Assembly: GCF_030012985.1 (NCBI RefSeq)
Contig: NZ_CP120233.1
Location: 5,017,001 to 5,081,000, forward strand
DNA length: 64,000 nucleotides
Origin: Microbulbifer sp. VAAF005
Lineage (GTDB): Bacteria; Pseudomonadota; Gammaproteobacteria; Pseudomonadales; Cellvibrionaceae
Reading direction: 5' to 3'
Position numbers and translations under genes: made by a program. This document shows, in pieces, positions 1 to 64,000 of the stretch. Every line of letters begins with the position of its first letter. Positions within the stretch are counted from its first letter, which is position 1. The notes below the pieces were generated by a model. That model saw nothing but the letters and a program-made list of their open reading frames with translations, made no database searches and was not told the DNA's origin.

Positions 1-4
1 AAAA

Positions 5-1174
5 ATGTTAAAAAATTATTTATTATTTGGTTTGGTAGCGTTATTTGCTGGCTTGAGTTTGAGAGCCTATGCTGCTGATGATAAATTTTATAGCGCGGAA
101 CAGAAGATTGTAGAGCTAAAGGAAGAGTTTAATTTACCATCACTATCTGTTGCAATTGGACTTAACAATAGACTAACTTTTGCCCAAGCAGTAGGATATT
201 CCGATATTGAAAAGGATCTGGAAGCTAATACGGATACCCAATATTCGGTTGGCAGCTTGTCTAAACCAATGACTGGCTTGGCTGTGGCCCGGTTAGTTGC
301 TACTGGGAAACTGGACTTGCGACAGCCAGTAAGTGATTATCTGGAGCGTCCTCAATATACGTCGAAATTTAGTATTGCTGAGCTTGCGGCACACACTGCT
401 GGAGTGCCACACGATACTCCTGAGAGAGATTTAGCTGAGTTCATTGATGTAAAGGATCATCAACGTCCTATGGATGCGTTTTACGTATTCGATAAACATC
501 CTCTTTTATTTGAACCTGGAACCGGGCAGCACTATTCATCAAATGGATACATATTGCTATCTGCTGTTATCGAGGAGGCATCTTCAAAAGGATATGTCGA
601 TTATCTTAGCTCTGAGGTCTGGGATCGTTTGGGAATGAAGGCTACTGAACTGGATACCTCTTTTGCCGGACAGGAGAGTGAAGCAACTTACTATTCCAGT
701 GTGAACAAAGAAGGATTACATGTTCGCTCGCTCGACAAGCGAGATAGGAGTTTCCTTTTTGGTGGTGGAGGTTTTATTTCAACACCAACTGATCTAGTGC
801 GAATGGCTCAAGCCACCTATGGAGTAGGGTATCTGTCAGTAGAGGCCCTACAAGCGCTTTCAATGCCGGTAAAATTGCGTAGTGGCGAGATCAATGAGGA
901 AAAATACTCACTTGGTTGGAGGGTGGCTAGTGTCAAGCTAGGAAAGGATGATAAGTCATGGTTAGCGCTGCATCATGGTGGAGTGACTGATAATGCTGCT
1001 ACGGCTTACCTTTTAGTTGTTCCTGAATGCAAAGCTTCAATAGCTTTTGCGACTAATTATGTGCCAGGTCAGTTCTGGCGCATGAGGGGGCGTATTGCGT
1101 CAATCTTGAAGGAATATATTGATATTCAAAGTTGTGACCGTTGGAGCTTTGCTCAGTCTTCAGTGGATGCTTAG
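5..1174 (+). CDS. Secreted beta-lactamase-fold serine hydrolase
   Basis: A 389-residue protein of the class C beta-lactamase/penicillin-binding (S12) fold. An N-terminal signal peptide (about residues 1-23, ending AYA) predicts a periplasmic or secreted enzyme. The catalytic SxxK tetrad is SLSK (Ser84, Lys87). The second motif is YSSNGY in the middle of the chain, and an HHGG near the C-terminus takes the place of the KTG box. Family members include esterases, DD-peptidases and amidases, so the substrate cannot be read from sequence, and true beta-lactamase activity is not implied. The gene starts at the very edge of the window, so its upstream signals cannot be seen. The next gene lies 438 bp away and no operon is apparent. 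Confidence 0.85.
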   Translation: MLKNYLLFGLVALFAGLSLRAYAADDKFYSAEQKIVELKEEFNLPSLSVAIGLNNRLTFAQAVGYSDIEKDLEANTDTQYSVGSLSKPMTGLAVARLVATGKLDLRQPVSDYLERPQYTSKFSIAELAAHTAGVPHDTPERDLAEFIDVKDHQRPMDAFYVFDKHPLLFEPGTGQHYSSNGYILLSAVIEEASSKGYVDYLSSEVWDRLGMKATELDTSFAGQESEATYYSSVNKEGLHVRSLDKRDRSFLFGGGGFISTPTDLVRMAQATYGVGYLSVEALQALSMPVKLRSGEINEEKYSLGWRVASVKLGKDDKSWLALHHGGVTDNAATAYLLVVPECKASIAFATNYVPGQFWRMRGRIASILKEYIDIQSCDRWSFAQSSVDA

Positions 1175-1612
1175 TACCTACCGCTTGATTTCAGCCAAGG
1201 TAGCCTGTGCAGTACCACTATGTATCCATGATACTACTGGATATGGGAGCGATTCACTATAGCATTTGAGCTAGAAAATATTTCCAAAACTTGTCTTTAG
1301 GGAGAGAGAGAGGCTTTTACCACCTAAAGCTTGATAAAGTGACTGCATTGAGAGTCGAGGTATTTTGGTAAAGCGTATTGGCCCCTAAGGGAGTTGGTGG
1401 TAGTTTATTTAACTTACTAAATACAGACGGCTTTTTATTCCTAAAGCGCAATAGCTTCATGTTTAGTTTTGATTTCTGACCTTAAACAAAAAGGATAACT
1501 TACTGTTCCGTGGTTAAAATGAATCGAGCTAGCTAAACTAATATTACTGGCAGCAGGGCCAATCAGGTTAAATAGATACGATACCTGCGAAACACTCCAG
1601 AAAACGGTTGAT
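1175..1612. other. Intergenic region, no gene seen
   Basis: 438 bp of AT-rich DNA between the serine hydrolase and the permease. Short open frames here have no recognisable product and no good ribosome binding site. No clear promoter or terminator was identified. Confidence 0.5.
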
Positions 1613-3100
1613 ATGGGTCGTGCCAAAGGCGGGAAAAAACGCGTTTCTCTGTTGAGTGCTACGCTGCTTAGTGCCACCTGTATGATAGGTTCGGGTTGGT
1701 TGTTCAGTGCACAACTTACTGCAAACTATGCCGGTAATTGGGCTTTTGGAGCTTGGATATTAGCGGCACTTTTGGTCTTGATGGTAGGTTTGTGTCTAAG
1801 TCGGGTAGTTGCATTTTATCCGGTTCGTGGGGCTCTAGCACAGTCTAGTGCACTGTCACACAATAGCATCTTTGGGATGCCATTTGCGTTCGCTAACTGG
1901 TTTGGCACATTAATGGTTGTTGCAACCGAGGCGCAGGCAACAACCCAATACCTCTCGTCTGCAATAGATTCTTCTTTGTTAATTGATAATCATACCTTGA
2001 CCCCATGGGGAAAGGTATTGGCTTTAAGTATTCTTTTTATATACTTGGTAATTAACTATTATGGAATACGATTTCTTGCCAAGATCAATAATGTTATTAC
2101 TGTACTAAAAATATTTACACCGACATTTGCAATAATCGTATTGTTAATAGTTGTATTTAGTAACGATACAAGTGGGTCAAATTTCTCAGTTGACCCTAGT
2201 CAGGAATTTGGCTTCAAAAGTGCTTTTTCAGCAGTTATTGGGGCGGGTTTAATTTACTCGTTTAATGGCTTTCAGATCAGTGTTGCATTTGCCAGTGAAA
2301 TAAAACATCCAAAACGTAATATTCCTTTGGCCGTCACTTTTTCAATTGCAATCATGACGCTCGTTTATCTGGCATTACAATACGCTTTTATGGCGTCAGT
2401 ACCGAATGACCTCCTGGTGGAAAATGGTGGGTGGAAAGGAATTAATTTTGACTCACCGCTTTTGGACTTGGCGACGCTGCTTGGATTGCATTTTCTTGCG
2501 ATGGTACTACTTGCTGACAGTGTAATAAGCCCCTCTGCATCTGGATATACCTATTTGGGAGCATCGTCGAGAATTCTATTTGCAATGGCCTCAGTAGGAC
2601 AAATGCCACGATGGCTGGCTGTTTTAGATCCTATACACAATTTATCAAGACGCTCGATGCTCACTAATTGGCTGATAGCTGCAGTTGTACTTGCCCATGC
2701 TGATAGCTGGGCGGCTTTAATGGTGATCGTTTCTGGATATCATATTGTTGGATATATGGCAGCTCCCATTAGTATGGGAGCATTGGAGCCCAAGCTAAGA
2801 AATTTTGGAGTAGTCGTTTTTGCTCTGCTGGGGATACTAATGACAACGATAACCTCATCATCTTCATTGTTGTTGGTTTGTGTATCTTTGTCTATTTTAA
2901 TTTGTATTTATGCATCACTACATGTGGTCAGTATTGGGTTGAAAAAGCTGGCAGTGCTTGTTCTTCCATTTGTTATTTACTTGTGGCTTCTATATTTTTT
3001 CCAATATGAATGGTTGGTTTTGGCTTTTTCTGCTGTCTTTTATTTGCTGATATCTTCAAAACCGTATGTGAGATTTTGCAGGGTATATAATAAATTGTGA
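1613..3100 (+). CDS. APC-superfamily amino acid permease
   Basis: A 495-residue polytopic inner-membrane protein with about 12 hydrophobic segments. The N-terminus carries the consensus of the amino acid/polyamine/organocation transporters: a basic stretch (GGKKR), a helix, then IGSGW at residues 25-29, which forms part of the substrate-binding unwound helix 1. A second family feature is the SEIKHPKRNIP stretch at about residues 226-236, resembling the E-x-x-x-P-x-R-x-x-P loop of APC carriers. It probably takes up an amino acid or related amine by proton or sodium symport. The ATG at 1613 fits the start of the family alignment although the upstream ribosome site is weak. It stands alone; the neighbouring gene is convergent. 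Confidence 0.85.
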   Translation: MGRAKGGKKRVSLLSATLLSATCMIGSGWLFSAQLTANYAGNWAFGAWILAALLVLMVGLCLSRVVAFYPVRGALAQSSALSHNSIFGMPFAFANWFGTLMVVATEAQATTQYLSSAIDSSLLIDNHTLTPWGKVLALSILFIYLVINYYGIRFLAKINNVITVLKIFTPTFAIIVLLIVVFSNDTSGSNFSVDPSQEFGFKSAFSAVIGAGLIYSFNGFQISVAFASEIKHPKRNIPLAVTFSIAIMTLVYLALQYAFMASVPNDLLVENGGWKGINFDSPLLDLATLLGLHFLAMVLLADSVISPSASGYTYLGASSRILFAMASVGQMPRWLAVLDPIHNLSRRSMLTNWLIAAVVLAHADSWAALMVIVSGYHIVGYMAAPISMGALEPKLRNFGVVVFALLGILMTTITSSSSLLLVCVSLSILICIYASLHVVSIGLKKLAVLVLPFVIYLWLLYFFQYEWLVLAFSAVFYLLISSKPYVRFCRVYNKL

Positions 3101-3200
3101 TTTCACAAGGCGTATTTTCACTTTGTAAATATTGTGTTCTATTTAATGGGGGGTATGTGCACTTGGAGATTTTGGATTTGATTCCAGGTGCACAGAGGAG

Positions 3201-4571
3201 TTAATCAGATATTGGCAAACCGCTGGGTACTGAATCGGGAATATTCTCACTTAGATCAAGGCTATTTGGATCGGTCAATGCTTTCAGAAATTCTACGATA
3301 TCAGAAACCTCACTTGCAGACATATTGGCGGGTCTTAACAGGGGTTCTCGTAGTGCGGCTTGTGCTATCGATCCAGTCCGAGCTGGGCTGTTCATTACGG
3401 TAAAGTCTATTTCATCTAAATCGGTTCGAGAAGGTAATATGGCCTGGCTTTGATCATAGGTCATTAAGGAGAGAACAGGATTGTTATAGTGATTTACAAT
3501 GCTCTCAAGAGTTGTATAAGCACCAGAGTGCCCATAGGGCGCGGTTAATTCAATATTTCGTAATGATGGCGTGCGGAATTTAAAGCGATCTGCACTATTA
3601 CCTGAGACTCGTTCTCGGCCAAAATCTTCAAGCCCGTCTGAGAATCCCTCTGTGTTATCTCCCAAGCCAGGGCCAATTTGCGGCATAGCGATAGCATGAA
3701 ATAGATTGTCTGTTTGGAGTGGGCCGGCATGGCAGATTGCACAGCCTTTATCATTAAATAGCGCCATGCCGCGTAAAGCAGCTTCGCTCATTGCATCTTC
3801 ACCTCTTAATTGCTGATCGAATGGCGAATTAAGAGCTTGCCAAGCGCTAATTTCAAAGGCTGCAATAGCATTGGCAGCCATGACAAATGTTATATCGCTT
3901 TGGGTTTCCACATTTTCCGGATAAGCCGCCGCAAAAAATTCAAAGTAACCAGGAATATCACGAAGTCTCTTAGCGAGTAATTCCCATACGCCGTCTTCAC
4001 CAGCAAGTTTGCCCTCTGCTACAGCGATAGAAATTTCGTTTTCTTCATCTTGCCCTGCCATTTCAGTTGCCGAGGTAACTGGAAACATAGCTTGGACTGA
4101 GACTATATTTTCCAGGCCAAGAGGTAAATCTGACCCGGCAGGACTGCTAAAGCCAGATTCTTCGTTGAGATCTATAGCAACACGTCCATCATGGAATAGA
4201 TGCTGTACATTACCGCGTCCCAGGTTGAAAAGCCCTTGAGAGTTGCGTTCGACACGTTGGACTATAGCGTCATTGCTAATACCAGTATCGCGTAGATTCC
4301 CTAATCCCTGCCCACCTTCCCCCACCGGCAGGGAAAGAGCATCACCGGTATGAGTGGATGGGTGATGGCACGTTGCACATGAAATATTTCGATTTCCACT
4401 TAGCTCCTTATCAAAAAAAAGCAACTTCCCTAGTTCAATTTGCTCCGCAGTCCCCATTTCAATTCCTCCTGGCTCTCCGGGTGGGGGAGGTGTGGGTTGG
4501 GCTTGACTATAAATACTAAATATCAATAGAAATATGAGTATCTTATATTTGATAAAGATTTCAATGCTCAT
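3201..4571 (-). CDS. Di-haem cytochrome c peroxidase / MauG-like protein
   Basis: A 456-residue periplasmic protein with a hydrophobic signal segment (residues 1-25, ending SQAQ) followed by a Pro-rich linker. Two CxxCH haem-attachment sites are visible: CATCH at residues 65-69 and CAICH at about 276-280. This is the arrangement of bacterial di-haem cytochrome c peroxidases and MauG-type proteins, which either reduce hydrogen peroxide or oxidise a protein substrate. The C-terminal part contains TAPYGHSGAYTTL, a typical segment of these proteins. The ATG at 4571 is preferred to the in-frame TTG just upstream because AAGGA lies 8 bp before it. There are no mau neighbours, so the physiological substrate is unknown. 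Confidence 0.88.
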   Translation of the reverse strand: MSIEIFIKYKILIFLLIFSIYSQAQPTPPPPGEPGGIEMGTAEQIELGKLLFFDKELSGNRNISCATCHHPSTHTGDALSLPVGEGGQGLGNLRDTGISNDAIVQRVERNSQGLFNLGRGNVQHLFHDGRVAIDLNEESGFSSPAGSDLPLGLENIVSVQAMFPVTSATEMAGQDEENEISIAVAEGKLAGEDGVWELLAKRLRDIPGYFEFFAAAYPENVETQSDITFVMAANAIAAFEISAWQALNSPFDQQLRGEDAMSEAALRGMALFNDKGCAICHAGPLQTDNLFHAIAMPQIGPGLGDNTEGFSDGLEDFGRERVSGNSADRFKFRTPSLRNIELTAPYGHSGAYTTLESIVNHYNNPVLSLMTYDQSQAILPSRTDLDEIDFTVMNSPARTGSIAQAALREPLLRPANMSASEVSDIVEFLKALTDPNSLDLSENIPDSVPSGLPISD

Positions 4572-4887
4572 CAACCTGTTCCTTGTTTGTTGCAGTCTGG
4601 GACCAAAGCACCAATGAATTACCCTTTATATATGACATGGGGTACTAGCTGAAACGTCCTTAAATGGAAGCGGTTGACAAGAAATTGAAATATTTAATAT
4701 TACTTGGATTTTTATTGGTGATAAAAATTAAAACCAATATTTATTGCTGAAAAATAATCATTAATAAATTGAATAGTGAAGGGGGGATGTTGATGGTCAG
4801 ATTCTTGCTTTAGTTAAATGCTTGTCTAAGCATCTGCTCTCCAGGGAGTATATTACCAAGTAGTGAGCATGATGGATTTATCAACCA
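4572..4887. other. Intergenic region, no gene seen
   Basis: About 316 bp of AT-rich DNA upstream of the minus-strand cytochrome gene and downstream of the MOSC gene. It should hold the cytochrome promoter, but no convincing -35/-10 pair was seen on that strand. A TTGACA at 4674-4679 is on the + strand and faces no + strand gene. Confidence 0.4.
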
Positions 4888-5535
4888 TTAGAGCTTGGAT
4901 AGTCGTTTTGTAGCTTTTTCTTTCCACTCTTGGGATAACGGCTTTAGAGTACTTGCTATTTGGAGTACCTCCCTTGCATTAGAAAATTGCTTATCAAATA
5001 AAGCTCTGAACAATGATTGTACACTGACTGAGCCTGGAGCTTTAAATATCTTGTTAAATAGATCTCCGCTTTCAATATGGCCTTCCTCAATGACTCTAAA
5101 ATATACCCCACAGTTAAAGCTGCTAGTGAGAATCTTGGTTGCAAACCTATTTTCGAGGGCCATATTTAGCTTGAAGCAGGGTACTCTAGGTTGACTTACT
5201 TCTAGAATGCAGCTGCCAATGCGAAATTGCTCTCCAATATAGATCTCCTCTTCTTGGAGGCCGGCTATTGTTAAGTTCTCACCAAACAAGCCATATTTGA
5301 GTTCTTTTCTGCCTAACTGCTTCTTCCAAAAAGAGTGGTGATCAAAAGAAAATGCATATACTGCCATATCTTGACCGCCATGATTTTTCAAATCTGCCTG
5401 CTCATCTCCCTCAAGATTGCCTTTGCCTACAAAAACTTTACCCCGAACGGGATTTTTGAATATCCCTGTTGTGACGGTTTTACCCTTGTATTCAATGTCA
5501 ACTTTCTTGGATGTATTGATAGAAAGGAGTTTCAT
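4888..5535 (-). CDS. MOSC domain protein (YiiM-like)
   Basis: A 215-residue soluble protein of the MOSC (molybdenum cofactor sulfurase C-terminal) family, of the length of the YiiM subgroup. Recognisable segments are GVFKNPV-like (GIFKNPVRGKV), the ADLKNHGGQDMAVYAF region with the family HGG signature, GLFGENLTI, and QPRVPCFKL with the conserved cysteine. YiiM-type proteins use a molybdenum cofactor and reduce N-hydroxylated compounds such as 6-hydroxylaminopurine; that activity is known for the family and inferred here. The ATG at 5535 has AGGAG-like sequence on the same strand. It appears monocistronic. Confidence 0.88.
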   Translation of the reverse strand: MKLLSINTSKKVDIEYKGKTVTTGIFKNPVRGKVFVGKGNLEGDEQADLKNHGGQDMAVYAFSFDHHSFWKKQLGRKELKYGLFGENLTIAGLQEEEIYIGEQFRIGSCILEVSQPRVPCFKLNMALENRFATKILTSSFNCGVYFRVIEEGHIESGDLFNKIFKAPGSVSVQSLFRALFDKQFSNAREVLQIASTLKPLSQEWKEKATKRLSKL

Positions 5536-5754
5536 GTTTTCTCATTTTTGGAGAGTTCTTTGTCAGGTCCATATTTTAACAAAATATATTATTGAAGCAC
5601 AGCCTTCTAAGGTAAAAGAGTACTCATCTATTTATCGGTTGATACAATTTGCTTTACCTTTTCAACGTGTTAGAAAATATTGGGCGATAAGGTTAAACTC
5701 TTGCGTTTCTAGTGGGGGTAGTCTTACATGATATTTCTATTTTATGTATTTCTG

Positions 5755-6015
5755 TTAATGTGTTGAAGATTTTTCGCGGTACCAACGCCAGCGATCTTCT
5801 TCGTATTCATAGCAAATGTTATCGCAATGCTCCTTCTTATCTACACACCAATCTTGATTTTCATTATTTTTAATGCAGTCGTAATAGCTATTTTTGCAGG
5901 TTTTTACACATCTGTTCCTCGCTTCTCGATCATGAAGCTCGCCAGCTCTAGCGTATGTATGGAAGTAAGGTGTTAGAATGATTATAGTCGCTAACAGATA
6001 AGCTCGTTTTGACAT
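5755..6015 (-). CDS. Small secreted Cys-rich protein
   Basis: An unrecognised protein of about 86 residues. The preferred start is the ATG at 6015, because the following residues form a classic signal peptide (MSKRAYLLATIIILTPYF, then cleavage near ARAG). The mature part is about 60 residues with six cysteines in the order C-x3-C-x6-C, then C-x6-C-x3-C, and a charged tail rich in Glu, Arg and Trp. The regular spacing suggests three disulfides or a metal site after export. It is preceded on the same strand by the patatin gene but separated from it by a strong palindrome, so it is probably transcribed separately. Function unknown. Confidence 0.6.
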   Translation of the reverse strand: MSKRAYLLATIIILTPYFHTYARAGELHDREARNRCVKTCKNSYYDCIKNNENQDWCVDKKEHCDNICYEYEEDRWRWYREKSSTH

Positions 6016-6160
6016 GATTAAAGTGTCGACCAAGTTAATTTTTTGAACGATAGTGTCATTGGCTTTGCTTCAGTGAGAAACCTTATATTTTTTTGAAATA
6101 TTTATTTTTTATTGGTGAGGTGATTGTTAAGTTGTTTTCCAGTTTGGGGGCTCTCTGATT

Positions 6161-6208
6161 AAACTTATAGCGGCGACTCAAAGTACTTTGAGTCGCCGCT
6201 ATAAGTTT
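6161..6208. terminator. Perfect 48-bp palindrome between genes
   Basis: The 24-base arm at 6161-6184 is followed immediately by its exact reverse complement at 6185-6208, with no spacer. The centre reads AAGTACTT and the arms are GC-rich in the middle (AGCGGCGACTC). It lies 34 bp beyond the patatin stop codon and upstream of the small secreted gene, so a transcription terminator for the patatin gene is the likely role. There is no long U tract on the minus strand. Confidence 0.6.
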
Positions 6209-6241
6209 CGGATAATTGTCCTTTGTTAGCCGGGTGAGCTT

Positions 6242-7402
6242 TTATCCATTGGCGGTGGCCAGCTGGTCAATTACCTGCTGTATCGTTTCTCCATTGTTTT
6301 TGATGAGTCGATCTGAGTGAATTTTGAGAGAATCAATATTGTCGTAGTCGAATAGACCGACATGTGGCTCCGTCACCTCCACATTGAGATAGTTGTACTT
6401 AACTTTTACATTGTCAGAAAGAAGCTTGGCAATTTCCAGTGCATGGATCTGCTGCTCATCCATTGATCTCTGAACACTGGAGATGGCATCTCGCGTCCAC
6501 TGTATTATGCCCCAGTTCTTTAAGTCTTTATATTTAACTTTTGAACTAGTTAGTGGTGAGGTTCCAGAGCCAAGAATTAATATATAGTAGTTCTTGTGAG
6601 GGAACTCCTTGATAATGTCCAGAAGCGCTACACTTGCAGGGTTGTTAGCTGAAATACCTGCATCCGCAAAATATTTGTGATCTATCTCATTGCTATCAGC
6701 CATAAATCCGACGGGAGGGAATAACGAAACCCCACTAACAGCAGCCGTAACCAACTGATAAAGACTGTTGGTGGGAAGTGCGCTAGTATCTTCTCCCCGG
6801 TTTTTGAAGAGGTGAAGCTCACCGGTATTTACACTGAGAGAAGGAATAATCACATAGTTTTTCAGGTCGGTGAAATTCAGCTCGGGTGTATAGTGCTTCT
6901 CCAGTACCTTATGAAGGCGACGACCCAGATATTTGGGTGAGAAGAGGCCGGAGCCCGTTAAGAGTTTATGATACCAGGGGGTGGAGAATAAGTAGTTACT
7001 CTTTGCCTTGTACAAGTCAATGAGCAGGTCTGTTTTGGAATCAATGTCAGCATAATTTCTAGCCAGATGAGAAGATCGGACATTCAATCCGGTAACGATG
7101 ACCGCTCCTGTTGACACACCACTGAATACATCAAAGAGCTCGTCAACTGGCTGTCCGAGAGCTTCCTCCAAATGCTTGATGACGTAGAGTGGAATAAGTC
7201 CACGAATACCACCGCCATCAACAACTAGAATATTAATCGTGTCTTTATCTCTTAAATGACTGCGTATCGTATTCTCATTGTCACCCACTGGTGAGTGATA
7301 AAATGTTGCGCTCGCTGTAAGGATATAGTTATACAGATAGGCGCAGACAGTAAAGATCACGATGATCACTGTACAGATAACAAGAATATAACCGAGTTCC
7401 AT
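6242..7402 (-). CDS. Membrane-anchored patatin-like phospholipase
   Basis: A 386-residue lipid acyl hydrolase. An N-terminal transmembrane helix (residues 4-30) anchors it to the inner membrane. The patatin core follows: the oxyanion-hole glycine motif GGGIRG at residues 63-68, the nucleophile elbow GVSTG at 95-99 with Ser97, and the catalytic Asp in DAGISANNP near residue 246. All catalytic elements are intact, so it should be an active phospholipase A-type enzyme acting on membrane lipids. Patatins occur as housekeeping lipases and as effectors of anti-phage systems. No nucleotide cyclase or other defence gene adjoins it, so a stand-alone lipase is more likely. Confidence 0.88.
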   Translation of the reverse strand: MELGYILVICTVIIVIFTVCAYLYNYILTASATFYHSPVGDNENTIRSHLRDKDTINILVVDGGGIRGLIPLYVIKHLEEALGQPVDELFDVFSGVSTGAVIVTGLNVRSSHLARNYADIDSKTDLLIDLYKAKSNYLFSTPWYHKLLTGSGLFSPKYLGRRLHKVLEKHYTPELNFTDLKNYVIIPSLSVNTGELHLFKNRGEDTSALPTNSLYQLVTAAVSGVSLFPPVGFMADSNEIDHKYFADAGISANNPASVALLDIIKEFPHKNYYILILGSGTSPLTSSKVKYKDLKNWGIIQWTRDAISSVQRSMDEQQIHALEIAKLLSDNVKVKYNYLNVEVTEPHVGLFDYDNIDSLKIHSDRLIKNNGETIQQVIDQLATANG

Positions 7403-7973
7403 TTCCGCACCTATCAGGTATTGACGCTACATGGGTATAGACACTGAATCTTCGAGGTTGACCAATCAGAGGAGACTGGTTTTGTAAAGCGTGGAGTCGG
7501 TGAAAAATCTATGTGATATTAATTCTTATGGGTTTAGTGGTCCCTAGTTTTTTATTTTTATTGGGAGATTTTTGTGAGAAAAAGGTGCGCTTTTAAGGTT
7601 GGCGCGTCTTATTTTTAGTTTTCTGGTAATGATTATTTCGTATATCGATTTTTTCGAAATTATCGATATATTGAAGGTGGATGATTAGTTTTCCAAATTT
7701 ATAAGATGACTATTTAGTTGTTTTCTGTAGATGAGGCGCTTGGTGAGGATTTATCCTAATTTTGAGTAATGTAGATTCCAGGAATAGGGCGTACTTATGT
7801 ATTAACTTATTGATTTTTGTTATCTTTTATTTGACTGCAGGTTCCGATTTTAGCTGATTTTTACACCATAAAGCTTTGATCCTGAGGGAGGTCTTTCCTA
7901 TCTGGCCGGCCTCAATTTAATTGATATGAGAGGTTCATATGTATACATTTTGGTATCTGTGCCTCTCAGTACG
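7403..7973. other. 571-bp AT-rich intergenic region
   Basis: No gene is supported here. The only structure noted is an inverted repeat, TATATCGAT at 7641-7649 with ATCGATATA at 7662-7670, enclosing a loop with TTTCGAAA-like sequence. It could be an operator or weak hairpin. The region should include the promoter of the leftward patatin gene. Confidence 0.4.
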
Positions 7974-8552
7974 CTAATGTGTGAATCTTTCAGGCTGAGC
8001 TAGTGGCGGCTTCAGCAGGGGGGAGTGCTTCTTAAAAGTGGTGAGCAAGGATTTAGCTTCCTTAAGATTAAGCAAATGCTCTCTAAAGGAATTGGCTCCA
8101 GCATTAACTCCCAGAGAAATCAGTTTCATTATTACGGTGAAAGCTAACTCGGATTTTAGGTAGGGTGTAAATGCGAGGAATGCATTAAATATTGATTGAT
8201 GAACTCTGTTTAGTAGTTCTTGTATCTCGGGATTATTGGTTGATATTTTTTCTGCCTTTTTTTCAAAGGCTTTTAGTTGGTTGACATACTCTGAAAACAA
8301 CCTGAGATTGAACACTACTGTTTTATGTTCTTTATAGCCGGCAATGATAGTGCTAAGTGCATCATTGGTCTTTCTTAGGGCAATATAATCAGTTCTTGAT
8401 AGGTCAGTATACGAGTTAGAGAGGTAGTTGATCGTATCTCTCCGTAACTGACAAAACTCAAATAAGTGCTGATCATGTTTCTTCACCTCCAGAAGTTGGT
8501 ACATTTTGGTGAAAATGAAAGCTAGAGCAATTGCGGGCAATAGATAGAGCAC
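7974..8552 (-). CDS. Unknown membrane-anchored protein
   Basis: A 192-residue protein I do not recognise. One hydrophobic helix at residues 1-16 anchors it; the rest is helical and charged, with a second moderately hydrophobic stretch around residues 128-150 (AFTVIMKLISLGV). The start is a GTG at 8552, overlapping by one base the TAG stop of the preceding gene (TAGTG), which indicates translational coupling. The two products therefore probably act together. Nothing in either sequence shows an enzymatic motif. A phage spanin or holin pair was considered, but no phage gene is nearby. Confidence 0.6.
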   Translation of the reverse strand: MLYLLPAIALAFIFTKMYQLLEVKKHDQHLFEFCQLRRDTINYLSNSYTDLSRTDYIALRKTNDALSTIIAGYKEHKTVVFNLRLFSEYVNQLKAFEKKAEKISTNNPEIQELLNRVHQSIFNAFLAFTPYLKSELAFTVIMKLISLGVNAGANSFREHLLNLKEAKSLLTTFKKHSPLLKPPLAQPERFTH

Positions 8553-8866
8553 TACTCAAACTCCTTTTCATTAACTGGCTTTCTAGGCGCGGCTTTTCTG
8601 GTCGGGGGCGAATAAGAGAAGGCATTATCCATCAGCTTTAAAAACCTATCCCTATATTCTTTATTATCTGCTGCAAGCCGGTCAATTTCAACTTGGCGGT
8701 CCTTTAGGCGACCACTGTACATCCAGAAAAGCAGGTAATGTGCAAAGATGAAAAATATGACAAAGAGGCCATTCTTTAGCCCCATATTTTGAACAAACTG
8801 GAGTATATCTTTGAGGATATCAGTCATGTAGTCCCTTACTTCTGATTTTGACAGCTCCTCATGCAT
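8552..8866 (-). CDS. Small membrane protein with coiled coil
   Basis: A 104-residue unrecognised protein. An amphipathic N-terminus is followed by one transmembrane helix (about residues 33-51, FVIFFIFAHYLLFWMY), a charged coiled-coil stretch (residues 53-77) and a basic, Pro-rich tail. The stop codon overlaps the GTG start of the next gene, so the two form a two-gene operon. The topology suggests a single-pass inner-membrane protein with a cytoplasmic or periplasmic coiled coil that could pair with its neighbour. Function unknown. Confidence 0.6.
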   Translation of the reverse strand: MHEELSKSEVRDYMTDILKDILQFVQNMGLKNGLFVIFFIFAHYLLFWMYSGRLKDRQVEIDRLAADNKEYRDRFLKLMDNAFSYSPPTRKAAPRKPVNEKEFE

Positions 8867-9065
8867 TTTTAACTATTGAGACTCTTGATTCAACTTGGTT
8901 TAACCTTGAACAGCAATTTTGGTACTTGTGTCTTGTTTGCTGTTGTTTAAATCCTGGGAATGGCCTTAGTGAGATCGGGGGGTGCTCGACTGCAGGGCAA
9001 GCCGCTCCTCTGTTGGGCTGTTAGTCTAAGTATGAGGGGGCTGAAATGGTAAACTGGTTTCCACT

Positions 9066-10194
9066 TCAAAGATTTCCCTTATTGCAGTCTGGGTTAAAGG
9101 GGGCTACAAGGCCAAATTGTTGGGTGCTGTTTAGGGTATTTCCAGTAATTTGGTTATTCAAGCTGTTCGAATTGGTGACGATAATGCCGCCATTGCTCGA
9201 TAGTGTCGAAATCCCATTATTGGATATAGTGTTGCCTGCAATCGAATTGCTTGAGTCGCCACTCAGGTTAATACCCAACTGGCCATTTTCTGTCACACTG
9301 TTACTTACTATGTTGTTGAAATAGTCGTTTATCGGAAGTCCGGCCTCGCCGTTATTCTCAATGATGTTGTTAGGGAGCCTCTGAATAACTCCGTAATGCC
9401 TCTGCGGGTCTTGAAGGCTGCAGATGTTAGGCGCAGCTCGCCGCGAATGGCCGTAGCCCTTTGCAAGAGCTGCAACGCAGCAGCTGTGGCCTTCAAGGCC
9501 CGCCCTTCGGGGCGTGCAGAGCGATTCACACTCCGCGTTGCGACTTCTTGAAAGGTCTAGACATTCCTGCGAAGCCGCGCCTTGATTGTGAACCGCTCTG
9601 CATGCCAGAGGTATCACGGAGTTATTCAGAGGCTCCTTAGATATAAATTTTAAGTCACTGCCAATCTCGAAGCCATCTTGGCTAAACCTAGAGGCGGTAT
9701 TAACGGACATATTGTTGTAGTCCCCCAGGGTCTCAATGCTACCAGAGGTGGATCAGGCAGCAGGACCCGTGATATCGACGTTAGTAATGATATCGCCTTT
9801 GCCAAAAAGCAAAATGGTATTTCTTGGAGCGCTATTTATTCCAATATTAGAGGTGGAGTGGAGGCCTGAGTTGGAGGTGGTGGCTCCACTTGTGCAGTTG
9901 GTAGGCCGTCGCCGGGAATTGCTGCGGTGCTCTGGAGCTTTATTGTGTAGAAATCCGTCTGTGTTGAGTCCTGCGGTGCATAGTTAAGCTCAAACCCTGC
10001 CATATTTGGGCTGCCTGTTGGGCCTAAAATGGTGATACAGGGTTGGTGGCACTTAACTCACGGTTAAGGTCCCGAGGTTGAGCGGTGGGCTCAGATACTG
10101 TGCCACCGTACTTAACAGCGAGTACTGCGGTAAAGGCTATGGCCAGCAAGCCTGGTTGCTCGAGCATGTCCAGATTGGTGATGTCCATATCCAT
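9066..10194 (-). pseudogene. Decayed secreted beta-helix protein, interrupted by a MITE
   Basis: Remnant of the beta-helix family that has three intact members at 25-29 kb. From an ATG at 10194, with AAGGAG upstream, one frame gives LLAIAFTAVLAVKYGGTV and shares the family N-terminus. After a frameshift near 10050, a second frame gives GPTGSPNMAGFEL, matching GPTGSLNMDGFTL of the intact gene at 26540-27472. An in-frame stop lies near 9760 and a 263-bp element interrupts the coding sequence at 9374. The 3' part then reads as typical Asn/Ser/Ile-rich turns (NNIIENN, NSVTENG, GNTISNNG) up to the stop at 9066. The gene is clearly dead: at least one frameshift, one stop and one insertion. Confidence 0.75.
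9374..9636. mobile_element. IS5-like MITE, copy 1 (263 bp)
   Basis: Non-coding element bounded by near-perfect 24-bp terminal inverted repeats (GGAGCCTCTGAATAACTCCG at the left, its complement at the right) and flanked by a 4-bp direct repeat TTAG (9370-9373 and 9637-9640). A second copy at 34942-35203 differs at about ten positions. The 4-bp YTAR target duplication is the habit of IS5-family transposases, so it is probably mobilised in trans by such an element; none is present in the window. It sits inside the beta-helix pseudogene. Confidence 0.85.
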
Positions 10195-10260
10195 AGTGTT
10201 ACCCCTGAAAACCTCTCCTTGTTTTCGTAGCCCTGCGATTTGGGTTGAGGTTGCCGCAAT

Positions 10261-10296
10261 AAAAAAGGGGCTTACGTCAAAAAACGTAAGCCCCTT
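10261..10296 (-). terminator. Rho-independent terminator of tRNA-Arg copy 1
   Basis: On the minus strand, a 10-bp stem GGGGCTTACG / CGTAAGCCCC closes an 8-base loop and is followed by six or more T. It begins just beyond the encoded CCA of the tRNA. Confidence 0.85.
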
Positions 10297-10301
10297 GAAA
10301 G

Positions 10302-10378
10302 TGGCGCGCTCGGGAGGATTCGAACCTCCGACCGCCTGGTTCGTAGCCAGGTACTCTATCCAGCTGAGCTACGAGCGC
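10302..10378 (-). tRNA. tRNA-Arg (anticodon ACG), copy 1
   Basis: 77 nt including an encoded 3' CCA. The acceptor stem is GCGCTCG/CGAGCGC, the D arm contains AGCTCAGCTGGATAGAG, the anticodon stem CCTGG/CCAGG encloses CTACGAA (anticodon ACG), and the T arm contains GGTTCGAATCC. A34 should be edited to inosine to read CGU, CGC and CGA. On the minus strand a TTGACT (complement of 10415-10420) with a TATTGT 17 bp further on supplies a promoter. It is identical to the copy at 11523-11599. Confidence 0.97.
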
Positions 10379-11484
10379 GTCGAGGAGGCGCACAATATAG
10401 ATAGGCAGGCGCAGAGTCAAGCATTTTCTTCGGCTATCGGATTGTTTTTGATATTTGGCGACATTAAGGGCTGGCAATATGTTGGCAGGGGTTGTTTTGA
10501 TCGAGGTAATGCTATCTGAGTTGATAGTGAGGGAGGCTTGCGCTAGGTGCTGGCTGTCGCAGGGCATTTGCTTGACCTTGTCGCAATCTCTCCCGGTTGA
10601 AACTCGCTGAAGAGCGATGGTTTACGATTTGGTTGGTGGGGCGACTATTAGGGTTTCATTTCAAATCGAAGCAAAAGCGTTATTTGTAACATTCTGGTTG
10701 AATGTGGTGATGCATATTTTGACTGACCATCCGGATAGCGGAGCATTACCGTAGGGCTTGAATTTAGAGGTTGATAAAAATCAAATTTGATGCGCTTATC
10801 TTTCAATAATTTAATAAGAGACTTACTGGCTTATCAAAAGTGTTACAAATTTTATGGCGATTTTGTGGCGGGTATTTTTTAGGGTGCTATTGTTGGAGTT
10901 TTTTAAATTGAGTTGCGTAGTTATTGGGAATTGAAAAAGAGATCGAGTTGGGCGAGGTTTGTAGCTCCGTCCAATTGCCTGGAAAGGCCGCTATTAATAT
11001 CACTGGATGATATTCCCCGTGTTGCCACTACCAAATTACACAATATTGATTGCCTCGTAGGCTCCATCTTGAAAGGTTGCTGTTGTATTGGATACGCCAG
11101 TCTGAGCGTAGAGGCAAAATTTCTACTCCCAATGAGCTGGTGAAATAATTCATTTAGCTTGCTAGGTTGTGTAGTAAGGGATTGAGTTGATGATCCTCCA
11201 AATGAAAATACGAGATTAAGCACACCGTCTTGAAGGACTTCAGCTGGAAAGTCGCTGGCGGAAGGGGGTGCGTGGCTTGACCTCAGCTTGCTCAGTCACT
11301 TCTCTCACGGAAGCCCTATGGGTAACCCCTTGCAGCCATCCTTGTTGCAATATCTTGGCTGGGTCAATCGGTGTAGGGAAAGTATTACTGATATAGGGTG
11401 GGGATGCTATGGGGAGGCGGAGTGTCAAATCAGCAGGGATGAGGTTTAGGTTTCTTGTGGATTGAGAGAGGTGTGAGTAGGTAT
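10379..11484. other. Spacer between two tRNA-Arg genes, no secure gene
   Basis: About 1.1 kb between the tRNA transcription units. It contains the promoter of copy 1 (10392-10420, read leftwards). No integrase, attachment-site repeat or phage gene was found. On the minus strand between about 11410 and 10921 there are two abutting open frames without recognisable domains (separate low-confidence entry). The remainder, about 10420-10920, is AT-rich and appears empty. Confidence 0.5.
10921..11223 (-). pseudogene. Possible remnant of an unknown gene
   Basis: An open frame of 100 residues. The same frame extends upstream without an ATG to about 11290 (HAPPSASDFPAEVLQDG...). In a second frame, upstream sequence at 11240-11410 reads FPTPIDPAKILQQGWLQG before running into the same place. 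Joined by a frameshift, the two would make one protein-like sequence of about 160 residues. No domain was recognised and no ribosome site supports a start at 11223. A degenerate gene is possible; chance open frames are the alternative. Confidence 0.2.
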
Positions 11485-11512
11485 AAAAAAGCCCGGACCT
11501 TTCGGTGCGGGC
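11485..11512 (-). terminator. Rho-independent terminator of tRNA-Arg copy 2
   Basis: On the minus strand the stem GCCCGCACC / GGTCCGGGC (one mismatch) with a GAAA tetraloop is followed by six T. It lies 10 bp beyond the tRNA. Confidence 0.85.
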
Positions 11513-11522
11513 TTTTCGTGTG

Positions 11523-11599
11523 TGGCGCGCTCGGGAGGATTCGAACCTCCGACCGCCTGGTTCGTAGCCAGGTACTCTATCCAGCTGAGCTACGAGCGC
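11523..11599 (-). tRNA. tRNA-Arg (anticodon ACG), copy 2
   Basis: Identical over all 77 nt, including CCA, to the copy at 10302-10378, with the same ACG anticodon loop CTACGAA. It has its own promoter and terminator, and the flanking DNA is unrelated to that of copy 1 apart from the promoter hexamers. The two are therefore separate transcription units. Confidence 0.97.
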
Positions 11600-11612
11600 G
11601 TTACGGGTGCGG

Positions 11613-11641
11613 ATATTATAGATGCCCCTGGCACAAGTCAA
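11613..11641 (-). promoter_or_regulatory. Sigma-70 promoter of tRNA-Arg copy 2
   Basis: Read on the minus strand: TTGACT, a 17-bp spacer, then TAATAT. The -10 ends about 13 bp before the tRNA 5' end. The same TTGACT with 17-bp spacing precedes copy 1 at 10392-10420. Confidence 0.7.
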
Positions 11642-11810
11642 CCTAAAGAATAAAAAAATCCTTAAAAATCATTGTGTTGGCTAAAGATTGGACATTTAGG
11701 GTATATAGTATACGTCGCGGATAGCCCCTGCCAGGGTTGCACTTTGGAAGCTTCTTGACCAAGTAGTCGCTATTCCTGGGTGGGTAGTGTTGTCAATGTT
11801 AGGGGAGGTT

Positions 11811-11835
11811 AGGAGCACCGTAAATCTGTGCTCCT
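11811..11835 (-). terminator. Hairpin downstream of the beta-barrel gene
   Basis: Inverted repeat AGGAGCAC (11811-11818) / GTGCTCCT (11828-11835), 22 bp beyond the stop codon of the leftward beta-barrel gene. The T tract is weak, so termination is inferred from position. Confidence 0.5.
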
Positions 11836-11856
11836 TAAGGATTCTTCAACGATTGG

Positions 11857-12468
11857 TTAGAAGCGAACTTCCAGTGACAGAGAGGCCCCGCTTATTCTCA
11901 CGATGTCATTATCGATTCTTGTCCACTGCAGCCTGCTTGAAAAGCTGTCGGTAAAGTTGTAGGTCGCTCCAATACCGTAGGTCAGATCGAAACTATTATC
12001 CTTGGATTCATCAATAGGGCTTAAGGGGCCATCGTGTAGCCAACTTGATTTTGGCCTATATACACTGTCGACCCTAGTGTATGAAATGCCTAGTAGGGCG
12101 TTCAAAGTAAGGCTTTCCAATACGGGGTACTGAACAACAGAATTTATCTGAATGTTGTCGGCATTAATAGTCTCATCATCAGTAATATATGTGACATTGG
12201 TTGCGTAAGTGCTGTAGGTCTCGTTAAAGTGATTGTACTCGGCCTCCACAGAAAAATACTTATGGAATTGGTAGCCGACATATATCTCGGTCGAGCGAGC
12301 ATGATCCGTAAATTGCTCACCTGCTTGATAATAATCTGGGAGGTCTTTTTGACCATCAAAAGCATAGTTGCCAGTGCCTATTCCTAAATAAAATGGTTTT
12401 TCTACAGCCATAGAGAAGCTGGAGATTGTCAAAGCCGGGAGTAGTAGAAACCATCTAGAAATTTTCAT
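11857..12468 (-). CDS. Outer-membrane beta-barrel protein
   Basis: A 203-residue protein with a signal peptide (residues 1-21, ending SMA) followed by YLGIGTGNYAF, the usual first strand of small OmpA/OmpX-like barrels. Alternating aromatic and polar residues continue throughout (EIYVGYQFHKYFSVEAEY; LTYGIGATYNFTDSFSSRL). The chain ends in LEVRF with a terminal Phe, the Bam recognition signal. The size suggests an eight-strand barrel. Such proteins act as adhesins or structural porin-like proteins; no specific role can be read. It stands alone, with a hairpin downstream. Confidence 0.8.
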   Translation of the reverse strand: MKISRWFLLLPALTISSFSMAVEKPFYLGIGTGNYAFDGQKDLPDYYQAGEQFTDHARSTEIYVGYQFHKYFSVEAEYNHFNETYSTYATNVTYITDDETINADNIQINSVVQYPVLESLTLNALLGISYTRVDSVYRPKSSWLHDGPLSPIDESKDNSFDLTYGIGATYNFTDSFSSRLQWTRIDNDIVRISGASLSLEVRF

Positions 12469-12715
12469 GCCCGTTACCTCTATTCCTTTAAAAGGTGATG
12501 TTACTATTTAGCTGAAGCGCGTTTATATTTTTTTTGATGGATGTGGTCAAGTTTTTTGGAGGATTTAAAGGGTTTGAAAATAAAATATTTTGGTACCATC
12601 GTAAGATTAAGGTTTAATCTTTGTTGCTCTTTATGCCGGGGTGGCTAGTGGCTGATATAGAATTTGAAGCCAAAACTGTGAATGAAAAACTGGGGCTGGA
12701 TATCTAGGAAGGCTT

Positions 12716-13204
12716 TTAAATAAAAGTAAATCCAGTCGGATAACTGTGGAACCCATCAAAATCGCCTTTGCTAAGGGGTACACCGCAGTGGCGTGCAATT
12801 GCATAAACCATGCTCATGTGGAATAGGAAGTTTGGAATTATATATTGATGGATATATTGTGGCTGTGGGAGATCCACTGTTGTGAAACCCGCTTTATCAT
12901 TGATTCTTCTACTACTGTCCAGATCGATTACTTCGGGTAAAGAATCTAAATAATTTAGTGTTTTCTGGATGGTTCTCAGAATAATTTCCTTTGTATTCCC
13001 ATCTTCTCCAAATGTCACAATTTTCTGGTCAACGAGTGGGCAATATCCGCGAAGAGAAAAATTGGCTGCAATTTTTGCATTCTCGGCTAAGCTGAACATG
13101 TCAGGTGCCAGCTGCTTGTGAAATATTTCCTGCGGAATTTTAGTCACAATTGAAAGTAGTTGGGAAAGATAATTATGAAGGAGGCTCTTGATAGATATTT
13201 GCAT
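12716..13204 (-). CDS. DUF1993 family protein
   Basis: A soluble protein of about 162 residues. The ATG at 13204 is preferred over a GTG at 13249, because MQISIKSLLHNYLSQLL matches the usual family start. Family features include LAPDMFSLAENAKIAANF near the N-terminus and the C-terminal part NFLFHMSMVYAIARHCGVPL followed by KGDFDGF. DUF1993 proteins are small helical-bundle proteins related to DinB-like folds, and their biochemical role is not established. The gene precedes the helicase stop by about 60 bp on the other side and shows no operon signal. Confidence 0.8.
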   Translation of the reverse strand: MQISIKSLLHNYLSQLLSIVTKIPQEIFHKQLAPDMFSLAENAKIAANFSLRGYCPLVDQKIVTFGEDGNTKEIILRTIQKTLNYLDSLPEVIDLDSSRRINDKAGFTTVDLPQPQYIHQYIIPNFLFHMSMVYAIARHCGVPLSKGDFDGFHSYPTGFTFI

Positions 13205-13265
13205 TAGGTAACCTGATAATAGCGAATGAATAATTTTTTTGTGGTACACACGTTCCTGGATATTG

Positions 13266-15484
13266 CTACATCAGATATTGTGACAAAGTCTCCCAATTAA
13301 ATCGTCGAGCTTTTCCATCGCTAAATAAAACCTCGATACGCTTGTCCTCCCATCCTAAAACCCTTCCATAGCCAAGTTTTCGATGCCGTAGTCCCTCTCC
13401 AGGTTCGGGTTTTCGCATGGGGGCCCGGGGTGCACTGATATTGGGGTTGTAATCGCAAGCTTCTAAATAGTGGAGCGCTTGACGTGAAACCGGCACATCA
13501 GTGTCGATTTTTTCCGGGCGCTCCTTTAGGGAGTCTGCCATCAATTTACTTAAAGGAAGCTGCATTTCATTAATAAATAATGAAGGCTGCGAAGCCTCTG
13601 GATCATTCTTTTTGGAGTCTTCTGCAGGGGCCAACAAGAAGAGTTTTGACTTGGCGCGGGTCATCGCCACGTACATCAAGCGGCGTTCGCTCTCCAGTGA
13701 CGCGGGTGTGCTGAAGTCCCGTTGAGGTTGATAGGGCATATTGTGCTGGGTGAGGGTGGGGATAATTACTTGTTCCCACTCCAAACCTTTAGCTTGGTGC
13801 ATAGTCGTTATCTGTATAGCATCCGCTTCGGTTTGTTCGCCCTCCCGGTGTTGGCGTTGAAGTTCTTGTAGATGTGCCAGGGCTTCAGCGGGTGGCTGCT
13901 TCAGTGTGTCCAGGTATTTGCAGAAAGCGAGGATGGTTTGTTGCCTCTCCTCCCCTTGTTGGCGGGTGAAGGCGTCGTCAGCGATTCCGCTGAGAAGTTC
14001 CAGTTCACCGATATGGCGACGCAGTAGCTCTCCAGCGTGACCGCGCCAGCTCTCAATCTGGGTAAGCAGGTCTGCCCGTTGGCGCAAGCGTTTGGTCTGG
14101 GGCTTGCTCAGGTTTTCAGGTAGCAGGGCAATCAGCTTCTTGCCCCAGCCTTTGTCCAGCGCTGCCAGAGAGGAACAGATGGGCTCCAGGACTTTGCGCG
14201 GAATACGCACATGGGGAGAGGTCAGCCATTCGTAAAGTCCCTGCTGGCGACGCTTGGGTGGAAGTTCGGCGAATCGACCGGAGGCAATATTTAAACTCCA
14301 AAATAAGGGGCGCAGCTCCCGGCGCGAAAGGACGGTGTTGCGGCTTGCTGAACGGTAGGGAATATTATTGGCCAGCAGTGCCAGTTCAATAGGAGCGGCG
14401 ATAGACCACAGTCGCACCAGTACGGCGACCTCCCTGAGTGACTGACCTTGCTTTTGGCATCGGCGCAGGTACTCTACAATCCAGCGCCCCTCCTTATCGG
14501 TTTTTACCAACTCGATTTCTGTTTGCTGATCTTCATTGGCTGAAACACAGAATATATCGGCGCGATCGCGATTGTTCTCAATAAAGTGGTTGGCGGCCAG
14601 GGATAGCTGGTGGCCGTAACGGAAAGTGCGGCTCAGGTGATAAATATTCGAGGGGGAAAATCCCCATCGAAAAATGTGAGCAGGAAATCCGGTTTGGAGC
14701 CTCGCCATTCGTAAATTGTTTGATCTGGGTCGCCAATCGCGATGACGTTGCCAGATTTTCCGTAGAGAACTCGCAATAAAAAGTGTTGAATCTCATTGAT
14801 ATCCTGGTATTCATCCACCAGGATGTCTTCGTAATAACTGCCGTACTGCTCGGCTATCTCCTCATCCATGCTGAGCAGCATGGCTGGGTCATAAATCAGG
14901 TCGGCGTAGGTAACCGCATTTTGGCTGCGACGCCAAGCTTCAAAAGTGCGAAATACCTGCAGAAAATACATGTATTCATCGCCGAGCTTCAGTTCCTGAA
15001 ATGCGCTGAGATCTCCCGAGAGAATCGTTTTGGTGTAGTCAATAAAAAATTCAGCGGCCTCAATCTCAGATTGCTTCCGTGCTCTAATCTCTTCGAGTTC
15101 GTGGGTAGGCGCGCACTCTTCAATGGCCTTCCAGATTTGTAATTGGATTGTGGATTGGGGCAGGGGGGATAGGTTGGCAGCAGCGATATGATCATTGGCG
15201 ATCATGCGTTGGTATAAACGATATCCAACACTGTGAAAGGTATGTACCGCTGGTGTCGAGCCTTCAGTCAGCTGCCGTAAGCGGCGGTCGAAGTCCTCCC
15301 GAGCACTGCGGTTGTACATTAATACCAGCAGTCGTTCGGGGGCGATACCTGCATCAAGGCGGCTCTTTATGTAGTGCAACAGAGCAGTGGTTTTGCCGGA
15401 GCCGGCAACGGCAATGATCTTGGCGTGACCACCGGCATGATCTGCAATTGCCTGTTGTTCAGAGGTAAGGTTGTTTCCGCCCAT
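13266..15484 (-). pseudogene. UvrD/Rep-type DNA helicase, single-base frameshift
   Basis: Superfamily 1 3'-5' DNA helicase in two overlapping frames. The 5' frame (15484 to 14633) holds the ATPase half: Walker A AGSGKTT at residues 27-33, Walker B DILVDEYQD near 225, and GDPDQTIYEWRG. The 3' frame (to 13266) continues with NIYHLSRTFRYGHQL, HQAKGLEWEQVI and YVAMTRAKS, then a tail GLRHRKLGYGRVLGWEDKRIEVLF. The break lies at five G (14652-14656; C on the coding strand). One added base restores DFPPSNIYHL and a 739-residue protein. Either the gene is disrupted or a base was missed in sequencing. It lies just downstream of the SulP gene on the same strand. Confidence 0.85.
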
Positions 15485-15550
15485 CGCGCTCTTTGCTCAA
15501 ATACTGGATATTTTGCCAGTGTTTGATACTGTCTTACAAGTCGCGCAACC

Positions 15551-17281
15551 TTATTCGGATGGTTTGTCGCTATCGGAGATTTGATGGTGGCGCAGAGCAA
15601 GCTCTGCGATGTAGGGGGAGAGGAACACGCGGCCGCTCAATTCCTGCAGTAGCTTGGAGTGGCCCAGGCGATCCAGTACAGCCCCCTTTACCTCAGCCAG
15701 ATGCAGCTGGATATTTCGATTCTGTAAATCCCGGTTTACTTGTAACAGACGCTCTATCGCTGTGCTGTCGATCCGGTTAACAGACGATAAGATCAGCACC
15801 ATATGGCGGGTATTGCGATGCCGCTTTATCTCTACAAAAAGTCGCTCCTCAATCGCATTGATGTTGCTAAAAAACAGGTTCTCATCAATACGCAGGAACA
15901 AAATTTCAGAGTCGGTTTTCACCGTATGGCGAAGTACATTACGGAATTGCTCAGTACCCGGTACACGCCCCACGACAGCGATATGTGGCCGGCTGGCTCG
16001 CCAGATCAATGTGGCGAATGAGAGCCCGACGCCCAGGGCAATCCCGGTCTCCACGCCAAAAAACACTACCCCGAGAAATGTGCCGGCCATAGCCAGTCCA
16101 TCGGTGCGGTCGTAGCGCCAGTGGTGGGCCATACCCTGGAAGTTGATCAGGTTTGCGGCTGCAACAATGATGGTGGCAGCTAGCACGCAGATTGGCAGTT
16201 CAGTAAAGACTTTGGTGGCATACAGAAGTAGCAGGGCTATTAGCACTGCGGCTATCACGCCGCTGAGAGGGGTTTTTGCCCCGCTCTCATCGTTAACGGC
16301 TGTCCGTGCAAAGCTGCCGGTTACTGCAAACCCTCCTGAAAATGCGCTGAGTAGGTTGGAGGCGCCCAGCCCCCGCAGTTCCGCATTAGTGTTGAGCTTC
16401 TCGCCGCGCCGCTGGGCGATAGAGTGAGCAATAGATAAACTTTCGACAAATCCGAGCAGGGCAATAATCAGGGCGGGCAAAAGCAGTTTGTAAATCAGCC
16501 CCGGGTTAATAGAGGGGATGCTTAGGTGTGGTAGGCCAGCGGGAATAACCCCTACAACGGGTAATTCCTTCTCCCAGTGAAAAATAGCGGTAAGCACAAT
16601 GGCAATCACCACGATAAGCATGGGCGCCAACCGCGAAAGCAATTTGGATCGTGCCGGGCCGACCCCGATTTTCCTGAGCAGGAAGGGTAAACCTAGACGG
16701 GCGGCAATTAAGCTGGCCAGTGCAATGAGCCCCAGCAGGGCTGCTTCCCGATCGGTTTCAGGCAGGTGGTTAAAGGTGCTGATCAATATTTCGAGAACCG
16801 TATCGCCATTGCTTGATATTCCCAGCAAGGGGGCAAACTGCCCGGCAATAATCAGCAGCGCGGCGCCGGAGACAAAACCGTCAACAACCGGAAGGCTCAA
16901 GAGGTTAGCGAGGCTGCCGAGGCCAAGAAACCCCATTAATAGCAGGATTACTCCACTCAAGAGTGCTAATAATATGGCGCCGGAAATGTACTCGGGACTG
17001 CCCGGTGAGGCTATGGGGGTGAGAGCTGAAGCGGTCATCAGGGCGAGCACGGCCACCGGGCCGACGGACAGCACTGAGCTGGAGCCAAACAGTGCGTATC
17101 CTACTAATGGGAGCAGCCCAGCGTAGAGCCCTAGATAAGGGGGCAAGCCGGCAAGTGCGGCATAGGCGAGGGCCTGTGGAATCAGCATCATGCTGGCCAG
17201 GAGGGCGGCAACACTATCTCCCACCAGCCACTTGGGCTGGTAGCGTCGAAGCCATGGAGGGATTAGGTGGAGTAGCCGCAT
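15551..17281 (-). CDS. SulP family anion transporter with STAS domain (1)
   Basis: A 576-residue inner-membrane protein of the SulP/SLC26 family. The start at 17281 (MRLLHLIPPWLRRYQPKW) is preferred over a TTG 51 bp upstream, because it matches the N-terminal length of the second SulP at 20104. The membrane domain has the family signature LIPQALAYAALAGLPPYLGLY and SVGPVAVLALMTASAL. The C-terminal 130 residues form a cytoplasmic STAS domain (LFLRIDENLFFSNI, ILSSVNRIDSTAIERL). It is the last gene of the leftward arm of the sulfide-response locus. A role in export or import of sulfate, sulfite or another sulfur anion is inferred from context; SulP proteins also carry bicarbonate and other anions. 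Confidence 0.9.
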   Translation of the reverse strand: MRLLHLIPPWLRRYQPKWLVGDSVAALLASMMLIPQALAYAALAGLPPYLGLYAGLLPLVGYALFGSSSVLSVGPVAVLALMTASALTPIASPGSPEYISGAILLALLSGVILLLMGFLGLGSLANLLSLPVVDGFVSGAALLIIAGQFAPLLGISSNGDTVLEILISTFNHLPETDREAALLGLIALASLIAARLGLPFLLRKIGVGPARSKLLSRLAPMLIVVIAIVLTAIFHWEKELPVVGVIPAGLPHLSIPSINPGLIYKLLLPALIIALLGFVESLSIAHSIAQRRGEKLNTNAELRGLGASNLLSAFSGGFAVTGSFARTAVNDESGAKTPLSGVIAAVLIALLLLYATKVFTELPICVLAATIIVAAANLINFQGMAHHWRYDRTDGLAMAGTFLGVVFFGVETGIALGVGLSFATLIWRASRPHIAVVGRVPGTEQFRNVLRHTVKTDSEILFLRIDENLFFSNINAIEERLFVEIKRHRNTRHMVLILSSVNRIDSTAIERLLQVNRDLQNRNIQLHLAEVKGAVLDRLGHSKLLQELSGRVFLSPYIAELALRHHQISDSDKPSE

Positions 17282-17376
17282 CCTTACACTTGTTTCCGCT
17301 CTCTTCCTGCCGCAATTGTGTGAACTGCTCAAACAAGATAGACGGCGGCTGCCTCACCGTTGTGCTTGGGCGCAAG

Positions 17377-17814
17377 TTACTCCACTGCGGCAGTGCGCTT
17401 GATCCCGAAGAGTTGGAATATCCCCATACCCGTGAGCATGGCGAGCATAAAAATTACCGCTTTAAGTTGTCCCGCCCCAGTAGCGACAATCGCCGGTCCG
17501 GGGCAAAACCCCGCCAGTCCCCAGCCGGCGCCAAATAGAAGGCTGCCCAATACCAATCGGCGATCAACCCGGTTACTTGCCGGCAGGTGAAGCGGTTGCT
17601 TCCAGATAGACTGTCCCCGCCGTCTGATGAAATGGAATAGTGGCAGGCCCACAGCGATAGCGCCAAACATCACCAGTCCCAGAGAGGGGTCCCAGGCGCC
17701 GGCTAAATCTAGGAAGCCCAGAACTTTCTCCGGGTTGGCCATACCGGAGAGCAATAACCCCAGGCCGAAAGTGAGCCCGGCCAAAAGTGCGCTGATATTG
17801 GTTTTCATCATCAT
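17377..17814 (-). CDS. YeeE/YedE family half-transporter, C-terminal type
   Basis: A 145-residue membrane protein with four hydrophobic segments. The start at 17814 makes an ATGA overlap with the stop of the preceding half-transporter. The diagnostic stretch is GWGLAGFCPGPAI, whose Cys corresponds to a conserved cysteine in the thiosulfate-transporting YeeE/TsuA family. It pairs with the upstream gene, which provides the other half of a fold that is a single chain in TsuA. Homologous pairs (PmpA/PmpB) are found in BigR-controlled operons. The substrate is probably thiosulfate or another sulfur compound. Confidence 0.85.
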   Translation of the reverse strand: MMMKTNISALLAGLTFGLGLLLSGMANPEKVLGFLDLAGAWDPSLGLVMFGAIAVGLPLFHFIRRRGQSIWKQPLHLPASNRVDRRLVLGSLLFGAGWGLAGFCPGPAIVATGAGQLKAVIFMLAMLTGMGIFQLFGIKRTAAVE

Positions 17815-18254
17815 TGCCCCAGCTGGCCGATCAGGGGGTGTCGCATTAGAAATACGGTTGCGAAGCCCGCGGCCATAAATATCAGGGTGGCGGTTAGCGA
17901 GCGAGTGGAGAGTCGGGACAAGCCGCAAACACCATGGCCACTGGTACAACCGGAAGCCATCCGCGTGCCCAGGCCCACCAGTAATCCCGCAGCAATTAAG
18001 GTGGGATAACCTGCCTGGACATCAATGTCGGGCACTGTTGCAAAGATTTTCCAGGCAAGAGGGCTTATCAATAGCCCCCCGATAAAGGCCAGGCGCCACA
18101 GGGAACCCTGGATTTGGTCAAGCAGTCCGCCAATGATGCCGGAGATACCTGCGATACGACCGTTAAAGGCGAGTAAAGCGGCACTGGCGAGGCCAATCAG
18201 CAGCCCCCCGGCGAGTGCAGTGCCCGGGGTGAAAGCGGTCCAATCGATGGTCAT
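17811..18254 (-). CDS. YeeE/YedE family half-transporter, N-terminal type
   Basis: A 147-residue membrane protein. The ATG at 18254 (MTIDWTAFTPG) is chosen because upstream in-frame residues are not membrane-protein-like and overlap the repressor gene. It contains GGLLIGLASAALLAFNGRIAGISGI and the family motif GCTSGHGVCGLSRLS with two cysteines, which in YeeE/TsuA line the sulfur-compound conduction path. Its stop overlaps the next start by 4 bp (ATGA), so the two halves are made together. It begins 4 bp after the stop of the BigR-like repressor and is co-transcribed with it. Confidence 0.85.
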   Translation of the reverse strand: MTIDWTAFTPGTALAGGLLIGLASAALLAFNGRIAGISGIIGGLLDQIQGSLWRLAFIGGLLISPLAWKIFATVPDIDVQAGYPTLIAAGLLVGLGTRMASGCTSGHGVCGLSRLSTRSLTATLIFMAAGFATVFLMRHPLIGQLGQ

Positions 18255-18258
18255 GGGA

Positions 18259-18573
18259 TTACTCCGCACAGTAGAGCTGGTAAAGGGTTTGCAGCAGGGC
18301 GAGTACTCGCGGGTCTGCAACCCGGTAGAAGACGTTTTTTCCCTCGCGGCGTGTTTCGACCAGGCCTTCGCGACGGAGGACCCCCAGTTGTTGGGACAGG
18401 CTTGGTTGATGAATACCCAGGCGCTCTTCCAATTCGCCTACATTTAACTCTTCCTGGCTGAGCTGACATAGAAGTAGCAAGCGGTCCTGATTGGCCAGGG
18501 AGCGCAGCATCGCTGCCGCCTGGCCAGCGGAATCGCGCATTTTGTTGAGATCGAGATGTTCAGTATCAGGCAT
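18259..18573 (-). CDS. bigR: BigR/SqrR-like ArsR-family persulfide sensor
   Basis: A 104-residue winged-helix repressor of the ArsR family, starting at the ATG at 18573. The DNA-recognition region is ELEERLGIHQPSLSQQLGVLRREGLV, followed by the wing RREGKNVFYRV. Two cysteines, Cys36 (LLLLCQL) and Cys102 (LYQLYCAE), are 66 residues apart. This is exactly the separation of the sensing cysteines in SqrR (41/107) and BigR (42/108), which form a tetrasulfide bridge when persulfides accumulate and release the operator. Gene context (persulfide dioxygenase-like protein, YeeE pair, DUF442) agrees. It probably represses both divergent arms, including its own. Confidence 0.9.
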   Translation of the reverse strand: MPDTEHLDLNKMRDSAGQAAAMLRSLANQDRLLLLCQLSQEELNVGELEERLGIHQPSLSQQLGVLRREGLVETRREGKNVFYRVADPRVLALLQTLYQLYCAE

Positions 18574-18591
18574 AGTAACCAAATCAATTTA

Positions 18592-18645
18592 CACAATTAC
18601 AATATATTGTTTTATATAATATCACATTGTATATTGTTGGTGTAG
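18592..18645. promoter_or_regulatory. Candidate BigR operator / divergent promoter region
   Basis: The 92-bp gap between repressor and dioxygenase genes is extremely AT-rich. It contains a perfect 12-bp palindrome ACAATATATTGT at 18599-18610 and a related sequence CATTGTATATTG at 18625-18636. BigR-type repressors bind AT-rich imperfect palindromes overlapping the -10 region. The position between divergent genes suits control of both directions. This is a sequence-based inference. Confidence 0.65.
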
Positions 18646-18665
18646 TGAATACGGGAGAGCAGAAG

Positions 18666-19544
18666 ATGGCTCATGAAGAACACTGTGCCCGGGTACAGCC
18701 GTTCCTGGATCGGGATACAGAAACCTGGAGCTATGTGGTGTACGACAGGGAAGGGGGTTCCGCCGCTATTGTGGACTCTGTGCTGAATTTTGATTCAGCC
18801 TCGGGTCGCACCAGTAGCCGAGGTGCTGAGGAGCTGGTGTCATTTATTCAAGAGAAAGACCTGACTCTGGAGTGGATACTGGAGACTCATGCCCATGCTG
18901 ACCACTTATCAGCGGCACCGTTTTTACGCCAGCAATTGGGTGGGCGTATCGGGATCGGTGAACACATTTGCCAGGTGCAGAAAATCTTCCGCGATGTATT
19001 TAACCTTGAGCGGGAGTTCCTGGCAGATGGCAGTCAGTTTGATCATCTCTTTAAGGATGGTGAGACTTTCCAGGTGGGTAAGCTGACAGCGAAAGTGATT
19101 TACAGTCCCGGCCACACCCCCGCAGATATGGCCTGGCTAATCGGCGATGCGCTTTTTGTTGGCGATACCTTATTTATGCCGGATGTTGGCAGTGCGCGAT
19201 GTGACTTCCCCGGCGGCGATGCGTCAGAGCTGTATCGCTCAGTGCGTAAGATCTTGTCCCTTCCCGACCAAACTCGCATGTTTATGTGTCACGACTACCC
19301 GCCTAAAGGTAAGCGGGGCTATCAGTGTGAGACCAGCGTGGGAGAGCAACGCAGGGAGAATATTCATTTGCGCGATGGGGTTGCCGAGGACGATTTTGTC
19401 GCGGTGCGCCGCAAGCGTGATGCCACTTTATCTGTGCCGCGGCTGATAGTACCGTCTGTGCAGGTGAATATTCGTGCGGGGCAAATGCCCCCGGCAGAAT
19501 CGAATGGCACCGTTTATTTGAAAGTGCCGCTTAATCAGCTTTAA
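18666..19544 (+). CDS. Persulfide dioxygenase-like MBL-fold protein (Blh/ETHE1 type)
   Basis: A 292-residue metallo-beta-lactamase-fold enzyme. The ATG at 18666 follows GGGAGAGC and starts MAHEEHCARVQPFLD. The metal motif THAHADHLSAA (HxHxDH) is intact, with further ligands in SPGHTPADMAW, VGDTLFMPDVGSARCDF and the CHDYPP motif typical of ETHE1-like persulfide dioxygenases. These enzymes oxidise glutathione persulfide to sulfite, detoxifying hydrogen sulfide. In Xylella and Agrobacterium the equivalent Blh protein is fused to a DUF442 domain; here that domain is the next gene. It heads the rightward arm under the BigR-like repressor. Confidence 0.88.
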   Translation: MAHEEHCARVQPFLDRDTETWSYVVYDREGGSAAIVDSVLNFDSASGRTSSRGAEELVSFIQEKDLTLEWILETHAHADHLSAAPFLRQQLGGRIGIGEHICQVQKIFRDVFNLEREFLADGSQFDHLFKDGETFQVGKLTAKVIYSPGHTPADMAWLIGDALFVGDTLFMPDVGSARCDFPGGDASELYRSVRKILSLPDQTRMFMCHDYPPKGKRGYQCETSVGEQRRENIHLRDGVAEDDFVAVRRKRDATLSVPRLIVPSVQVNIRAGQMPPAESNGTVYLKVPLNQL

Positions 19545-19599
19545 ACGAAATTATTGATCGATATATTTATTCAGTTGAATGCATAGAACTGAGGTGACA

Positions 19600-20013
19600 A
19601 TGAATATTAAACAATTAGATGAACAGGTGAGCGTTTCTGAGCATATAGCCTGTGAAAGTATGGTGCCATTGGCTCAGAGTGGGGTGCAAGTTGTAGTATG
19701 CAATTGCCCGGAAGGTGAGAGTGAGACTCACCCCTCCTATGTGGAAATGGAGCAGGCCGCATTGGCGGTGGGCATTAAATTTGTGGCTATTCCTTTTACT
19801 CGCGGACGTATGATGCGAAATCACTGCGAGGCATTTCGTGATGTTTTGCAGGAAGGAGACAAAGTGCACGCGTTTTGCCGGACGGGTAATCGTTCCAGTC
19901 AGGTATGGGCCGGCGCCAAGATCCTGATGGGGGCAGATAAAAAGCAGCTCAATTCCCAGGCCCAGGCCGCAGGATTCGATATTGGTGCAGTGCTGATATC
20001 GATTGAACCCTAG
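19600..20013 (+). CDS. DUF442 (TIGR01244) sulfurtransferase/phosphatase-fold protein
   Basis: A 137-residue soluble protein. The ATG at 19600 is preferred, with GAGGTG 6 bp upstream. The catalytic-type loop HAFCRTGNRSSQVWA (CxxGxRS) is that of the DUF442 family, which has a protein-tyrosine-phosphatase-like fold and acts as a sulfurtransferase in sulfide oxidation. Another conserved piece is ALAVGIKFVAIPF. It stands 55 bp after the dioxygenase gene, on the same transcript. Separate genes here correspond to the fused Blh protein of other bacteria, which supports the two acting in sequence. Confidence 0.85.
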   Translation: MNIKQLDEQVSVSEHIACESMVPLAQSGVQVVVCNCPEGESETHPSYVEMEQAALAVGIKFVAIPFTRGRMMRNHCEAFRDVLQEGDKVHAFCRTGNRSSQVWAGAKILMGADKKQLNSQAQAAGFDIGAVLISIEP

Positions 20014-20021
20014 CTCTAAAG

Positions 20022-20042
20022 TGCAGCACTTTCGGTGCTGCA
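20022..20042 (+). terminator. Intercistronic hairpin before the second SulP gene
   Basis: TGCAGCAC / GTGCTGCA with a TTTCG loop, 8 bp after the DUF442 stop. No T tract follows, so it is more likely an attenuator or mRNA-stabilising stem than a full terminator. Confidence 0.5.
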
Positions 20043-20103
20043 ATTCACCCCTTCTTTTAAGGAGATAGAACTCAGGCCGTAAGGCCAGAGCGGAAAACAG
20101 ATC

Positions 20104-21822
20104 ATGGCGATGCAGCATCTCACCAGATGGTTTCCCATTCTGGCTACTATTCAATTCTATAATCGACAGTTACTGATTCAGGATTTACTGGCGGCTCTTG
20201 TTGTCACCGTGCTTCTGATCCCGCAATCGCTTGCTTATGCTCTGCTGGCCGGGCTGCCAGCTGAAGTAGGGCTCTACGCAAGTATGGTTCCGCTGGTGAT
20301 CTATGGCGTTTTTGGTAGCAGCAGAATCCTATCTGTAGGGCCTGTAGCAGTAATCTCCTTGATGAGTGCGACTGCCTTGGGTGAGGTAACAGCCAGTGGT
20401 CAGGTAGATTATCTCACCGCTGCTGCCGTGTTGGCGTTGCTGTCAGGCGTGATACTTGCGGTGCTAGGGATATTTAGGTTGGGCTTTCTGGCTGATTTTC
20501 TATCCCTCCCGGTAATTTCAGGATTTATAACTGCGTCTGCCTTATTAATTGCACTTAGCCAGGTTGCTCAATTGTTGGGCGTGTCAGCAAATGGAGACAC
20601 ACTACTGGAGTTGCTACCGAACTTGGCCGAGAATTTGGCTAACTATAATCAACTGACTTTGTTGGTCGGACTGGGGGTGGTGCTATTTCTATATCTAACA
20701 AAAGCTTGTGCTGTGCAGCTTTTACAGAAGCTAGGGGTAGCATCTAGAACTGTCGATCTTTTAACTAAAGCAGCTCCTGCGGTGTCTGTATTGGTGACTA
20801 TTTACGTCTCATATACTTTTGACTTCCAAGCTTGGGGAGTAGCACTAATTGGTAGTGTGCCGTCAGGCCTCCCCTCATTTACCAGACCGAACCTTTCTCT
20901 TTCCCTTCTTGAATCTCTAGCGGTGCCTGCGCTAATGATTGCCATTATTGGCTATGTTGAATCCGTATCCGTGGCCAAGACTTTAGCTACAAGACGCCGG
21001 CAGAGAATTGATGCGAATCAAGAATTGGTGGCTTTAGGGTTAGCAAATGTGGGGGCGGGTTTCTCTGGTGGGTTTCCAGTTAGTGGTGGCTTTTCTCGGT
21101 CTGTAGTTAATGATGCAGCTGGAGCGCAGACACAGTTTGCCAGCCTATTTACCGCCTTTGGTATTGGTTGTACGGCCCTTTTTCTTACTTTACCGCTATA
21201 TTTTCTTCCAAAGGTAACTCTTGCGGCCACAATTATTTTTTCCGTCTTAGCATTGGTAGATGTTTCTATTCTTCGAAAGACTTGGCATTTCTCTAAAGCA
21301 GACTTTATGTCTGTGTCATTAACAATTGCAGTTACTCTGCTCCTGGGTGTGGAGGTTGGCGTGGTCTGTGGAGTGGGGGCATCACTCCTTTTATTCATTT
21401 ATCGTGCGTCGAGACCTCATATTGCTGAAGTAGGCTTGGTGGAAGGCACTGAACACTTTCGCAACATTGATCGTTATACTGTGACGACTGTTCCAGAGGT
21501 GCTCACCTTCAGGGTTGATGGCCGATTGATGTTCTCCAATATTAGAATCCTGGAAGAACGTATTTATTCTAGTGTGGAGCAGAGAAAAGCAATCAAGCAT
21601 GTGATATTAATGTGTAGTGCAGTTAATGAGATTGACTGGAGTGCCCTGGAAGTGTTACAGGCGATCAATGTTAATCTGACGGATAAAGGTATAACTCTTC
21701 ATTTGTCTGAAGTTAAAGGTCCGGTTAAAGATAGGTTGGAGGCAAGTCACTTTTTAAGTAAGTTGTCGGGGCGGGTGTTTTTGAGTCAATATCAGGCGTT
21801 TTTATTTGCATCCTCGAGCTAA
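20104..21822 (+). CDS. SulP family anion transporter with STAS domain (2)
   Basis: A 572-residue paralogue of the protein at 15551-17281. It shares LLIPQSLAYALLAGLPAEVGLY, SVGPVAVISLMSATAL, the PALMIAIIGYVESVSVAKTLA region and ANVGAGFSGGFPVSGGFSRSVVNDAAGA. The C-terminal 130 residues are a STAS domain with the same organisation (FRVDGRLMFSNI, MCSAVNEIDWSALEVL). It is the third gene of the rightward arm, 90 bp after the DUF442 gene with a hairpin between. Its DNA is more AT-rich than its paralogue. Each arm of the locus therefore ends in a SulP carrier, presumably for sulfite, sulfate or a related product. Confidence 0.9.
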   Translation: MAMQHLTRWFPILATIQFYNRQLLIQDLLAALVVTVLLIPQSLAYALLAGLPAEVGLYASMVPLVIYGVFGSSRILSVGPVAVISLMSATALGEVTASGQVDYLTAAAVLALLSGVILAVLGIFRLGFLADFLSLPVISGFITASALLIALSQVAQLLGVSANGDTLLELLPNLAENLANYNQLTLLVGLGVVLFLYLTKACAVQLLQKLGVASRTVDLLTKAAPAVSVLVTIYVSYTFDFQAWGVALIGSVPSGLPSFTRPNLSLSLLESLAVPALMIAIIGYVESVSVAKTLATRRRQRIDANQELVALGLANVGAGFSGGFPVSGGFSRSVVNDAAGAQTQFASLFTAFGIGCTALFLTLPLYFLPKVTLAATIIFSVLALVDVSILRKTWHFSKADFMSVSLTIAVTLLLGVEVGVVCGVGASLLLFIYRASRPHIAEVGLVEGTEHFRNIDRYTVTTVPEVLTFRVDGRLMFSNIRILEERIYSSVEQRKAIKHVILMCSAVNEIDWSALEVLQAINVNLTDKGITLHLSEVKGPVKDRLEASHFLSKLSGRVFLSQYQAFLFASSS

Positions 21823-21856
21823 ATCTGCGGCTAAGTTTTGTGAAAGGTTGATGGGC

Positions 21857-23143
21857 TTATTTGCTGGAAATAAGGTTGTTGAGAATACGCATGTACTCAT
21901 CAACAAATAAGTCAATACTATGCCTGCTAATCAATGGTTCACAATAGCCAAAAACGAAAACAGCGTTGCGATAGGTGGTGTAGGTAACGGCCATAAGAGG
22001 ATTTATACCGTTGGTTAGGGTAATCATAGGTTTTTGTATCTCGAAATACTGTATTTCATCCGCCAATAAGCGCATGCTACCCACATTGGAAACGATAATT
22101 CCTGCAGGAAAAGACTTTTGCTGATTCGTTATTACTGATGCCATACGGGTGATATCATCCATTTTATAGTCTGAGCTTAGATTTTTTGTCATCGGACTTT
22201 GCTTGAGGAGCACTGAAAAAATCTGTTCTTGAAGCTTCCTGGCCACGTCAATAACATCGGCAGACTCAATATTTTTTGGTAAGTCTAAGCTGGTGGTCTC
22301 TGAAAATGCTCCAATGTGACCTATAGGAATGCTTGGCGAGCATAATCCTCTGGCATCCATAGCTAGGATAACTTCTGTTAGGTTTTTGTCGACAGGTATA
22401 GCTCTTGCTGCAATCGATGCAATGGCACAATAAATTGCTGTGATTTTAATTCCTTTGTCTTTGCCCCACCTGGCTAGTTTGTGAATTTTCTCTGGGGGCA
22501 TCAGGTATGAGACGGCGCAAGCTCTACGTTCTTTTGGTGCAGCCTGTTTCTCTACTGGCCAGCAAAAACCCCTCATATTCTTGTGCTCAATTTCTTTTTC
22601 TCCAAAGTAGCCAGCTGATTTAAGTTGGCTCGCAATACTCTCTTGCAGCGGTAGTGATTTAGTTTCCTCTGGATCTATGCTTGAGCGTAGAAATTTGTCC
22701 AAATCTGAAAATATGGTCATTACTGATCTGCCATCAAATGCCGCATGATTATTGATGACTGAAATCCACTTTACGAACCCTTCTTTATCAAGATATAGCT
22801 TAAGGCTATATACATATTTCTCACTATCCAGACAGTTTGTGCCATGGTTTTTAAACTCATCCTCTAAGTTGAGAGCGCCACTAACCTGGCATGTCTTTAA
22901 TGGGATATCATTGAAGTCAACATCGCAAACCCAGTGAAGTTTTTCCCCTCTTTGGATGCGGGCACGTAGAAGGGGATGGCGCCGGTGCAGGTATTCTAAT
23001 CCCTTACGTAAAATGTCAACACTTAACGGTTTGCAAACCTTTATGAAAGAAACAAATTGCAAGCCACCGTAGGAAAGCCGTGTCATCTCAATAAACAAAG
23101 CCTCTTGGGGGCCAAGTTCTCGAGATGGAGCTTCTGAACTCAT
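21857..23143 (-). CDS. Condensation/PapA-type acyltransferase
   Basis: A 428-residue protein of the CoA-dependent acyltransferase superfamily, which includes condensation domains, PapA5 and alcohol acetyltransferases. The signature is NNHAAFDGRS near residues 134-143, the HxxxD catalytic motif with His followed by Asp-Gly. The N-terminus matches the family too (LSYGGLQFVSFIKV; LEYLHRRHPLLRARI). The C-terminal half has the substrate-channel segment IVSNVGSMRLL. It would transfer an acyl group onto an alcohol or amine, but no polyketide or NRPS gene adjoins it, so the substrate is unknown. Stand-alone gene. Confidence 0.75.
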   Translation of the reverse strand: MSSEAPSRELGPQEALFIEMTRLSYGGLQFVSFIKVCKPLSVDILRKGLEYLHRRHPLLRARIQRGEKLHWVCDVDFNDIPLKTCQVSGALNLEDEFKNHGTNCLDSEKYVYSLKLYLDKEGFVKWISVINNHAAFDGRSVMTIFSDLDKFLRSSIDPEETKSLPLQESIASQLKSAGYFGEKEIEHKNMRGFCWPVEKQAAPKERRACAVSYLMPPEKIHKLARWGKDKGIKITAIYCAIASIAARAIPVDKNLTEVILAMDARGLCSPSIPIGHIGAFSETTSLDLPKNIESADVIDVARKLQEQIFSVLLKQSPMTKNLSSDYKMDDITRMASVITNQQKSFPAGIIVSNVGSMRLLADEIQYFEIQKPMITLTNGINPLMAVTYTTYRNAVFVFGYCEPLISRHSIDLFVDEYMRILNNLISSK

Positions 23144-23220
23144 AAGAGATACCGGTCAATAATATCGATAGATTTGGTCTGAACTAATCCATATTAAGGA
23201 TTCCCTTTGTTCGTGATAGA

Positions 23221-23730
23221 TTATTCCAGTGCGCCAAGCTGTTTCAGGAATCCATATTTGTCCCAAGTGACCCAGGCTTCGACTATTTTTCCATTCTGGA
23301 TCTTGCTAAATTCTACCGCATCCCAAGTGATAGTTTTCTTTGTTGGATTTTCCCCCATAAATGAACCGACATGTTTGGCTCTGATTGTAATATGAGTTGC
23401 TACTAAATCTCCTTCCGCAACTTGCCTGTTGTTGATTGCTTTGACATCTTTGAATGCTGTATGGAACTTTGCTGCTTCTTCTTCAAGCTGTTTGAGGTTA
23501 CGTTTCTGTGGGCCTGCACTATCCGATGTTGAAGAGTCCAGGTTGTTTATATAGTCAGGAGAAAAGACTTTATTGGGGTCAACTTTACTTCCACTCAGCC
23601 AGATATCAACAGCCTGCATGGCAAGCTTTTTATTTTCCTGTAAGTTGTTTGATTGTGCGAGAGCGGGCGGGGTCAGGTAAAAAAGGTAGCAAAATGCAAA
23701 GAGTAGAGAGTAAAAAGTTGGTTTGTTCAC
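23221..23730 (-). CDS. SnoaL-like ester cyclase family protein, secreted
   Basis: A 169-residue protein with a signal peptide (residues 1-25, ending ALAQ) followed by a SnoaL-like cone fold of the NTF2 superfamily. The family signature is VEFSKIQNGKIVEAWVTWD with a C-terminal FLKQLGALE. The start is a GTG at 23730 with GAGG 7 bp upstream. Cytoplasmic SnoaL proteins cyclise polyketides, whereas secreted relatives are of unknown role. It is on the same strand as the acyltransferase gene, 77 bp upstream of it, and may be co-transcribed with it. Confidence 0.75.
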   Translation of the reverse strand: MNKPTFYSLLFAFCYLFYLTPPALAQSNNLQENKKLAMQAVDIWLSGSKVDPNKVFSPDYINNLDSSTSDSAGPQKRNLKQLEEEAAKFHTAFKDVKAINNRQVAEGDLVATHITIRAKHVGSFMGENPTKKTITWDAVEFSKIQNGKIVEAWVTWDKYGFLKQLGALE

Positions 23731-23738
23731 CGGTGAAC
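23725..23738. promoter_or_regulatory. Palindrome across a start codon
   Basis: GTTCACCGGTGAAC is a perfect 14-bp palindrome covering the GTG start of the SnoaL-like gene and the bases just after its ribosome site. It could be an operator or a start-masking hairpin; chance is also possible. Confidence 0.3.
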
Positions 23739-23869
23739 CTCATTCTATTGAAGTGAGTTATTGCCTTCAACTTATTTGTTGGTGGCATGGTGGATGTATA
23801 TGTGAGCGTGTCATCTGATATTTTGGATATATATCGACTCAGTATAGTTTGGGTTTTATAAAGTCCGGG

Positions 23870-23893
23870 ATGCTGCCCACAAGTGGGCAGCAT
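23870..23893 (-). terminator. Hairpin downstream of the curlin-repeat gene
   Basis: ATGCTGCCCAC / GTGGGCAGCAT, an 11-bp perfect stem with a 2-base spacer, 16 bp beyond the stop codon of the curlin-repeat gene. A T-rich but interrupted stretch follows on the minus strand. Confidence 0.65.
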
Positions 23894-23908
23894 TGTGCAG
23901 GTGATTCG

Positions 23909-24796
23909 CTACTGTAAAATCACACCTATATTTGCGTTCCCGGTTTGATTGGCAATAGCGGATTGCGCATCGCCAATTTGCGTTGTTGTTTGGGCGTTAC
24001 CCACACCATTTTGGTAAGTTTGAGCGGAAGAACCAATACCTGTTGCCGTAATATTAGCAAAGTTGGAAGTCCCAAGCTGCTCGGTCAGTGCGTAGTGATC
24101 TGAACCCGTCTGGTTATGAATGGCAACATTGTTGTCGCCAATTTGCCAGAGGTTGCTCTCGTGATCATCGTTGGTTTGAATCACATTAAGGGTGTTGGTA
24201 GTACCGTCCTGATATGAGTAGGAGTAGTTAGAGTCTCCATTGACTTGATTGTGTGTCGCCAGGTTGGAATCGCCGAGCTGATCTACATAGACTTCACTGT
24301 TTGATGTCAGTGACTGAGTAACAACTGCGGTTTGGTTTACCCCAGCTTGATTCACCACAATAACATCATCAGTACTGTTGGTTTGAGTTAAGGTTGCACT
24401 GTGACCATCTCCATCTTGGGTAATGGACATGGTGCTACCGTCAACAAATGACTGGAGAGTGAAGACGTATTGATTGTTGTCTCCCTGATTGATTTCGATA
24501 TAGGCGCCTACAGAGTTATCCTGATAGGACTCGGCTGTATTCATATCGCCAGTTTGATTATGAATAATCGTGCCACCATCACTGTTAGCGGATTGCTCCG
24601 CATAGCTGGTGTTGTTATCGCCGATTTGAGTTTGATCGATGGTGTTGTTTGTGGCGGTTGGATCACTTTGATCAGCTGTTGCAGTGTTCCCAAGACCCTC
24701 TTGGTAAACCGTTGCGGTATTGGTGTCGGCGATAGCGCCCTGGCTAATGATTGCCAGGGCGATACTGGCGGCTAGAGGTGCAATATTCTTCATCAT
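23909..24796 (-). CDS. Curlin-repeat (CsgA/CsgB-like) amyloid protein
   Basis: A 295-residue secreted protein. The signal peptide ends at GAIA, and the rest consists of about a dozen repeats of 20-23 residues of the form Q-x-G-x2-N-x-A-x5-Q (for example VYQEGLGNTATADQ, QTQIGDNNTSYAEQ, NQTGDMNTAESYQ, WQIGDNNVAIHNQ). Regular Gln/Asn ladders of this kind are those of curlin subunits and predict a beta-solenoid amyloid fibre. It is longer than E. coli CsgA (about 150 residues). No csgG, csgE or csgF gene adjoins it, so the secretion machinery would be elsewhere. AAGGAG lies just upstream of the two possible ATG starts (24796, 24793). Confidence 0.85.
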   Translation of the reverse strand: MMKNIAPLAASIALAIISQGAIADTNTATVYQEGLGNTATADQSDPTATNNTIDQTQIGDNNTSYAEQSANSDGGTIIHNQTGDMNTAESYQDNSVGAYIEINQGDNNQYVFTLQSFVDGSTMSITQDGDGHSATLTQTNSTDDVIVVNQAGVNQTAVVTQSLTSNSEVYVDQLGDSNLATHNQVNGDSNYSYSYQDGTTNTLNVIQTNDDHESNLWQIGDNNVAIHNQTGSDHYALTEQLGTSNFANITATGIGSSAQTYQNGVGNAQTTTQIGDAQSAIANQTGNANIGVILQ

Positions 24797-25195
24797 TAAC
24801 TCCTTTAGTGATGAGACTGTACGACAAATGTCGTTTTCAATTGCATTTTCAAGGTTGGGGTTGTATCAATCACCGTTCACTAGCCTGATCATCGGAATTT
24901 GGCCGACAATCTGGCACGTACTCCTTGTGAATGGGTTTGATACAAGTATGAGTTTGATAGATGGCCCAGGTAGGCGCTATGAGAGGTAAGTGCTGATTTA
25001 GTGGGACATTAGTTTAATGGGAGGTTTTACTTATTTTTGTTAAACAACTGATAAATAAATAGTGGTGCTGTTGATAAAGGCGTAGCATTCCAATTCAATG
25101 TAAATCCTAAAGTTGCGTTGGTAATTATGTAAGAAGACGATATGGAGCTTTATTATCGTCTTCAAACTAAACCTTAGATTGAGTAATCTTTTCGC
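24797..25195. other. Upstream region of the curlin-repeat gene
   Basis: About 400 bp. It should contain the promoter of the leftward curlin gene and, at its right end, the terminator of the first beta-helix gene (25133-25163). No further gene is seen. Confidence 0.45.
25133..25163 (-). terminator. Terminator of the first beta-helix gene
   Basis: GAAGACGATA / TATCGTCTTC, a perfect 10-bp stem with an 11-base loop. The same hairpin, with identical arms, follows the next paralogue at 26477-26507. Confidence 0.65.
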
Positions 25196-26149
25196 TTAAT
25201 TCAGGCATGAAGGGTCGCTGGTAACAAAAGTATTACCTAACCAAGTATTGGCGGTGCAGCTTGGATCATCGGGGGAGTAAAGATCAAAACTCCCATTGTT
25301 TAGCGATGAGTTGGATAAAATGTTATTGCCACTAGCATTTGCATCCTCAATATATATTCCGTAATCCGTATTATCGCTAACGCTATTTATAGTGACTGTA
25401 TTGCTATCTGCATTATCAATTGCGATGCCGGTTAGACTGTTTGTTACTACATTTTGAGATATAAGGTTTGAATCTGATTCAAATGTTAAAATGCCTTCAC
25501 CTGCACTCTGATCGATAATGTTTGATGTAACTATGTTGGAGCTGCCAGGAGGTTCAATAGATATACCAACACCAGAGCCATTAGTGTCAGAGGTGTTGGT
25601 GATTATATTGCCAGAAACACTATTTGAAGACCCCTCTATTTGCACGCCAACGTTATCCATACCATCAACAGTATTTCCGAAAACCTGGTTGAAATCATTG
25701 TCTTCAATTCGTATACCAAAGTTAGAGTCGGGGACGTTCGACTGTATCTGAACACCGGAGATAAAGTTGTGATCGCTTATAACAAATAATGCAGTAGAGG
25801 TAGGGTTAACAATATCAACGTCTACAACCTGGTGGGAGCCATCTCCTGTTAATGTAATGCTATTATTACAGTTTTCGACAGTCCCTGAGGATATTCTCGC
25901 AAAAAAACCACCAAGTACTATACCATTATTTGCTGTGAGAGGGCATGTAACGGTAAAGCCATTCATATTAAGGCTGCCTGATGGACCCACAATGCTGAAT
26001 GCAAAATTTGTAGTGCAATTTAAATCTTCAGTCAGCGTCTCCGCTGTAGTGATACTGCCTCCACAGGTAACGGCATAGCTATTAATAGAGGTTGATATTG
26101 CGGCGGTTGTTAAAAGGATGTAACAAAGGGCTATTGTTAGTTTTTTCAT
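25196..26149 (-). CDS. Secreted right-handed beta-helix protein (1)
   Basis: A 317-residue protein with a signal peptide ending near SYA. It then has CGGSITTAETL and about ten turns of 20-25 residues rich in Asn, Ser, Ile and Val (GNIITNT, SNIIDQSAGEG, NVVTNSLTGI). This is the pattern of right-handed parallel beta-helix repeats (NosD/pectate-lyase-like). The C-terminus, FDLYSPDDPSCTANTWLGN then TSDPSCLN, is shared with the two neighbouring paralogues. Two N-terminal and two C-terminal cysteines probably cap the helix with disulfides. No catalytic residues are evident; a carbohydrate-binding or cell-surface role is possible. Confidence 0.82.
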   Translation of the reverse strand: MKKLTIALCYILLTTAAISTSINSYAVTCGGSITTAETLTEDLNCTTNFAFSIVGPSGSLNMNGFTVTCPLTANNGIVLGGFFARISSGTVENCNNSITLTGDGSHQVVDVDIVNPTSTALFVISDHNFISGVQIQSNVPDSNFGIRIEDNDFNQVFGNTVDGMDNVGVQIEGSSNSVSGNIITNTSDTNGSGVGISIEPPGSSNIVTSNIIDQSAGEGILTFESDSNLISQNVVTNSLTGIAIDNADSNTVTINSVSDNTDYGIYIEDANASGNNILSNSSLNNGSFDLYSPDDPSCTANTWLGNTFVTSDPSCLN

Positions 26150-26539
26150 AAGTTTTGTACCGTGTCAGTAATTGTTGCGGATACCTTAGGTGGATATTTG
26201 TTCTATTTGGGTAAAGTGTGTGAAGATATATCCCTATTACCCATGAAATGTTTAGTTGTTTTAATGATTTTTGGTAATATTTAATTTAAATAATAATCTT
26301 ATATTTAAGGGTAATTCCTAATATTAAATCTATTGCCGTATTAATTGCTTTTTCAAGGCGGTGTGCCAGTCACTACCCACTGGAGTGACAATCAGGGTTG
26401 GCCAACAATCTGGTGGGTTCTGATTTGGTGAGAAATAACTTTAATGGTAACTTTTATTGAATTGATAATTATGTAAGAAGACGATAAAAGGCTTTATTAT
26501 CGTCTTCAAGCTAAATCCTCGATTGAATTATCTGTCTGC
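26150..26539. other. Promoter region of beta-helix gene 1 and terminator of gene 2
   Basis: 390 bp. The first 190 bp match the upstream region of beta-helix gene 2 (27473-27665), suggesting a duplicated promoter. The hairpin at 26477-26507 closes gene 2. No other gene is seen. Confidence 0.5.
26477..26507 (-). terminator. Terminator of the second beta-helix gene
   Basis: GAAGACGATA / TATCGTCTTC stem with an 11-base loop, the duplicate of the hairpin at 25133-25163. Confidence 0.65.
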
Positions 26540-27472
26540 TTAGTTCAGGCATGAAGGGTCGCTGGTAACAAAAGTATTGCCTATCCAAGTGTTGGCGGTA
26601 CAGGTTGGGTCATCGGGTGAATAAAGATCAAAGACTCCATTGTTTAGTGATGAATTCGATAAAATGGCATTTCCGTTAGCATTTGCTCCCTCGATAGATA
26701 TCCCGTAATCAATATTGTTGCTAACGCTATTTACAGTAACTGTGTTGTTATCTGTATTATCAATAGTGATGCCGCTTAGGTTATCAGTTATTACATTTTG
26801 AGAAATAAGGTTGGAGTTTGATTCCACAAAAATACCTTCATCGGCACTCTGATCGACAATATTTGATATAATAAGGTTGAAGTCGCCTCCATTATTAATA
26901 AATATTCCCCAACCATCAACGGTATTGGTAATTATATTGCCAGAGACATTATTTGAAAATCCATCTACTAGCACACCGAATCTATCCAAACCGTCAATAG
27001 TGTTTCCGATTATTTGGTTGGAATCAGCGTCCTCCAATTGTATGCCATATGTAGAGTCAGGTGTATTTGATTGTATCTGATTGTCGGAGATAAAGTTATT
27101 ATTGCTGTTAACGCGTATTCCCGCTGAGTCAGGGTCAATAATTTCAATATCTATAACCAGGTGGGAGCCATCATCTACTAATGTAATACTGTCTTTGCAG
27201 CCTTCAATAGTCCCGGAGGTTATGCTTGCAGAAAAATCTGTCAGCCTAATCCCGTCTGATCCTACACACGTAAGGGTAAAGCCATCCATATTAAGGCTGC
27301 CTGTGGGGCCTTCAATGAAGAGAGCTGGGGATGAGTTGCAAAGTAAATCTCCAGTGAGTGTTTCCGGCGTAGAGATGAAGTCTCCGCAGCTAACGGCGTA
27401 GCTATCGAGGGATGTCGATATCGCGGCGGTCGGCAAAAGGATGTAGCAGAGGGCTGTTGTTAGTTTTTTCAT
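26540..27472 (-). CDS. Secreted right-handed beta-helix protein (2)
   Basis: A 310-residue paralogue of the gene at 25196-26149. It has a near-identical signal peptide (MKKLTTALCYILLPTAAIST), CGDFISTPETL, the GPTGSLNMDGFTL block and the same C-terminal cap (SPDDPTCTANTWIGN, TSDPSCLN). The middle turns are more diverged than the ends, as expected if the solvent-facing or ligand-facing residues vary while the caps are conserved. It is also the closest intact relative seen of the pseudogene at 9066-10194. Each copy has its own upstream region and terminator, so the genes seem independently transcribed. Confidence 0.82.
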   Translation of the reverse strand: MKKLTTALCYILLPTAAISTSLDSYAVSCGDFISTPETLTGDLLCNSSPALFIEGPTGSLNMDGFTLTCVGSDGIRLTDFSASITSGTIEGCKDSITLVDDGSHLVIDIEIIDPDSAGIRVNSNNNFISDNQIQSNTPDSTYGIQLEDADSNQIIGNTIDGLDRFGVLVDGFSNNVSGNIITNTVDGWGIFINNGGDFNLIISNIVDQSADEGIFVESNSNLISQNVITDNLSGITIDNTDNNTVTVNSVSNNIDYGISIEGANANGNAILSNSSLNNGVFDLYSPDDPTCTANTWIGNTFVTSDPSCLN

Positions 27473-27875
27473 AGGTTTTGTACCGTGTCAGTGATTGCTG
27501 TGAATAACTTATGTCAGCTACTTTTGTCTGGGCGAAATGTGCGAAGACTTATCAGCTTTGCCCATGCAATATTTAGTTATTTTAATGATTTTTGATAATA
27601 TTTAATTTAAATGATAGTTGTAGATTTAAGGGCAATTCTTTATATTGAATCTATTATTGCGCCTTATAGTGGGGTGTTTCTCTTATGGGGGTGCTATTTA
27701 TCGGGGGCCGGATTTGGTTGTAGAAAACAGGAGGGCTGAAGTTTTGTACTCCTTGATATGCAAAGCATATATTAATTTGGAGAGGTGCCTGTTGTTTATG
27801 CTGTCTGGCAGCAAGCGATATACTGCTCAGCTATCGCTTATCTATTAGGAGGTGTGAATGTAATTGGCTGAATTT
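27473..27875. other. Intergenic region upstream of beta-helix gene 2
   Basis: 403 bp. About 190 bp next to the gene is the duplicated promoter region. The remainder, up to the stop of beta-helix gene 3, has no identifiable feature. Confidence 0.45.
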
Positions 27876-28853
27876 TCAGTCCAGGCAGTTGGGGTCGTTG
27901 CTGGTGGAGTTGTTGCCAATCCAGTTGTTCGAAGATGTGCAGTTCGGATCATCAGGGGAGTAAAGGTCGAATATACCATTGTCATTTGCTGTATTAGATA
28001 AAATGTTATTGAATTCTGCGCTAGTTCCCTCGATCACTATGCCATAGTCAATGTTATTGTCAGCTTCATTGCTGCTTACTGTATTGCTGTCACTGTTGTT
28101 GATTCTGATTCCAGTGGTGCTGTTCGATATACTATTTTGAGAAATGAGATTTGAATCTGAACTTACAGATATTCCCACATCTCCATCGCCATTGAGAGTG
28201 TTGAATATTCTCGCTTTACTGTCACTGATTATAGTGTTAAGTAGGATTAAGTTGTTCCCTCCATCGGAATCAAGAGCTATGCCAAAATCACCAGGGTTAA
28301 GAATTTCATTTCCGGTGACTGTATTGCTTCGCCCCTCTATATATATTCCTGAAAATCCCGGGAACTCTAGAAAATTTCCAGTGATCTGATTGAGGCTTGC
28401 GGGATTAGCTGTTTCTATGCCTATCGCATATTGCGTACCATTAAAAGGTATCACGATGCCGGTAACAAAATTACTGTTACTTTCAATACGTACGCCGACG
28501 CCGACAAGATTGTTAATCTCAATATCACTGACAAAATGAACACCATCTTCCGTAAGTGCTATTGAGTCATTGCAATTGTCTATTACGCCATTAAACAGGC
28601 TTGCAGCTAGGCCTGTTAGATAGATGCCCTCATGTAATGGTTCTATACAGGTAACAGTAAACCCATTTAAGTTCAGCCCGCCACTGGGGCCGTTAATTGT
28701 GAGGGCTGGATTGGTTTCGCAGGAGAGATCTTCTGTGAGGGATTCCTGGGTAGTAATCGTGTCACCACAGCTCACAGCAAAACTGTTTGAGGCTAAAGGT
28801 AATCCAAAGGTTGGTAGCAGGGTTAAAAATAGCGTTAGGCTTGGCTTCTTCAT
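27876..28853 (-). CDS. Secreted right-handed beta-helix protein (3)
   Basis: A 325-residue, more divergent paralogue. The signal peptide is followed by FAVSCGDTITTQESL, then GPSGGLNLNGFTV and beta-helix turns such as GNFLEFPGFSGIYIEGRSNTV (abridged from a longer run). The C-terminal cap is retained (SPDDPNCTSSNNWIGN, SNDPNCLD). Its upstream and downstream DNA do not match those of the other two copies, so it probably arose from an older duplication. Function unknown; a surface or extracellular beta-solenoid is predicted. Confidence 0.82.
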   Translation of the reverse strand: MKKPSLTLFLTLLPTFGLPLASNSFAVSCGDTITTQESLTEDLSCETNPALTINGPSGGLNLNGFTVTCIEPLHEGIYLTGLAASLFNGVIDNCNDSIALTEDGVHFVSDIEINNLVGVGVRIESNSNFVTGIVIPFNGTQYAIGIETANPASLNQITGNFLEFPGFSGIYIEGRSNTVTGNEILNPGDFGIALDSDGGNNLILLNTIISDSKARIFNTLNGDGDVGISVSSDSNLISQNSISNSTTGIRINNSDSNTVSSNEADNNIDYGIVIEGTSAEFNNILSNTANDNGIFDLYSPDDPNCTSSNNWIGNNSTSNDPNCLD

Positions 28854-29154
28854 GGGGGGCTCCCAAGATAATGAGTCTATTATTTACTCTAAAGTTTTCT
28901 TTCGACTGGTAATTGATAGGTGATGCCAAGTGGTATTTTATAGGGTTTAACCAGTTTGTTTTTGGTTTGTTAATAATATATATAAATTAAAGGTGCAGAT
29001 TTAGTGTCTATTATAAATATAGGTTTATAAATGGCGCATGATATTTTATGTGGGCTCAGGTCTTAGCTTGAAGTCTGTTCTCCTATATTGTCCATGCTTA
29101 AAGTGAATATAAAAAAGGGCCAGTCAATGACTGGCCCTTTTTAACGCTTTGGTG
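28854..29154. other. Intergenic region upstream of beta-helix gene 3
   Basis: About 300 bp, AT-rich. It holds the ahpF terminator at 29111-29142 and presumably the beta-helix promoter. Nothing else is seen. Confidence 0.45.
29111..29142. terminator. Bidirectional terminator after ahpF
   Basis: Stem GGGCCAGT / ACTGGCCC (29117-29137) flanked by A6 on the left and T5 on the right, so it can work in both directions. It begins 13 bp beyond the ahpF stop. Confidence 0.85.
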
Positions 29155-30705
29155 TTATTCAACCGAAGACCTAATCAAGTAGTCAAATGCGCCCAGCGCA
29201 GCAGTTGCACCTGCACCCATAGAGATCACTATCTGTTTGTAGGGGACAGTGGTTGCATCGCCGGCGGCGTAAACGCCGGGGACTGAAGTTGCGCCGCGCT
29301 CGTCGATCACGATTTCGCCCATGCGATTCATCTCCACATCGGTTTCCTTAAGGAATTCCGTATTGGGTACCAGTCCAATCTGTACGAAAACACCAGCCAG
29401 TTCGACCTGCTTATTTTCACCACTCTCTCGATCGGTATAGGCCAGGCCGTTCACCTTGTTGCCGTCGCCGAGGACTTCGGTGGTTTGGGCATTGACGATA
29501 ATATCGATGTTGTCCATCAACTGAGCCTTGCGTACCAGTACCTCGTCTGCACGCAGCTTATCCGCGAACTCCAGTACGGTGACGTGCTCGACGATTCCGG
29601 CGAGGTCGATAGCTGCTTCGATGCCCGAGTTGCCGCCACCGATAACGGCTACGCGCTTACCTTTAAAGAAGGGGCCGTCGCAATGGGGGCAGTAGGCTAC
29701 ACCCTTGGTGCGGTACTCGGCTTCGCCGGGAACCCCCAGTTCCCTCCAGCGGGCACCGGTAGCCAATACTACAGAGCGGCTGGATAGGGTAGCACCGCTT
29801 TGTAGTTTGATATCTACCATTTCGTTGCGTCGCAAGTTGGCTGCACGTTGGTCGGTAATAATATCAACACCATACTCTTTTACGTGTTGTTCAAGGCTGG
29901 CTGCGAGCTTGGGGCCTTCGGTGTAGGGTACAGAGATAAAGTTCTCGATGCCTACGGTATCCATTACCTGGCCGCCGAAGCGTTCTGCCACTATGCCAGT
30001 GCGAATGCCTTTGCGAGCGGCATAAATAGCAGCAGCTGCGCCCGCTGGGCCACCCCCTACTACTAAAAGATCGTAGGGTGCTTTTTCATTCAGTTCTTCA
30101 GCTTTACGCTCGGCTGCGCCAGTATCCAGTTTTCCAACAATCTCTTCGAGGGACATCCTGCCTTGGCCGAAGTGTTCACCATTGAGGTAAACCGCAGGTA
30201 CAGCCATAACATTGCGCTTTTCAACTTCCTCTTGGAACAGGCCACCGTCGATCATTTCGTGGGTGATGTTTGGGTTGAGGGTTGCCATCAGGTTCAGCGC
30301 TTGGACGACATCCGGGCAGTTTTGGCAAGAGAGCGAGATATAGGTTTCAAAGTGGAATTCACCCTTCAGGTTTCGTACCTGCTCCAGTAGCTCCGGGTCT
30401 GCTTTTGAGGGATGGCCCCCCGCTTGCAATAGTGCCAGTACGAGTGAGGTAAATTCATGTCCCAGGGGAATACCGGCAAAGCTAACCCGGGGTTCCTCTC
30501 CGGCAGGGGCGATGGCCATACTCGGCGTACGCTTGGCTTGACTCTGCTGTGCAGTAATTTTGTTGGAGAGTCCGGAGATTTCATCTACCAGCGCTTCCAT
30601 CTCTTTGGATTTTTCACTGTTATCTGTGGACACACGAATCTCGATCGGCTTGACGATATTCTGCAGGTAAGTGTCCAGTTGTTTTTTCAGGTTTACGTCC
30701 AACAT
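29155..30705 (-). CDS. ahpF: Alkyl hydroperoxide reductase subunit F
   Basis: A 516-residue flavoprotein that reduces AhpC with NADH. The N-terminal tandem thioredoxin-like domain carries the CQNC centre at residues 127-130. The thioredoxin-reductase-like part contains the FAD motif [15 protein letters not shown] (about 217-231), the redox disulfide CPHC in [11 protein letters not shown] (about residues 340-346), the NAD(H) motif [10 protein letters not shown] and [15 protein letters not shown] at the C-terminus. Length and motifs are full. AGAAAGGA precedes the ATG. It is downstream of ahpC (30782) on the same strand, with a hairpin between, the usual ahpC-ahpF order. Confidence 0.97.
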
Positions 30706-30743
30706 CGGTGTGTCCTTTCTCTAACAATTTAAGGCTTAGTTGT

Positions 30744-30763
30744 GGCCCACCTTTTGCTGGGCC
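30744..30763 (-). terminator. ahpC-ahpF intercistronic hairpin
   Basis: GGCCCA / TGGGCC with an 8-base loop, about 20 bp after the ahpC stop. No T run follows. It probably lowers ahpF expression relative to ahpC or stabilises ahpC mRNA. Confidence 0.5.
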
Positions 30764-30781
30764 GGGTCAGAGGTATTTGGG

Positions 30782-31348
30782 TTAAATCTTTCCTACCAGG
30801 TCGAGGGAGGGGGCTAGGGTCTCTTCGCCTTCTTTCCACTTGGCCGGGCAGACTTCACCTGGATGAGCGGCGATGTACTGGGCCGCTTTGATCTTGCGCA
30901 ACAGCTCGCTGGCATCGCGGCCGATTCCGCCGGCAGTGATCTCGACAATTTGGATGCGGCCTTCCGGGTCGATTACAAAGGTGCCGCGATCGGCGATGCC
31001 TTCCTCTTCGATCATCACACCGAAGTTGCGGGTGATGGTGCCGGTGGGGTCGCCGATCATCGGGTATTGGATTTTGCCGATGGTGTCGGAAGAGTCGTGC
31101 CAGGCTTTGTGGGTGAAGTGGGTATCGGTAGATACGGAGTAGATCTCAACCCCCAACTTCTTGAACTCTTCATAGTTGTCGGCGAGATCGCCCAGCTCAG
31201 TGGGGCAGACAAAGGTGAAGTCTGCGGGGTAGAAGAAGAATACGGCCCACTTGCCTTTAACGTCGGCGTCGCTGATATCGAAGAAGTTGCCGTTCTGATA
31301 AGCCTTGGCATTAAAGGGTTTCAGTTGGGATTCGATGTAACGTGACAT
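30782..31348 (-). CDS. ahpC: Peroxiredoxin AhpC, copy 1
   Basis: A 188-residue typical 2-Cys peroxiredoxin. The ATG at 31348 follows AAGGAGC at good spacing; an in-frame ATG further upstream is not preferred. The peroxidatic Cys48 lies in [10 protein letters not shown] and the resolving Cys in [10 protein letters not shown] near the C-terminus. The YF-type C-terminal tail is replaced by LDLVGKI, as in other AhpC proteins. It reduces alkyl and hydrogen peroxides and is recycled by AhpF, encoded just downstream. The protein differs from copy 2 at seven positions, all but one in the first 35 or so residues. Confidence 0.97.
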
Positions 31349-31546
31349 GGGTAGCTCCTTATTCATCACTGTCTTGTCGGTCGTTGTCTGGGAACGGGAT
31401 TTATACTATCGATTAGTTGCCTTTAATAAAAATTATCAATATCTATATGTTTGATAGTATTTGGTAATTACAGCTTAAATTTCGATAGCTTTTTATTTGT
31501 GGGTGACTTGAGAGGCGTGGGTGGTTCCAGGTAGCAAAAACGACAA

Positions 31547-31567
31547 TGCCCGCCAAAAGGGCGGGCA
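31547..31567 (-). terminator. Terminator of ahpC copy 2
   Basis: TGCCCGCC / GGCGGGCA stem with a 5-base loop followed on the minus strand by TTGTCGTTTTT. It lies 36 bp beyond the second ahpC stop, separating it from the ahpC-ahpF unit. Confidence 0.75.
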
Positions 31568-31602
31568 AAGCCGGTTCCAGTCCTGTGAGGGCTTGGGAAG
31601 TT

Positions 31603-32169
31603 TTAAATTTTGCCTACCAGGTCGAGAGAGGGGGCCAGGGTTTCCTCGCCTTCTTTCCATTTTGCTGGGCAAACTTCACCGGGGTGAGCAGCGATGTACT
31701 GGGCAGCTTTGATCTTGCGCAGTAGCTCGCTGGCATCGCGGCCGATACCGCCAGCAGTGATTTCTACAATTTGAATACGGCCTTCCGGGTCAATGACGAA
31801 GGTGCCACGATCTGCAATGCCTTCTTCCTCAATCATTACGCCGAAGTTGCGGGTAATTGTGCCGGTAGGGTCTCCGATCATCGGGTACTGGATCTTGCCG
31901 ATGGTGTCAGAGGAGTCGTGCCAGGCCTTGTGGGTGAAGTGGGTATCAGTGGAGACTGAGTAGATCTCTACGCCCAGCTTGTTAAATTCTTCATAGTTGT
32001 CTGCCAAATCACCCAGCTCAGTAGGGCACACAAAGGTGAAATCGGCGGGATAAAAGAAGAATATGGCCCATTTTCCTTTGACGTCAGCGTCACTGACATC
32101 GTGGAATTCGCCATTTTGGTAGGCTTTGGCGGTAAACGGCTTGAGTTCGGATTCGATATAGCGGGACAT
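31603..32169 (-). CDS. ahpC: Peroxiredoxin AhpC, copy 2
   Basis: A 188-residue paralogue of the AhpC at 30782-31348, with the same ribosome site (AAGGAGC) and the same catalytic FVCPTEL and GEVCPAKW motifs. Substitutions are Q/E, N/T, N/E, F/H, I/V, V/I and K/N. The DNA differs at many third codon positions, so the duplication is not recent and both proteins are under strong constraint. It has its own terminator and a separate upstream region. Separate regulation of two peroxiredoxin genes that share one AhpF reductase is the likely purpose. Confidence 0.96.
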
Positions 32170-32265
32170 GGTTAGCTCCTTATTGGTGCCTGGCTCTTAA
32201 CTTTGATGTTGTTCATGCTATTGGTTGAGCTTCAATAATAGAAATTAACAATTTAAATGTCTGAG

Positions 32266-32280
32266 ATAGTTTTCTGCTAT
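32266..32280. promoter_or_regulatory. Candidate OxyR half-site upstream of ahpC copy 2
   Basis: ATAG, seven bases, CTAT (ATAGTTTTCTGCTAT), the spacing of one OxyR dimer motif, about 97 bp upstream of the start. A weaker ATAG-N7-CAAT lies at 32238-32252 but at non-standard distance. OxyR control of ahpC is common in gammaproteobacteria; here it is only suggested. Confidence 0.3.
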
Positions 32281-32411
32281 CTAGGCAGCCTGGCGATAAT
32301 TTAGTCTGCAATCCGTACCAATTTGAGGTCGTCGGTTACATCGGGGATACTCGGGACCAAAGTAATAATACCCATCCATCGTGTGTGGGTAATTTTTCAC
32401 AAGGCGCATCT

Positions 32412-33727
32412 ATGCGATTGATTCGGTTGCTTAAGCATGACTTGGCCCGAGAGGCCGGAGATTGGGTTGAAGACGGTGTGATCAGTGAAGCTCAGGCTGA
32501 GCAGATCTGTGCCCGCTATGAAGTGGATTATCACCGGGCGCAAGAAAGAACACTTGGATATCGTATTTTGATTGGGTTGGCCTATCTCTTTATCGGGCTG
32601 GCGGTGATTACACTGATTGGGGCCAATTGGGAGGAAATCCCCAGATCGCTGCGAATGGGGGGCTGATCGCTTTGACCTTGGTGACCCAGGGAGTGGCGTT
32701 TAAGGTTTACCTGTCTGGAGACAGGAAGGCCGGAGAGGGCTTGTTCTTATTGGGCAACCTATTTTTTGGTGCGGCGATTATCTTAATCGCACAGATATAC
32801 CATTTGGGCGAGCATATGCCAGATGGTATTTTCTGGTGGGCACTGGGCAGTTTGCCATTTGCCTTAATTACCCGCAGCCCGTGGATTGCAGAGCAGTCTT
32901 TGCTCTTGGCTTTGCTTTGGTTCTTCCTGGAGTCGAGTTTAGGCTTTTACCCCGTCCTGTTCCCAATCTTCTTGCTGGGGGCCCTCTATATCCTGTTAAG
33001 TGGTCGTGCGAGTGTGATTCTCTTGCTGACCTTTATCTTTGGCTTAGGTTTTTGGCTGGAATTTTCCCTGTCAGAATTTTGGCGTTTGCAGGACGGGAAA
33101 TTTAGTGCGGATATTTACCCGGAGAACCTTGCTGTTGCAGTCTCACTCTTTATCCTGATGTATTGCTTTGCCCATTGGTTGGCAACTCGCCCGTCGGCGG
33201 TAGCCAAGGACTACGCAGCAGTAATCTCTATTTGGTGCCTTCGGTTTACTTTAATTGGCTTACTGATTTTTAGCTTTGAATATCCCTGGGAGCAGATGAT
33301 AGAAGCCCCTTGGAGTCACCAACCCTCTATGTGGGCGGTAGTGGGGATTATGTCTACCGTAGCGATAGTGTTGGCGCTGCTGTCTCAGAGGTTGCTATTC
33401 GGACTGGGGTTGTGCGGTGTTTTTGCGGTAGTACTTGCATTCGTAACGAATGCCGGCTCCAGTGATTACGCAGTTTGGTTACAAATTTTTACAAACTTTG
33501 TCCTGATTGCCTGTGGAATCTGGTTGATCTTTAGGGGTATTCACGATGGTATCTCGCATTACTTCTTCCTCGGAGTTATGGCGGTCCTGTTGACGGCTCT
33601 GCTGCGCTATATTGACTTGATTGGCGACTATATAGGAGCAGCTCTCCTGTTTATTCTCTTTGCAATTTTATTGCTGGCAGCAGCCAAGTATTGGAAATAT
33701 CACCAGGCGGGGGAAAGTTTGCGATGA
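32412..33727 (+). pseudogene. DUF2157 membrane protein, single-base frameshift
   Basis: A polytopic protein of the DUF2157 family. The ATG at 32412 gives MRLIRLLKHDLAREAGDWV, a soluble N-terminal helical region, then TM1 and the conserved GANWEEIPRSLRMGG. At a run of six G (32657-32662) the frame is lost. One extra G would give RMGGLIALTLVTQG, continuous with the second frame, and a 438-residue protein with about 10 transmembrane helices. DUF2157 proteins regularly pair with GDYXXLXY proteins, and here the stop overlaps the next start (ATGA), as usual for the pair. The function of the family is unknown. Real mutation or sequencing undercount cannot be separated. Confidence 0.85.
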
Positions 33728-34251
33728 AGCGTGGGGTTGTGATTGGCCTGGTTGCCGCCATTGGTGTGCAGTTTTCTATTCTGGTGGGAATGTATATTAA
33801 GGCCCAAATGCCCCTTTGGAAGGGGCAGCCTGTTTCAGTAAAAACTGTTCCTGTAGACCCGCGTTCGCTGTTTCGGGGTAACTATGCTCAATTAAGTTAC
33901 CCCTTTTCCTCCTTGGATAAAGCCTTGTTTAAAGGGCAGGGACGGCTGCGCCAGGGAGAGGTGGTTTATGTGGGCTTAGAGAAAGGCGCATCCGGATTAT
34001 ATGAACAGGCCTCTGTCAGTCTTGAACAACCACAGGGCGGAGTCTTTATTCGAGGGCGGGTAGCCGGCCAAAATTTTTGGAATTCATCAGATAGCTACCG
34101 GGTTCGCTATGGTATTGAAGCCTACTTTGCTCCGAAGGAAAAAGCCCTGGACCTGGAAAAACAATTGCGGGACGGTGGCGTGGCCGAATTGATGATTTCT
34201 GCGGATGGGCGAGCGAGCTTGAAGGTTGTCAGAGGCTCAGGAAATCAATAG
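33724..34251 (+). CDS. GDYXXLXY domain membrane-anchored protein
   Basis: A 175-residue protein starting at the ATG at 33724, which overlaps the preceding stop by 4 bp. An N-terminal signal anchor (residues 5-24) precedes a periplasmic domain. The family core is DPRSLFRGNYAQLSYPFSS, a variant of the R-G-D-Y-V-x-L-x-Y motif with Asn for Asp. C-terminal parts include VRYGIEAYFAPKEKALDLE and a GRASLKVVR strand. These proteins are almost always encoded beside DUF2157 proteins and are thought to act with them in the envelope; the activity is unknown. Confidence 0.88.
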   Translation: MKRGVVIGLVAAIGVQFSILVGMYIKAQMPLWKGQPVSVKTVPVDPRSLFRGNYAQLSYPFSSLDKALFKGQGRLRQGEVVYVGLEKGASGLYEQASVSLEQPQGGVFIRGRVAGQNFWNSSDSYRVRYGIEAYFAPKEKALDLEKQLRDGGVAELMISADGRASLKVVRGSGNQ

Positions 34252-34270
34252 GCAAAGGGAAAAATCAGGA

Positions 34271-34881
34271 ATGGAAGCGATTGGTCCGGCACGGCGCAGC
34301 CTGCCGGTTTTCTTTTTTTAATGGATATTCAACTGGGCTGTCTATTGCTTGCAGCTCTGGGTCTCTACCTCGTGCCAATGGAAGTTTCATTTGTTGGTGA
34401 TACGGTATGGCTGCAACTGCTGTTGGGATTGTTAGGCGCTATTGTCACATTTGCGGTAGTACTGACATTAGCTCGTTCTGAGACGCTATTTGGGAAAATG
34501 CTGCGGCTCCACTGTACTCAATTGACCCCGCTATTTTCCAAGTTGTCCCCATCACAGATGGTATGGGTTGCTTTAGCTGCGGGTGTTTGTGAGGAGCTGT
34601 TGTTTCGTGGTTTTCTACAGTCTTGGCTCTCCCAGCTCAGTACGCCATTCCTCGGTTTATTGGGTGCATCACTGATATTCGCATTACTGCACTGTGTTTC
34701 CTGGGTGTACTTCTTCCTTACCTTTATGATTGGGCTTATTTTAGGCATTTTCTACCAAATGTCCGGGGGCTTGGTGGGGGCGATTGTTTGGCATGCGGTA
34801 TACGACCTTTTGGCAATTTTCGCCATAGTGCACTTTCCCCATTTGCTCGGATTAAAAAATCAAGTCTTAAAGCGAGGGTAA
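34271..34881 (+). pseudogene. CPBP intramembrane metalloprotease, N-terminal frameshift
   Basis: Paralogue of the protein at 36171-36770. The CAAX-protease/bacteriocin-processing core is intact: CEELLFRGFLQSWL (EExxxR), FALLHC and WHAVYDLL supply the glutamates and histidines of the metal site. The true N-terminus is out of frame. An ATG at 34271 gives MEAIGPARRSLPVFFF then a stop, matching MDAVDQTKGNPPVF of the paralogue. Seven T (34313-34319) precede the break, and an eighth would join the frames into a 203-residue protein. An ATG at 34321 could start a shortened 186-residue protein lacking part of TM1. Possible phase variation, decay or sequencing error. Confidence 0.8.
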
Positions 34882-34910
34882 GTAGCCAGCTTTGGTCTGG
34901 ATACCTGCAG

Positions 34911-34938
34911 AGATATTACGGAATTATTCGGGGGCTCC
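34911..34938. mobile_element. Solo right end of an IS5-like element
   Basis: ATTACGGAATTATTC followed by GGGGGCTCC matches the right terminal repeat of the 48-bp element at 36832-36879 with two changes. No left end is present. MITE copy 2 begins 4 bp further on, so one element inserted at the end of another. Confidence 0.6.
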
Positions 34939-34941
34939 TAG

Positions 34942-35203
34942 GGAGCCTCTGAATAACTCCATAATGCCTCTGCGGGCCTTGAAGGCTACAGATGTTAGGC
35001 GCAGCTCGCCGCGAATGGCTCGGTCCTTTGCAAGAGCTGCAACGCAGCAGCTGTGGCCTTCAAGGCCCGCCCTTCGGGGCTTGCAGAGCGATTCACACTC
35101 CGCGTTGCGACTTCTTGAAAGGTCTAGACATTCCTGCGAAGCCGCGCCTTGATTGTGAACCGCTCTGCAAGCCAGAGGTATCACGGAGTTATTCAGAGGC
35201 TCC
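34942..35203. mobile_element. IS5-like MITE, copy 2 (262 bp)
   Basis: Same element as 9374-9636, about 96% identical by eye, with 24-bp terminal inverted repeats and a 4-bp target duplication CTAG (34938-34941 and 35204-35207). Internal inverted repeats (34972-34985 with 35057-35070; 35078-35090 with 35161-35173) predict a branched hairpin structure. The right-hand CTAG contains the stop codon of the leftward ExoD gene. It has no coding capacity. Confidence 0.87.
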
Positions 35204-35788
35204 CTAGATCACGGCAACGATCACCACTAGTACCAGGGAGGCCGTTAGGATAAAAGCAATAAGCGCTAAGAGTCCGTCTCGAGCTGCCAGCGATAGCCCA
35301 AAAATGGTGAGAGCGAGACCAGCAGTTGAGGCAGAGAAGGGGATTACTTCCATTATTGGCAGGGTCAATGCAATAAAAATGCAGGTTCCAGCAATAGCGT
35401 AGGTGCCATATCGGCGCACGATAAAATCCATCCGTGGCTGAATCCAGCGGTCGGCAAACCGGGCGGGCTTTTCCATCCAGTGCAGGGCATCCATCAGCTT
35501 CTCGCTGGATATGGAGCGGTTGATCAACCACTGTGGAAGCCAGATATAGTTGCGCTTCATCAGCAGTTGTAGGGCAAACAGTAGTAGCAATACGCCCATC
35601 GCGGTAGACATTCCGGGAATACCGCTCAGAGGGGAAAACAGGATCAACCCGATAAGGATAAGGAATGGGGCAAAGGATCGAAGCCCCACAGCCTCAATAA
35701 CATGCTGGATGGAGATTTTCTCCTGCCCCTGACTTTTCTCCTCAATATCCTTCAGCAGCTGGCCCAGTCCTATGATTTCTTGTGTCAT
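35204..35788 (-). CDS. ExoD family exopolysaccharide synthesis protein
   Basis: A 194-residue membrane protein of the ExoD family. The ATG at 35788 (MTQEIIGLGQLLKDIE) is preferred over an in-frame TTG 39 bp upstream. Conserved parts are the soluble start followed by SIQHVIEAVGLRSFAPFLIL, LSGIPGMSTAMGVLLLLFALQ, a WLPQWLINRSI segment and a C-terminal pair of helices. ExoD-type proteins influence exopolysaccharide production, but their mechanism is unclear. The TAG stop lies in the target duplication of MITE copy 2, so the element abuts the end of the gene without altering the protein. Confidence 0.82.
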   Translation of the reverse strand: MTQEIIGLGQLLKDIEEKSQGQEKISIQHVIEAVGLRSFAPFLILIGLILFSPLSGIPGMSTAMGVLLLLFALQLLMKRNYIWLPQWLINRSISSEKLMDALHWMEKPARFADRWIQPRMDFIVRRYGTYAIAGTCIFIALTLPIMEVIPFSASTAGLALTIFGLSLAARDGLLALIAFILTASLVLVVIVAVI

Positions 35789-36170
35789 GGTTGGAATTAG
35801 TTGCTGTGTAGTTTCTTTGCAAGACAATCTACTGATAAGAGGGCTGGAAACCGGGTAGTCTCTACAAGCTATCCGGTTCCAGAGATATTGTCGAGCATAG
35901 CACTGTGACTGGCTTTTCGGCTAAAGTCAGGCAGTTTTTCAAAGGGGATAAGCTGTCTGGCGTCAAACTAAACGGATAGAGATAGGCTGTTGGCGGAGGA
36001 TTATGCCTGTCATCATTTTCTGTTAGATTATTGCCGATGGCGGGTGTGCTTATTTCGGCTGATTGAATTTCGATGTGGTTTCTAGTTGATACGGAATCCT
36101 AAGGCAGTCTGTTTAGGTACTGAGCCACTCGATTACCTCGATAAACTACGAATAAAAAGGACGGTCACAA
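35789..36170. other. Divergent intergenic region
   Basis: About 380 bp between the divergent ExoD and second CPBP genes. It must hold both promoters, but no convincing hexamer pair or palindrome was identified. Confidence 0.4.
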
Positions 36171-36770
36171 ATGGATGCTGTTGACCAGACAAAAGGGAAT
36201 CCACCAGTTTTTCTTTTATTAATTGGCACTCAGGTTGTTTGCTTGTTGCTGGCCCTTCTGGGCTTTTATCTGGCTTCACCCAAGGTAGTGATCATTGGTG
36301 ATAGTGTAGGGTTACAAGTAATAATTGGCATCATTGGAGCGATGGCTACCTATGGTGTGATGTTGTCGTTAACTCGCTCAGAAACGACCCTCGGCATGTC
36401 AATGCGGCGTCAATCGATCGCCCTGATTCCACTATTTTCACGATTGTCTTTCTTTCAACTGCTGTTGGTTTCTGTTGTAGTCGGAATTTGTGAAGAGCTT
36501 TTGTTTCGGGGGTTTTTGCAGTCCTGGTTGTCAGAACTTAGCTCGCCATTGTTGGGGTTACTAATTTCCGCAATTGCATTTGCGCTACTTCATTTCTCAT
36601 CTTGGACCAATTTCTTTCTGACTTTGGGAATTGGTGTGGTTTTAGGTGTGGTTTACCAAGTGTCCGGAAGTTTATTGGGAGTAATAATCTGGCACGCAGT
36701 CTACGATGCAATTGTCCTTATTGTTTTGACTCAATATCCGCATTGGCTAGGGATTAAAGTAAAAGAATAA
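36171..36770 (+). CDS. CPBP family intramembrane metalloprotease
   Basis: A 199-residue protein with about six transmembrane helices, of the CAAX protease and bacteriocin-processing (Abi/CPBP) family. Metal-site motifs are CEELLFRGFLQSWL (Glu108, Glu109, Arg113), FALLHF with His141, and WHAVYDAI with His175. Such proteins cleave prenylated or membrane peptides, or confer self-immunity to bacteriocins; the substrate here is unknown. It is a full-length paralogue of the frameshifted gene at 34271-34881. AAAAAGGA lies a short distance upstream of the ATG. Confidence 0.87.
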   Translation: MDAVDQTKGNPPVFLLLIGTQVVCLLLALLGFYLASPKVVIIGDSVGLQVIIGIIGAMATYGVMLSLTRSETTLGMSMRRQSIALIPLFSRLSFFQLLLVSVVVGICEELLFRGFLQSWLSELSSPLLGLLISAIAFALLHFSSWTNFFLTLGIGVVLGVVYQVSGSLLGVIIWHAVYDAIVLIVLTQYPHWLGIKVKE

Positions 36771-36777
36771 CCGCAAT

Positions 36778-36813
36778 ATTCGGGAGCGATTTACTTGTTT
36801 TAAACTCCCGAAT
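36778..36813 (+). terminator. Terminator of the second CPBP gene
   Basis: ATTCGGGAG / CTCCCGAAT, a 9-bp perfect stem with an 18-base T-rich loop, beginning 8 bp after the stop codon and followed by TTAACCTTT. Confidence 0.6.
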
Positions 36814-36831
36814 TTAACCTTTGGGGTTTAA

Positions 36832-36879
36832 GGAGCCTCCCAGATTCGCCGAGACATTACGGAATTATTCAGAGGCTCC
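36832..36879. mobile_element. 48-bp IS5-like mini-element
   Basis: Minimal derivative: left end GGAGCCTC, right end ATTACGGAATTATTCAGAGG then CTCC. It is flanked by the 4-bp direct repeat TTAA (36828-36831 and 36880-36883), so the outer 12 bases form a perfect inverted repeat. The right-hand TTAA contains the TAA stop codon of the leftward oxidoreductase gene. It may also act as a terminator hairpin for the convergent genes. Confidence 0.75.
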
Positions 36880-37527
36880 TTAAGTATTGAATAACTCATC
36901 CAAACGCAGGGTCTCAACCCCTGTTCGTTCTTGTTGACTTAAATAAACCATTTTTTTGGCTACTTCACGCCCCTCAATGGGCCTATAACGTCTCAGCCCC
37001 GGCAGCATACAAATTACTGGTAGGAGGATGCCTCCGATTTTCTCACCGGGTCGGGCATTTGCACGATCTCCGAGGAGTAGGGAGGGTTGCAGTATACTGA
37101 TACGCTTAAATGGAAGTTTCTTGATTTTCTCCTCCAGCTCACCCTTCATACGTAAGTAAGCGCTGGTGCTATTGGCATTGGCCCCGCTGGATGAAACCAG
37201 TAAGTAATGGCTGACCCCTGCCTCCGCTGCCAATTGGGCCGCTTTGTATTGATATTCAACGTCAACCTTGTGCTGGGCGGCTAGGCTGCCGGCTTGCTTG
37301 CGAGTGGTTCCCAGGCAGGAAAATAGAGTATTTCCCTGAAAAAGAGGAGCAGCCTCCTCCAACCGATCAAAATCGACAATATGATTATGTATTCTTTGAC
37401 TTGCAGTGGCTTTGGGGCGTCGAGTGAGGGTAAGTACTTCATCAAAGACTTCTTCACCAGCCAGTTGCTCTGTGAGATGGCCACCGATAAGGCCCGTAGC
37501 TCCGAGGATAATGGCTCTTTTGCTCAT
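36880..37527 (-). CDS. NAD(P)-binding Rossmann-fold protein (HTATIP2/NmrA-like)
   Basis: A 215-residue atypical short-chain dehydrogenase. The N-terminal dinucleotide motif is GATGLIGG (residues 9-16). The middle has LFSCLGTTRKQAGS and HYLLVSSSGANANS, and the C-terminal half includes ISILQPSLLLGDRANARPGE. These match the small HTATIP2/YbjT-like atypical SDRs, which bind NAD(P)H and often lack the classical catalytic Tyr-x3-Lys. The substrate is unknown. Its TAA stop lies inside the target duplication of the adjacent 48-bp element. Confidence 0.82.
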   Translation of the reverse strand: MSKRAIILGATGLIGGHLTEQLAGEEVFDEVLTLTRRPKATASQRIHNHIVDFDRLEEAAPLFQGNTLFSCLGTTRKQAGSLAAQHKVDVEYQYKAAQLAAEAGVSHYLLVSSSGANANSTSAYLRMKGELEEKIKKLPFKRISILQPSLLLGDRANARPGEKIGGILLPVICMLPGLRRYRPIEGREVAKKMVYLSQQERTGVETLRLDELFNT

Positions 37528-37744
37528 TGGAGGTTGATTTCCATTGGGTAGATGTTCGCAAGGCTAATAGCGTACTTTAGCGCAAAGATGTCTATGTTTG
37601 TTAAAAGTTGCCAGCTGGAAAGGGTGTCTGGTGAGCAAAGAAGGCCGAAGCGTAATTAACTGAGGGAAATCTAACTCTGGGGTTTCTCAGTAATACTGGA
37701 GGATACAAAAATTCTCTATCAGATTGTGGATGTTCAATAATTGT

Positions 37745-38173
37745 TCACTGTGCAGATCCTTGCTGCATCTCATTGCGTCGCATGGGCATGCTGTCGATAC
37801 GTTGAAAAATTTCGACGGCTGAGAATTTATCGGCTTTATACTTTACTTCCCCATCCTTCCCTATAAGAAGTACTTGCATTGCTGGTTCTTGCAGATATTT
37901 TTCCCGTACATTTTTAGCAAAATTGTCTGTGACTTTACCGGGAAAGTTAGTCTCAAGGGTGTCGTTAGAGAATAGGAACCATATCAAGTTTCTCTCTGCA
38001 AACTGCGGCGCTAACTTGAGTAATTCATTGATTGTGCTATTGGGGTCTTCCGGGATATTCAGTAATAGAATGCGGTTTTTCCACTGGAAATCTTTTAGGT
38101 CGTTCACCGTAGATCCCTGGGCGAATGTAGAAGAAGTCAACAGAACCAAGACAAGCACAATGAACTTATGCAT
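37745..38173 (-). CDS. DUF4174 family secreted protein
   Basis: A 142-residue protein with a signal peptide (residues 1-19, ending TFAQ) and the DUF4174 pattern: LKDFQWKNRILLLNIPED, an ERNLIWFLFS strand, VLLIGKDGEVKYK and the C-terminal IDSMPMRRNEM. The domain resembles a thioredoxin fold without an obvious CxxC, and its role is unknown. Stand-alone gene with about 217 bp of featureless DNA on its 3' side. Confidence 0.85.
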   Translation of the reverse strand: MHKFIVLVLVLLTSSTFAQGSTVNDLKDFQWKNRILLLNIPEDPNSTINELLKLAPQFAERNLIWFLFSNDTLETNFPGKVTDNFAKNVREKYLQEPAMQVLLIGKDGEVKYKADKFSAVEIFQRIDSMPMRRNEMQQGSAQ

Positions 38174-38452
38174 TTACTAATCTCATCTATTAGCGTGATC
38201 TTAGGGGGCTCAGTAGGCTATCCAATCACTAATTCAATTTTCCGGTGCTTGGATGTCCTTTAAGCATAAGATATGAGCTGCCAGTTACAAGGCAGATGAT
38301 GATCCGTATCCACAGTGAAAACTGACTAGTCAAAAGGCGTGTAAATGAGCGAGTGGTCTAGGCTCTAGGCGGGAGTATTAAAAATATATCGCAAGCTAAT
38401 TAGGTTCTGAAGGATTACCTGAGCGGCTCGGGTGTCGAGTGAATTACGCAGT

Positions 38453-39847
38453 ATGGCTAAACAGAGCGGCAAAATTACACGAGATCAGTACTTGGGGTTG
38501 GCTGCATTAGTTCTCGCGGCCTTCCTTATTAGTAATGACTATACCGCTTTTGCCCCCGCACTACCTGCCATCGAAAGAGAATTCAATGCAGACATAACTA
38601 GCTCCCAGTGGATCATTAACGGCTACGCCTTGGTTTTTGGTGTTTTCATCATAACCGGTGGCCGCTTGGCGGATATCTATGGCCGCCGCAGAGTATTTAT
38701 GATTGGAGCGGGAATATTCGTTTTCTTTGCCGTGCTGGGTGGCTTGGCAATGGATATGTGGATGTTATTGATATCCCGCGCATTGATGGGAGTGGGTGCG
38801 GCATTGATGTGGCCGTCCACTTTGGCAATGACTTTTAATTTGTTGACCTATGAAAGGTCAGGGTTGGCGGGTGGTATCCTGATGGCCACCTGTGGGTTAG
38901 CGAATGCAGCTGGACCAGTTTTGGGTGGGGTGCTCGCAGATTTTTTCAGTTGGCGATGGATTTTCTTCGTTAATATTCTCCTCACTCTGGCAACAATGCT
39001 GGCTTGTTGGTGGGCAGTGCCCCCCGATAAACCTCGTGACACCGAGGAAAAAATAGACTTCTTCGGTGTGCTACTATTATGCACCTCGCTATTTTGTTTG
39101 CTTTTTGCACTGGATGTTTCCGCGGAAATTGGTTTCAAGCATCCTGTGGTTATCAGCCTGATCGTTGTGTTCCTGGTGTTGCTCTGCCTGTTTACCATCG
39201 TGGAGTATCGAGTTGGTAAAGATGCCCTGATTCCCCCTGATATTGCAAAGAACCGGAAGTTCCTAGCGGTAGGTGTTACGACACTCCTAATCTCGGTAGT
39301 ATTCCTATCGGCAATTCTCTATGTCCCCCAATTTTTGGCGAATTTTCGTGGTTACTCAGCATTTCAGGCCGGTTTATCTTTGGTCCCTTTAATGGTCGTA
39401 TCGGGGCTGGTTGCTATTATCTCCGGCCGCTTCTATGAGCTAGCTGGACCAAAATTACTCGTCTCATTAGGTATTTTGGGGATGAGTGTTGGAATGTTCA
39501 TGCTCTCGAACCTGACTTCGGACACGGGTTTTCTGGATATGTGTCCGGGCTTGGTCGTGTTGGGAGTGGGTATTGGGCTGTTCAATCCATCCAGTACGAC
39601 TGCGGGTATTACGGTGGTGGAACCTCACCGTGCCAGCTTGGCAGGCGCTATCCTATATATGTTTAAAATTGGTGGCGGTGCGGTTGGTTTGGGTATGAAT
39701 GCTACAATCATTGCCTTCGCTCCAGATATACCTTCGGGTATAGATAGAGCTTTTACAGTAAATGCTTACCTAGCCTTGGTTGGTTTGATTGTTTGCATGT
39801 TCTTTGTGATCGGTAGGCCAGAGAGCCAAAGCGGAGAGCTTTCTTGA
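38453..39847 (+). CDS. MFS drug/solute exporter, EmrB/QacA (DHA2) type
   Basis: A 464-residue inner-membrane transporter, reading from the ATG at 38453; a GTG at 38432 would add seven residues and neither has a strong ribosome site. Major facilitator motifs are present: motif A GGRLADIYGRRRVF after TM2, a D-Y-T-A-F-A-P-A-L-P-A-I start of TM1 typical of DHA2 carriers, and GVGAALMWPSTLAMTFN. About 14 helices are predicted. It would export drugs, fatty acids or other small compounds with protons. There is no membrane-fusion protein beside it, so it probably works alone. Confidence 0.87.
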   Translation: MAKQSGKITRDQYLGLAALVLAAFLISNDYTAFAPALPAIEREFNADITSSQWIINGYALVFGVFIITGGRLADIYGRRRVFMIGAGIFVFFAVLGGLAMDMWMLLISRALMGVGAALMWPSTLAMTFNLLTYERSGLAGGILMATCGLANAAGPVLGGVLADFFSWRWIFFVNILLTLATMLACWWAVPPDKPRDTEEKIDFFGVLLLCTSLFCLLFALDVSAEIGFKHPVVISLIVVFLVLLCLFTIVEYRVGKDALIPPDIAKNRKFLAVGVTTLLISVVFLSAILYVPQFLANFRGYSAFQAGLSLVPLMVVSGLVAIISGRFYELAGPKLLVSLGILGMSVGMFMLSNLTSDTGFLDMCPGLVVLGVGIGLFNPSSTTAGITVVEPHRASLAGAILYMFKIGGGAVGLGMNATIIAFAPDIPSGIDRAFTVNAYLALVGLIVCMFFVIGRPESQSGELS

Positions 39848-39854
39848 TCGCAAG

Positions 39855-39876
39855 TGAAGTGCGTCTCACTTCTTTT
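39855..39876 (+). terminator. Terminator of the MFS gene
   Basis: GAAGTG / CACTTC stem with a short loop, followed by TTTT, starting about 8 bp after the stop codon. Confidence 0.65.
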
Positions 39877-40091
39877 GTGCTGTAGATCTCTTTTATTTGC
39901 TGGAAGTGCTTTTTTCAAAATTTATCCATTCTTTGAGTTTTTGTGAGATTTGAATTTCCTCACATCTGATTAACCCTCTATTCAATACAATGCCGCAGCT
40001 CAAGGCTCTGTTGTGCCTGGGTTTATTGCGGTCCTGTTCCAGATTATCTGACAGGAATTGATAGTTTAGGGTTGGGTCGGAGGTAGGCCAC

Positions 40092-40601
40092 ATGTTCAGA
40101 ATTCTTCAGATTGTACTTTTCTTTCTGTTGGCCAGTACTGGGCATGCTCAGACTATTGATAGAGATGATATCCGTGGCCTGGATGAGCAGATTCAGGATG
40201 TTAAGAAAGATGTTATTGATCTCACTGCTGAGTTGTCACAGCTGGAGGAAAAGCTCTTATTCCCCTCTAATACGCAGGTAGCTCTTTTTGTCTCGGTGGC
40301 TGATGAAAAGCCCTTCGAGCTGGAGTCGGTTGAGGTCACACTGAATGGCAAATTAGTTGCCCATCATCTCTATACCTACCGGGAAATTGAGTCCCTGCAA
40401 AAAGGTGGGGTACAAAAAATATACACTGGCAATGTGCAAGTGGGTGGGCACCCATTAGAGGTTAGTTTTCTCGGTAAAACCCCATCAGGAAAAGAGTATC
40501 GAGCCACAGCTTCCTACACTGTAGAGAAGGCAGTGGGTCCTAAATTTGTCGAGATTAAGGTTCTGGGAACCGAGTCCACGATAAACTTCAAGGACTGGTA
40601 A
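40092..40601 (+). CDS. Periplasmic coiled-coil protein, first gene of the motor operon
   Basis: A 169-residue protein with a signal peptide (residues 1-19, ending GHAQ), a short coiled coil (about 28-55, DEQIQDVKKDVIDLTAELSQ) and a beta-rich C-terminal domain (residues 60-165; LESVEVTLNGKLVAHHLY, HPLEVSFLGKTPSGKEYRA). GGAGG lies 8 bp before the ATG. It ends 2 bp before the next start and so opens the long operon. I do not recognise a family. Position suggests a periplasmic accessory or adaptor of the Exb/Tol-like complex encoded downstream. Confidence 0.75.
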   Translation: MFRILQIVLFFLLASTGHAQTIDRDDIRGLDEQIQDVKKDVIDLTAELSQLEEKLLFPSNTQVALFVSVADEKPFELESVEVTLNGKLVAHHLYTYREIESLQKGGVQKIYTGNVQVGGHPLEVSFLGKTPSGKEYRATASYTVEKAVGPKFVEIKVLGTESTINFKDW

Positions 40602-40603
40602 TC

Positions 40604-42634
40604 ATGCTCAGGTCCCTGGTAAATGTGTTGTCCTGTCAAACCAGGATGATGCTTGGTGCTCTATCCCTTTGTTCTTTGGCTGCTCTCCCCGCTGCAGCGG
40701 GGACTGAATCGCAGGAAGAACTTAAAGACCTGTTTTTCGGTGCGGCAATGTTTCATGCCCATCAGGAAAGTTATTTTGATGCGATTGTGGCACTGGACAC
40801 AGAACTTGCTCAGTATCACCGCTTAGATCAGCCCGAACTCGATCCTTTCAGTGCGCACTTGGGGCAAGCTGAGTTTTCGGTGGGTGACTTGGAATTGTCC
40901 TACCGAATGCACAGGGAGGCCGGGCGGGCTATTGAGGCTGTACTGCAGGGAAATGTTTCCCAGCCGGTGCGCAATGAAGCCGCGTATCGGCTGGCAAAAA
41001 TTCACTATCACAAACAACAGCCGCGCAATGCCTTACACGCCCTGGAAATGATTGACGGGCGGGTTCCCGAGAGGGTCCGTGCAGATGAGCAGTTTTTGCG
41101 TGCTCGAGTCTATATGCAGCTCGGTCGATTCGAGGAGGCCGTAGAACTGCTGCAAGACCTGAAGGGTGAAGAGTCGCTAGAGGGCTTTGTTTCCTTCAAT
41201 TTGGGTATTGCTCAACTGAAGGCGGGAGAAGAGGAGCGCGGTGTTCTGGAGTTGACTGCACTGGGAAGAAAGCGCAGTTCAGAGGCGGCCCTGCAGGCCC
41301 TTTACGATAAAACCAACCTCTTATTGGGCTCTCATTTAATGGAGCTGGGCAAGCTGGATATGGCGCGCCCCTATTTTGATCGTGTAAATCTCGATGGCCC
41401 TTTTTCAAATAGGGCGCTGCTGGGTGCTGGCTGGGTAGAGGCCCGCGCGGGTCGCTATGACCGGGCACTGGTGCCCTGGAAGCTGTTGCAAGACCGCAAA
41501 GGCACCAATGAGCCAGTGCAAGAGGTCATGTTGGCGGTGCCCTATGCCTACGGCAAACTGGATGTCCACAGTACTGCTGCAATTAATTACGGCCGCGCCT
41601 TAGACGCTTTCGGGCGTGAGATCGATACCCTCACACAGTCTATTCATAGTATTCGCAAAGGTAAGTTCCTTGAGGCGCTGCGTCGTAAAGAGGCCACCCA
41701 GGTACAGAACTGGGTAGTGGCCTTGCGCAATTTACCGGAAGCCCCCGAGACCCATTACTTACTCGACCTGATGGCGTCCAATGACTACCAGGAGTTTCTG
41801 CGGAATTATCGCGACCTCAACGATTTATATGAGCGCAATGAAGAGTGGCTAAAAAGCCTGACAGCCTACGAAGATATTATTCGTATTCGCCGCAACTATT
41901 ACGAACCCCTGTTGCCGGAGCTGGACAGGCAATTCCGTGAACTCGATGCCCGTATCCAACTGCGGATGGAGCAGCGTGACCAATTTGCCAATCGTATAGA
42001 GCAGATGCTGATCTCCCGTCGCCCAGAATACCTGGCAACGGCCGAAGAGCAGGAAGCGCGATTGAAGCTCCTGGAACTTAGCGGAAAAATTGCTGAGCAT
42101 CCCCAGGGCTTTACTGAAACTACTTTGGAGCGGGTTCAGCGGCTCAAAGGTGTTTTGGACCTGCGTCTTTCCTTTGAGTACGACCAGCGTTTGACCGAAG
42201 CCTACAAACACCTGGCGGAATTAAACCAGGAGATCGAAAGTCTCCAGTCTGTTTACGATTCCTTTGTGCGCAGTCGCCAGGCGGCAACTCACAGCTATAC
42301 CGGTTACGACCGCGATATTACTCGTTTGCGCGCGCGTATCCAGCAAACCCAACGGCGACTGAAAACCCTGATGGCGCGCCAGGGCACCATGCTTGAGGCA
42401 TTGGCAATTGCTGAGTTGGAACGCCGTCGCGCACAGTTGGAAAGTTATCAAATTAAAGCCCGCTTCGCCCTGGCAGACAGCTACGACCGCGCTAATGAGC
42501 TTCAGGAGCAGCGTGAAGATGAATTTAAGGTAGAGCAGCACAAGGCGCTGTTGGAAGAGCAAATTCCTGAGGAGAATCCAGCGGAGATGGAGCCGGTGGA
42601 GGAAGAAGAATCAGCAGAGGGAGGTGATTCGTGA
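40604..42634 (+). CDS. Large periplasmic TPR/coiled-coil protein
   Basis: A 676-residue exported protein with a signal peptide ending PAAAG (about residue 33). Residues 40-350 are helical repeats of the TPR type (AAYRLAKIHYHKQQPRNALH, RARVYMQLGRFEEAVELL, LGAGWVEARAGRYDRALVPW). The remainder is long, charged coiled coil (residues 400-640), ending in an acidic tail. The stop overlaps the next gene's GTG start by 4 bp. TPR proteins of this kind are structural parts of Agl/Glt-type envelope complexes. It is inferred to be a periplasmic scaffold between the inner-membrane motor and outer-membrane partners. Confidence 0.8.
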   Translation: MLRSLVNVLSCQTRMMLGALSLCSLAALPAAAGTESQEELKDLFFGAAMFHAHQESYFDAIVALDTELAQYHRLDQPELDPFSAHLGQAEFSVGDLELSYRMHREAGRAIEAVLQGNVSQPVRNEAAYRLAKIHYHKQQPRNALHALEMIDGRVPERVRADEQFLRARVYMQLGRFEEAVELLQDLKGEESLEGFVSFNLGIAQLKAGEEERGVLELTALGRKRSSEAALQALYDKTNLLLGSHLMELGKLDMARPYFDRVNLDGPFSNRALLGAGWVEARAGRYDRALVPWKLLQDRKGTNEPVQEVMLAVPYAYGKLDVHSTAAINYGRALDAFGREIDTLTQSIHSIRKGKFLEALRRKEATQVQNWVVALRNLPEAPETHYLLDLMASNDYQEFLRNYRDLNDLYERNEEWLKSLTAYEDIIRIRRNYYEPLLPELDRQFRELDARIQLRMEQRDQFANRIEQMLISRRPEYLATAEEQEARLKLLELSGKIAEHPQGFTETTLERVQRLKGVLDLRLSFEYDQRLTEAYKHLAELNQEIESLQSVYDSFVRSRQAATHSYTGYDRDITRLRARIQQTQRRLKTLMARQGTMLEALAIAELERRRAQLESYQIKARFALADSYDRANELQEQREDEFKVEQHKALLEEQIPEENPAEMEPVEEEESAEGGDS

Positions 42635-45600
42635 GTAAGTTGCTCAAATCTAAATCTCGAGCTGGTAAATCTCTCAATCGCGCCGTCGGTCTTCTCTCTG
42701 TACTTATAGTGCTAGGGGGTTGTGCGGGAAACAGCGGCAAGACCATCGGCAGTCTCCAAAATGTCGAAGTAGAAATTAAGGAAGAGCATATTGATGGCAG
42801 CCTGGAGAAGGCACTGGCCAGCTACCAGAAGTACTTGCAGGAAACTCCTGAATCCAAGCTGACCCCCGAGGCTATGCGCAGGATTGCCGACCTGAAAATC
42901 AAGCAGGCACACCGCGCTGAAGATGCAGAATTCGATAACCTTGCTGGAGTTGCTGCTGGAAGCGGGGCGGTGATCTCTGTCGATGCGTCAGAAGCTATGG
43001 CTGAAAATACCCTGGATGCTCCAGAGATGACAGCACCGGTGGCCAAGGTAGAGCCGGTAGTGACTGAAGCGCAGGATCCTGGGGTTGTCGAGTCCGACGA
43101 GGAGTTTGAAACCCGGGCAAGTGGCAGCATAGAAATAGCTGCAGATGAAACCCCGCTTGAAGCGCCGGGCGTTGATTCTGAAGAGATGATGTCAGCCAAT
43201 GCCCGCGAGGCCATCGATCTCTATATTAAATTGCTGCAAAAGTACCCCCTATACCACCGCAACGACCAGGTGATGTATCAGTTATCCCGGGCTTATGAAG
43301 AAGCGGGAGAGATTGATGCAGCGGTGGATGTATTGCGCCAGCTGGTGGCCAACTATCCGGACTCGCGACATATCGATGAATCCTGGTTCCGGCTGGGCGA
43401 ATACTATTTTACCCGCAAGAAGTTTCTCGATGCGGAAGAGTCCTACGGAAAAGTTATCGATATTGGTGTGATATCCAGTTTTTACGAGCTTGCCCTGTAT
43501 AAACGCGGTTGGGCGCTGTTTAAGCAAGATATGTATGAAATGGCCCTGGATGACTATATCGCCATGCTGGATTACAAAGTTTCCCAGGGATATGACTTCG
43601 ACCAGCAAAACAATAAAGGCGAGCGCAAGCATATTGACGATACTTTCCGTGTGGTCAGCTTGAGCTTTTCTTACCTGGAAGGTCCTGATTCGGTTGTCGA
43701 TTACTTCTCCCGCAAGGGCAATAGAGATTACGAATTCCGGGTATATAGCCAGCTGGGTGAATATTATTTGGAAAAGCGTCGCTACCAGGATGCGGCAAAA
43801 TCCTATATTGCGTTTGTTGATCGAAACCAGTTGCACAGAGTATCTGCGGATTTCTCAATTCGTGTTATTGAAATCTACAGTAAAGGCGGATTCCCCAAGC
43901 TGGTGCTGGAAGCGAAGAAGGATTTCGCCACTACTTATGCACTTAATGCCGATTACTGGACTGTCTTCGATATTAATGAATACGGAGAGGTGGTTGCCTT
44001 CCTGCAGACCAACCTGATCGACCTCGCCGGGCACTACCATGCGGCTTACCAGAACAAGAAGTTAAAAGATAAGAAGGCCGAGAATTATCGCGAGGCGATT
44101 CACTGGTATCGAAGCTATCTCGATTCCTTCCGGGAAACTGAGCGCGCACCGGAAATCAATTATCAGCTTGCCGGATTGATGTTGGAAAACCGGGATTTCC
44201 ATGGTGCAGCTCTGGAGTATGAGCGCACGGCCTATGAATATCCTGCGCATAAGGATTCCAGCGAAGCAGGCTACGCAGCGGTTTACGCTTATCGCGAACA
44301 TCTGGCCAATAACTTAAAAGATGCAACGGATGAGCAGCGTGCACCACTATTGCGGGAAATTATCCGTTCATCGCTGACATTTGCAGCCACATTCCCTCAG
44401 CATGCCAAAGCCCCTCAGATCATGCTTGGAGCGGTGGAGGATCTTTACGGGTTAAAAGACTATGCCCCGACGATCGCCAATGGCCGTTCACTGTTGGAGC
44501 AGTTCCCCACTGCGGAGCAGGAGATTAGACGTTCTGCCTGGCTGCTGGTGGCTCACGCTTCTTTCGATACTGCGGCCTTTGCGGATGCAGAAATCGCTTA
44601 CGGTGAAACTTTGATGCTGACTGCCCAGGATGCAAAGGATAGGGCGGGTCTGGTAGATAACCTGGCGGCTTCCATCTACCAGCAGGGTGATATGGCCCGT
44701 AAGCAGGAGGATCATGCAACCGCAGCGAATCATTTCCTGCGTATTCGAGGTGCTGCACCTGGCGCGACCATTCTGGCTACGGCGGAGTACGATGCTGCCG
44801 CATCATTGATAGTGCTTAAGGATTGGGTACAAGCGGCAACGGTATTAAATAACTTCCGCAGTCACTTCCCGGAGCATGAGCTGGCGAAAGATGTCACCAA
44901 GAAGTTGGCAGTGGTTTACCAGGAGAGCGGTGAGCTGTTGCTGGCAGCTGCGGAATTTGAGCGTATTGAGCGGGAATCCGAGGACGATGAAATACGCCGT
45001 GAGGCCTTAACCCAGGCGGCAGATCTTTATGCAGCGGCTGAAGATAGCGCTAAAGCGCTGTCTGTTTTGCGTCGCTACGTCGATTATTTCCCCGAACCCA
45101 TGGAGCCGGCGCTGGAGACTCGCCAGAAAATTGCCGATATCTACAAAGTGTCCGGGAATCAAAAGCTTTACATGGCAGAGCTTCGTGAACTGGTGAAAGT
45201 TGAGTCCCGCGGTGGTTCCCAGCGCAGCGACCGCACCCGTTATCTCGCAGGTAATGCGGCCCTGCTATTGGCTGAACCCAGTTTTGAGGCTTTCACCCAG
45301 GTGGATTTGGTTGCGCCTATCGAGAAAAGCCTCAACCTCAAGCGCAAGCGTATGAAAGCAGCCACCCGTGCATTTACTGACCTGATTGATTATCAGGTGG
45401 CCGATGTGACCGCTGCGGCAACCTTTTACCTGGCTGAAATTTATCTCCACTTTAGCGTGGCCCTGAAGGACTCTGAACGTCCAACCAACCTGAATGCCCT
45501 GGAGCTGGAAGAGTATGAGTTGGCATTGGAGGAGCAGATTTATCCCTTCGAGGAAAAAGCCATTTCTGTTCACCAGAAGAATGTCGAGTTGCTGGGCGTC

Positions 45601-45765
45601 GGTATTTATAACCCCTGGGTTGATAAAAGTATTGGCAAGCTCGCCAATTTAATGCCCGCTCGCTATGCACGGGTGGAAGAGGCTGGTGAGTATCTCCAGA
45701 CTATTGTACCCCTGCCGCCAGAGCCGGAATTGCCCTCAGCGGGATCAGCAGTTTCGGGTCACTAA
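42631..45765 (+). CDS. Giant TPR lipoprotein (1044 residues)
   Basis: Begins with GTG at 42631 (GGAGGTG upstream) overlapping the previous stop (GTGA). The N-terminus has a lipobox, VLGGC, so it is a lipoprotein, with Gly after Cys suggesting outer-membrane sorting. An acidic, low-complexity linker (residues 90-185) separates this from about 800 residues of TPR-like helical hairpins (AIDLYIKLLQKYPLYHRND, SRAYEEAGEIDAAVDVLRQL, WFRLGEYYFTRKKFLDAEESY, and further copies). Similar large TPR proteins accompany AglRQS-type motors. A role as outer-membrane-tethered scaffold is inferred. Confidence 0.82.
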   Translation: MSKLLKSKSRAGKSLNRAVGLLSVLIVLGGCAGNSGKTIGSLQNVEVEIKEEHIDGSLEKALASYQKYLQETPESKLTPEAMRRIADLKIKQAHRAEDAEFDNLAGVAAGSGAVISVDASEAMAENTLDAPEMTAPVAKVEPVVTEAQDPGVVESDEEFETRASGSIEIAADETPLEAPGVDSEEMMSANAREAIDLYIKLLQKYPLYHRNDQVMYQLSRAYEEAGEIDAAVDVLRQLVANYPDSRHIDESWFRLGEYYFTRKKFLDAEESYGKVIDIGVISSFYELALYKRGWALFKQDMYEMALDDYIAMLDYKVSQGYDFDQQNNKGERKHIDDTFRVVSLSFSYLEGPDSVVDYFSRKGNRDYEFRVYSQLGEYYLEKRRYQDAAKSYIAFVDRNQLHRVSADFSIRVIEIYSKGGFPKLVLEAKKDFATTYALNADYWTVFDINEYGEVVAFLQTNLIDLAGHYHAAYQNKKLKDKKAENYREAIHWYRSYLDSFRETERAPEINYQLAGLMLENRDFHGAALEYERTAYEYPAHKDSSEAGYAAVYAYREHLANNLKDATDEQRAPLLREIIRSSLTFAATFPQHAKAPQIMLGAVEDLYGLKDYAPTIANGRSLLEQFPTAEQEIRRSAWLLVAHASFDTAAFADAEIAYGETLMLTAQDAKDRAGLVDNLAASIYQQGDMARKQEDHATAANHFLRIRGAAPGATILATAEYDAAASLIVLKDWVQAATVLNNFRSHFPEHELAKDVTKKLAVVYQESGELLLAAAEFERIERESEDDEIRREALTQAADLYAAAEDSAKALSVLRRYVDYFPEPMEPALETRQKIADIYKVSGNQKLYMAELRELVKVESRGGSQRSDRTRYLAGNAALLLAEPSFEAFTQVDLVAPIEKSLNLKRKRMKAATRAFTDLIDYQVADVTAAATFYLAEIYLHFSVALKDSERPTNLNALELEEYELALEEQIYPFEEKAISVHQKNVELLGVGIYNPWVDKSIGKLANLMPARYARVEEAGEYLQTIVPLPPEPELPSAGSAVSGH

Positions 45766-45797
45766 TAACAGGCATTTGCCTTTTGGAGTGGAAAGTT

Positions 45798-46382
45798 ATG
45801 CAAAAACAACTGCGTTTGTTTTTTCTGGTGGGCTTAGCCTTGTTGTTAGCAGCTTGCGCCAGCACCCAAACCAAGTCTGGAAAAATCTCTGATTATTCCT
45901 CGGTGCGGGTATCGGGCAGTGTGAGTCGGGACTTTGAGCGATCCCTGGAATATCTTGCCGAGCAGGATTATGCGAGTGCTATTGAACTTCTGCAGTCAGT
46001 GGTGGAGCGCGAGCAGCGCCTTCCGGCACCCTATATCAACCTGGGTATTGCCCACTACAAAAGTGGCAATGAGGCAAAAGCGGAAGAGGCTTTTTTAAAG
46101 GCATTGGCGCTGGACGAAAAACATCCGGTGGCAACTAATGAACTGGCGGTTCTCTACCGAAAGCAGGGGCGCTTTGCCGAAGCGCGGAAAATATATGTGA
46201 ATGCTTTGGCAGAAAATCCGGAATATCTACCTTTAATAAAAAATCTGGGCATATTGTGTGATCTATATCTGCAAGATCTCCAGTGTGCTCTGGCACAATT
46301 CGAACAATATGTGCAATTGGAACCAGAGGACCGGGATGTCACTATCTGGTTAGCTGATATTCAACGGAGGGCTGGTAAATGA
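45798..46382 (+). CDS. TPR lipoprotein
   Basis: A 194-residue protein starting at the ATG at 45798 with GGAG 9 bp upstream (an in-frame ATG 15 bp earlier is less likely). The lipobox LLLAAC predicts lipidation. Three to four TPR units follow (YLAEQDYASAIELLQSVV, PYINLGIAHYKSGNEAKAEE, AVLYRKQGRFAEARKIYV, IKNLGILCDLYLQDLQCALA). The stop overlaps the start of the next gene (ATGA). It resembles PilF-type pilotins in architecture and could assist outer-membrane assembly of a partner, but this is only analogy. Confidence 0.8.
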   Translation: MQKQLRLFFLVGLALLLAACASTQTKSGKISDYSSVRVSGSVSRDFERSLEYLAEQDYASAIELLQSVVEREQRLPAPYINLGIAHYKSGNEAKAEEAFLKALALDEKHPVATNELAVLYRKQGRFAEARKIYVNALAENPEYLPLIKNLGILCDLYLQDLQCALAQFEQYVQLEPEDRDVTIWLADIQRRAGK

Positions 46383-46699
46383 TTAAACTTCGTTGGGCTT
46401 TGCCATTCGTGGCCAGCTTTATGGTTTTTCCTTATGCCTTGGCTCAGTCTGAGGGTGAGGAGAAGAAAGAATCCACCGATAAAAAGGTGGATTCGAAAAT
46501 TAAGGAGTTGTCGGGTATTTCTATTATCGGTAACAAGGAAGCCCCTAAGTCTCTCTATATTGTCCCCTGGAAAAGTTCCGAAGTGGGTGTCGAAAGCGAC
46601 CTTGTCTCCAGCTTGATGGATGACAAACTCAAACCGCTCGACAAGGAAGTTTTCATGCGTGAGTTGGAGTTCTACCAGCTCAGCCTGTCCGGCGATTAA
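46379..46699 (+). CDS. Small exported protein of the motor operon
   Basis: A 106-residue protein with a signal peptide (ending YALAQ) and a Lys/Glu-rich linker. A C-terminal segment (KSLYIVPWKSSEVGVESDLV) precedes a charged helix. Its ATG overlaps the previous stop by 4 bp. Family not recognised. Conserved position inside the operon makes a structural role in the envelope complex likely. It is the last gene before an intercistronic hairpin that divides the scaffold genes from the motor genes. Confidence 0.7.
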   Translation: MIKLRWALPFVASFMVFPYALAQSEGEEKKESTDKKVDSKIKELSGISIIGNKEAPKSLYIVPWKSSEVGVESDLVSSLMDDKLKPLDKEVFMRELEFYQLSLSGD

Positions 46700-46709
46700 C
46701 GCCATATAG

Positions 46710-46729
46710 ACTCCGGCTATCGCCGGAGT
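46710..46729 (+). terminator. Hairpin between scaffold and motor genes
   Basis: ACTCCGGC / GCCGGAGT with a 4-base TATC loop, 10 bp after the small exported protein stop. No T tract follows, so it is probably an attenuator or processing/stability stem that sets different levels for the two halves of the operon. Confidence 0.5.
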
Positions 46730-46768
46730 AGCACCAAGTTTTAGCTGTATTTCTCAAGAGGGTTTGTA

Positions 46769-47500
46769 ATGGGCTTTTTCAATAACGTCATCGAGTTTTT
46801 CCAGACGGGCGGTACTTTTATGTACCCGATTCTCGTGGTTGCCGCACTGGGTGGTGCTGTGGCTATCGAGCGCTTTATCCGCCTGCATTTGGAGCGCCGC
46901 AGCAACCGCAATATGTGGGATAAGCTGCAGCCTGTATTAGCTTCGGGAGACTTCGATCGCGCTCGCAACCTGGTAAAACAGGACGAGTCCAGTGTGAGTA
47001 AATTACTGTCTATGGGGCTGGCCCGGCAGGGGGCTGTTCGCCGTCGTGAAGATATCGAAATCGCGATGGAAGAGAGCATGATGGAGATTACTCCACAGCT
47101 GGAAAAGCGCACCCCTTACGTCGCTTTGTTTTCCAATATCGCAACTTTGCTCGGGCTTCTGGGAACCATTATGGGTCTGATCGAAGCCTTTACAGCGGTA
47201 GCCAATGCCAACCCGGCAGAAAAGGCAGACTTGCTCTCCGCCAGTATTTCCGTGGCGATGAACACCACCGCCTTTGGTCTGATGACTGGTATCCCGTTGT
47301 TGATTGTCCACGCACTGCTGAACTCACTCACCGGTGAAATTATCGATAGCCTGGAGATGGTCTCAGTAAAAGCATCCAACCTGATTGATGGTGCAACCCG
47401 TCGCCGTTTTGAAGTGGAGCCCGCAAAATCCAAGCCGTCTAGTGAAAAAACTGCCCCAGCTAAAACCAATCCAGTAGCACAGCAAGCGGAAACTGCGTAA
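46769..47500 (+). CDS. MotA/TolQ/ExbB proton channel protein
   Basis: A 243-residue inner-membrane protein with three transmembrane helices in the TolQ/ExbB arrangement: residues 14-33 (FMYPILVVAALGGAVAIERF), about 112-135 (PYVALFSNIATLLGLLGTIM) and about 154-180 (AMNTTAFGLMTGIPLLIV). A cytoplasmic domain lies between helices 1 and 2. The GLLGTIMGLIEAF signature is that of the pentameric stator. It uses proton flow to move the ExbD/TonB-like partners encoded next. The basic, Ala/Lys-rich tail is cytoplasmic. The stop overlaps the next start (TAATG). Confidence 0.92.
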   Translation: MGFFNNVIEFFQTGGTFMYPILVVAALGGAVAIERFIRLHLERRSNRNMWDKLQPVLASGDFDRARNLVKQDESSVSKLLSMGLARQGAVRRREDIEIAMEESMMEITPQLEKRTPYVALFSNIATLLGLLGTIMGLIEAFTAVANANPAEKADLLSASISVAMNTTAFGLMTGIPLLIVHALLNSLTGEIIDSLEMVSVKASNLIDGATRRRFEVEPAKSKPSSEKTAPAKTNPVAQQAETA

Positions 47501-48090
47501 TGAGAAGGCGGCGCCACGGGCGGGATAAAGAAGCTCCTGAGCTGGATATCACCGCTTTCTTGAATTTGATGGTGGTATTGGTGCCTTTTCTATTGGTATC
47601 GGCGGTATTTTCGCGGGTGACAATTCTCGAACTGAATATGCCGAGTGGTGCCGGTGGTGGAGCACCGGATGATCCCACGGTTACGGTGGAGGTAGTTGTG
47701 CGAGAACAGGCCGTGGAAATCAGTGATGGTGAAAAGGTTATCGCACGTTTCCCCAACCTGAATATCGATGGCGAGGGTGAAAATGCTCCTATTGAGGCTC
47801 CCGTTGGAGCAGATACAGAACAGACTGAGATTCTCGCTGTGCTGCCCACAGCAGAAGTGTATGACCTTAAAAAGCTCACGCAGTTCTTGTTGGAAGTTAA
47901 GGCCAGTTATCCGGAAAAAACTGATTCCATCATCCTGATGGAGCCCACAATCGCCTATGAGCATTTGGTGGGCATTATGGATACTGTGCGCGGAGCTGAA
48001 GTACGGGTTGAGGGGAGTGATCCCAGTGATCTGGATGCGGTGGAAAAGGTGGTTTTATTTCCTGATATTTCCATAGGGGATGCGCCATGA
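47500..48090 (+). CDS. ExbD/TolR family protein (1), TM Asp replaced by Asn
   Basis: A 196-residue protein with a basic cytoplasmic start (MRRRRHGRDK), one transmembrane helix and a periplasmic domain. It aligns with the second ExbD of the operon: ITAFLNLMVVLVPFLL here against LTSLMDVFTILVFFLL there. Asn22 therefore stands where ExbD/TolR proteins have the proton-carrying aspartate. The periplasmic domain has SYPEKTDSIILMEPTIAYEHLVGIMD, typical of the family. It is probably a structural partner in a mixed dimer with the second ExbD. Start and stop overlap both neighbours. Confidence 0.9.
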   Translation: MRRRRHGRDKEAPELDITAFLNLMVVLVPFLLVSAVFSRVTILELNMPSGAGGGAPDDPTVTVEVVVREQAVEISDGEKVIARFPNLNIDGEGENAPIEAPVGADTEQTEILAVLPTAEVYDLKKLTQFLLEVKASYPEKTDSIILMEPTIAYEHLVGIMDTVRGAEVRVEGSDPSDLDAVEKVVLFPDISIGDAP

Positions 48091-48626
48091 GAAATGAAAG
48101 CCGACGCATGAAGCGTATGGCGCGAAGTCATAAGCGCAAGAAAACCTCAGGTATGAACCTGACTTCCCTGATGGATGTTTTTACGATCCTGGTATTTTTC
48201 CTGCTGACTAATACCTCCAGCAATGAAGCGCTGGAGCCCCCCAAGGTGATTACCTTACCGGACTCAGTGGTGGAGACTAAACCTCGGGAAACGGTGACCT
48301 TGATGGTGACCAATGATGAAATCCTGGTGGAGTCTAACTCGGTAATTGCCACTTCCGAAGTGTTGGAAAGTGAGGAAACCATTATTGCGGCCATTAAGGA
48401 AGCGATGGTTGCAGAGCTGGCCAAGGCAATTGGTGTTGCCCAGGCCTCGGCAGATTCAGGTGAGGGCGGCGTCGAGGGAGGCCAGGAACCGGAACCACCG
48501 GAGGTCAATATTCTCGCGGACAGAGGCATTCCGTTCAGTTTGCTGAAAAAGGTGATGTCCAGCTGTACAGACGCTGGCTATACCAAAGTTTCACTGGCGG
48601 TTATTCAGAAAGCATCTCAGGGTTAA
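48087..48626 (+). CDS. ExbD/TolR family protein (2), TM Asp present
   Basis: A 179-residue protein, basic at the N-terminus, with one transmembrane helix containing the conserved Asp30 (LTSLMDVFTILVFFLL) that relays protons in ExbD/TolR. The periplasmic part has the usual LLKKVMSSCTDAGYTKVSLAV C-terminal motif, with a Gly/Glu-rich insertion (residues 115-140). Its ATG overlaps the preceding stop (ATGA). It is likely to be the energised member of an asymmetric ExbD pair inside the pentameric channel of the 46769-47500 protein. Confidence 0.92.
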   Translation: MRNESRRMKRMARSHKRKKTSGMNLTSLMDVFTILVFFLLTNTSSNEALEPPKVITLPDSVVETKPRETVTLMVTNDEILVESNSVIATSEVLESEETIIAAIKEAMVAELAKAIGVAQASADSGEGGVEGGQEPEPPEVNILADRGIPFSLLKKVMSSCTDAGYTKVSLAVIQKASQG

Positions 48627-48635
48627 TGGAAGTTT

Positions 48636-50015
48636 GTGAGTAATTTTCTTCAACAACAGCAGGCGGTAGGCGAAGCGCTTGAAGCGGTTCGCCATCGCAT
48701 GCAGCTGCTCGAGGATGAGCGGCAACGAATCGAAGAGAAGCTGGCTGAATTACAGGACCAGGGGTCCAAGTACCAGTTGCTCGACGAGATTTCAGAACGT
48801 CTGCGCAAGCTTGAGGATGCTGGCGCGGGAGAAATGTTCTGGGCCGAAGATTATCGGGAGAATGCTTCAGCGCAAGTTATTGCGCGGATCGGCCAATCGA
48901 CACGCAGTTTCAATGAGGGCATGGAGCAATTGCGCGGTGAGCGCAGTGCTTTGCAGGGCGGAATAGCCGATTGCCAGGAAGAGATCTTTGCGCTGGATGA
49001 GCGCGCGGATGAGCTGCGCCGTGAGGAGGAAGAGTCCAAGTTCGAATTTGAGATAACGAGGGAATTCGAACAACCTAGTTTCCGCCCTATGGTGATGCCA
49101 TGGCATAAGCAGGGTGAGGACGAAAAGCGATTTCGTCGCTGTGTTTTTGTTTCGCTGTTTTTCGCCGCACTGTTGGGCTACCTGATTCCTTTGTATACCG
49201 TGCCCAAGCCTGAAACCCAGATAGTGGAGATTCCTGAGCGCCTGGCCAAGCTGGTTATTGAGAAGAAAACCAAGCCCAAGCCACCGCCAGAGCCAGAAAA
49301 ATCCAAGCCTAAAAAAGAGGAGAAAAAACCGGAGAAGAAGCCTGAGCAGAAGGTGGCCAAACAGGATCCGAAACCTTCCAAGGCGGAGAAAAAGCAGGCG
49401 CGCAAAAAAGCTGAGCGATCCGGTGTTCTCGCCTTTAAGGATAACTTCCAGGACCTGATACAGGATGATCTGGATAACCGCCTCGGCCAGCAAACCCAGC
49501 TGAGCACGGCCGGTAAAAAAGAGAACCGCAGTCAGCGCTCACTGATCACTGCAGCATCTACCGCAGGTAGTGGTGGTATCAACACAGCAGAGCTGAGTCG
49601 TAATGTGGGTGGATCTGGTTCGGACTTGGGTGGCGTTGCCTTTGCGCGAGTGGAAAGCTCTATCGGGACTGAAGGTGACTTTGCCGGTGAGGATAGTCCT
49701 CTTAGCGATGGCGCTGGACCGTCGCGGACGGACGAAGAAATCCAGATCGTTTTCGATCGCTACAAGGCTACCTTGTACCGTATTTACAATCGTGAACTGC
49801 GTAATAATCCCGCACTGCAAGGCAAGATGGTGTTGAAGATTACTATCGAGCCCAGCGGATCGGTTTCTGCTGTGAGTGTAGATTCCAGTGATGTGGATTC
49901 GCCGTCACTCAATGCAAAAATTGTGGCTAGGGTCAAACGGTTTAACTTTGGTGAGAAGGCTGGAGTGCCGACAATCACTATTCTTTACCCAATTGACTTC
50001 TTCCCTCCTACCTAG
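48636..50015 (+). CDS. TonB-like protein with AgmX/PglI C-terminal domain
   Basis: A 459-residue energy-transducer-like protein beginning with GTG at 48636. An unusual N-terminal cytoplasmic coiled coil (residues 1-140) precedes one transmembrane helix (about 170-192). A Lys/Pro/Glu-rich stretch (about 205-265; KPKPPPEPEKSKPKKEEKKP) can span the periplasm as in TonB. A Gly/Ser-rich linker leads to the C-terminal AgmX/PglI-type domain (about 365-459; YKATLYRIYNRELRNNPALQ, KMVLKITIEPSGSVSAVSV). Myxococcus GltG/GltJ proteins of the gliding complex share the AgmX/TonB-like architecture. It should carry motor force to the outer membrane. Confidence 0.88.
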   Translation: MSNFLQQQQAVGEALEAVRHRMQLLEDERQRIEEKLAELQDQGSKYQLLDEISERLRKLEDAGAGEMFWAEDYRENASAQVIARIGQSTRSFNEGMEQLRGERSALQGGIADCQEEIFALDERADELRREEEESKFEFEITREFEQPSFRPMVMPWHKQGEDEKRFRRCVFVSLFFAALLGYLIPLYTVPKPETQIVEIPERLAKLVIEKKTKPKPPPEPEKSKPKKEEKKPEKKPEQKVAKQDPKPSKAEKKQARKKAERSGVLAFKDNFQDLIQDDLDNRLGQQTQLSTAGKKENRSQRSLITAASTAGSGGINTAELSRNVGGSGSDLGGVAFARVESSIGTEGDFAGEDSPLSDGAGPSRTDEEIQIVFDRYKATLYRIYNRELRNNPALQGKMVLKITIEPSGSVSAVSVDSSDVDSPSLNAKIVARVKRFNFGEKAGVPTITILYPIDFFPPT

Positions 50016-50321
50016 GTCAATGAACGATCGGAGCCTGCCAAAAATAGGTGGGTTCCGATCACTTCAATACGGCGAAAATTTCACCAGATTTTTGCGCTCT
50101 TTTTTTGCTCATACTAGAAAAAACTTTTCATCCTCAGTGCTTGCCTGAGAACCACTTGGCAATCCCCGCAAAAGTTCCCCCTGCTAGCTGGCTAATTATG
50201 ACTTATTTCACGGCTACCAGATGGCGTTGTAATTAAAGTTCGCCCACCGTGGAGTGTCTGGCGTAAATGCCCGACTTGTCTCCAAATATCTGCATTAGAA
50301 AGTGGCGGCTGTTAAGTGATA
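50016..50321. other. Gap between motor genes and the giant repeat gene
   Basis: 306 bp. It contains a long stem-loop at 50026-50060 and no gene. Its size suggests that the giant gene has its own promoter, but no clear hexamers were seen. Confidence 0.45.
50026..50060 (+). terminator. Stem-loop after the motor operon
   Basis: GATCGGAGCCTGCC pairs with GGTGGGTTCCGATC (14 pairs including three G-U) around an AAAAATA loop. It starts 11 bp after the AgmX-type gene. No T tract follows; partial termination or mRNA stabilisation is likely. Confidence 0.55.
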
Positions 50322-53300
50322 ATGAAGTCGGAAATAGTTGAGCAAAAATCCTACAAGTCTACATTTATTGGATTTTTATTGGTTTGTGCTGCGTTCTTAA
50401 TAGCTGCGCCGCAAGCATTTGCTCAAAGTAGTTGCCCTTCTATAACTGAGGACCCTACAGGGTTCAATATCCTCAGTCATCGCTCTAGCGATAGTTGGTG
50501 TGTTTTATGTGGTGATGGACAGGTCACCATAGAAGTTGATGTACCCAGTATTTATAGCGGCCTCGCGGGTACTCAATATATCGAGAATATCGTTATTACT
50601 GAGAACTTTGGCTCTTCTGGCCTGGAGTATGTAACGGGCTCCACTTCTGTAAGTTCTGGATCTGTTTTGGGAGAGCCCACGATTAGCGGTACCACTATCA
50701 CTTGGGACCAAAATGATCTGTCAGCCCTTTCTGATCTCGCTGAGAGCACTACTTTAACTATCACGTTTAATGTGCGAAGCCAGGATGAAGAGGAAGAGGA
50801 GCTGGTAGTCAATAATCGTACCTTGAATGCTACTGCAACATTCGATTACTGCAGCTACCCAACCACCACAGATACCGACAGCATGGAGCTGGCCATACGT
50901 GAGCCCGAACCCTCCATGGATAAGCGCGGCCGCAACATGGATGCCGCGCAAACGAACTACACCAATAATGTCTATGGCAATATTGAGGACGATGTAATTT
51001 GGCGCATCCGTATCTCCAATAACGGTGAGGCGGATATGCAGGATGCACGGTTTGACGATTTGATGTCCAACCCCAATATGGATATCAACTACGCCTGTCC
51101 GAGTGAAACTACGGCAGAAGCTGTTGCCAACAACAATGGTGTGGCTCCCAGTGGCAGTAGCTGTGTATCAGCCAGTAATTCGGTTAACGATTTTGAGCTG
51201 GATGGCAATTTTTCCAATGGTTCGGGGCGCACTGACGTTCCGTCTGGAGGGACCCTGGATATTTACCTGGTGGGTAAGGTAAATACTTCCTGTAGTAACG
51301 GCACCAATACGGTGTCAGATTTACAGTGGGGTTGTGAAATTGATGGCGACACGGGCGTTGGTGGTATTACCAGCCCTGCGGAAGCTTCGTCCCCTGGTTC
51401 TGATACGTCGGCAATGCGTGTTGTGTCTTCCTCAGACCTCACTATTAGCCAGGAGATTACTGGTACCAATTTGAACCAGCCCCTGGGTGCTTCCGGCTAC
51501 GTTACCATTACGGTAAATAACCAGACCGGGGGTTCGGTAAAGGACGTCCAATTTGTTAGTGATCTGCCTGACGAATATGTAGTTGATACTACTTTTACCC
51601 CGGAGATCACCCAGGAGCGCCGTGGAATTGACAATCATGGAGCCAATTATAGTTCAACCTATGACGGCAAAGTCGATACACTGGAATGGCGTGTGGGCTC
51701 TACCTGGAATCAGTGGGATACTGATCCACTTAACAATAACCAACCAGAATTCCGCTTATTGAGTAGTACCGTTCACTCGGTTTATTCCGACCAAGAGAAC
51801 ATGATGCGGCACGGAGATGAAATTCAAATTCGATTTCGCGTCGTTACGATAGAGCCAGATTTCTATGACTTCGAGGCGGACCTGGATGTAGAGGAAGAGT
51901 CCTCCACTACCGGAACTGATCCAAATAGTAATATTGCCTTAACAGGTAATGTTCTGACGATTGATTACGAGGACTTCTGTTCTTCAACAAGTCCTGCTAC
52001 TCAAGTGGAGACCGAATCGGTTACTCCCGACCCTGAAGACCTGGATGTCAGCACCGTTCACCCTCTCTATATTGTTCGTGACAGCGGTACTTCAGAGTTA
52101 ACAGTGGATATCACCAATAATGGTGGCCACGATGCGAATGACTATTCCGTTTATATCACCTTTGGTGAGGCGATGACGGTTCTGTCTAATGATCGCAGCT
52201 GTACGGCGCTGGGAAATCCCAGTTTAGGCACTGTCCCTGGGCACCCACTTTGGAATCAGCCTGATTATTTACCAGATTCCTCTACCGTGTATTTCTGTGA
52301 TAGTGGTGATCTGGGTGGTGAAATTGGGCCTGGTGATACAGAACGGGTAGTTTTCGAGGTGGAGAAAAACCACTCTGCCACCGATGACGATCTTACTTTC
52401 CGCGCAGATGTTGTGGGTGAAATCACCTTATATGATGGTACTGCGCTGGGTTTTCCCGATCCGGTATCCCTAACCAACACGACCCCAAATCAACAATTGG
52501 CCAATAATTATACCCTCGATGGCATGCGCGCACGGGTTATGGGGTTTAACCTGATTAAAGATCGTTCCGATGAATGTAACGAGCTTACCAGTGAAAGTGC
52601 CTATCCCAATAGCAGTGTTCTGATTGGTGAAGAATGTAGCTTTGAAATTCAAGCCGGTGGCTGGTTTGGTTTTGACACTCCCGGATTCACTTTAATTGAA
52701 GTGAAAGATGTTGATGTTATCGATGACCTCCCCGATGGCCAGGGTTATATTGCGGATTCCGCCCTAAACTGTTCCGATGTCACTCTTCCCGACACTACCT
52801 CTCAGGCAAATTGTGTAGCTATTTCCACTGGCGATATTGTCGAAGGTGGCGGTCTGAATAACTCACTGAGTGAAACAGATTTACAGTGGGATATTACTGC
52901 CAGTATTACAGAGAAAGATCGCTGGTTCCTCGCGGACATGACCACTCGCTTGCTGAATGACCCGGCGGATACTGAGAGTACAGATCCGAACCAACATGCG
53001 AATGACAGTATTGATTATGCCCGGGCCCAGTTTACTGCGGTTTTCGATACGGAAACGATAATCGTCGATAACTACAATACCAGTGGTACCCTCACTAATA
53101 TTGATGGTGTTCCAACAACCGTTCCAGGCTTCCCTGATGTCACTGAGTGGTCGGAATCGGTTACGGTTACTGAGCCTTCAATAGAGGTGGACAAAAAAGT
53201 CTGTAATGAAAACCTTTACGGGACAGGAACCACCTGTAGCAACTTTGTTGATTTTACTGATGAAGGACACCGTGACCAGACTTATATTTTCCGCCTGACG

Positions 53301-56300
53301 GTTACCAATCGGGCTTCAGATAACGGCGTTGATCGAGCGCCCGCGTACGATATTGTAGTAACCGATAACCTGGATTCCTCGGGCCAGATGTGTGTGCAGG
53401 CTCTGGAGTCTGACAGTCTGGATAATGATGGCGATGGCAGTTCGGAAACTACCAGTGGCGATGATGGCTGGGTGGGAACTACATCGGGTACAAATAATTA
53501 TTCGGAAGCTTCTCATTGTGGAGACGGCGGTACTCCAGCGGTTATTACCTTCTCCTATGAGCACTCCAGCGCGCTTGAGCGGATTAATCCCGGTGATTCT
53601 GTCACTTTGTATTATCGTGTGAAGCCGGACGAGTCAGTGGCACCACTGCAGCTGTTTACGAATACATTTTTTGCTCGTTACGACAGTTTGGAGGATGATT
53701 TTAGTAACCAGACTACCCCTCAAATTGTCAGTGACACGGACAATGATGGTGTAGGTGACGGCACCCCTGCAGCGGGGCGTGCTCGCCACTACCAATCTGA
53801 TAATGCCCTAGCGCAGATGCAGATTATTGAGGTACAGGCAGAACCGAAGGAAGCGCTGGAATTTTCCAACGGCACCGCCAGTGGTACCAGCAGTGATACC
53901 GCTGTTGTCGGTGAAGAGATTCGTTACGAGTTGACCGCACAGATTCCGGCGGCAAAGTTACGGGACTTTGTAATTCGCGATGAATTGCCGGCGGGCATGC
54001 GCTGTATCGAGGGAGAAACTATCGATTTAAGTGCCTCGCCCTTTGATACTGCAGGTTTCGTACCGGGCGGTACCTTTAACGCTACCTGTACCAGCACTGG
54101 TACTGCGGACTATGTAGAGTGGGATTTTGGTGATCAGGAACTCACCACCGTTTCCGGTAGCCTTTTTGATTTCCCTGTAGAGTTTATTGCCCGTATTGAA
54201 AACAGCAGCAATACCAATGACGGTGATGTATTGGGCAATGGTGGTAGTTACACGACTGCACAGGTTTCCTACGTGGATGAGTCCGGTGCGTCTGTAGCGG
54301 TACCATTTGACGCACATGAAATAACGATACTCGAACCTGAAATACAGCTGACAAAATCCTTTGCCGTTACTAATAGTGATGCTGACGATATTCTTACAGT
54401 GACGGTTATCGCTGAAAATACAGGTAGCGCCGATGCTTACAATTTACAGGTACTCGACGATCTCACCGGCAGTAATTTAGTTTACCTGGGCAATGTAGGT
54501 GGCAATGATCCCCCCAATAATATTGATGTCACTACGGTGGGCTCTAATGCTCCCATCTTTAGCTGGAATCGCAGTAATGGCGATTACACCATTGCCGCTG
54601 GCGATACAAAAACATTTACTTTTGAAGTTCAGGTAGAGCAGGGCGTTGAGCCCCATGAAGTTCTGGATAATACCATCGAAGCTCGCTGGCAATCGCTACC
54701 GGGTTCAGATATTGCCCTTAACAGCAGTAATGTTATTGGAACCGATGGCGATGCTGATGGAATGCGTATTGGTGTTTTGCCTAATGTTGGCGATCCCATC
54801 AACGACTATGAAACCACCGCCAGCGCTCAGACCGAAGTCCCGGCATTAGAGCTGACTAAAACAGATTTAGACACCACAGTAGTTCCTACTATTGGTGCTC
54901 ATAAAGAATTCCAATTGGAAATCAGTTTGCCGGAAGGGGTCAGTGAAAATGTAGTCGTCACTGATCAGTTGGGCAGCCCTGAAGGTTATGTGCTTTCCCA
55001 CAATACTGATTACGATATCACTTACGACTTTGTCGGCATTGAGACAATTAATGGCAGCGCGCCATCCGAATCCGCTTTTAACAGTTTCCCGGGGGATAAT
55101 ACTTCCGGCAATGCCAGTTGGGATATCGGCACTGTCGATACTAATAGTGAAGATGATACCGCAGGAAGCAGTATTTCCCCGCTGATCCGAATCACCTATT
55201 TTGCACGTATTGAAAATGATCTCTCTACAAATGACGGGGATAGTCGCCAGAACAGTGCTGCGCTGACCTATAGCAACGGGGAAAGCGGTAGCACGGAAAG
55301 TCTTAACGACAGTACAACCAGTATAACGGTAGTAGAACCCCTACTTGCGATTAGCAAGACTGTGAGCAATGCCACCAATCCCGGCAACCTACCGGTGGGC
55401 GGTGATGTACTGGAATATGTGATTACCGTGGAGCATGATTCCAGCTCCGGTGCCCCCGCTTATGAGCTGAATTTAGTAGACACCTTACCTTCAGAGTTGA
55501 CCTTTGATAGCAGCTTTACTCCTACCGCAGAAATTGGCGGCACCGCAGTTTCCGGTTTTGTAGCTACGCCGGCAGCAGCCCCCTCGGGCCCACTGGTATG
55601 GGGGCGGGACAACAGTGATAACAGCTTGGATCTGCAGCTTGGCGAAACACTGGTGCTCACCTACCGCACCCAGGTTACAGGCGTTTTTGGTTCGCCCATT
55701 AATAACAGTGTAATGCTGGACTGGACCTCGCTGGATGATGGCAGCATCAATGATCAGGCTTATGAGCGTGATGGTGCTGGATGTCCCAGTATCTCTGCGC
55801 CTGATGATTATTGTGTTGGCCCCGCAGAGGCCAGTATCGATACAGTTGATAATACCAGTATTACAAAAACAGTAACTGCCGATACGGATACGGCAACTGC
55901 AGTGGGCACCTTGCGTGTTGGTGATACGGTTACTTACCAGCTAACCCTGAATTTGCAGGCGGGTACTACGCCTGGGGTCACTATTGATGATGTGCTGCCC
56001 AGTGGTTTGGAATTTGACACTGTTGTCAGCGTAAATGGGGACAGTGCTGCGCCCTACAGTGATAATCTGAACGATTTCACGTATTCCGCGAATTCAGTTC
56101 CTGCAGCAGGTGATACTGGTACAGTTGCCTGGGACCTGGGGGATATCAGCAGTAATTTTGGGAATACCAATAATTTTATTATTGAGTACACAGCCAAGGT
56201 AGTGGTGAGTTCGGGAATTGCCTCTCCTACTGCAACTCTTACCAATACGGCCCAGCTAAACTACACCGGCGCGGCCAGTACCTTGCAGGACAGCGCCGAT

Positions 56301-59300
56301 ATTACTGTATTGCAACCGGTTATCGACAGTCTCACCAAGACCGATGCCACTTGGCCCAGTTCCCATATGAATGTGGACCCGGCCAACGATGTTATGCAGT
56401 TTACCTTGCAGGCCTGTAACTCGGGCCTCGCCTCCGCCTACAACCTATCGCTAACAGACGACTTAGCGACGCAAATGGACGAGAGTTCCATTGCCAATCT
56501 CCAGGTGAGCCTCGACGGTGCTGTACTGACACAGGGAACCGACTACACCTATAGCGCGCCCGCAACGCGCGGTGATGATATGGGTTTCGATTTCCTGGTG
56601 CCAGTTGAGGCGGGCACTTGCCTGGAAATCAGCTACGAAATTGGTTTCTATACGGATATCAGTGGCGGTGAAAGCTGGGTTAATACTTTTACAGTCGATG
56701 AGTTTTGGTCGCTGGAGGGCAATGATGGCGAGCAGTATTCTGCAGTTTCCCTGGGCACTCCTTATCCAATGGGTACCGTTGCGACCAGTGTGACCGCTCC
56801 GCAAAAGACACTGCAGACAGCATCTACTGCCGCTATCGGTGACGAAGTCGTATATCAAATACAGGTGCCTGGCAGTGGCACGACTTCGGCAATTTACGAT
56901 ATTGCAATTTCCGACGTACTGGATTCCAGTCTGGAGCTGGTGCAGCTGCAGGAAATTAATGGGCTCACCTATACCGATAATACCAGTGGGAATAATATCG
57001 ATTTGACAATAGATATTATTCCAGCGGGTACTGTGGCAATTTTTGAAGTGCGCACCCGGGTCGCCAATAATGCGACGGCCCAGGCTGGCCACAGTTTTGA
57101 AAATGAAGTGACTTATACTTACGCCGCAACGGACGGAGGCACTTCACAGTCTGGCGGTACCGGCACTGCGGCGACACTCACGATTGTTGAGCCGGAACTA
57201 AGTGCAACTGCTTCTGTTGCGAATCAAACCAATCCAGGTAACGACCCGGATGCGGGTGATGTACTGCGCTTCACCTTGGACCTTAGCGCTGCGGGCAATG
57301 CAGAAAATTCTGCAGCCTATGACATTTCAGTTAGCGAATTGCTGTCCCTGGGGCTTGAATTTGTGCCGGGCACAGTAACTTTTGCCGGGGCGTCCCAGGC
57401 AGATCCAACTGTAAGTGGTGACGGAGTTACAACTGCACAAACCCTGGCTTGGGATCGGGCTAACAGCGATCTGGATATCGCTGCAAGTGATAGCAGTGCG
57501 CTGGTTTTTGACGCGGTTGTTCTCAACAGTGTACAGCCAGCAGCGACGTTGTCCGCAACTGCCAGTGTTGAGTGGACCAGCCTCGATGAAGATAACAGCA
57601 GCACCTATGAGCGTAATGGTGCCGATGGCAGCGCTGGGCTGAATGATTATTTGTTGGAGAATATTGCTGCTCAGGTAGATGCTGCCAACGACAGTACAAT
57701 CAGCAAAATTCGTCTGGATGACAGCTATGGTAGTGCTGATGAGCAGTTGCGAGTGGGTGATTTGGTTGAATACCAGATTACCCTTTCCCTGCCAGAGGGC
57801 ACGGCTTCCAACGGACTAATTGTCGATACCTTGCCTCAGGGGATGGTGTTTGTAAGCACACTCTCAATCAATGGCGAGAGTTCGGCACCATTTATTGCCA
57901 GCGCACCGTTTACCCACAGTGATATTGCCGAGCCGCTGCAGTCTGGAGACCCTGCCACCGGTGCCACTACAGTCACCTGGAGTATCCCGGACTTGGTAAA
58001 TACCGCTGATAACGATAGCAGCAACGATGAATTTGTTGTGCGTTACCTGGTGCGGGTTCTCAATGAGGATTCCCACCCCTGGCCGGCAGCGAATACTGCA
58101 TTGACCAATACTGCAGAGTTTGGTTTCGATGCTGCCACAGGCGCTGAGACCCGTAGCGATAGTGAAACCCTGGATCTGCTACAGCCGGATCTCTCTGTGG
58201 CGATAAATTCAAGCCCTGCGGATGGCAGTACGCTTTCTGCCGGCGATACGATTGAATATACCGTTACGGTAACTAATAACGGCTCTTCACCGGCTTATGA
58301 TCCGGTATTCCGCGATGTGATTCCCTCAGGTTTGCGACAGGCGGGAATCAGTGTGCAGTCCCTTACGGTAAATGGTGCCACTGCAGCGGTGGTCGCCCCC
58401 TCTTTTGATAGCAGTACCGGTGAAGTCATTTGGGATTTTGCCTCAGGGACCGGTTATGGAATCGATGCGGGCGAATCTTTGGAAATGGTTTATCGGGTTG
58501 AGGCTGATTCCAACTTGGGCGCTGGGCTGAGCCTGCAGAATGCAGCCTATGTTGAAGTTTATTATTCTCTCGATGATGATGATTTACCGTCACTAAATTC
58601 CGTCGCGGTAACTGAGGATTTACGTGAGGACTATGGTCCGACCTCTCCAGTTAGTGTTCAATTTAATACGCCCAATGCTTCACCGTTATTGATTGAGATT
58701 ACCCAATCAACCGCATCTATCGGCGAACCGTTTAATTATCGTATTACCATCCCGGAAACGGTGCAGACCACAGCGCTTCACGATGTCACTGTGTTGATGG
58801 ATCTCACAACGTCCGCTGCAGATTTAGAATTTGTCAGTGCCAGTAAAGTTTCTGGCAGTGCATCTTTCACCCCTGAAAATAATGGTACCGCTACCAGTCT
58901 TAGTATTGCAGACAATACGACTGGAATTGATGTGCCTGCCGGCGAACAAGTGGTAATCGATGTAACACTGCAGTTGCTGGATATAGACCCGCCAAATGTA
59001 GACGGTTTGAATTTTTCTACGAGTGCCAGCTATAGCTACAACTACGAAAATGATAATGCTTCTGTGGGGCAGGGTGCCGGTAGCGGAAATACTACGGCAG
59101 ATATGGAAGTCGTGGAGCCCAGCGCAATTACCCTGACTAAAACTGGCCCGACCAGTGTGCAGTCCGGTGTTGGTGGTACCTTCACTTTAGATTTACACAA
59201 TACCGGTACGGGTCCCGCCTGGGATATTAGTGTTACCGATATTTTGCCGGACAATAATCCCGGTGGTATGTGTGAAACGGCCCCTGACAATTTTACTGCG

Positions 59301-62300
59301 GAAATTACCGATAGCACTGGTATCACCACGGCTACTCTGACGGAAGGCTCCGACTTTACTGCAGTATTCGACAGCGCGAGCTGTACGCTCACAATTACCT
59401 CCATTGGCTCAGCGGCGATGCTGGATGCGGATTACCATCTACTTGTGGGCTACGATGCCTACCTGGATACCGACACCGTTGATGGGGATACGCTGACGAA
59501 TATTGCCGGTGTTACTGAGTGGTATAGCTGGGATAGCAGCTTCAGCGAAGCCCGCCAGTACACCAATGCGGCGCCCACCGATGGTACTCCTGGCGTGCTT
59601 GATCATGAGGACGCTTATTCGGTTACCTCCTCTGTGCCGACAGTGACTTTTTACAAAGCGGTGGAAAATATCAGCCGTGGAGAAAACCCGGCTACTACCG
59701 CCAGTCCGGCAGAAGTTTTGCGTTACACACTGACACTGACCAATACGAGCGGTGTTGATGTAAGTGGAGTTGAAGTTTCCGATGACCTTGGTCGATTAAA
59801 TAATTCTGCATTATTTGAATCGGGCACTTTGCAGTTAGTCAGTGCACCTGCCGGAAGTGACAGTAGTGCTATCGATGCCTCAGCAGGAACCTGGAATAGT
59901 GGCTACCTGGAAGTTGGTAATCTGGACCTCACTGCGAGCGGCACAACAGGGGATTCTATCCAGATTATTTACGAGGTTACGCTGGCTGCAGTTATTGATA
60001 GTGGGACTCAAGTCTTTAACCAGGCCCAAGTTCAGCTGCCCGGGCAAGCGTTACAAGACAGTGATGACCCCAATATCAATGGTACCGATGATCCGGATAC
60101 TGCGGGAGATGAAGATCCCACGGAAGTACAGATTGAATCAGAGCCATTACTGGTCGTAGAAAAAACGTCGGTAGATATTACTGATGATGCCGACTTGTTG
60201 ATGGTGGGAGATACCCTGCGTTACACCATTTCGGTGGAAAATACCGGTAATGAGAACGCGATCAATACTCAGATACGGGATCAGATCCCCGCGAATACGA
60301 CTTATGTCAGCGGCTCTACTACCTTGAACGGCTCTACAGTGTCCGATGTCAGCGGTACCTCCCCGCTGGCTGCCGGTATGGATATTAATACCGATGGCGA
60401 AGCCGATGGTTTTATCAGTGCCAGCGCCAATGGTGTTTCTGCAGCGGTTATCACCTTTGATGTCACCATTAATGACGTTAATGATGGCACCGTAATTTCG
60501 AACCAGGGATTCGTAAATGGTGAAGGAGCGGGTAGTGGTACTTTTGATGAAGTGCCCTCCGATGATCCGGATACTGATACCCCCGATGATCCCACGATCG
60601 ATATTGTCGGCGATGTGCCTCTGTTAATTGCCCACAAGACTGTAGAAATTGCTGAAGACTACACCTCCACAGGGATTGTTGATCCCGGTGATGTGCTCCG
60701 CTATACCATCGCCATTACCAATATGGGGGGTGTGGATGCACAGGAAGTAGCGCTTACCGACCAGGTGCCAGATGACACCACCTATGTTGCCGGTACTACC
60801 ACATTAAATGGTGAATCGGTAGCGGATAACGGTGGTGGTAATTCACAGCTGGATTCTGCATTGCCGGTTTCTTCCGATGACCTGACACCACCCCTGCCGG
60901 GAGCTAACGAGGGTGTTATTACCTCGGGCGAAACAGCCACCGTTACCTTTGAAGTGATGGTGAACGCTGGTACAGCGACAGGTACGGTTATTAGTAACCA
61001 GGGTAGTGTTGAAGCTGATGAGTTGGCACTTACCCTAACCGATGCAGACGGCAACTCGGCCAATGGCGCTCAGCCAACTGAGGTGGTCGTAGGTGATGCC
61101 CAGCTGTTGTCCATTGTGAAAGAAGTTGCCGTTGTCGGTGGCGGGGCTGCAGAAGCAGGGGCGGTATTGGAGTACCTGGTAACCGTCGAAAATATCAGTG
61201 GTGTTTCTGCCACGTATGTTGAGATTACCGATGACCTGGCCATTGCCGGCGATGGCGTCCTCACTTATGTTGCCGATTCAGCTCTGCTCAATGGGCAGGC
61301 TGACGGTGTAACAGTGGCCAACACACTGATCACTGCGGACTACGCCACTACCTACGGTGATTTGGAGCCGGGAGAGGTTGTTACACTGCGTTTCCAGGCG
61401 CAGATGTCGGAAAACCTGGATTACGGTTTTACCGTAGTGAACACGGCAGAAGTGCAGTGGAATGACCCGGCTTCCAGCGCTCAGGCCAGTGTTGCCATTG
61501 ATGTTGGCGGTACGCCGGGCATTGCCAACCTGGCTGGTTACCTGTGGCACGATGTGAATTTCAACAATGCTTTGGATACGGATGAGAGCCTACTGCTTAA
61601 CTGGGCAGTAGATCTGTATTTCAATGAGGAGCTGATGGAAACAGCTCAGTCTGATGAAAATGGCTATTTCCAATTCCAGGGACTGGTGCCCAACAGTTAT
61701 GGCGGCCTCAGTTACGAGATGCGTTACACCGCACCGGATGCCACGGAAAATACGGCTTCATTGGGTAATCCTGTTTCTGATTTCACCAATGGACCACAAT
61801 CGATCAGTGAAATTTATGTGGAATCGGGAGCAAACCCCCAGGACTTAAACTTACCGCTGACACCCAATGGAGTGGTTTACGACTCTGTAACCCGATCTGC
61901 TATTGAAGGTGCCACACTCACCATGCTGAGAGTGAGTTCCGGTCAGGAGCTACCGGCGCGTTGCTTTGATGATGAGAAGCAGCAGGGACAGGTAGCCCAG
62001 TCCGGGGGGTACTACAAATTCGATATTAATTTCAGCGATGCTTCCTGTCCGTCCAACGTGGATTACCTGATTCAGGTAGAAATCGATGATGATGACTACA
62101 CCGGTGGTGAGTCACTGGTAATCCCCGCGCAGACCAATAGCGAAACTGCCGGTTTTGATGTGGCTGGCTGCCTGGGCAGTAATGCCGATATGGTTCCAGC
62201 AACTGCGGACCACTGTGAGGTACAGGAATCTTCCGCACACCCCACCCTCGATGTGGAGGCCCGGGATGCAGCAACAGATTACTATCTGCGCATGACTTTG

Positions 62301-63371
62301 GATGACGGCCAGATTCCAGGGGAAAGCCAGCTGTTTAACAACCATATCGCTATGGACCCGGAGCTGGAAGGGGCGCTGTCCATCACCAAAACTGCCGCCA
62401 TGCTCAATGTAACCCGTAGCCAGCTGGTGCCCTACACCATTACCTTTGGCAACACTCTGCCGATACCCCTAACCGATTTGCAGTTGGTGGATTACTTCCC
62501 CGCAGGCTTCAAATATGTGGCGGGCTCAGCGCGCCTTGATGGCGAGGCGGTTGAACCTGAAAGTGAGGGCCTGCAATTAAGTTGGTCGGATCTGCGAGTG
62601 GAAGCGGAAGAAACTCGTGTGTTAAAGCTGCTCTTGGTTGTAGGTTCCGGTGTGGGCGAGGGCAAATACGTAAACCGCGCGCGCATGTTCAATCAGCTCT
62701 CTGGGCAGGCCGCTTCTGGTGAAGCCTCTGCGACAGTGCGGGTAGTGCCCGATCCCACCTTTGATTGTACTGATGTTATCGGCAAAGTGTTTGACGATAA
62801 AAATATGAACGGCTACCAGGATGAAGGCGAGGGTGGCCTGCCCGGAGCGCGTGTGGCAACTGCGACCGGCTTGAATGTTACTGCGGACTCCCATGGTCGT
62901 TTCCATATTACCTGCGCAGTGGTGCCGAATGGAGACCGGGGTTCTAATTTTGTGCTCAAGCTCGACGATCGCAGCTTGCCAAGCGGGTATCGTCTCACCA
63001 CTGAAAACCCGCGCGTGCTGCGAGCTACCCGAGGCAAGATGCTGAAGTTCAATTTTGGAGCCAGCTTGCACCGGGTGGTGCGCCTGGACATTGCCGATGC
63101 GGTATTTGAACCGGGCACAATAGAACTGCGCCCGCAATGGCACTCCCGAATGGACTTACTGTTGGAAAAACTCAGCGAAGCCCCCTCTGTTTTACGCCTT
63201 GCCTATCTCGGTGAAAATGAAGATCCGGATTTGGTGGAAGAGCGCCTGCAGGCAATTAAGGATCAGGTTGCCAAGGATTGGACGAGTCGTAATGGCGACT
63301 ACGATTTGACCATTGAAACTGAAGTTTTCTGGCGCCGTGGAGCGCCTCCTGGCAAAGGAGGGTTGGAGTAA
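50322..63371 (+). CDS. Giant DUF11-type repeat surface protein (4349 residues)
   Basis: A signal peptide (ending APQAFAQ) is followed by more than 20 beta-sandwich repeats of 130-220 residues of the DUF11/conserved-repeat (adhesin-like) type. Typical repeat parts are LxxTK at the start, GDxVxYxLTLxN, then DxLPxGLxF. Between about residues 953 and 3105 two repeat classes alternate, one ending in W-x-SL (DWTSLDDG, EWTSLDED) and one without. Asp-rich inserts (DNDGDGSSE, DTDNDGVGDG) look calcium-binding. Residues 3106-3730 hold four repeats separated by DDPDTDTPDDP-like linkers. Two SdrD B-like domains follow (YLWHDVNFNNALDTDE; GKVFDDKNMNGYQDEGEGG), and a degenerate OmpA-like end (FEPGTIELRPQW). 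The ATG at 50322 is preferred to a GTG 6 bp earlier. Confidence 0.88.
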   Translation: MKSEIVEQKSYKSTFIGFLLVCAAFLIAAPQAFAQSSCPSITEDPTGFNILSHRSSDSWCVLCGDGQVTIEVDVPSIYSGLAGTQYIENIVITENFGSSGLEYVTGSTSVSSGSVLGEPTISGTTITWDQNDLSALSDLAESTTLTITFNVRSQDEEEEELVVNNRTLNATATFDYCSYPTTTDTDSMELAIREPEPSMDKRGRNMDAAQTNYTNNVYGNIEDDVIWRIRISNNGEADMQDARFDDLMSNPNMDINYACPSETTAEAVANNNGVAPSGSSCVSASNSVNDFELDGNFSNGSGRTDVPSGGTLDIYLVGKVNTSCSNGTNTVSDLQWGCEIDGDTGVGGITSPAEASSPGSDTSAMRVVSSSDLTISQEITGTNLNQPLGASGYVTITVNNQTGGSVKDVQFVSDLPDEYVVDTTFTPEITQERRGIDNHGANYSSTYDGKVDTLEWRVGSTWNQWDTDPLNNNQPEFRLLSSTVHSVYSDQENMMRHGDEIQIRFRVVTIEPDFYDFEADLDVEEESSTTGTDPNSNIALTGNVLTIDYEDFCSSTSPATQVETESVTPDPEDLDVSTVHPLYIVRDSGTSELTVDITNNGGHDANDYSVYITFGEAMTVLSNDRSCTALGNPSLGTVPGHPLWNQPDYLPDSSTVYFCDSGDLGGEIGPGDTERVVFEVEKNHSATDDDLTFRADVVGEITLYDGTALGFPDPVSLTNTTPNQQLANNYTLDGMRARVMGFNLIKDRSDECNELTSESAYPNSSVLIGEECSFEIQAGGWFGFDTPGFTLIEVKDVDVIDDLPDGQGYIADSALNCSDVTLPDTTSQANCVAISTGDIVEGGGLNNSLSETDLQWDITASITEKDRWFLADMTTRLLNDPADTESTDPNQHANDSIDYARAQFTAVFDTETIIVDNYNTSGTLTNIDGVPTTVPGFPDVTEWSESVTVTEPSIEVDKKVCNENLYGTGTTCSNFVDFTDEGHRDQTYIFRLTVTNRASDNGVDRAPAYDIVVTDNLDSSGQMCVQALESDSLDNDGDGSSETTSGDDGWVGTTSGTNNYSEASHCGDGGTPAVITFSYEHSSALERINPGDSVTLYYRVKPDESVAPLQLFTNTFFARYDSLEDDFSNQTTPQIVSDTDNDGVGDGTPAAGRARHYQSDNALAQMQIIEVQAEPKEALEFSNGTASGTSSDTAVVGEEIRYELTAQIPAAKLRDFVIRDELPAGMRCIEGETIDLSASPFDTAGFVPGGTFNATCTSTGTADYVEWDFGDQELTTVSGSLFDFPVEFIARIENSSNTNDGDVLGNGGSYTTAQVSYVDESGASVAVPFDAHEITILEPEIQLTKSFAVTNSDADDILTVTVIAENTGSADAYNLQVLDDLTGSNLVYLGNVGGNDPPNNIDVTTVGSNAPIFSWNRSNGDYTIAAGDTKTFTFEVQVEQGVEPHEVLDNTIEARWQSLPGSDIALNSSNVIGTDGDADGMRIGVLPNVGDPINDYETTASAQTEVPALELTKTDLDTTVVPTIGAHKEFQLEISLPEGVSENVVVTDQLGSPEGYVLSHNTDYDITYDFVGIETINGSAPSESAFNSFPGDNTSGNASWDIGTVDTNSEDDTAGSSISPLIRITYFARIENDLSTNDGDSRQNSAALTYSNGESGSTESLNDSTTSITVVEPLLAISKTVSNATNPGNLPVGGDVLEYVITVEHDSSSGAPAYELNLVDTLPSELTFDSSFTPTAEIGGTAVSGFVATPAAAPSGPLVWGRDNSDNSLDLQLGETLVLTYRTQVTGVFGSPINNSVMLDWTSLDDGSINDQAYERDGAGCPSISAPDDYCVGPAEASIDTVDNTSITKTVTADTDTATAVGTLRVGDTVTYQLTLNLQAGTTPGVTIDDVLPSGLEFDTVVSVNGDSAAPYSDNLNDFTYSANSVPAAGDTGTVAWDLGDISSNFGNTNNFIIEYTAKVVVSSGIASPTATLTNTAQLNYTGAASTLQDSADITVLQPVIDSLTKTDATWPSSHMNVDPANDVMQFTLQACNSGLASAYNLSLTDDLATQMDESSIANLQVSLDGAVLTQGTDYTYSAPATRGDDMGFDFLVPVEAGTCLEISYEIGFYTDISGGESWVNTFTVDEFWSLEGNDGEQYSAVSLGTPYPMGTVATSVTAPQKTLQTASTAAIGDEVVYQIQVPGSGTTSAIYDIAISDVLDSSLELVQLQEINGLTYTDNTSGNNIDLTIDIIPAGTVAIFEVRTRVANNATAQAGHSFENEVTYTYAATDGGTSQSGGTGTAATLTIVEPELSATASVANQTNPGNDPDAGDVLRFTLDLSAAGNAENSAAYDISVSELLSLGLEFVPGTVTFAGASQADPTVSGDGVTTAQTLAWDRANSDLDIAASDSSALVFDAVVLNSVQPAATLSATASVEWTSLDEDNSSTYERNGADGSAGLNDYLLENIAAQVDAANDSTISKIRLDDSYGSADEQLRVGDLVEYQITLSLPEGTASNGLIVDTLPQGMVFVSTLSINGESSAPFIASAPFTHSDIAEPLQSGDPATGATTVTWSIPDLVNTADNDSSNDEFVVRYLVRVLNEDSHPWPAANTALTNTAEFGFDAATGAETRSDSETLDLLQPDLSVAINSSPADGSTLSAGDTIEYTVTVTNNGSSPAYDPVFRDVIPSGLRQAGISVQSLTVNGATAAVVAPSFDSSTGEVIWDFASGTGYGIDAGESLEMVYRVEADSNLGAGLSLQNAAYVEVYYSLDDDDLPSLNSVAVTEDLREDYGPTSPVSVQFNTPNASPLLIEITQSTASIGEPFNYRITIPETVQTTALHDVTVLMDLTTSAADLEFVSASKVSGSASFTPENNGTATSLSIADNTTGIDVPAGEQVVIDVTLQLLDIDPPNVDGLNFSTSASYSYNYENDNASVGQGAGSGNTTADMEVVEPSAITLTKTGPTSVQSGVGGTFTLDLHNTGTGPAWDISVTDILPDNNPGGMCETAPDNFTAEITDSTGITTATLTEGSDFTAVFDSASCTLTITSIGSAAMLDADYHLLVGYDAYLDTDTVDGDTLTNIAGVTEWYSWDSSFSEARQYTNAAPTDGTPGVLDHEDAYSVTSSVPTVTFYKAVENISRGENPATTASPAEVLRYTLTLTNTSGVDVSGVEVSDDLGRLNNSALFESGTLQLVSAPAGSDSSAIDASAGTWNSGYLEVGNLDLTASGTTGDSIQIIYEVTLAAVIDSGTQVFNQAQVQLPGQALQDSDDPNINGTDDPDTAGDEDPTEVQIESEPLLVVEKTSVDITDDADLLMVGDTLRYTISVENTGNENAINTQIRDQIPANTTYVSGSTTLNGSTVSDVSGTSPLAAGMDINTDGEADGFISASANGVSAAVITFDVTINDVNDGTVISNQGFVNGEGAGSGTFDEVPSDDPDTDTPDDPTIDIVGDVPLLIAHKTVEIAEDYTSTGIVDPGDVLRYTIAITNMGGVDAQEVALTDQVPDDTTYVAGTTTLNGESVADNGGGNSQLDSALPVSSDDLTPPLPGANEGVITSGETATVTFEVMVNAGTATGTVISNQGSVEADELALTLTDADGNSANGAQPTEVVVGDAQLLSIVKEVAVVGGGAAEAGAVLEYLVTVENISGVSATYVEITDDLAIAGDGVLTYVADSALLNGQADGVTVANTLITADYATTYGDLEPGEVVTLRFQAQMSENLDYGFTVVNTAEVQWNDPASSAQASVAIDVGGTPGIANLAGYLWHDVNFNNALDTDESLLLNWAVDLYFNEELMETAQSDENGYFQFQGLVPNSYGGLSYEMRYTAPDATENTASLGNPVSDFTNGPQSISEIYVESGANPQDLNLPLTPNGVVYDSVTRSAIEGATLTMLRVSSGQELPARCFDDEKQQGQVAQSGGYYKFDINFSDASCPSNVDYLIQVEIDDDDYTGGESLVIPAQTNSETAGFDVAGCLGSNADMVPATADHCEVQESSAHPTLDVEARDAATDYYLRMTLDDGQIPGESQLFNNHIAMDPELEGALSITKTAAMLNVTRSQLVPYTITFGNTLPIPLTDLQLVDYFPAGFKYVAGSARLDGEAVEPESEGLQLSWSDLRVEAEETRVLKLLLVVGSGVGEGKYVNRARMFNQLSGQAASGEASATVRVVPDPTFDCTDVIGKVFDDKNMNGYQDEGEGGLPGARVATATGLNVTADSHGRFHITCAVVPNGDRGSNFVLKLDDRSLPSGYRLTTENPRVLRATRGKMLKFNFGASLHRVVRLDIADAVFEPGTIELRPQWHSRMDLLLEKLSEAPSVLRLAYLGENEDPDLVEERLQAIKDQVAKDWTSRNGDYDLTIETEVFWRRGAPPGKGGLE

Positions 63372-64000
63372 TGCCCTTTGCGAAACGGAATATTTTCCAG
63401 AAAGCAGGCTCGACAAACTCTTCAGTGAAGTCGATCCGCTTTTTCCCCCGGCGGGACCGCCGTCTGGCCACTGCAATTGCACTGGCACTGACACTTCCGG
63501 CCCAGGCCCAAGATGCAGATTCGCAACTGAATGAGCTTGGCTGGTGGCAGGTGTGGCAGAATATTCCAAGCCTGAATTCTGAGGAAAATGAAACTCAAGT
63601 AGAGTTCGAGGAGCAATCAATCGGTAGTAATACCGAAGGTATGCTGCTGCGCGCCCCCACAAATCAGTGGCTTCAGGATGCGACACAATTCGTATCGCCG
63701 CTAGACCCGATTGTGGTGGAAGATTTTATTGACCCAATCCTGTTCCATGGCGTTGAAGATGAAGTTTCTCCAGAGACGGTGGAATTGTTGCGCCAGAGCC
63801 TGAATGAATTGGGCGAGACGCCTAATTTCAAATTGCACTTCATTGGCCATACCGATTCTGACCCTCTTACTGGGGAGTTGGTAGCGGACTTTACCAGCAA
63901 AGAAGAATTTACCCTGGCGCGAGCCCAGTTTGTGGCAGACTTCCTGCAAGAGGCTCTCGAACTGCCGGAGCAAATGATTGCCGTTGAAGGGCGCGGAGAT
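63371..64000 (+). CDS. OmpA-family protein, cut by window end
   Basis: Starts with ATG at 63371, sharing its first base with the TAA of the giant gene (TAATG). The first 210 residues are visible. A basic N-terminus (FFPRRDRR) and a signal peptide ending LPAQAQ are followed by a linker, then an OmpA-like peptidoglycan-binding domain: VSPETVELLRQSLNELGE, KLHFIGHTDSDPL, EFTLARAQFVADFLQ and ENIAVEGRGD-like (QMIAVEGRGD). Translational coupling implies that it works with the giant repeat protein, perhaps holding it to the cell wall and outer membrane. The 3' end lies outside the window. Confidence 0.85.
   Translation, partial: MPFAKRNIFQKAGSTNSSVKSIRFFPRRDRRLATAIALALTLPAQAQDADSQLNELGWWQVWQNIPSLNSEENETQVEFEEQSIGSNTEGMLLRAPTNQWLQDATQFVSPLDPIVVEDFIDPILFHGVEDEVSPETVELLRQSLNELGETPNFKLHFIGHTDSDPLTGELVADFTSKEEFTLARAQFVADFLQEALELPEQMIAVEGRGD

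What the first reader, a model, noticed from the sequence alone, without database searches (positions are those of the whole stretch)
40092..64000. Agl/Glt-like ion-driven envelope motor linked to a giant surface repeat protein
Nine collinear genes, most overlapping by 1-4 bp, encode a TolQ/ExbB channel, two ExbD proteins, a TonB-like AgmX-domain protein, two large TPR proteins, a TPR lipoprotein and two small exported proteins. Directly after come a 4349-residue DUF11-type protein and a coupled OmpA-like protein. Myxococcus AglRQS-Glt machines (gliding, spore coat) have the same kinds of part. A proton-powered device that exports, positions or moves a giant adhesin would be a new combination. 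The functional link between the halves is inference from adjacency and strand.
Basis: partly seen in the sequence, partly recalled or inferred. Interest (0 to 1): 0.8.

Follow-up and report, generated by a model that had tools for sequence, protein, structure and literature searches.

The report
Proton motor tied to giant adhesin
A set of eleven neighbouring genes in a marine bacterium, kept together in many distantly related bacteria, pairs a proton-powered envelope motor of unknown role with a giant surface fibre and a large outer-membrane barrel, which gives that motor a concrete and testable job.

Summary
A Microbulbifer chromosome carries nine collinear genes (g1-g5, a TolQ/ExbB channel, two ExbD proteins and an AgmX/GltG-type transducer X), then a 4351-aa DUF11/isopeptide protein and an overlapping 1730-aa protein with three OmpA domains and a predicted large barrel.

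The motor half is the Agl/Glt 'core complex' that Luciano et al. (2011) described in gammaproteobacteria with unknown function. Its strict link to giant and barrel is what ten open-access literature searches did not show.

Of 80 X loci, 71 have giant-like sequence downstream on the same strand, 3 have the barrel just upstream of g1 instead, 3 were too short to judge, and 3 showed neither. In 276 class genomes, 10 carry this X clade; the same 10, and no others, have a long barrel match of at least 50% identity. Nine of 19 further barrel loci fuse DUF11 and barrel in one ORF.

Limits: a sister clade of the core (one copy in this genome) has no giant, and related DUF11-barrel pairs occur without a motor. 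Best reading: a proton-driven machine that works on a surface fibre through the barrel; export or movement is untested. ExbD-1 has Asn for the ion-carrying Asp in 78 of 78 covered loci.

The parts
40092..40601 (+). g1: small exported protein, 169 aa, unknown family, conserved at the head of the core
   Evidence: ORF; no family over its cut-off; signal-like N-terminus by eye; tblastn homologues at the same place in most of 80 loci
40604..42634 (+). g2: exported TPR protein, 676 aa, GltC-like by size, domain and place (inferred)
   Evidence: TPR_16 34.5 bits; GltC of M. xanthus is 673 aa with TPR (PMC3169522 Table 1)
42631..45765 (+). g3: large TPR lipoprotein, 1044 aa, GltD-like (inferred)
   Evidence: TPR_6 61.1 bits; lipobox LGGC at 28; GltD is 1191 aa TPR
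45783..46382 (+). g4: TPR lipoprotein, 199 aa, GltE-like
   Evidence: TPR 58.6 bits; NCBIfam GltE 30.9 bits, far under its cut-off of 225; lipobox LAAC
46379..46699 (+). g5: small exported protein, 106 aa, unknown family, conserved just before the channel gene
   Evidence: no family; signal-like N-terminus by eye; homologues at the same place in most of 80 loci
46769..47500 (+). Q: TolQ/ExbB/AglR-type proton channel, 243 aa
   Evidence: MotA_ExbB 85.3 bits; TolQ/ExbB PDB chains
47500..48090 (+). D1: ExbD-type protein, 196 aa, with Asn22 at the ion-carrying Asp position
   Evidence: ExbD 45.9 bits; Asn in 78 of 78 covered loci
48087..48626 (+). D2: ExbD-type protein, 179 aa, with the canonical Asp (Asp30)
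   Evidence: ExbD 53.2 bits; Asp in 79 of 79 covered loci
48636..50015 (+). X: transducer, 459 aa: N-terminal coiled-coil-like part (taken as cytoplasmic), one TM at about 166-190, Lys/Pro-rich stretch, AgmX/PglI (TonB-like) C-terminal domain
   Evidence: NF033768 67.4 bits against cut-off 40, GltG 51.7 bits against 650; hydropathy; alignment A2; coiled-coil PDB matches of the N-terminal part
50316..63371 (+). Giant: 4351 aa, hydrophobic signal-like N-terminus, DUF11 (CLIPPER) and RrgB-type isopeptide repeats, SdrD_B-like match, conserved C-terminal 290 aa with a predicted beta-alpha-beta-alpha-beta end
63371..64000 (+). Partner, first 210 of 1730 aa (continues outside the window to G000:C1:5085563): three OmpA domains, then a middle region, then a predicted large beta-barrel
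   Evidence: model of a homologue with 27 strands in its last 490 residues

Best explanation
The eleven genes encode one proton-driven trans-envelope machine whose target is a giant surface fibre. SHOWN by sequence: gene order, families, clade-specific linkage, DUF11-barrel fusions, one Asp-bearing and one Asp-lacking ExbD. INFERRED: Q with a D1/D2 heterodimer forms a 5:2-type motor in the inner membrane. X, anchored beside it and carrying a coiled coil at its cytoplasmic end, passes force across the periplasm through its Lys/Pro-rich linker and TonB-like end. The TPR proteins g2 (periplasmic), g3 and g4 (outer-membrane lipoproteins) relay it to the barrel partner, whose OmpA domains grip peptidoglycan. 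The giant is exported by Sec, crosses or sits at the barrel, stays attached by its C-terminal end, and projects as a long, isopeptide-stiffened adhesin. Because homologous DUF11-barrel pairs exist without the motor, display itself probably does not need it. The motor more likely does mechanical work on the displayed fibre (pulling, retracting, tensioning or moving it).
For: Of 80 X loci, 71 have giant-like sequence downstream on the same strand and 3 have the barrel ending just upstream of the core; 3 could not be judged and 3 showed neither. In 276 class genomes the long-X core is in 10; the same 10, and no other, have a barrel match of at least 50% identity over most of the 730-aa query; Fisher p = 1.7e-18. 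The run lies on one contig in order in 6 of those 10. DUF11 and barrel are one ORF in 9 of 19 further barrel loci, one of them of the motor clade. The C-terminal 290 aa of the giant is 63-79% identical in 19 homologues chosen from the best 120. Model of a large barrel. Among complete unfused ORFs, motorless DUF11 proteins are shorter, median 2185 against 4187 aa, n = 6 and 7, p = 0.022. DUF11 domains are stalks of fibrillar adhesins, one with an OmpA-like anchor (PMC12617251).
Confidence: 0.55

Rival explanations
1. Energised secretion: the motor does not move the fibre but powers its passage through, or opening of, the barrel, as TonB opens receptors or GldLM powers the type IX translocon. 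The motor is needed because these passengers are unusually long.
For: X ends in a TonB-like domain; the barrel looks of translocon size and its Foldseek hits include LptD and SprA; motor-linked DUF11 proteins are longer in a small comparison.
Against: DUF11-barrel pairs and fusions exist without the motor, one barrel lying in an ORF of 11777 aa, so length alone does not demand it. The structural hits are spread over many unrelated barrel families.
Confidence: 0.27
2. Envelope maintenance: the core is a Tol-Pal-like outer-membrane to peptidoglycan tether, and the OmpA-bearing barrel and giant serve as its outer anchor rather than as an adhesin.
For: TolQR-type motor and a YbgF-like TPR match (84.2 bits, cut-off 90.1) in g3; three OmpA domains in the partner and perhaps a fourth, uncertain, at the end of the giant.
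Against: An exported fibre of mostly 2800-5000 aa with isopeptide-type repeats is hard to explain as a tether; any X-type match is in only 67 of 276 class genomes.
Confidence: 0.1
3. Neighbourhood without a joint function: giant and motor are kept together only by shared regulation or shared transfer.
For: 300-bp gap between X and giant; the core spreads by horizontal transfer (PMC3169522).
Against: The association persists over gamma-, beta- and Desulfuromonadales-type hosts in two different gene orders; genome-wide co-occurrence is 10 of 10.
Confidence: 0.08

Closest known systems
Agl/Glt core complex (gltC, D, E, G with aglR, Q, S) of gammaproteobacteria, Geobacter and one betaproteobacterium, Luciano et al. 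2011 (PMC3169522)
   Same: One channel, two ExbD proteins, a GltG-like transducer and TPR proteins in a single cluster, function unknown; patchy spread by horizontal transfer.
   Different: The main text has no 'adhesin', 'downstream' or 'barrel' and the passages read name no giant; its figures and supplements were not seen. Here the core splits into two clades and only the long-X clade carries the giant and the barrel.
Myxococcus xanthus Agl-Glt gliding and Nfs spore-coat machines (PMC3858216, PMC9389320)
   Same: AglR-type channel with two ExbD proteins, TonB-like transducer, TPR relay proteins; force applied to surface material.
   Different: The myxococcal surface adhesin is CglB, with a von Willebrand domain (PMC13104615), not a DUF11 giant; AglQ and AglS are both described as having the Asp, whereas D1 here has Asn.
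Bacteroidota GldLM, SprA and SprB gliding and type IX secretion
   Same: Logic: proton motor, very large outer-membrane barrel (SprA, recalled), giant (about 6,500 aa) surface adhesin SprB.
   Different: No sequence kinship was shown; different motor family, different fibre domains; a type IX C-terminal signal was not looked for.
CLIPPER (DUF11) fibrillar adhesins, such as Acinetobacter silvestris B9T28_05395 with an OmpA-like anchor (PMC12617251)
   Same: DUF11 stalk and OmpA-like anchor; PDB 9ifr is the one solved sequence relative found with profile A3 at E up to 0.001.
   Different: No motor or barrel partner is mentioned in the passages read; the giant here is about twice as long.
vWA force transducers beside tolQ/tolR/TPR genes (PMC12204202)
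   Same: Motor genes with paired tolR-like genes, a TPR gene and a new transducer.
   Different: vWA transducer rather than AgmX domain; 'giant' and 'DUF11' have 0 hits in the main text.

Membership tests
Agl/Glt core complex | Channel, two ExbD proteins and GltG-like (AgmX/PglI) transducer clustered together | tested here: met
   same order in the loci
Agl/Glt core complex | GltE-, GltD- and GltC-type TPR proteins in the cluster | tested here: inconclusive
   TPR proteins are present, g2 and g3 of similar size to GltC and GltD; GltE model 30.9 bits against cut-off 225; GltD and GltC assigned by size and order only
Agl/Glt core complex | Groups with M. xanthus AglRQS and GltDEG in a tree | not tested
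   No M. xanthus sequence was fetched
Myxococcus gliding machine | Group A genes (gltA, B, F, H, I, J, K) | not tested
   Only the window proteins were scored; X gave the GltJ model 28.4 bits against cut-off 450
MotA/TolQ/ExbB 5:2 motors | MotA_ExbB channel domain | tested here: met
   85.3 bits against 22.9; TolQ and ExbB chains
MotA/TolQ/ExbB 5:2 motors | Ion-carrying Asp in the ExbD transmembrane helix | tested here: met
   Met by D2 (79 of 79) but not by D1 (Asn in 78 of 78)
DUF11/CLIPPER fibrillar adhesin | Tandem DUF11 or isopeptide repeats behind a signal peptide | tested here: met
   DUF11 200.4 bits, TIGR01451 255.1, TIGR04226 214.6; hydrophobic N-terminus
DUF11/CLIPPER fibrillar adhesin | Isopeptide bonds actually formed | not testable with these tools
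   needs mass spectrometry or structure
OmpA-like peptidoglycan anchor (giant C-terminus) | OmpA-like fold | tested here: inconclusive
Type IX secretion system | SprA translocon and PorW/SprE by curated model | tested here: inconclusive
   PorW/SprE model 25.9 bits against cut-off 250 in g3; SprA appears among many barrels at Foldseek E 2.6e-6 with low TM

The most novel reading that the evidence does not exclude
This is the proteobacterial counterpart of the GldLM/SprA/SprB system: a proton-driven motor with an asymmetric (one Asp, one Asn) ExbD heterodimer that pulls or conveys a long (by my estimate 100-nm-scale) isopeptide-stiffened surface fibre through an outer-membrane barrel, giving active adhesion, retraction or surface movement in bacteria mostly not known to glide. 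It would be the original job of the Agl/Glt core before myxobacteria turned it into a gliding machine.
Probability: 0.27. Interest if true: 0.9.

Novelty: new variant of a known kind. Interest (0 to 1): 0.68.

Why it matters
The function of the Agl/Glt core outside myxobacteria was given as unknown in 2011 (PMC3169522), and a 2013 paper could only suggest a basal transport machinery (PMC3858216). A strict, clade-specific link to a giant adhesin and a large outer-membrane barrel turns that into a question that can be tested in culturable Microbulbifer. If the motor acts on the fibre, it would be a new kind of active bacterial adhesion and a plausible starting point for gliding. The Asn/Asp split between the two ExbD proteins also bears on the open question, stated in PMC9389320, whether the two form heterodimers.

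Tried and rejected
Chance or annotation artefact: rejected, because order and families recur in distant hosts. A link of the core to the giant in general: rejected in that form, because the short-X sister clade lacks it. Motor obligate for giant display: weakened by motorless pairs and fusions. Type IX membership: no curated model passed and structural hits were unspecific. Solved relatives of the X C-terminal domain by sequence: none at E up to 1; profile A2 gave only weak hits (E 0.013 or worse) in its N-terminal coiled-coil part. A blastp self-comparison of the giant printed no repeat rows; not pursued. Promoter and terminator scan: promoters below and terminators about 1.8 sd above the shuffle mean; the one promoter-like match near the giant overlaps its start codon, so it is no evidence for a separate promoter. 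Literature: ten searches in open-access PMC only, no preprints; only 20 of 250 papers were listed; no listed paper joins this motor with a DUF11 giant by its title, abstract start or the passages I read. No supplement was read.

Limits of counts: the search for related loci kept the best 80 of 212 confirmed stretches, so far relatives are under-sampled; 28 of the 80 are labelled Microbulbifer. 'Giant downstream' means a tblastn match of at least 50 bits on the same strand within the locus; in most loci it lies in the next long ORF, but in a few (L043, L080, L083) the frame is broken or starts more than 1 kb away. The co-occurrence joins two searches of 276 genomes each that I take to be the same draw, as the handles agree. 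Rows dropped from the barrel count: short fragments, among them one in G066 that is 53% identical over 44 residues. Of the ten long-X genomes, four (G143, G276, G291, G132) have motor and barrel on different contigs: X is followed by giant-like sequence in G143 and G276 and lies 0.4 kb from a contig end in G291, and in G132 the 2.7 kb left after X showed no giant match. The fusion count of 9 of 19 leaves out the six complete motor-clade runs, which are all split (9 of 25 with them). The size comparison used only complete, unfused ORFs, 7 against 6; left out were open-ended ones (motor-linked at least 3043 and 3370 aa, motorless at least 3091 aa) and fused ones; the six motorless ones and G132 were read from a start codon or stop as the scripts give them, not by one rule; no correction for relatedness.

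Full report
WHAT IS THERE. The window is part of a single 5.4-Mb chromosome. The 28 best X relatives found are all labelled Microbulbifer (L020-L047), so the host is taken to be Microbulbifer. Between 40092 and 63371 and beyond lie nine collinear genes, then the giant, then its partner. Four junctions overlap by 1-4 bp, four have gaps of 2-69 bp, X to giant is 300 bp, and giant to partner overlap by 1 base. Families: Q, MotA_ExbB; D1 and D2, ExbD; X, AgmX/PglI C-terminal domain above its cut-off with a sub-threshold GltG match; g2, g3 and g4, TPR, the last two with lipoboxes; g1 and g5, small proteins with signal-like N-termini (by eye) and no family over its cut-off. The giant has DUF11 and RrgB-type isopeptide domains and an SdrD_B match just under its cut-off. 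The partner is 1730 aa with three OmpA domains and a weak C-terminal barrel match.

CONSERVATION OF THE WHOLE UNIT. A genome scan with X gave 80 kept loci of 212. All nine core genes were found in 64 of the 80, with no break of order printed. Downstream of X, 71 have giant-like sequence on the same strand: 27 labelled Microbulbifer and 44 others, many of them gammaproteobacterial MAGs, with some Gallionellales and other betaproteobacteria and one record labelled Myxococcota. Three (L077, L091, L099, Desulfuromonadales-type) instead have the barrel C-terminus, 54-59% identical, ending just upstream of the core. Three were too short to judge (L026, L058, L068). Three showed neither (L089, L096, L098), with 2.3-3.2 kb downstream; L096 and L098 begin inside the core, whereas L089, a Gallionella MAG, has the whole core and is the clearest exception. 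So the association survives a change of gene order.

GENOME-WIDE CO-OCCURRENCE. Two searches over 276 class genomes each were compared. X matched over its full length, coiled coil included, in 10 genomes. The same 10, and none of the other 266, have a long barrel match of at least 50% identity (Fisher p = 1.7e-18); with a laxer 46% it is 10 of 10 against 3 of 266 (p = 4.8e-16). A 44-residue fragment in G066 (53%) was not counted. The threshold was set after seeing the data. In 6 of the 10 the whole run is on one contig in the same order; in the other four, contig ends intervene. In the genus, the giant's C-terminus is found at high score in 36 of 37 genomes, own included, the miss being 80% complete; of 21 other genomes of the order, two had weak matches and 19 none.

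TWO CLADES OF THE CORE. A shorter X (open frames mostly 310-380 aa, match starting after the coiled coil) was counted by me at 57 places in 53 genomes; none shares a contig with a listed barrel match except in the own chromosome, where they lie about 1 Mb or more apart. Six such regions were fetched, one from this genome at 3.46 Mb; all have Q, D1, D2 and X, five have most of g1-g5, and none has a giant or barrel match in its 20 kb. A tree of Q, D1, D2, X and g3 groups the short-X tips with support 1.000 (27 long-X and 6 short-X tips, unrooted, with G132's core next to them). The giant is therefore a trait of the long-X clade, not of the core as a whole.

THE MOTOR. D1 has Asn where ExbD has its ion-carrying Asp in 78 of 78 covered loci, and D2 has Asp in 79 of 79 (of 80). 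In the short-X clade D1 has Asn in 5 of 6 and Ser in the own paralogue, D2 Asp in 6 of 6. A review passage says AglQ and AglS both have the Asp, and that hetero- or homodimers are undecided (PMC9389320). A constant Asn/Asp pair suggests a heterodimer with one proton path; this is inference.

HOW IT MOST LIKELY WORKS. See Best explanation. The step from 'linked' to 'acts on' is inferred. Motorless DUF11-barrel pairs argue that display does not need the motor, which favours mechanical work over energised export; longer DUF11 proteins beside the motor (median 4187 against 2185 aa, 7 and 6 proteins, p = 0.022, with the exclusions told under Tried and rejected) fit either.

COMPARISON WITH WHAT IS KNOWN. 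Luciano et al. 2011 (PMC3169522; abstract, section 7 and passages read) described the seven-gene core clustered in gammaproteobacteria, one betaproteobacterium and Geobacter, with one extra gene and unknown function. The 2013 paper PMC3858216 (passages) calls it a standalone machinery of many gammaproteobacteria. PMC12617251 (passages) shows that DUF11 is an isopeptide stalk domain of fibrillar adhesins. PMC13104615 and PMC12505986 (passages) and PMC12204202 (passages) do not mention this combination in what I read. Ten searches of open-access papers listed no paper joining the two halves; subscription papers and preprints were not searched.

VERDICT. Observation confirmed. Link confirmed as clade-specific. 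Function open. Filed as a new variant of the Agl/Glt core kind. Interest 0.68.

Noticed in passing
L163:10484-19701 (G000:C1 about 3.462-3.472 Mb): The same genome has a second nine-gene core (25-52% identical pieces, same order) with a short X and no giant; its D1 has Ser at the Asp position.
   Followed up: partly
L121:6663-15661 (G000:C1 about 4.522-4.531 Mb): A motorless pair: 1593-aa DUF11 protein ending in an OmpA domain, then, 2 kb on, a 745-aa barrel about 29% identical to the partner's barrel.
   Followed up: partly
G019, G011, G024, G028: Four same-genus genomes have two strong copies of the giant's C-terminus 10-16 kb apart, so the giant looks tandemly duplicated.
   Followed up: no
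P0123-P0242: Among the best 120 giant relatives, lengths bunch near 2850, 3450, 3750, 4350 and 4550 aa, as if whole blocks of domains were gained or lost.
   Followed up: no
G153:C2 about 446-464 kb: An open reading frame of 11777 aa that fuses DUF11-like sequence with a barrel.
   Followed up: no
38432-39847 and L009:5700-7082: The module is bracketed on both sides by related MFS transporter genes (45% identical).
   Followed up: no
40092-40601 and 46379-46699: g1 and g5 are conserved in most of the cores seen yet match no known family; Luciano et al. mention one extra gene without myxococcal homologue, which could be either.
   Followed up: no
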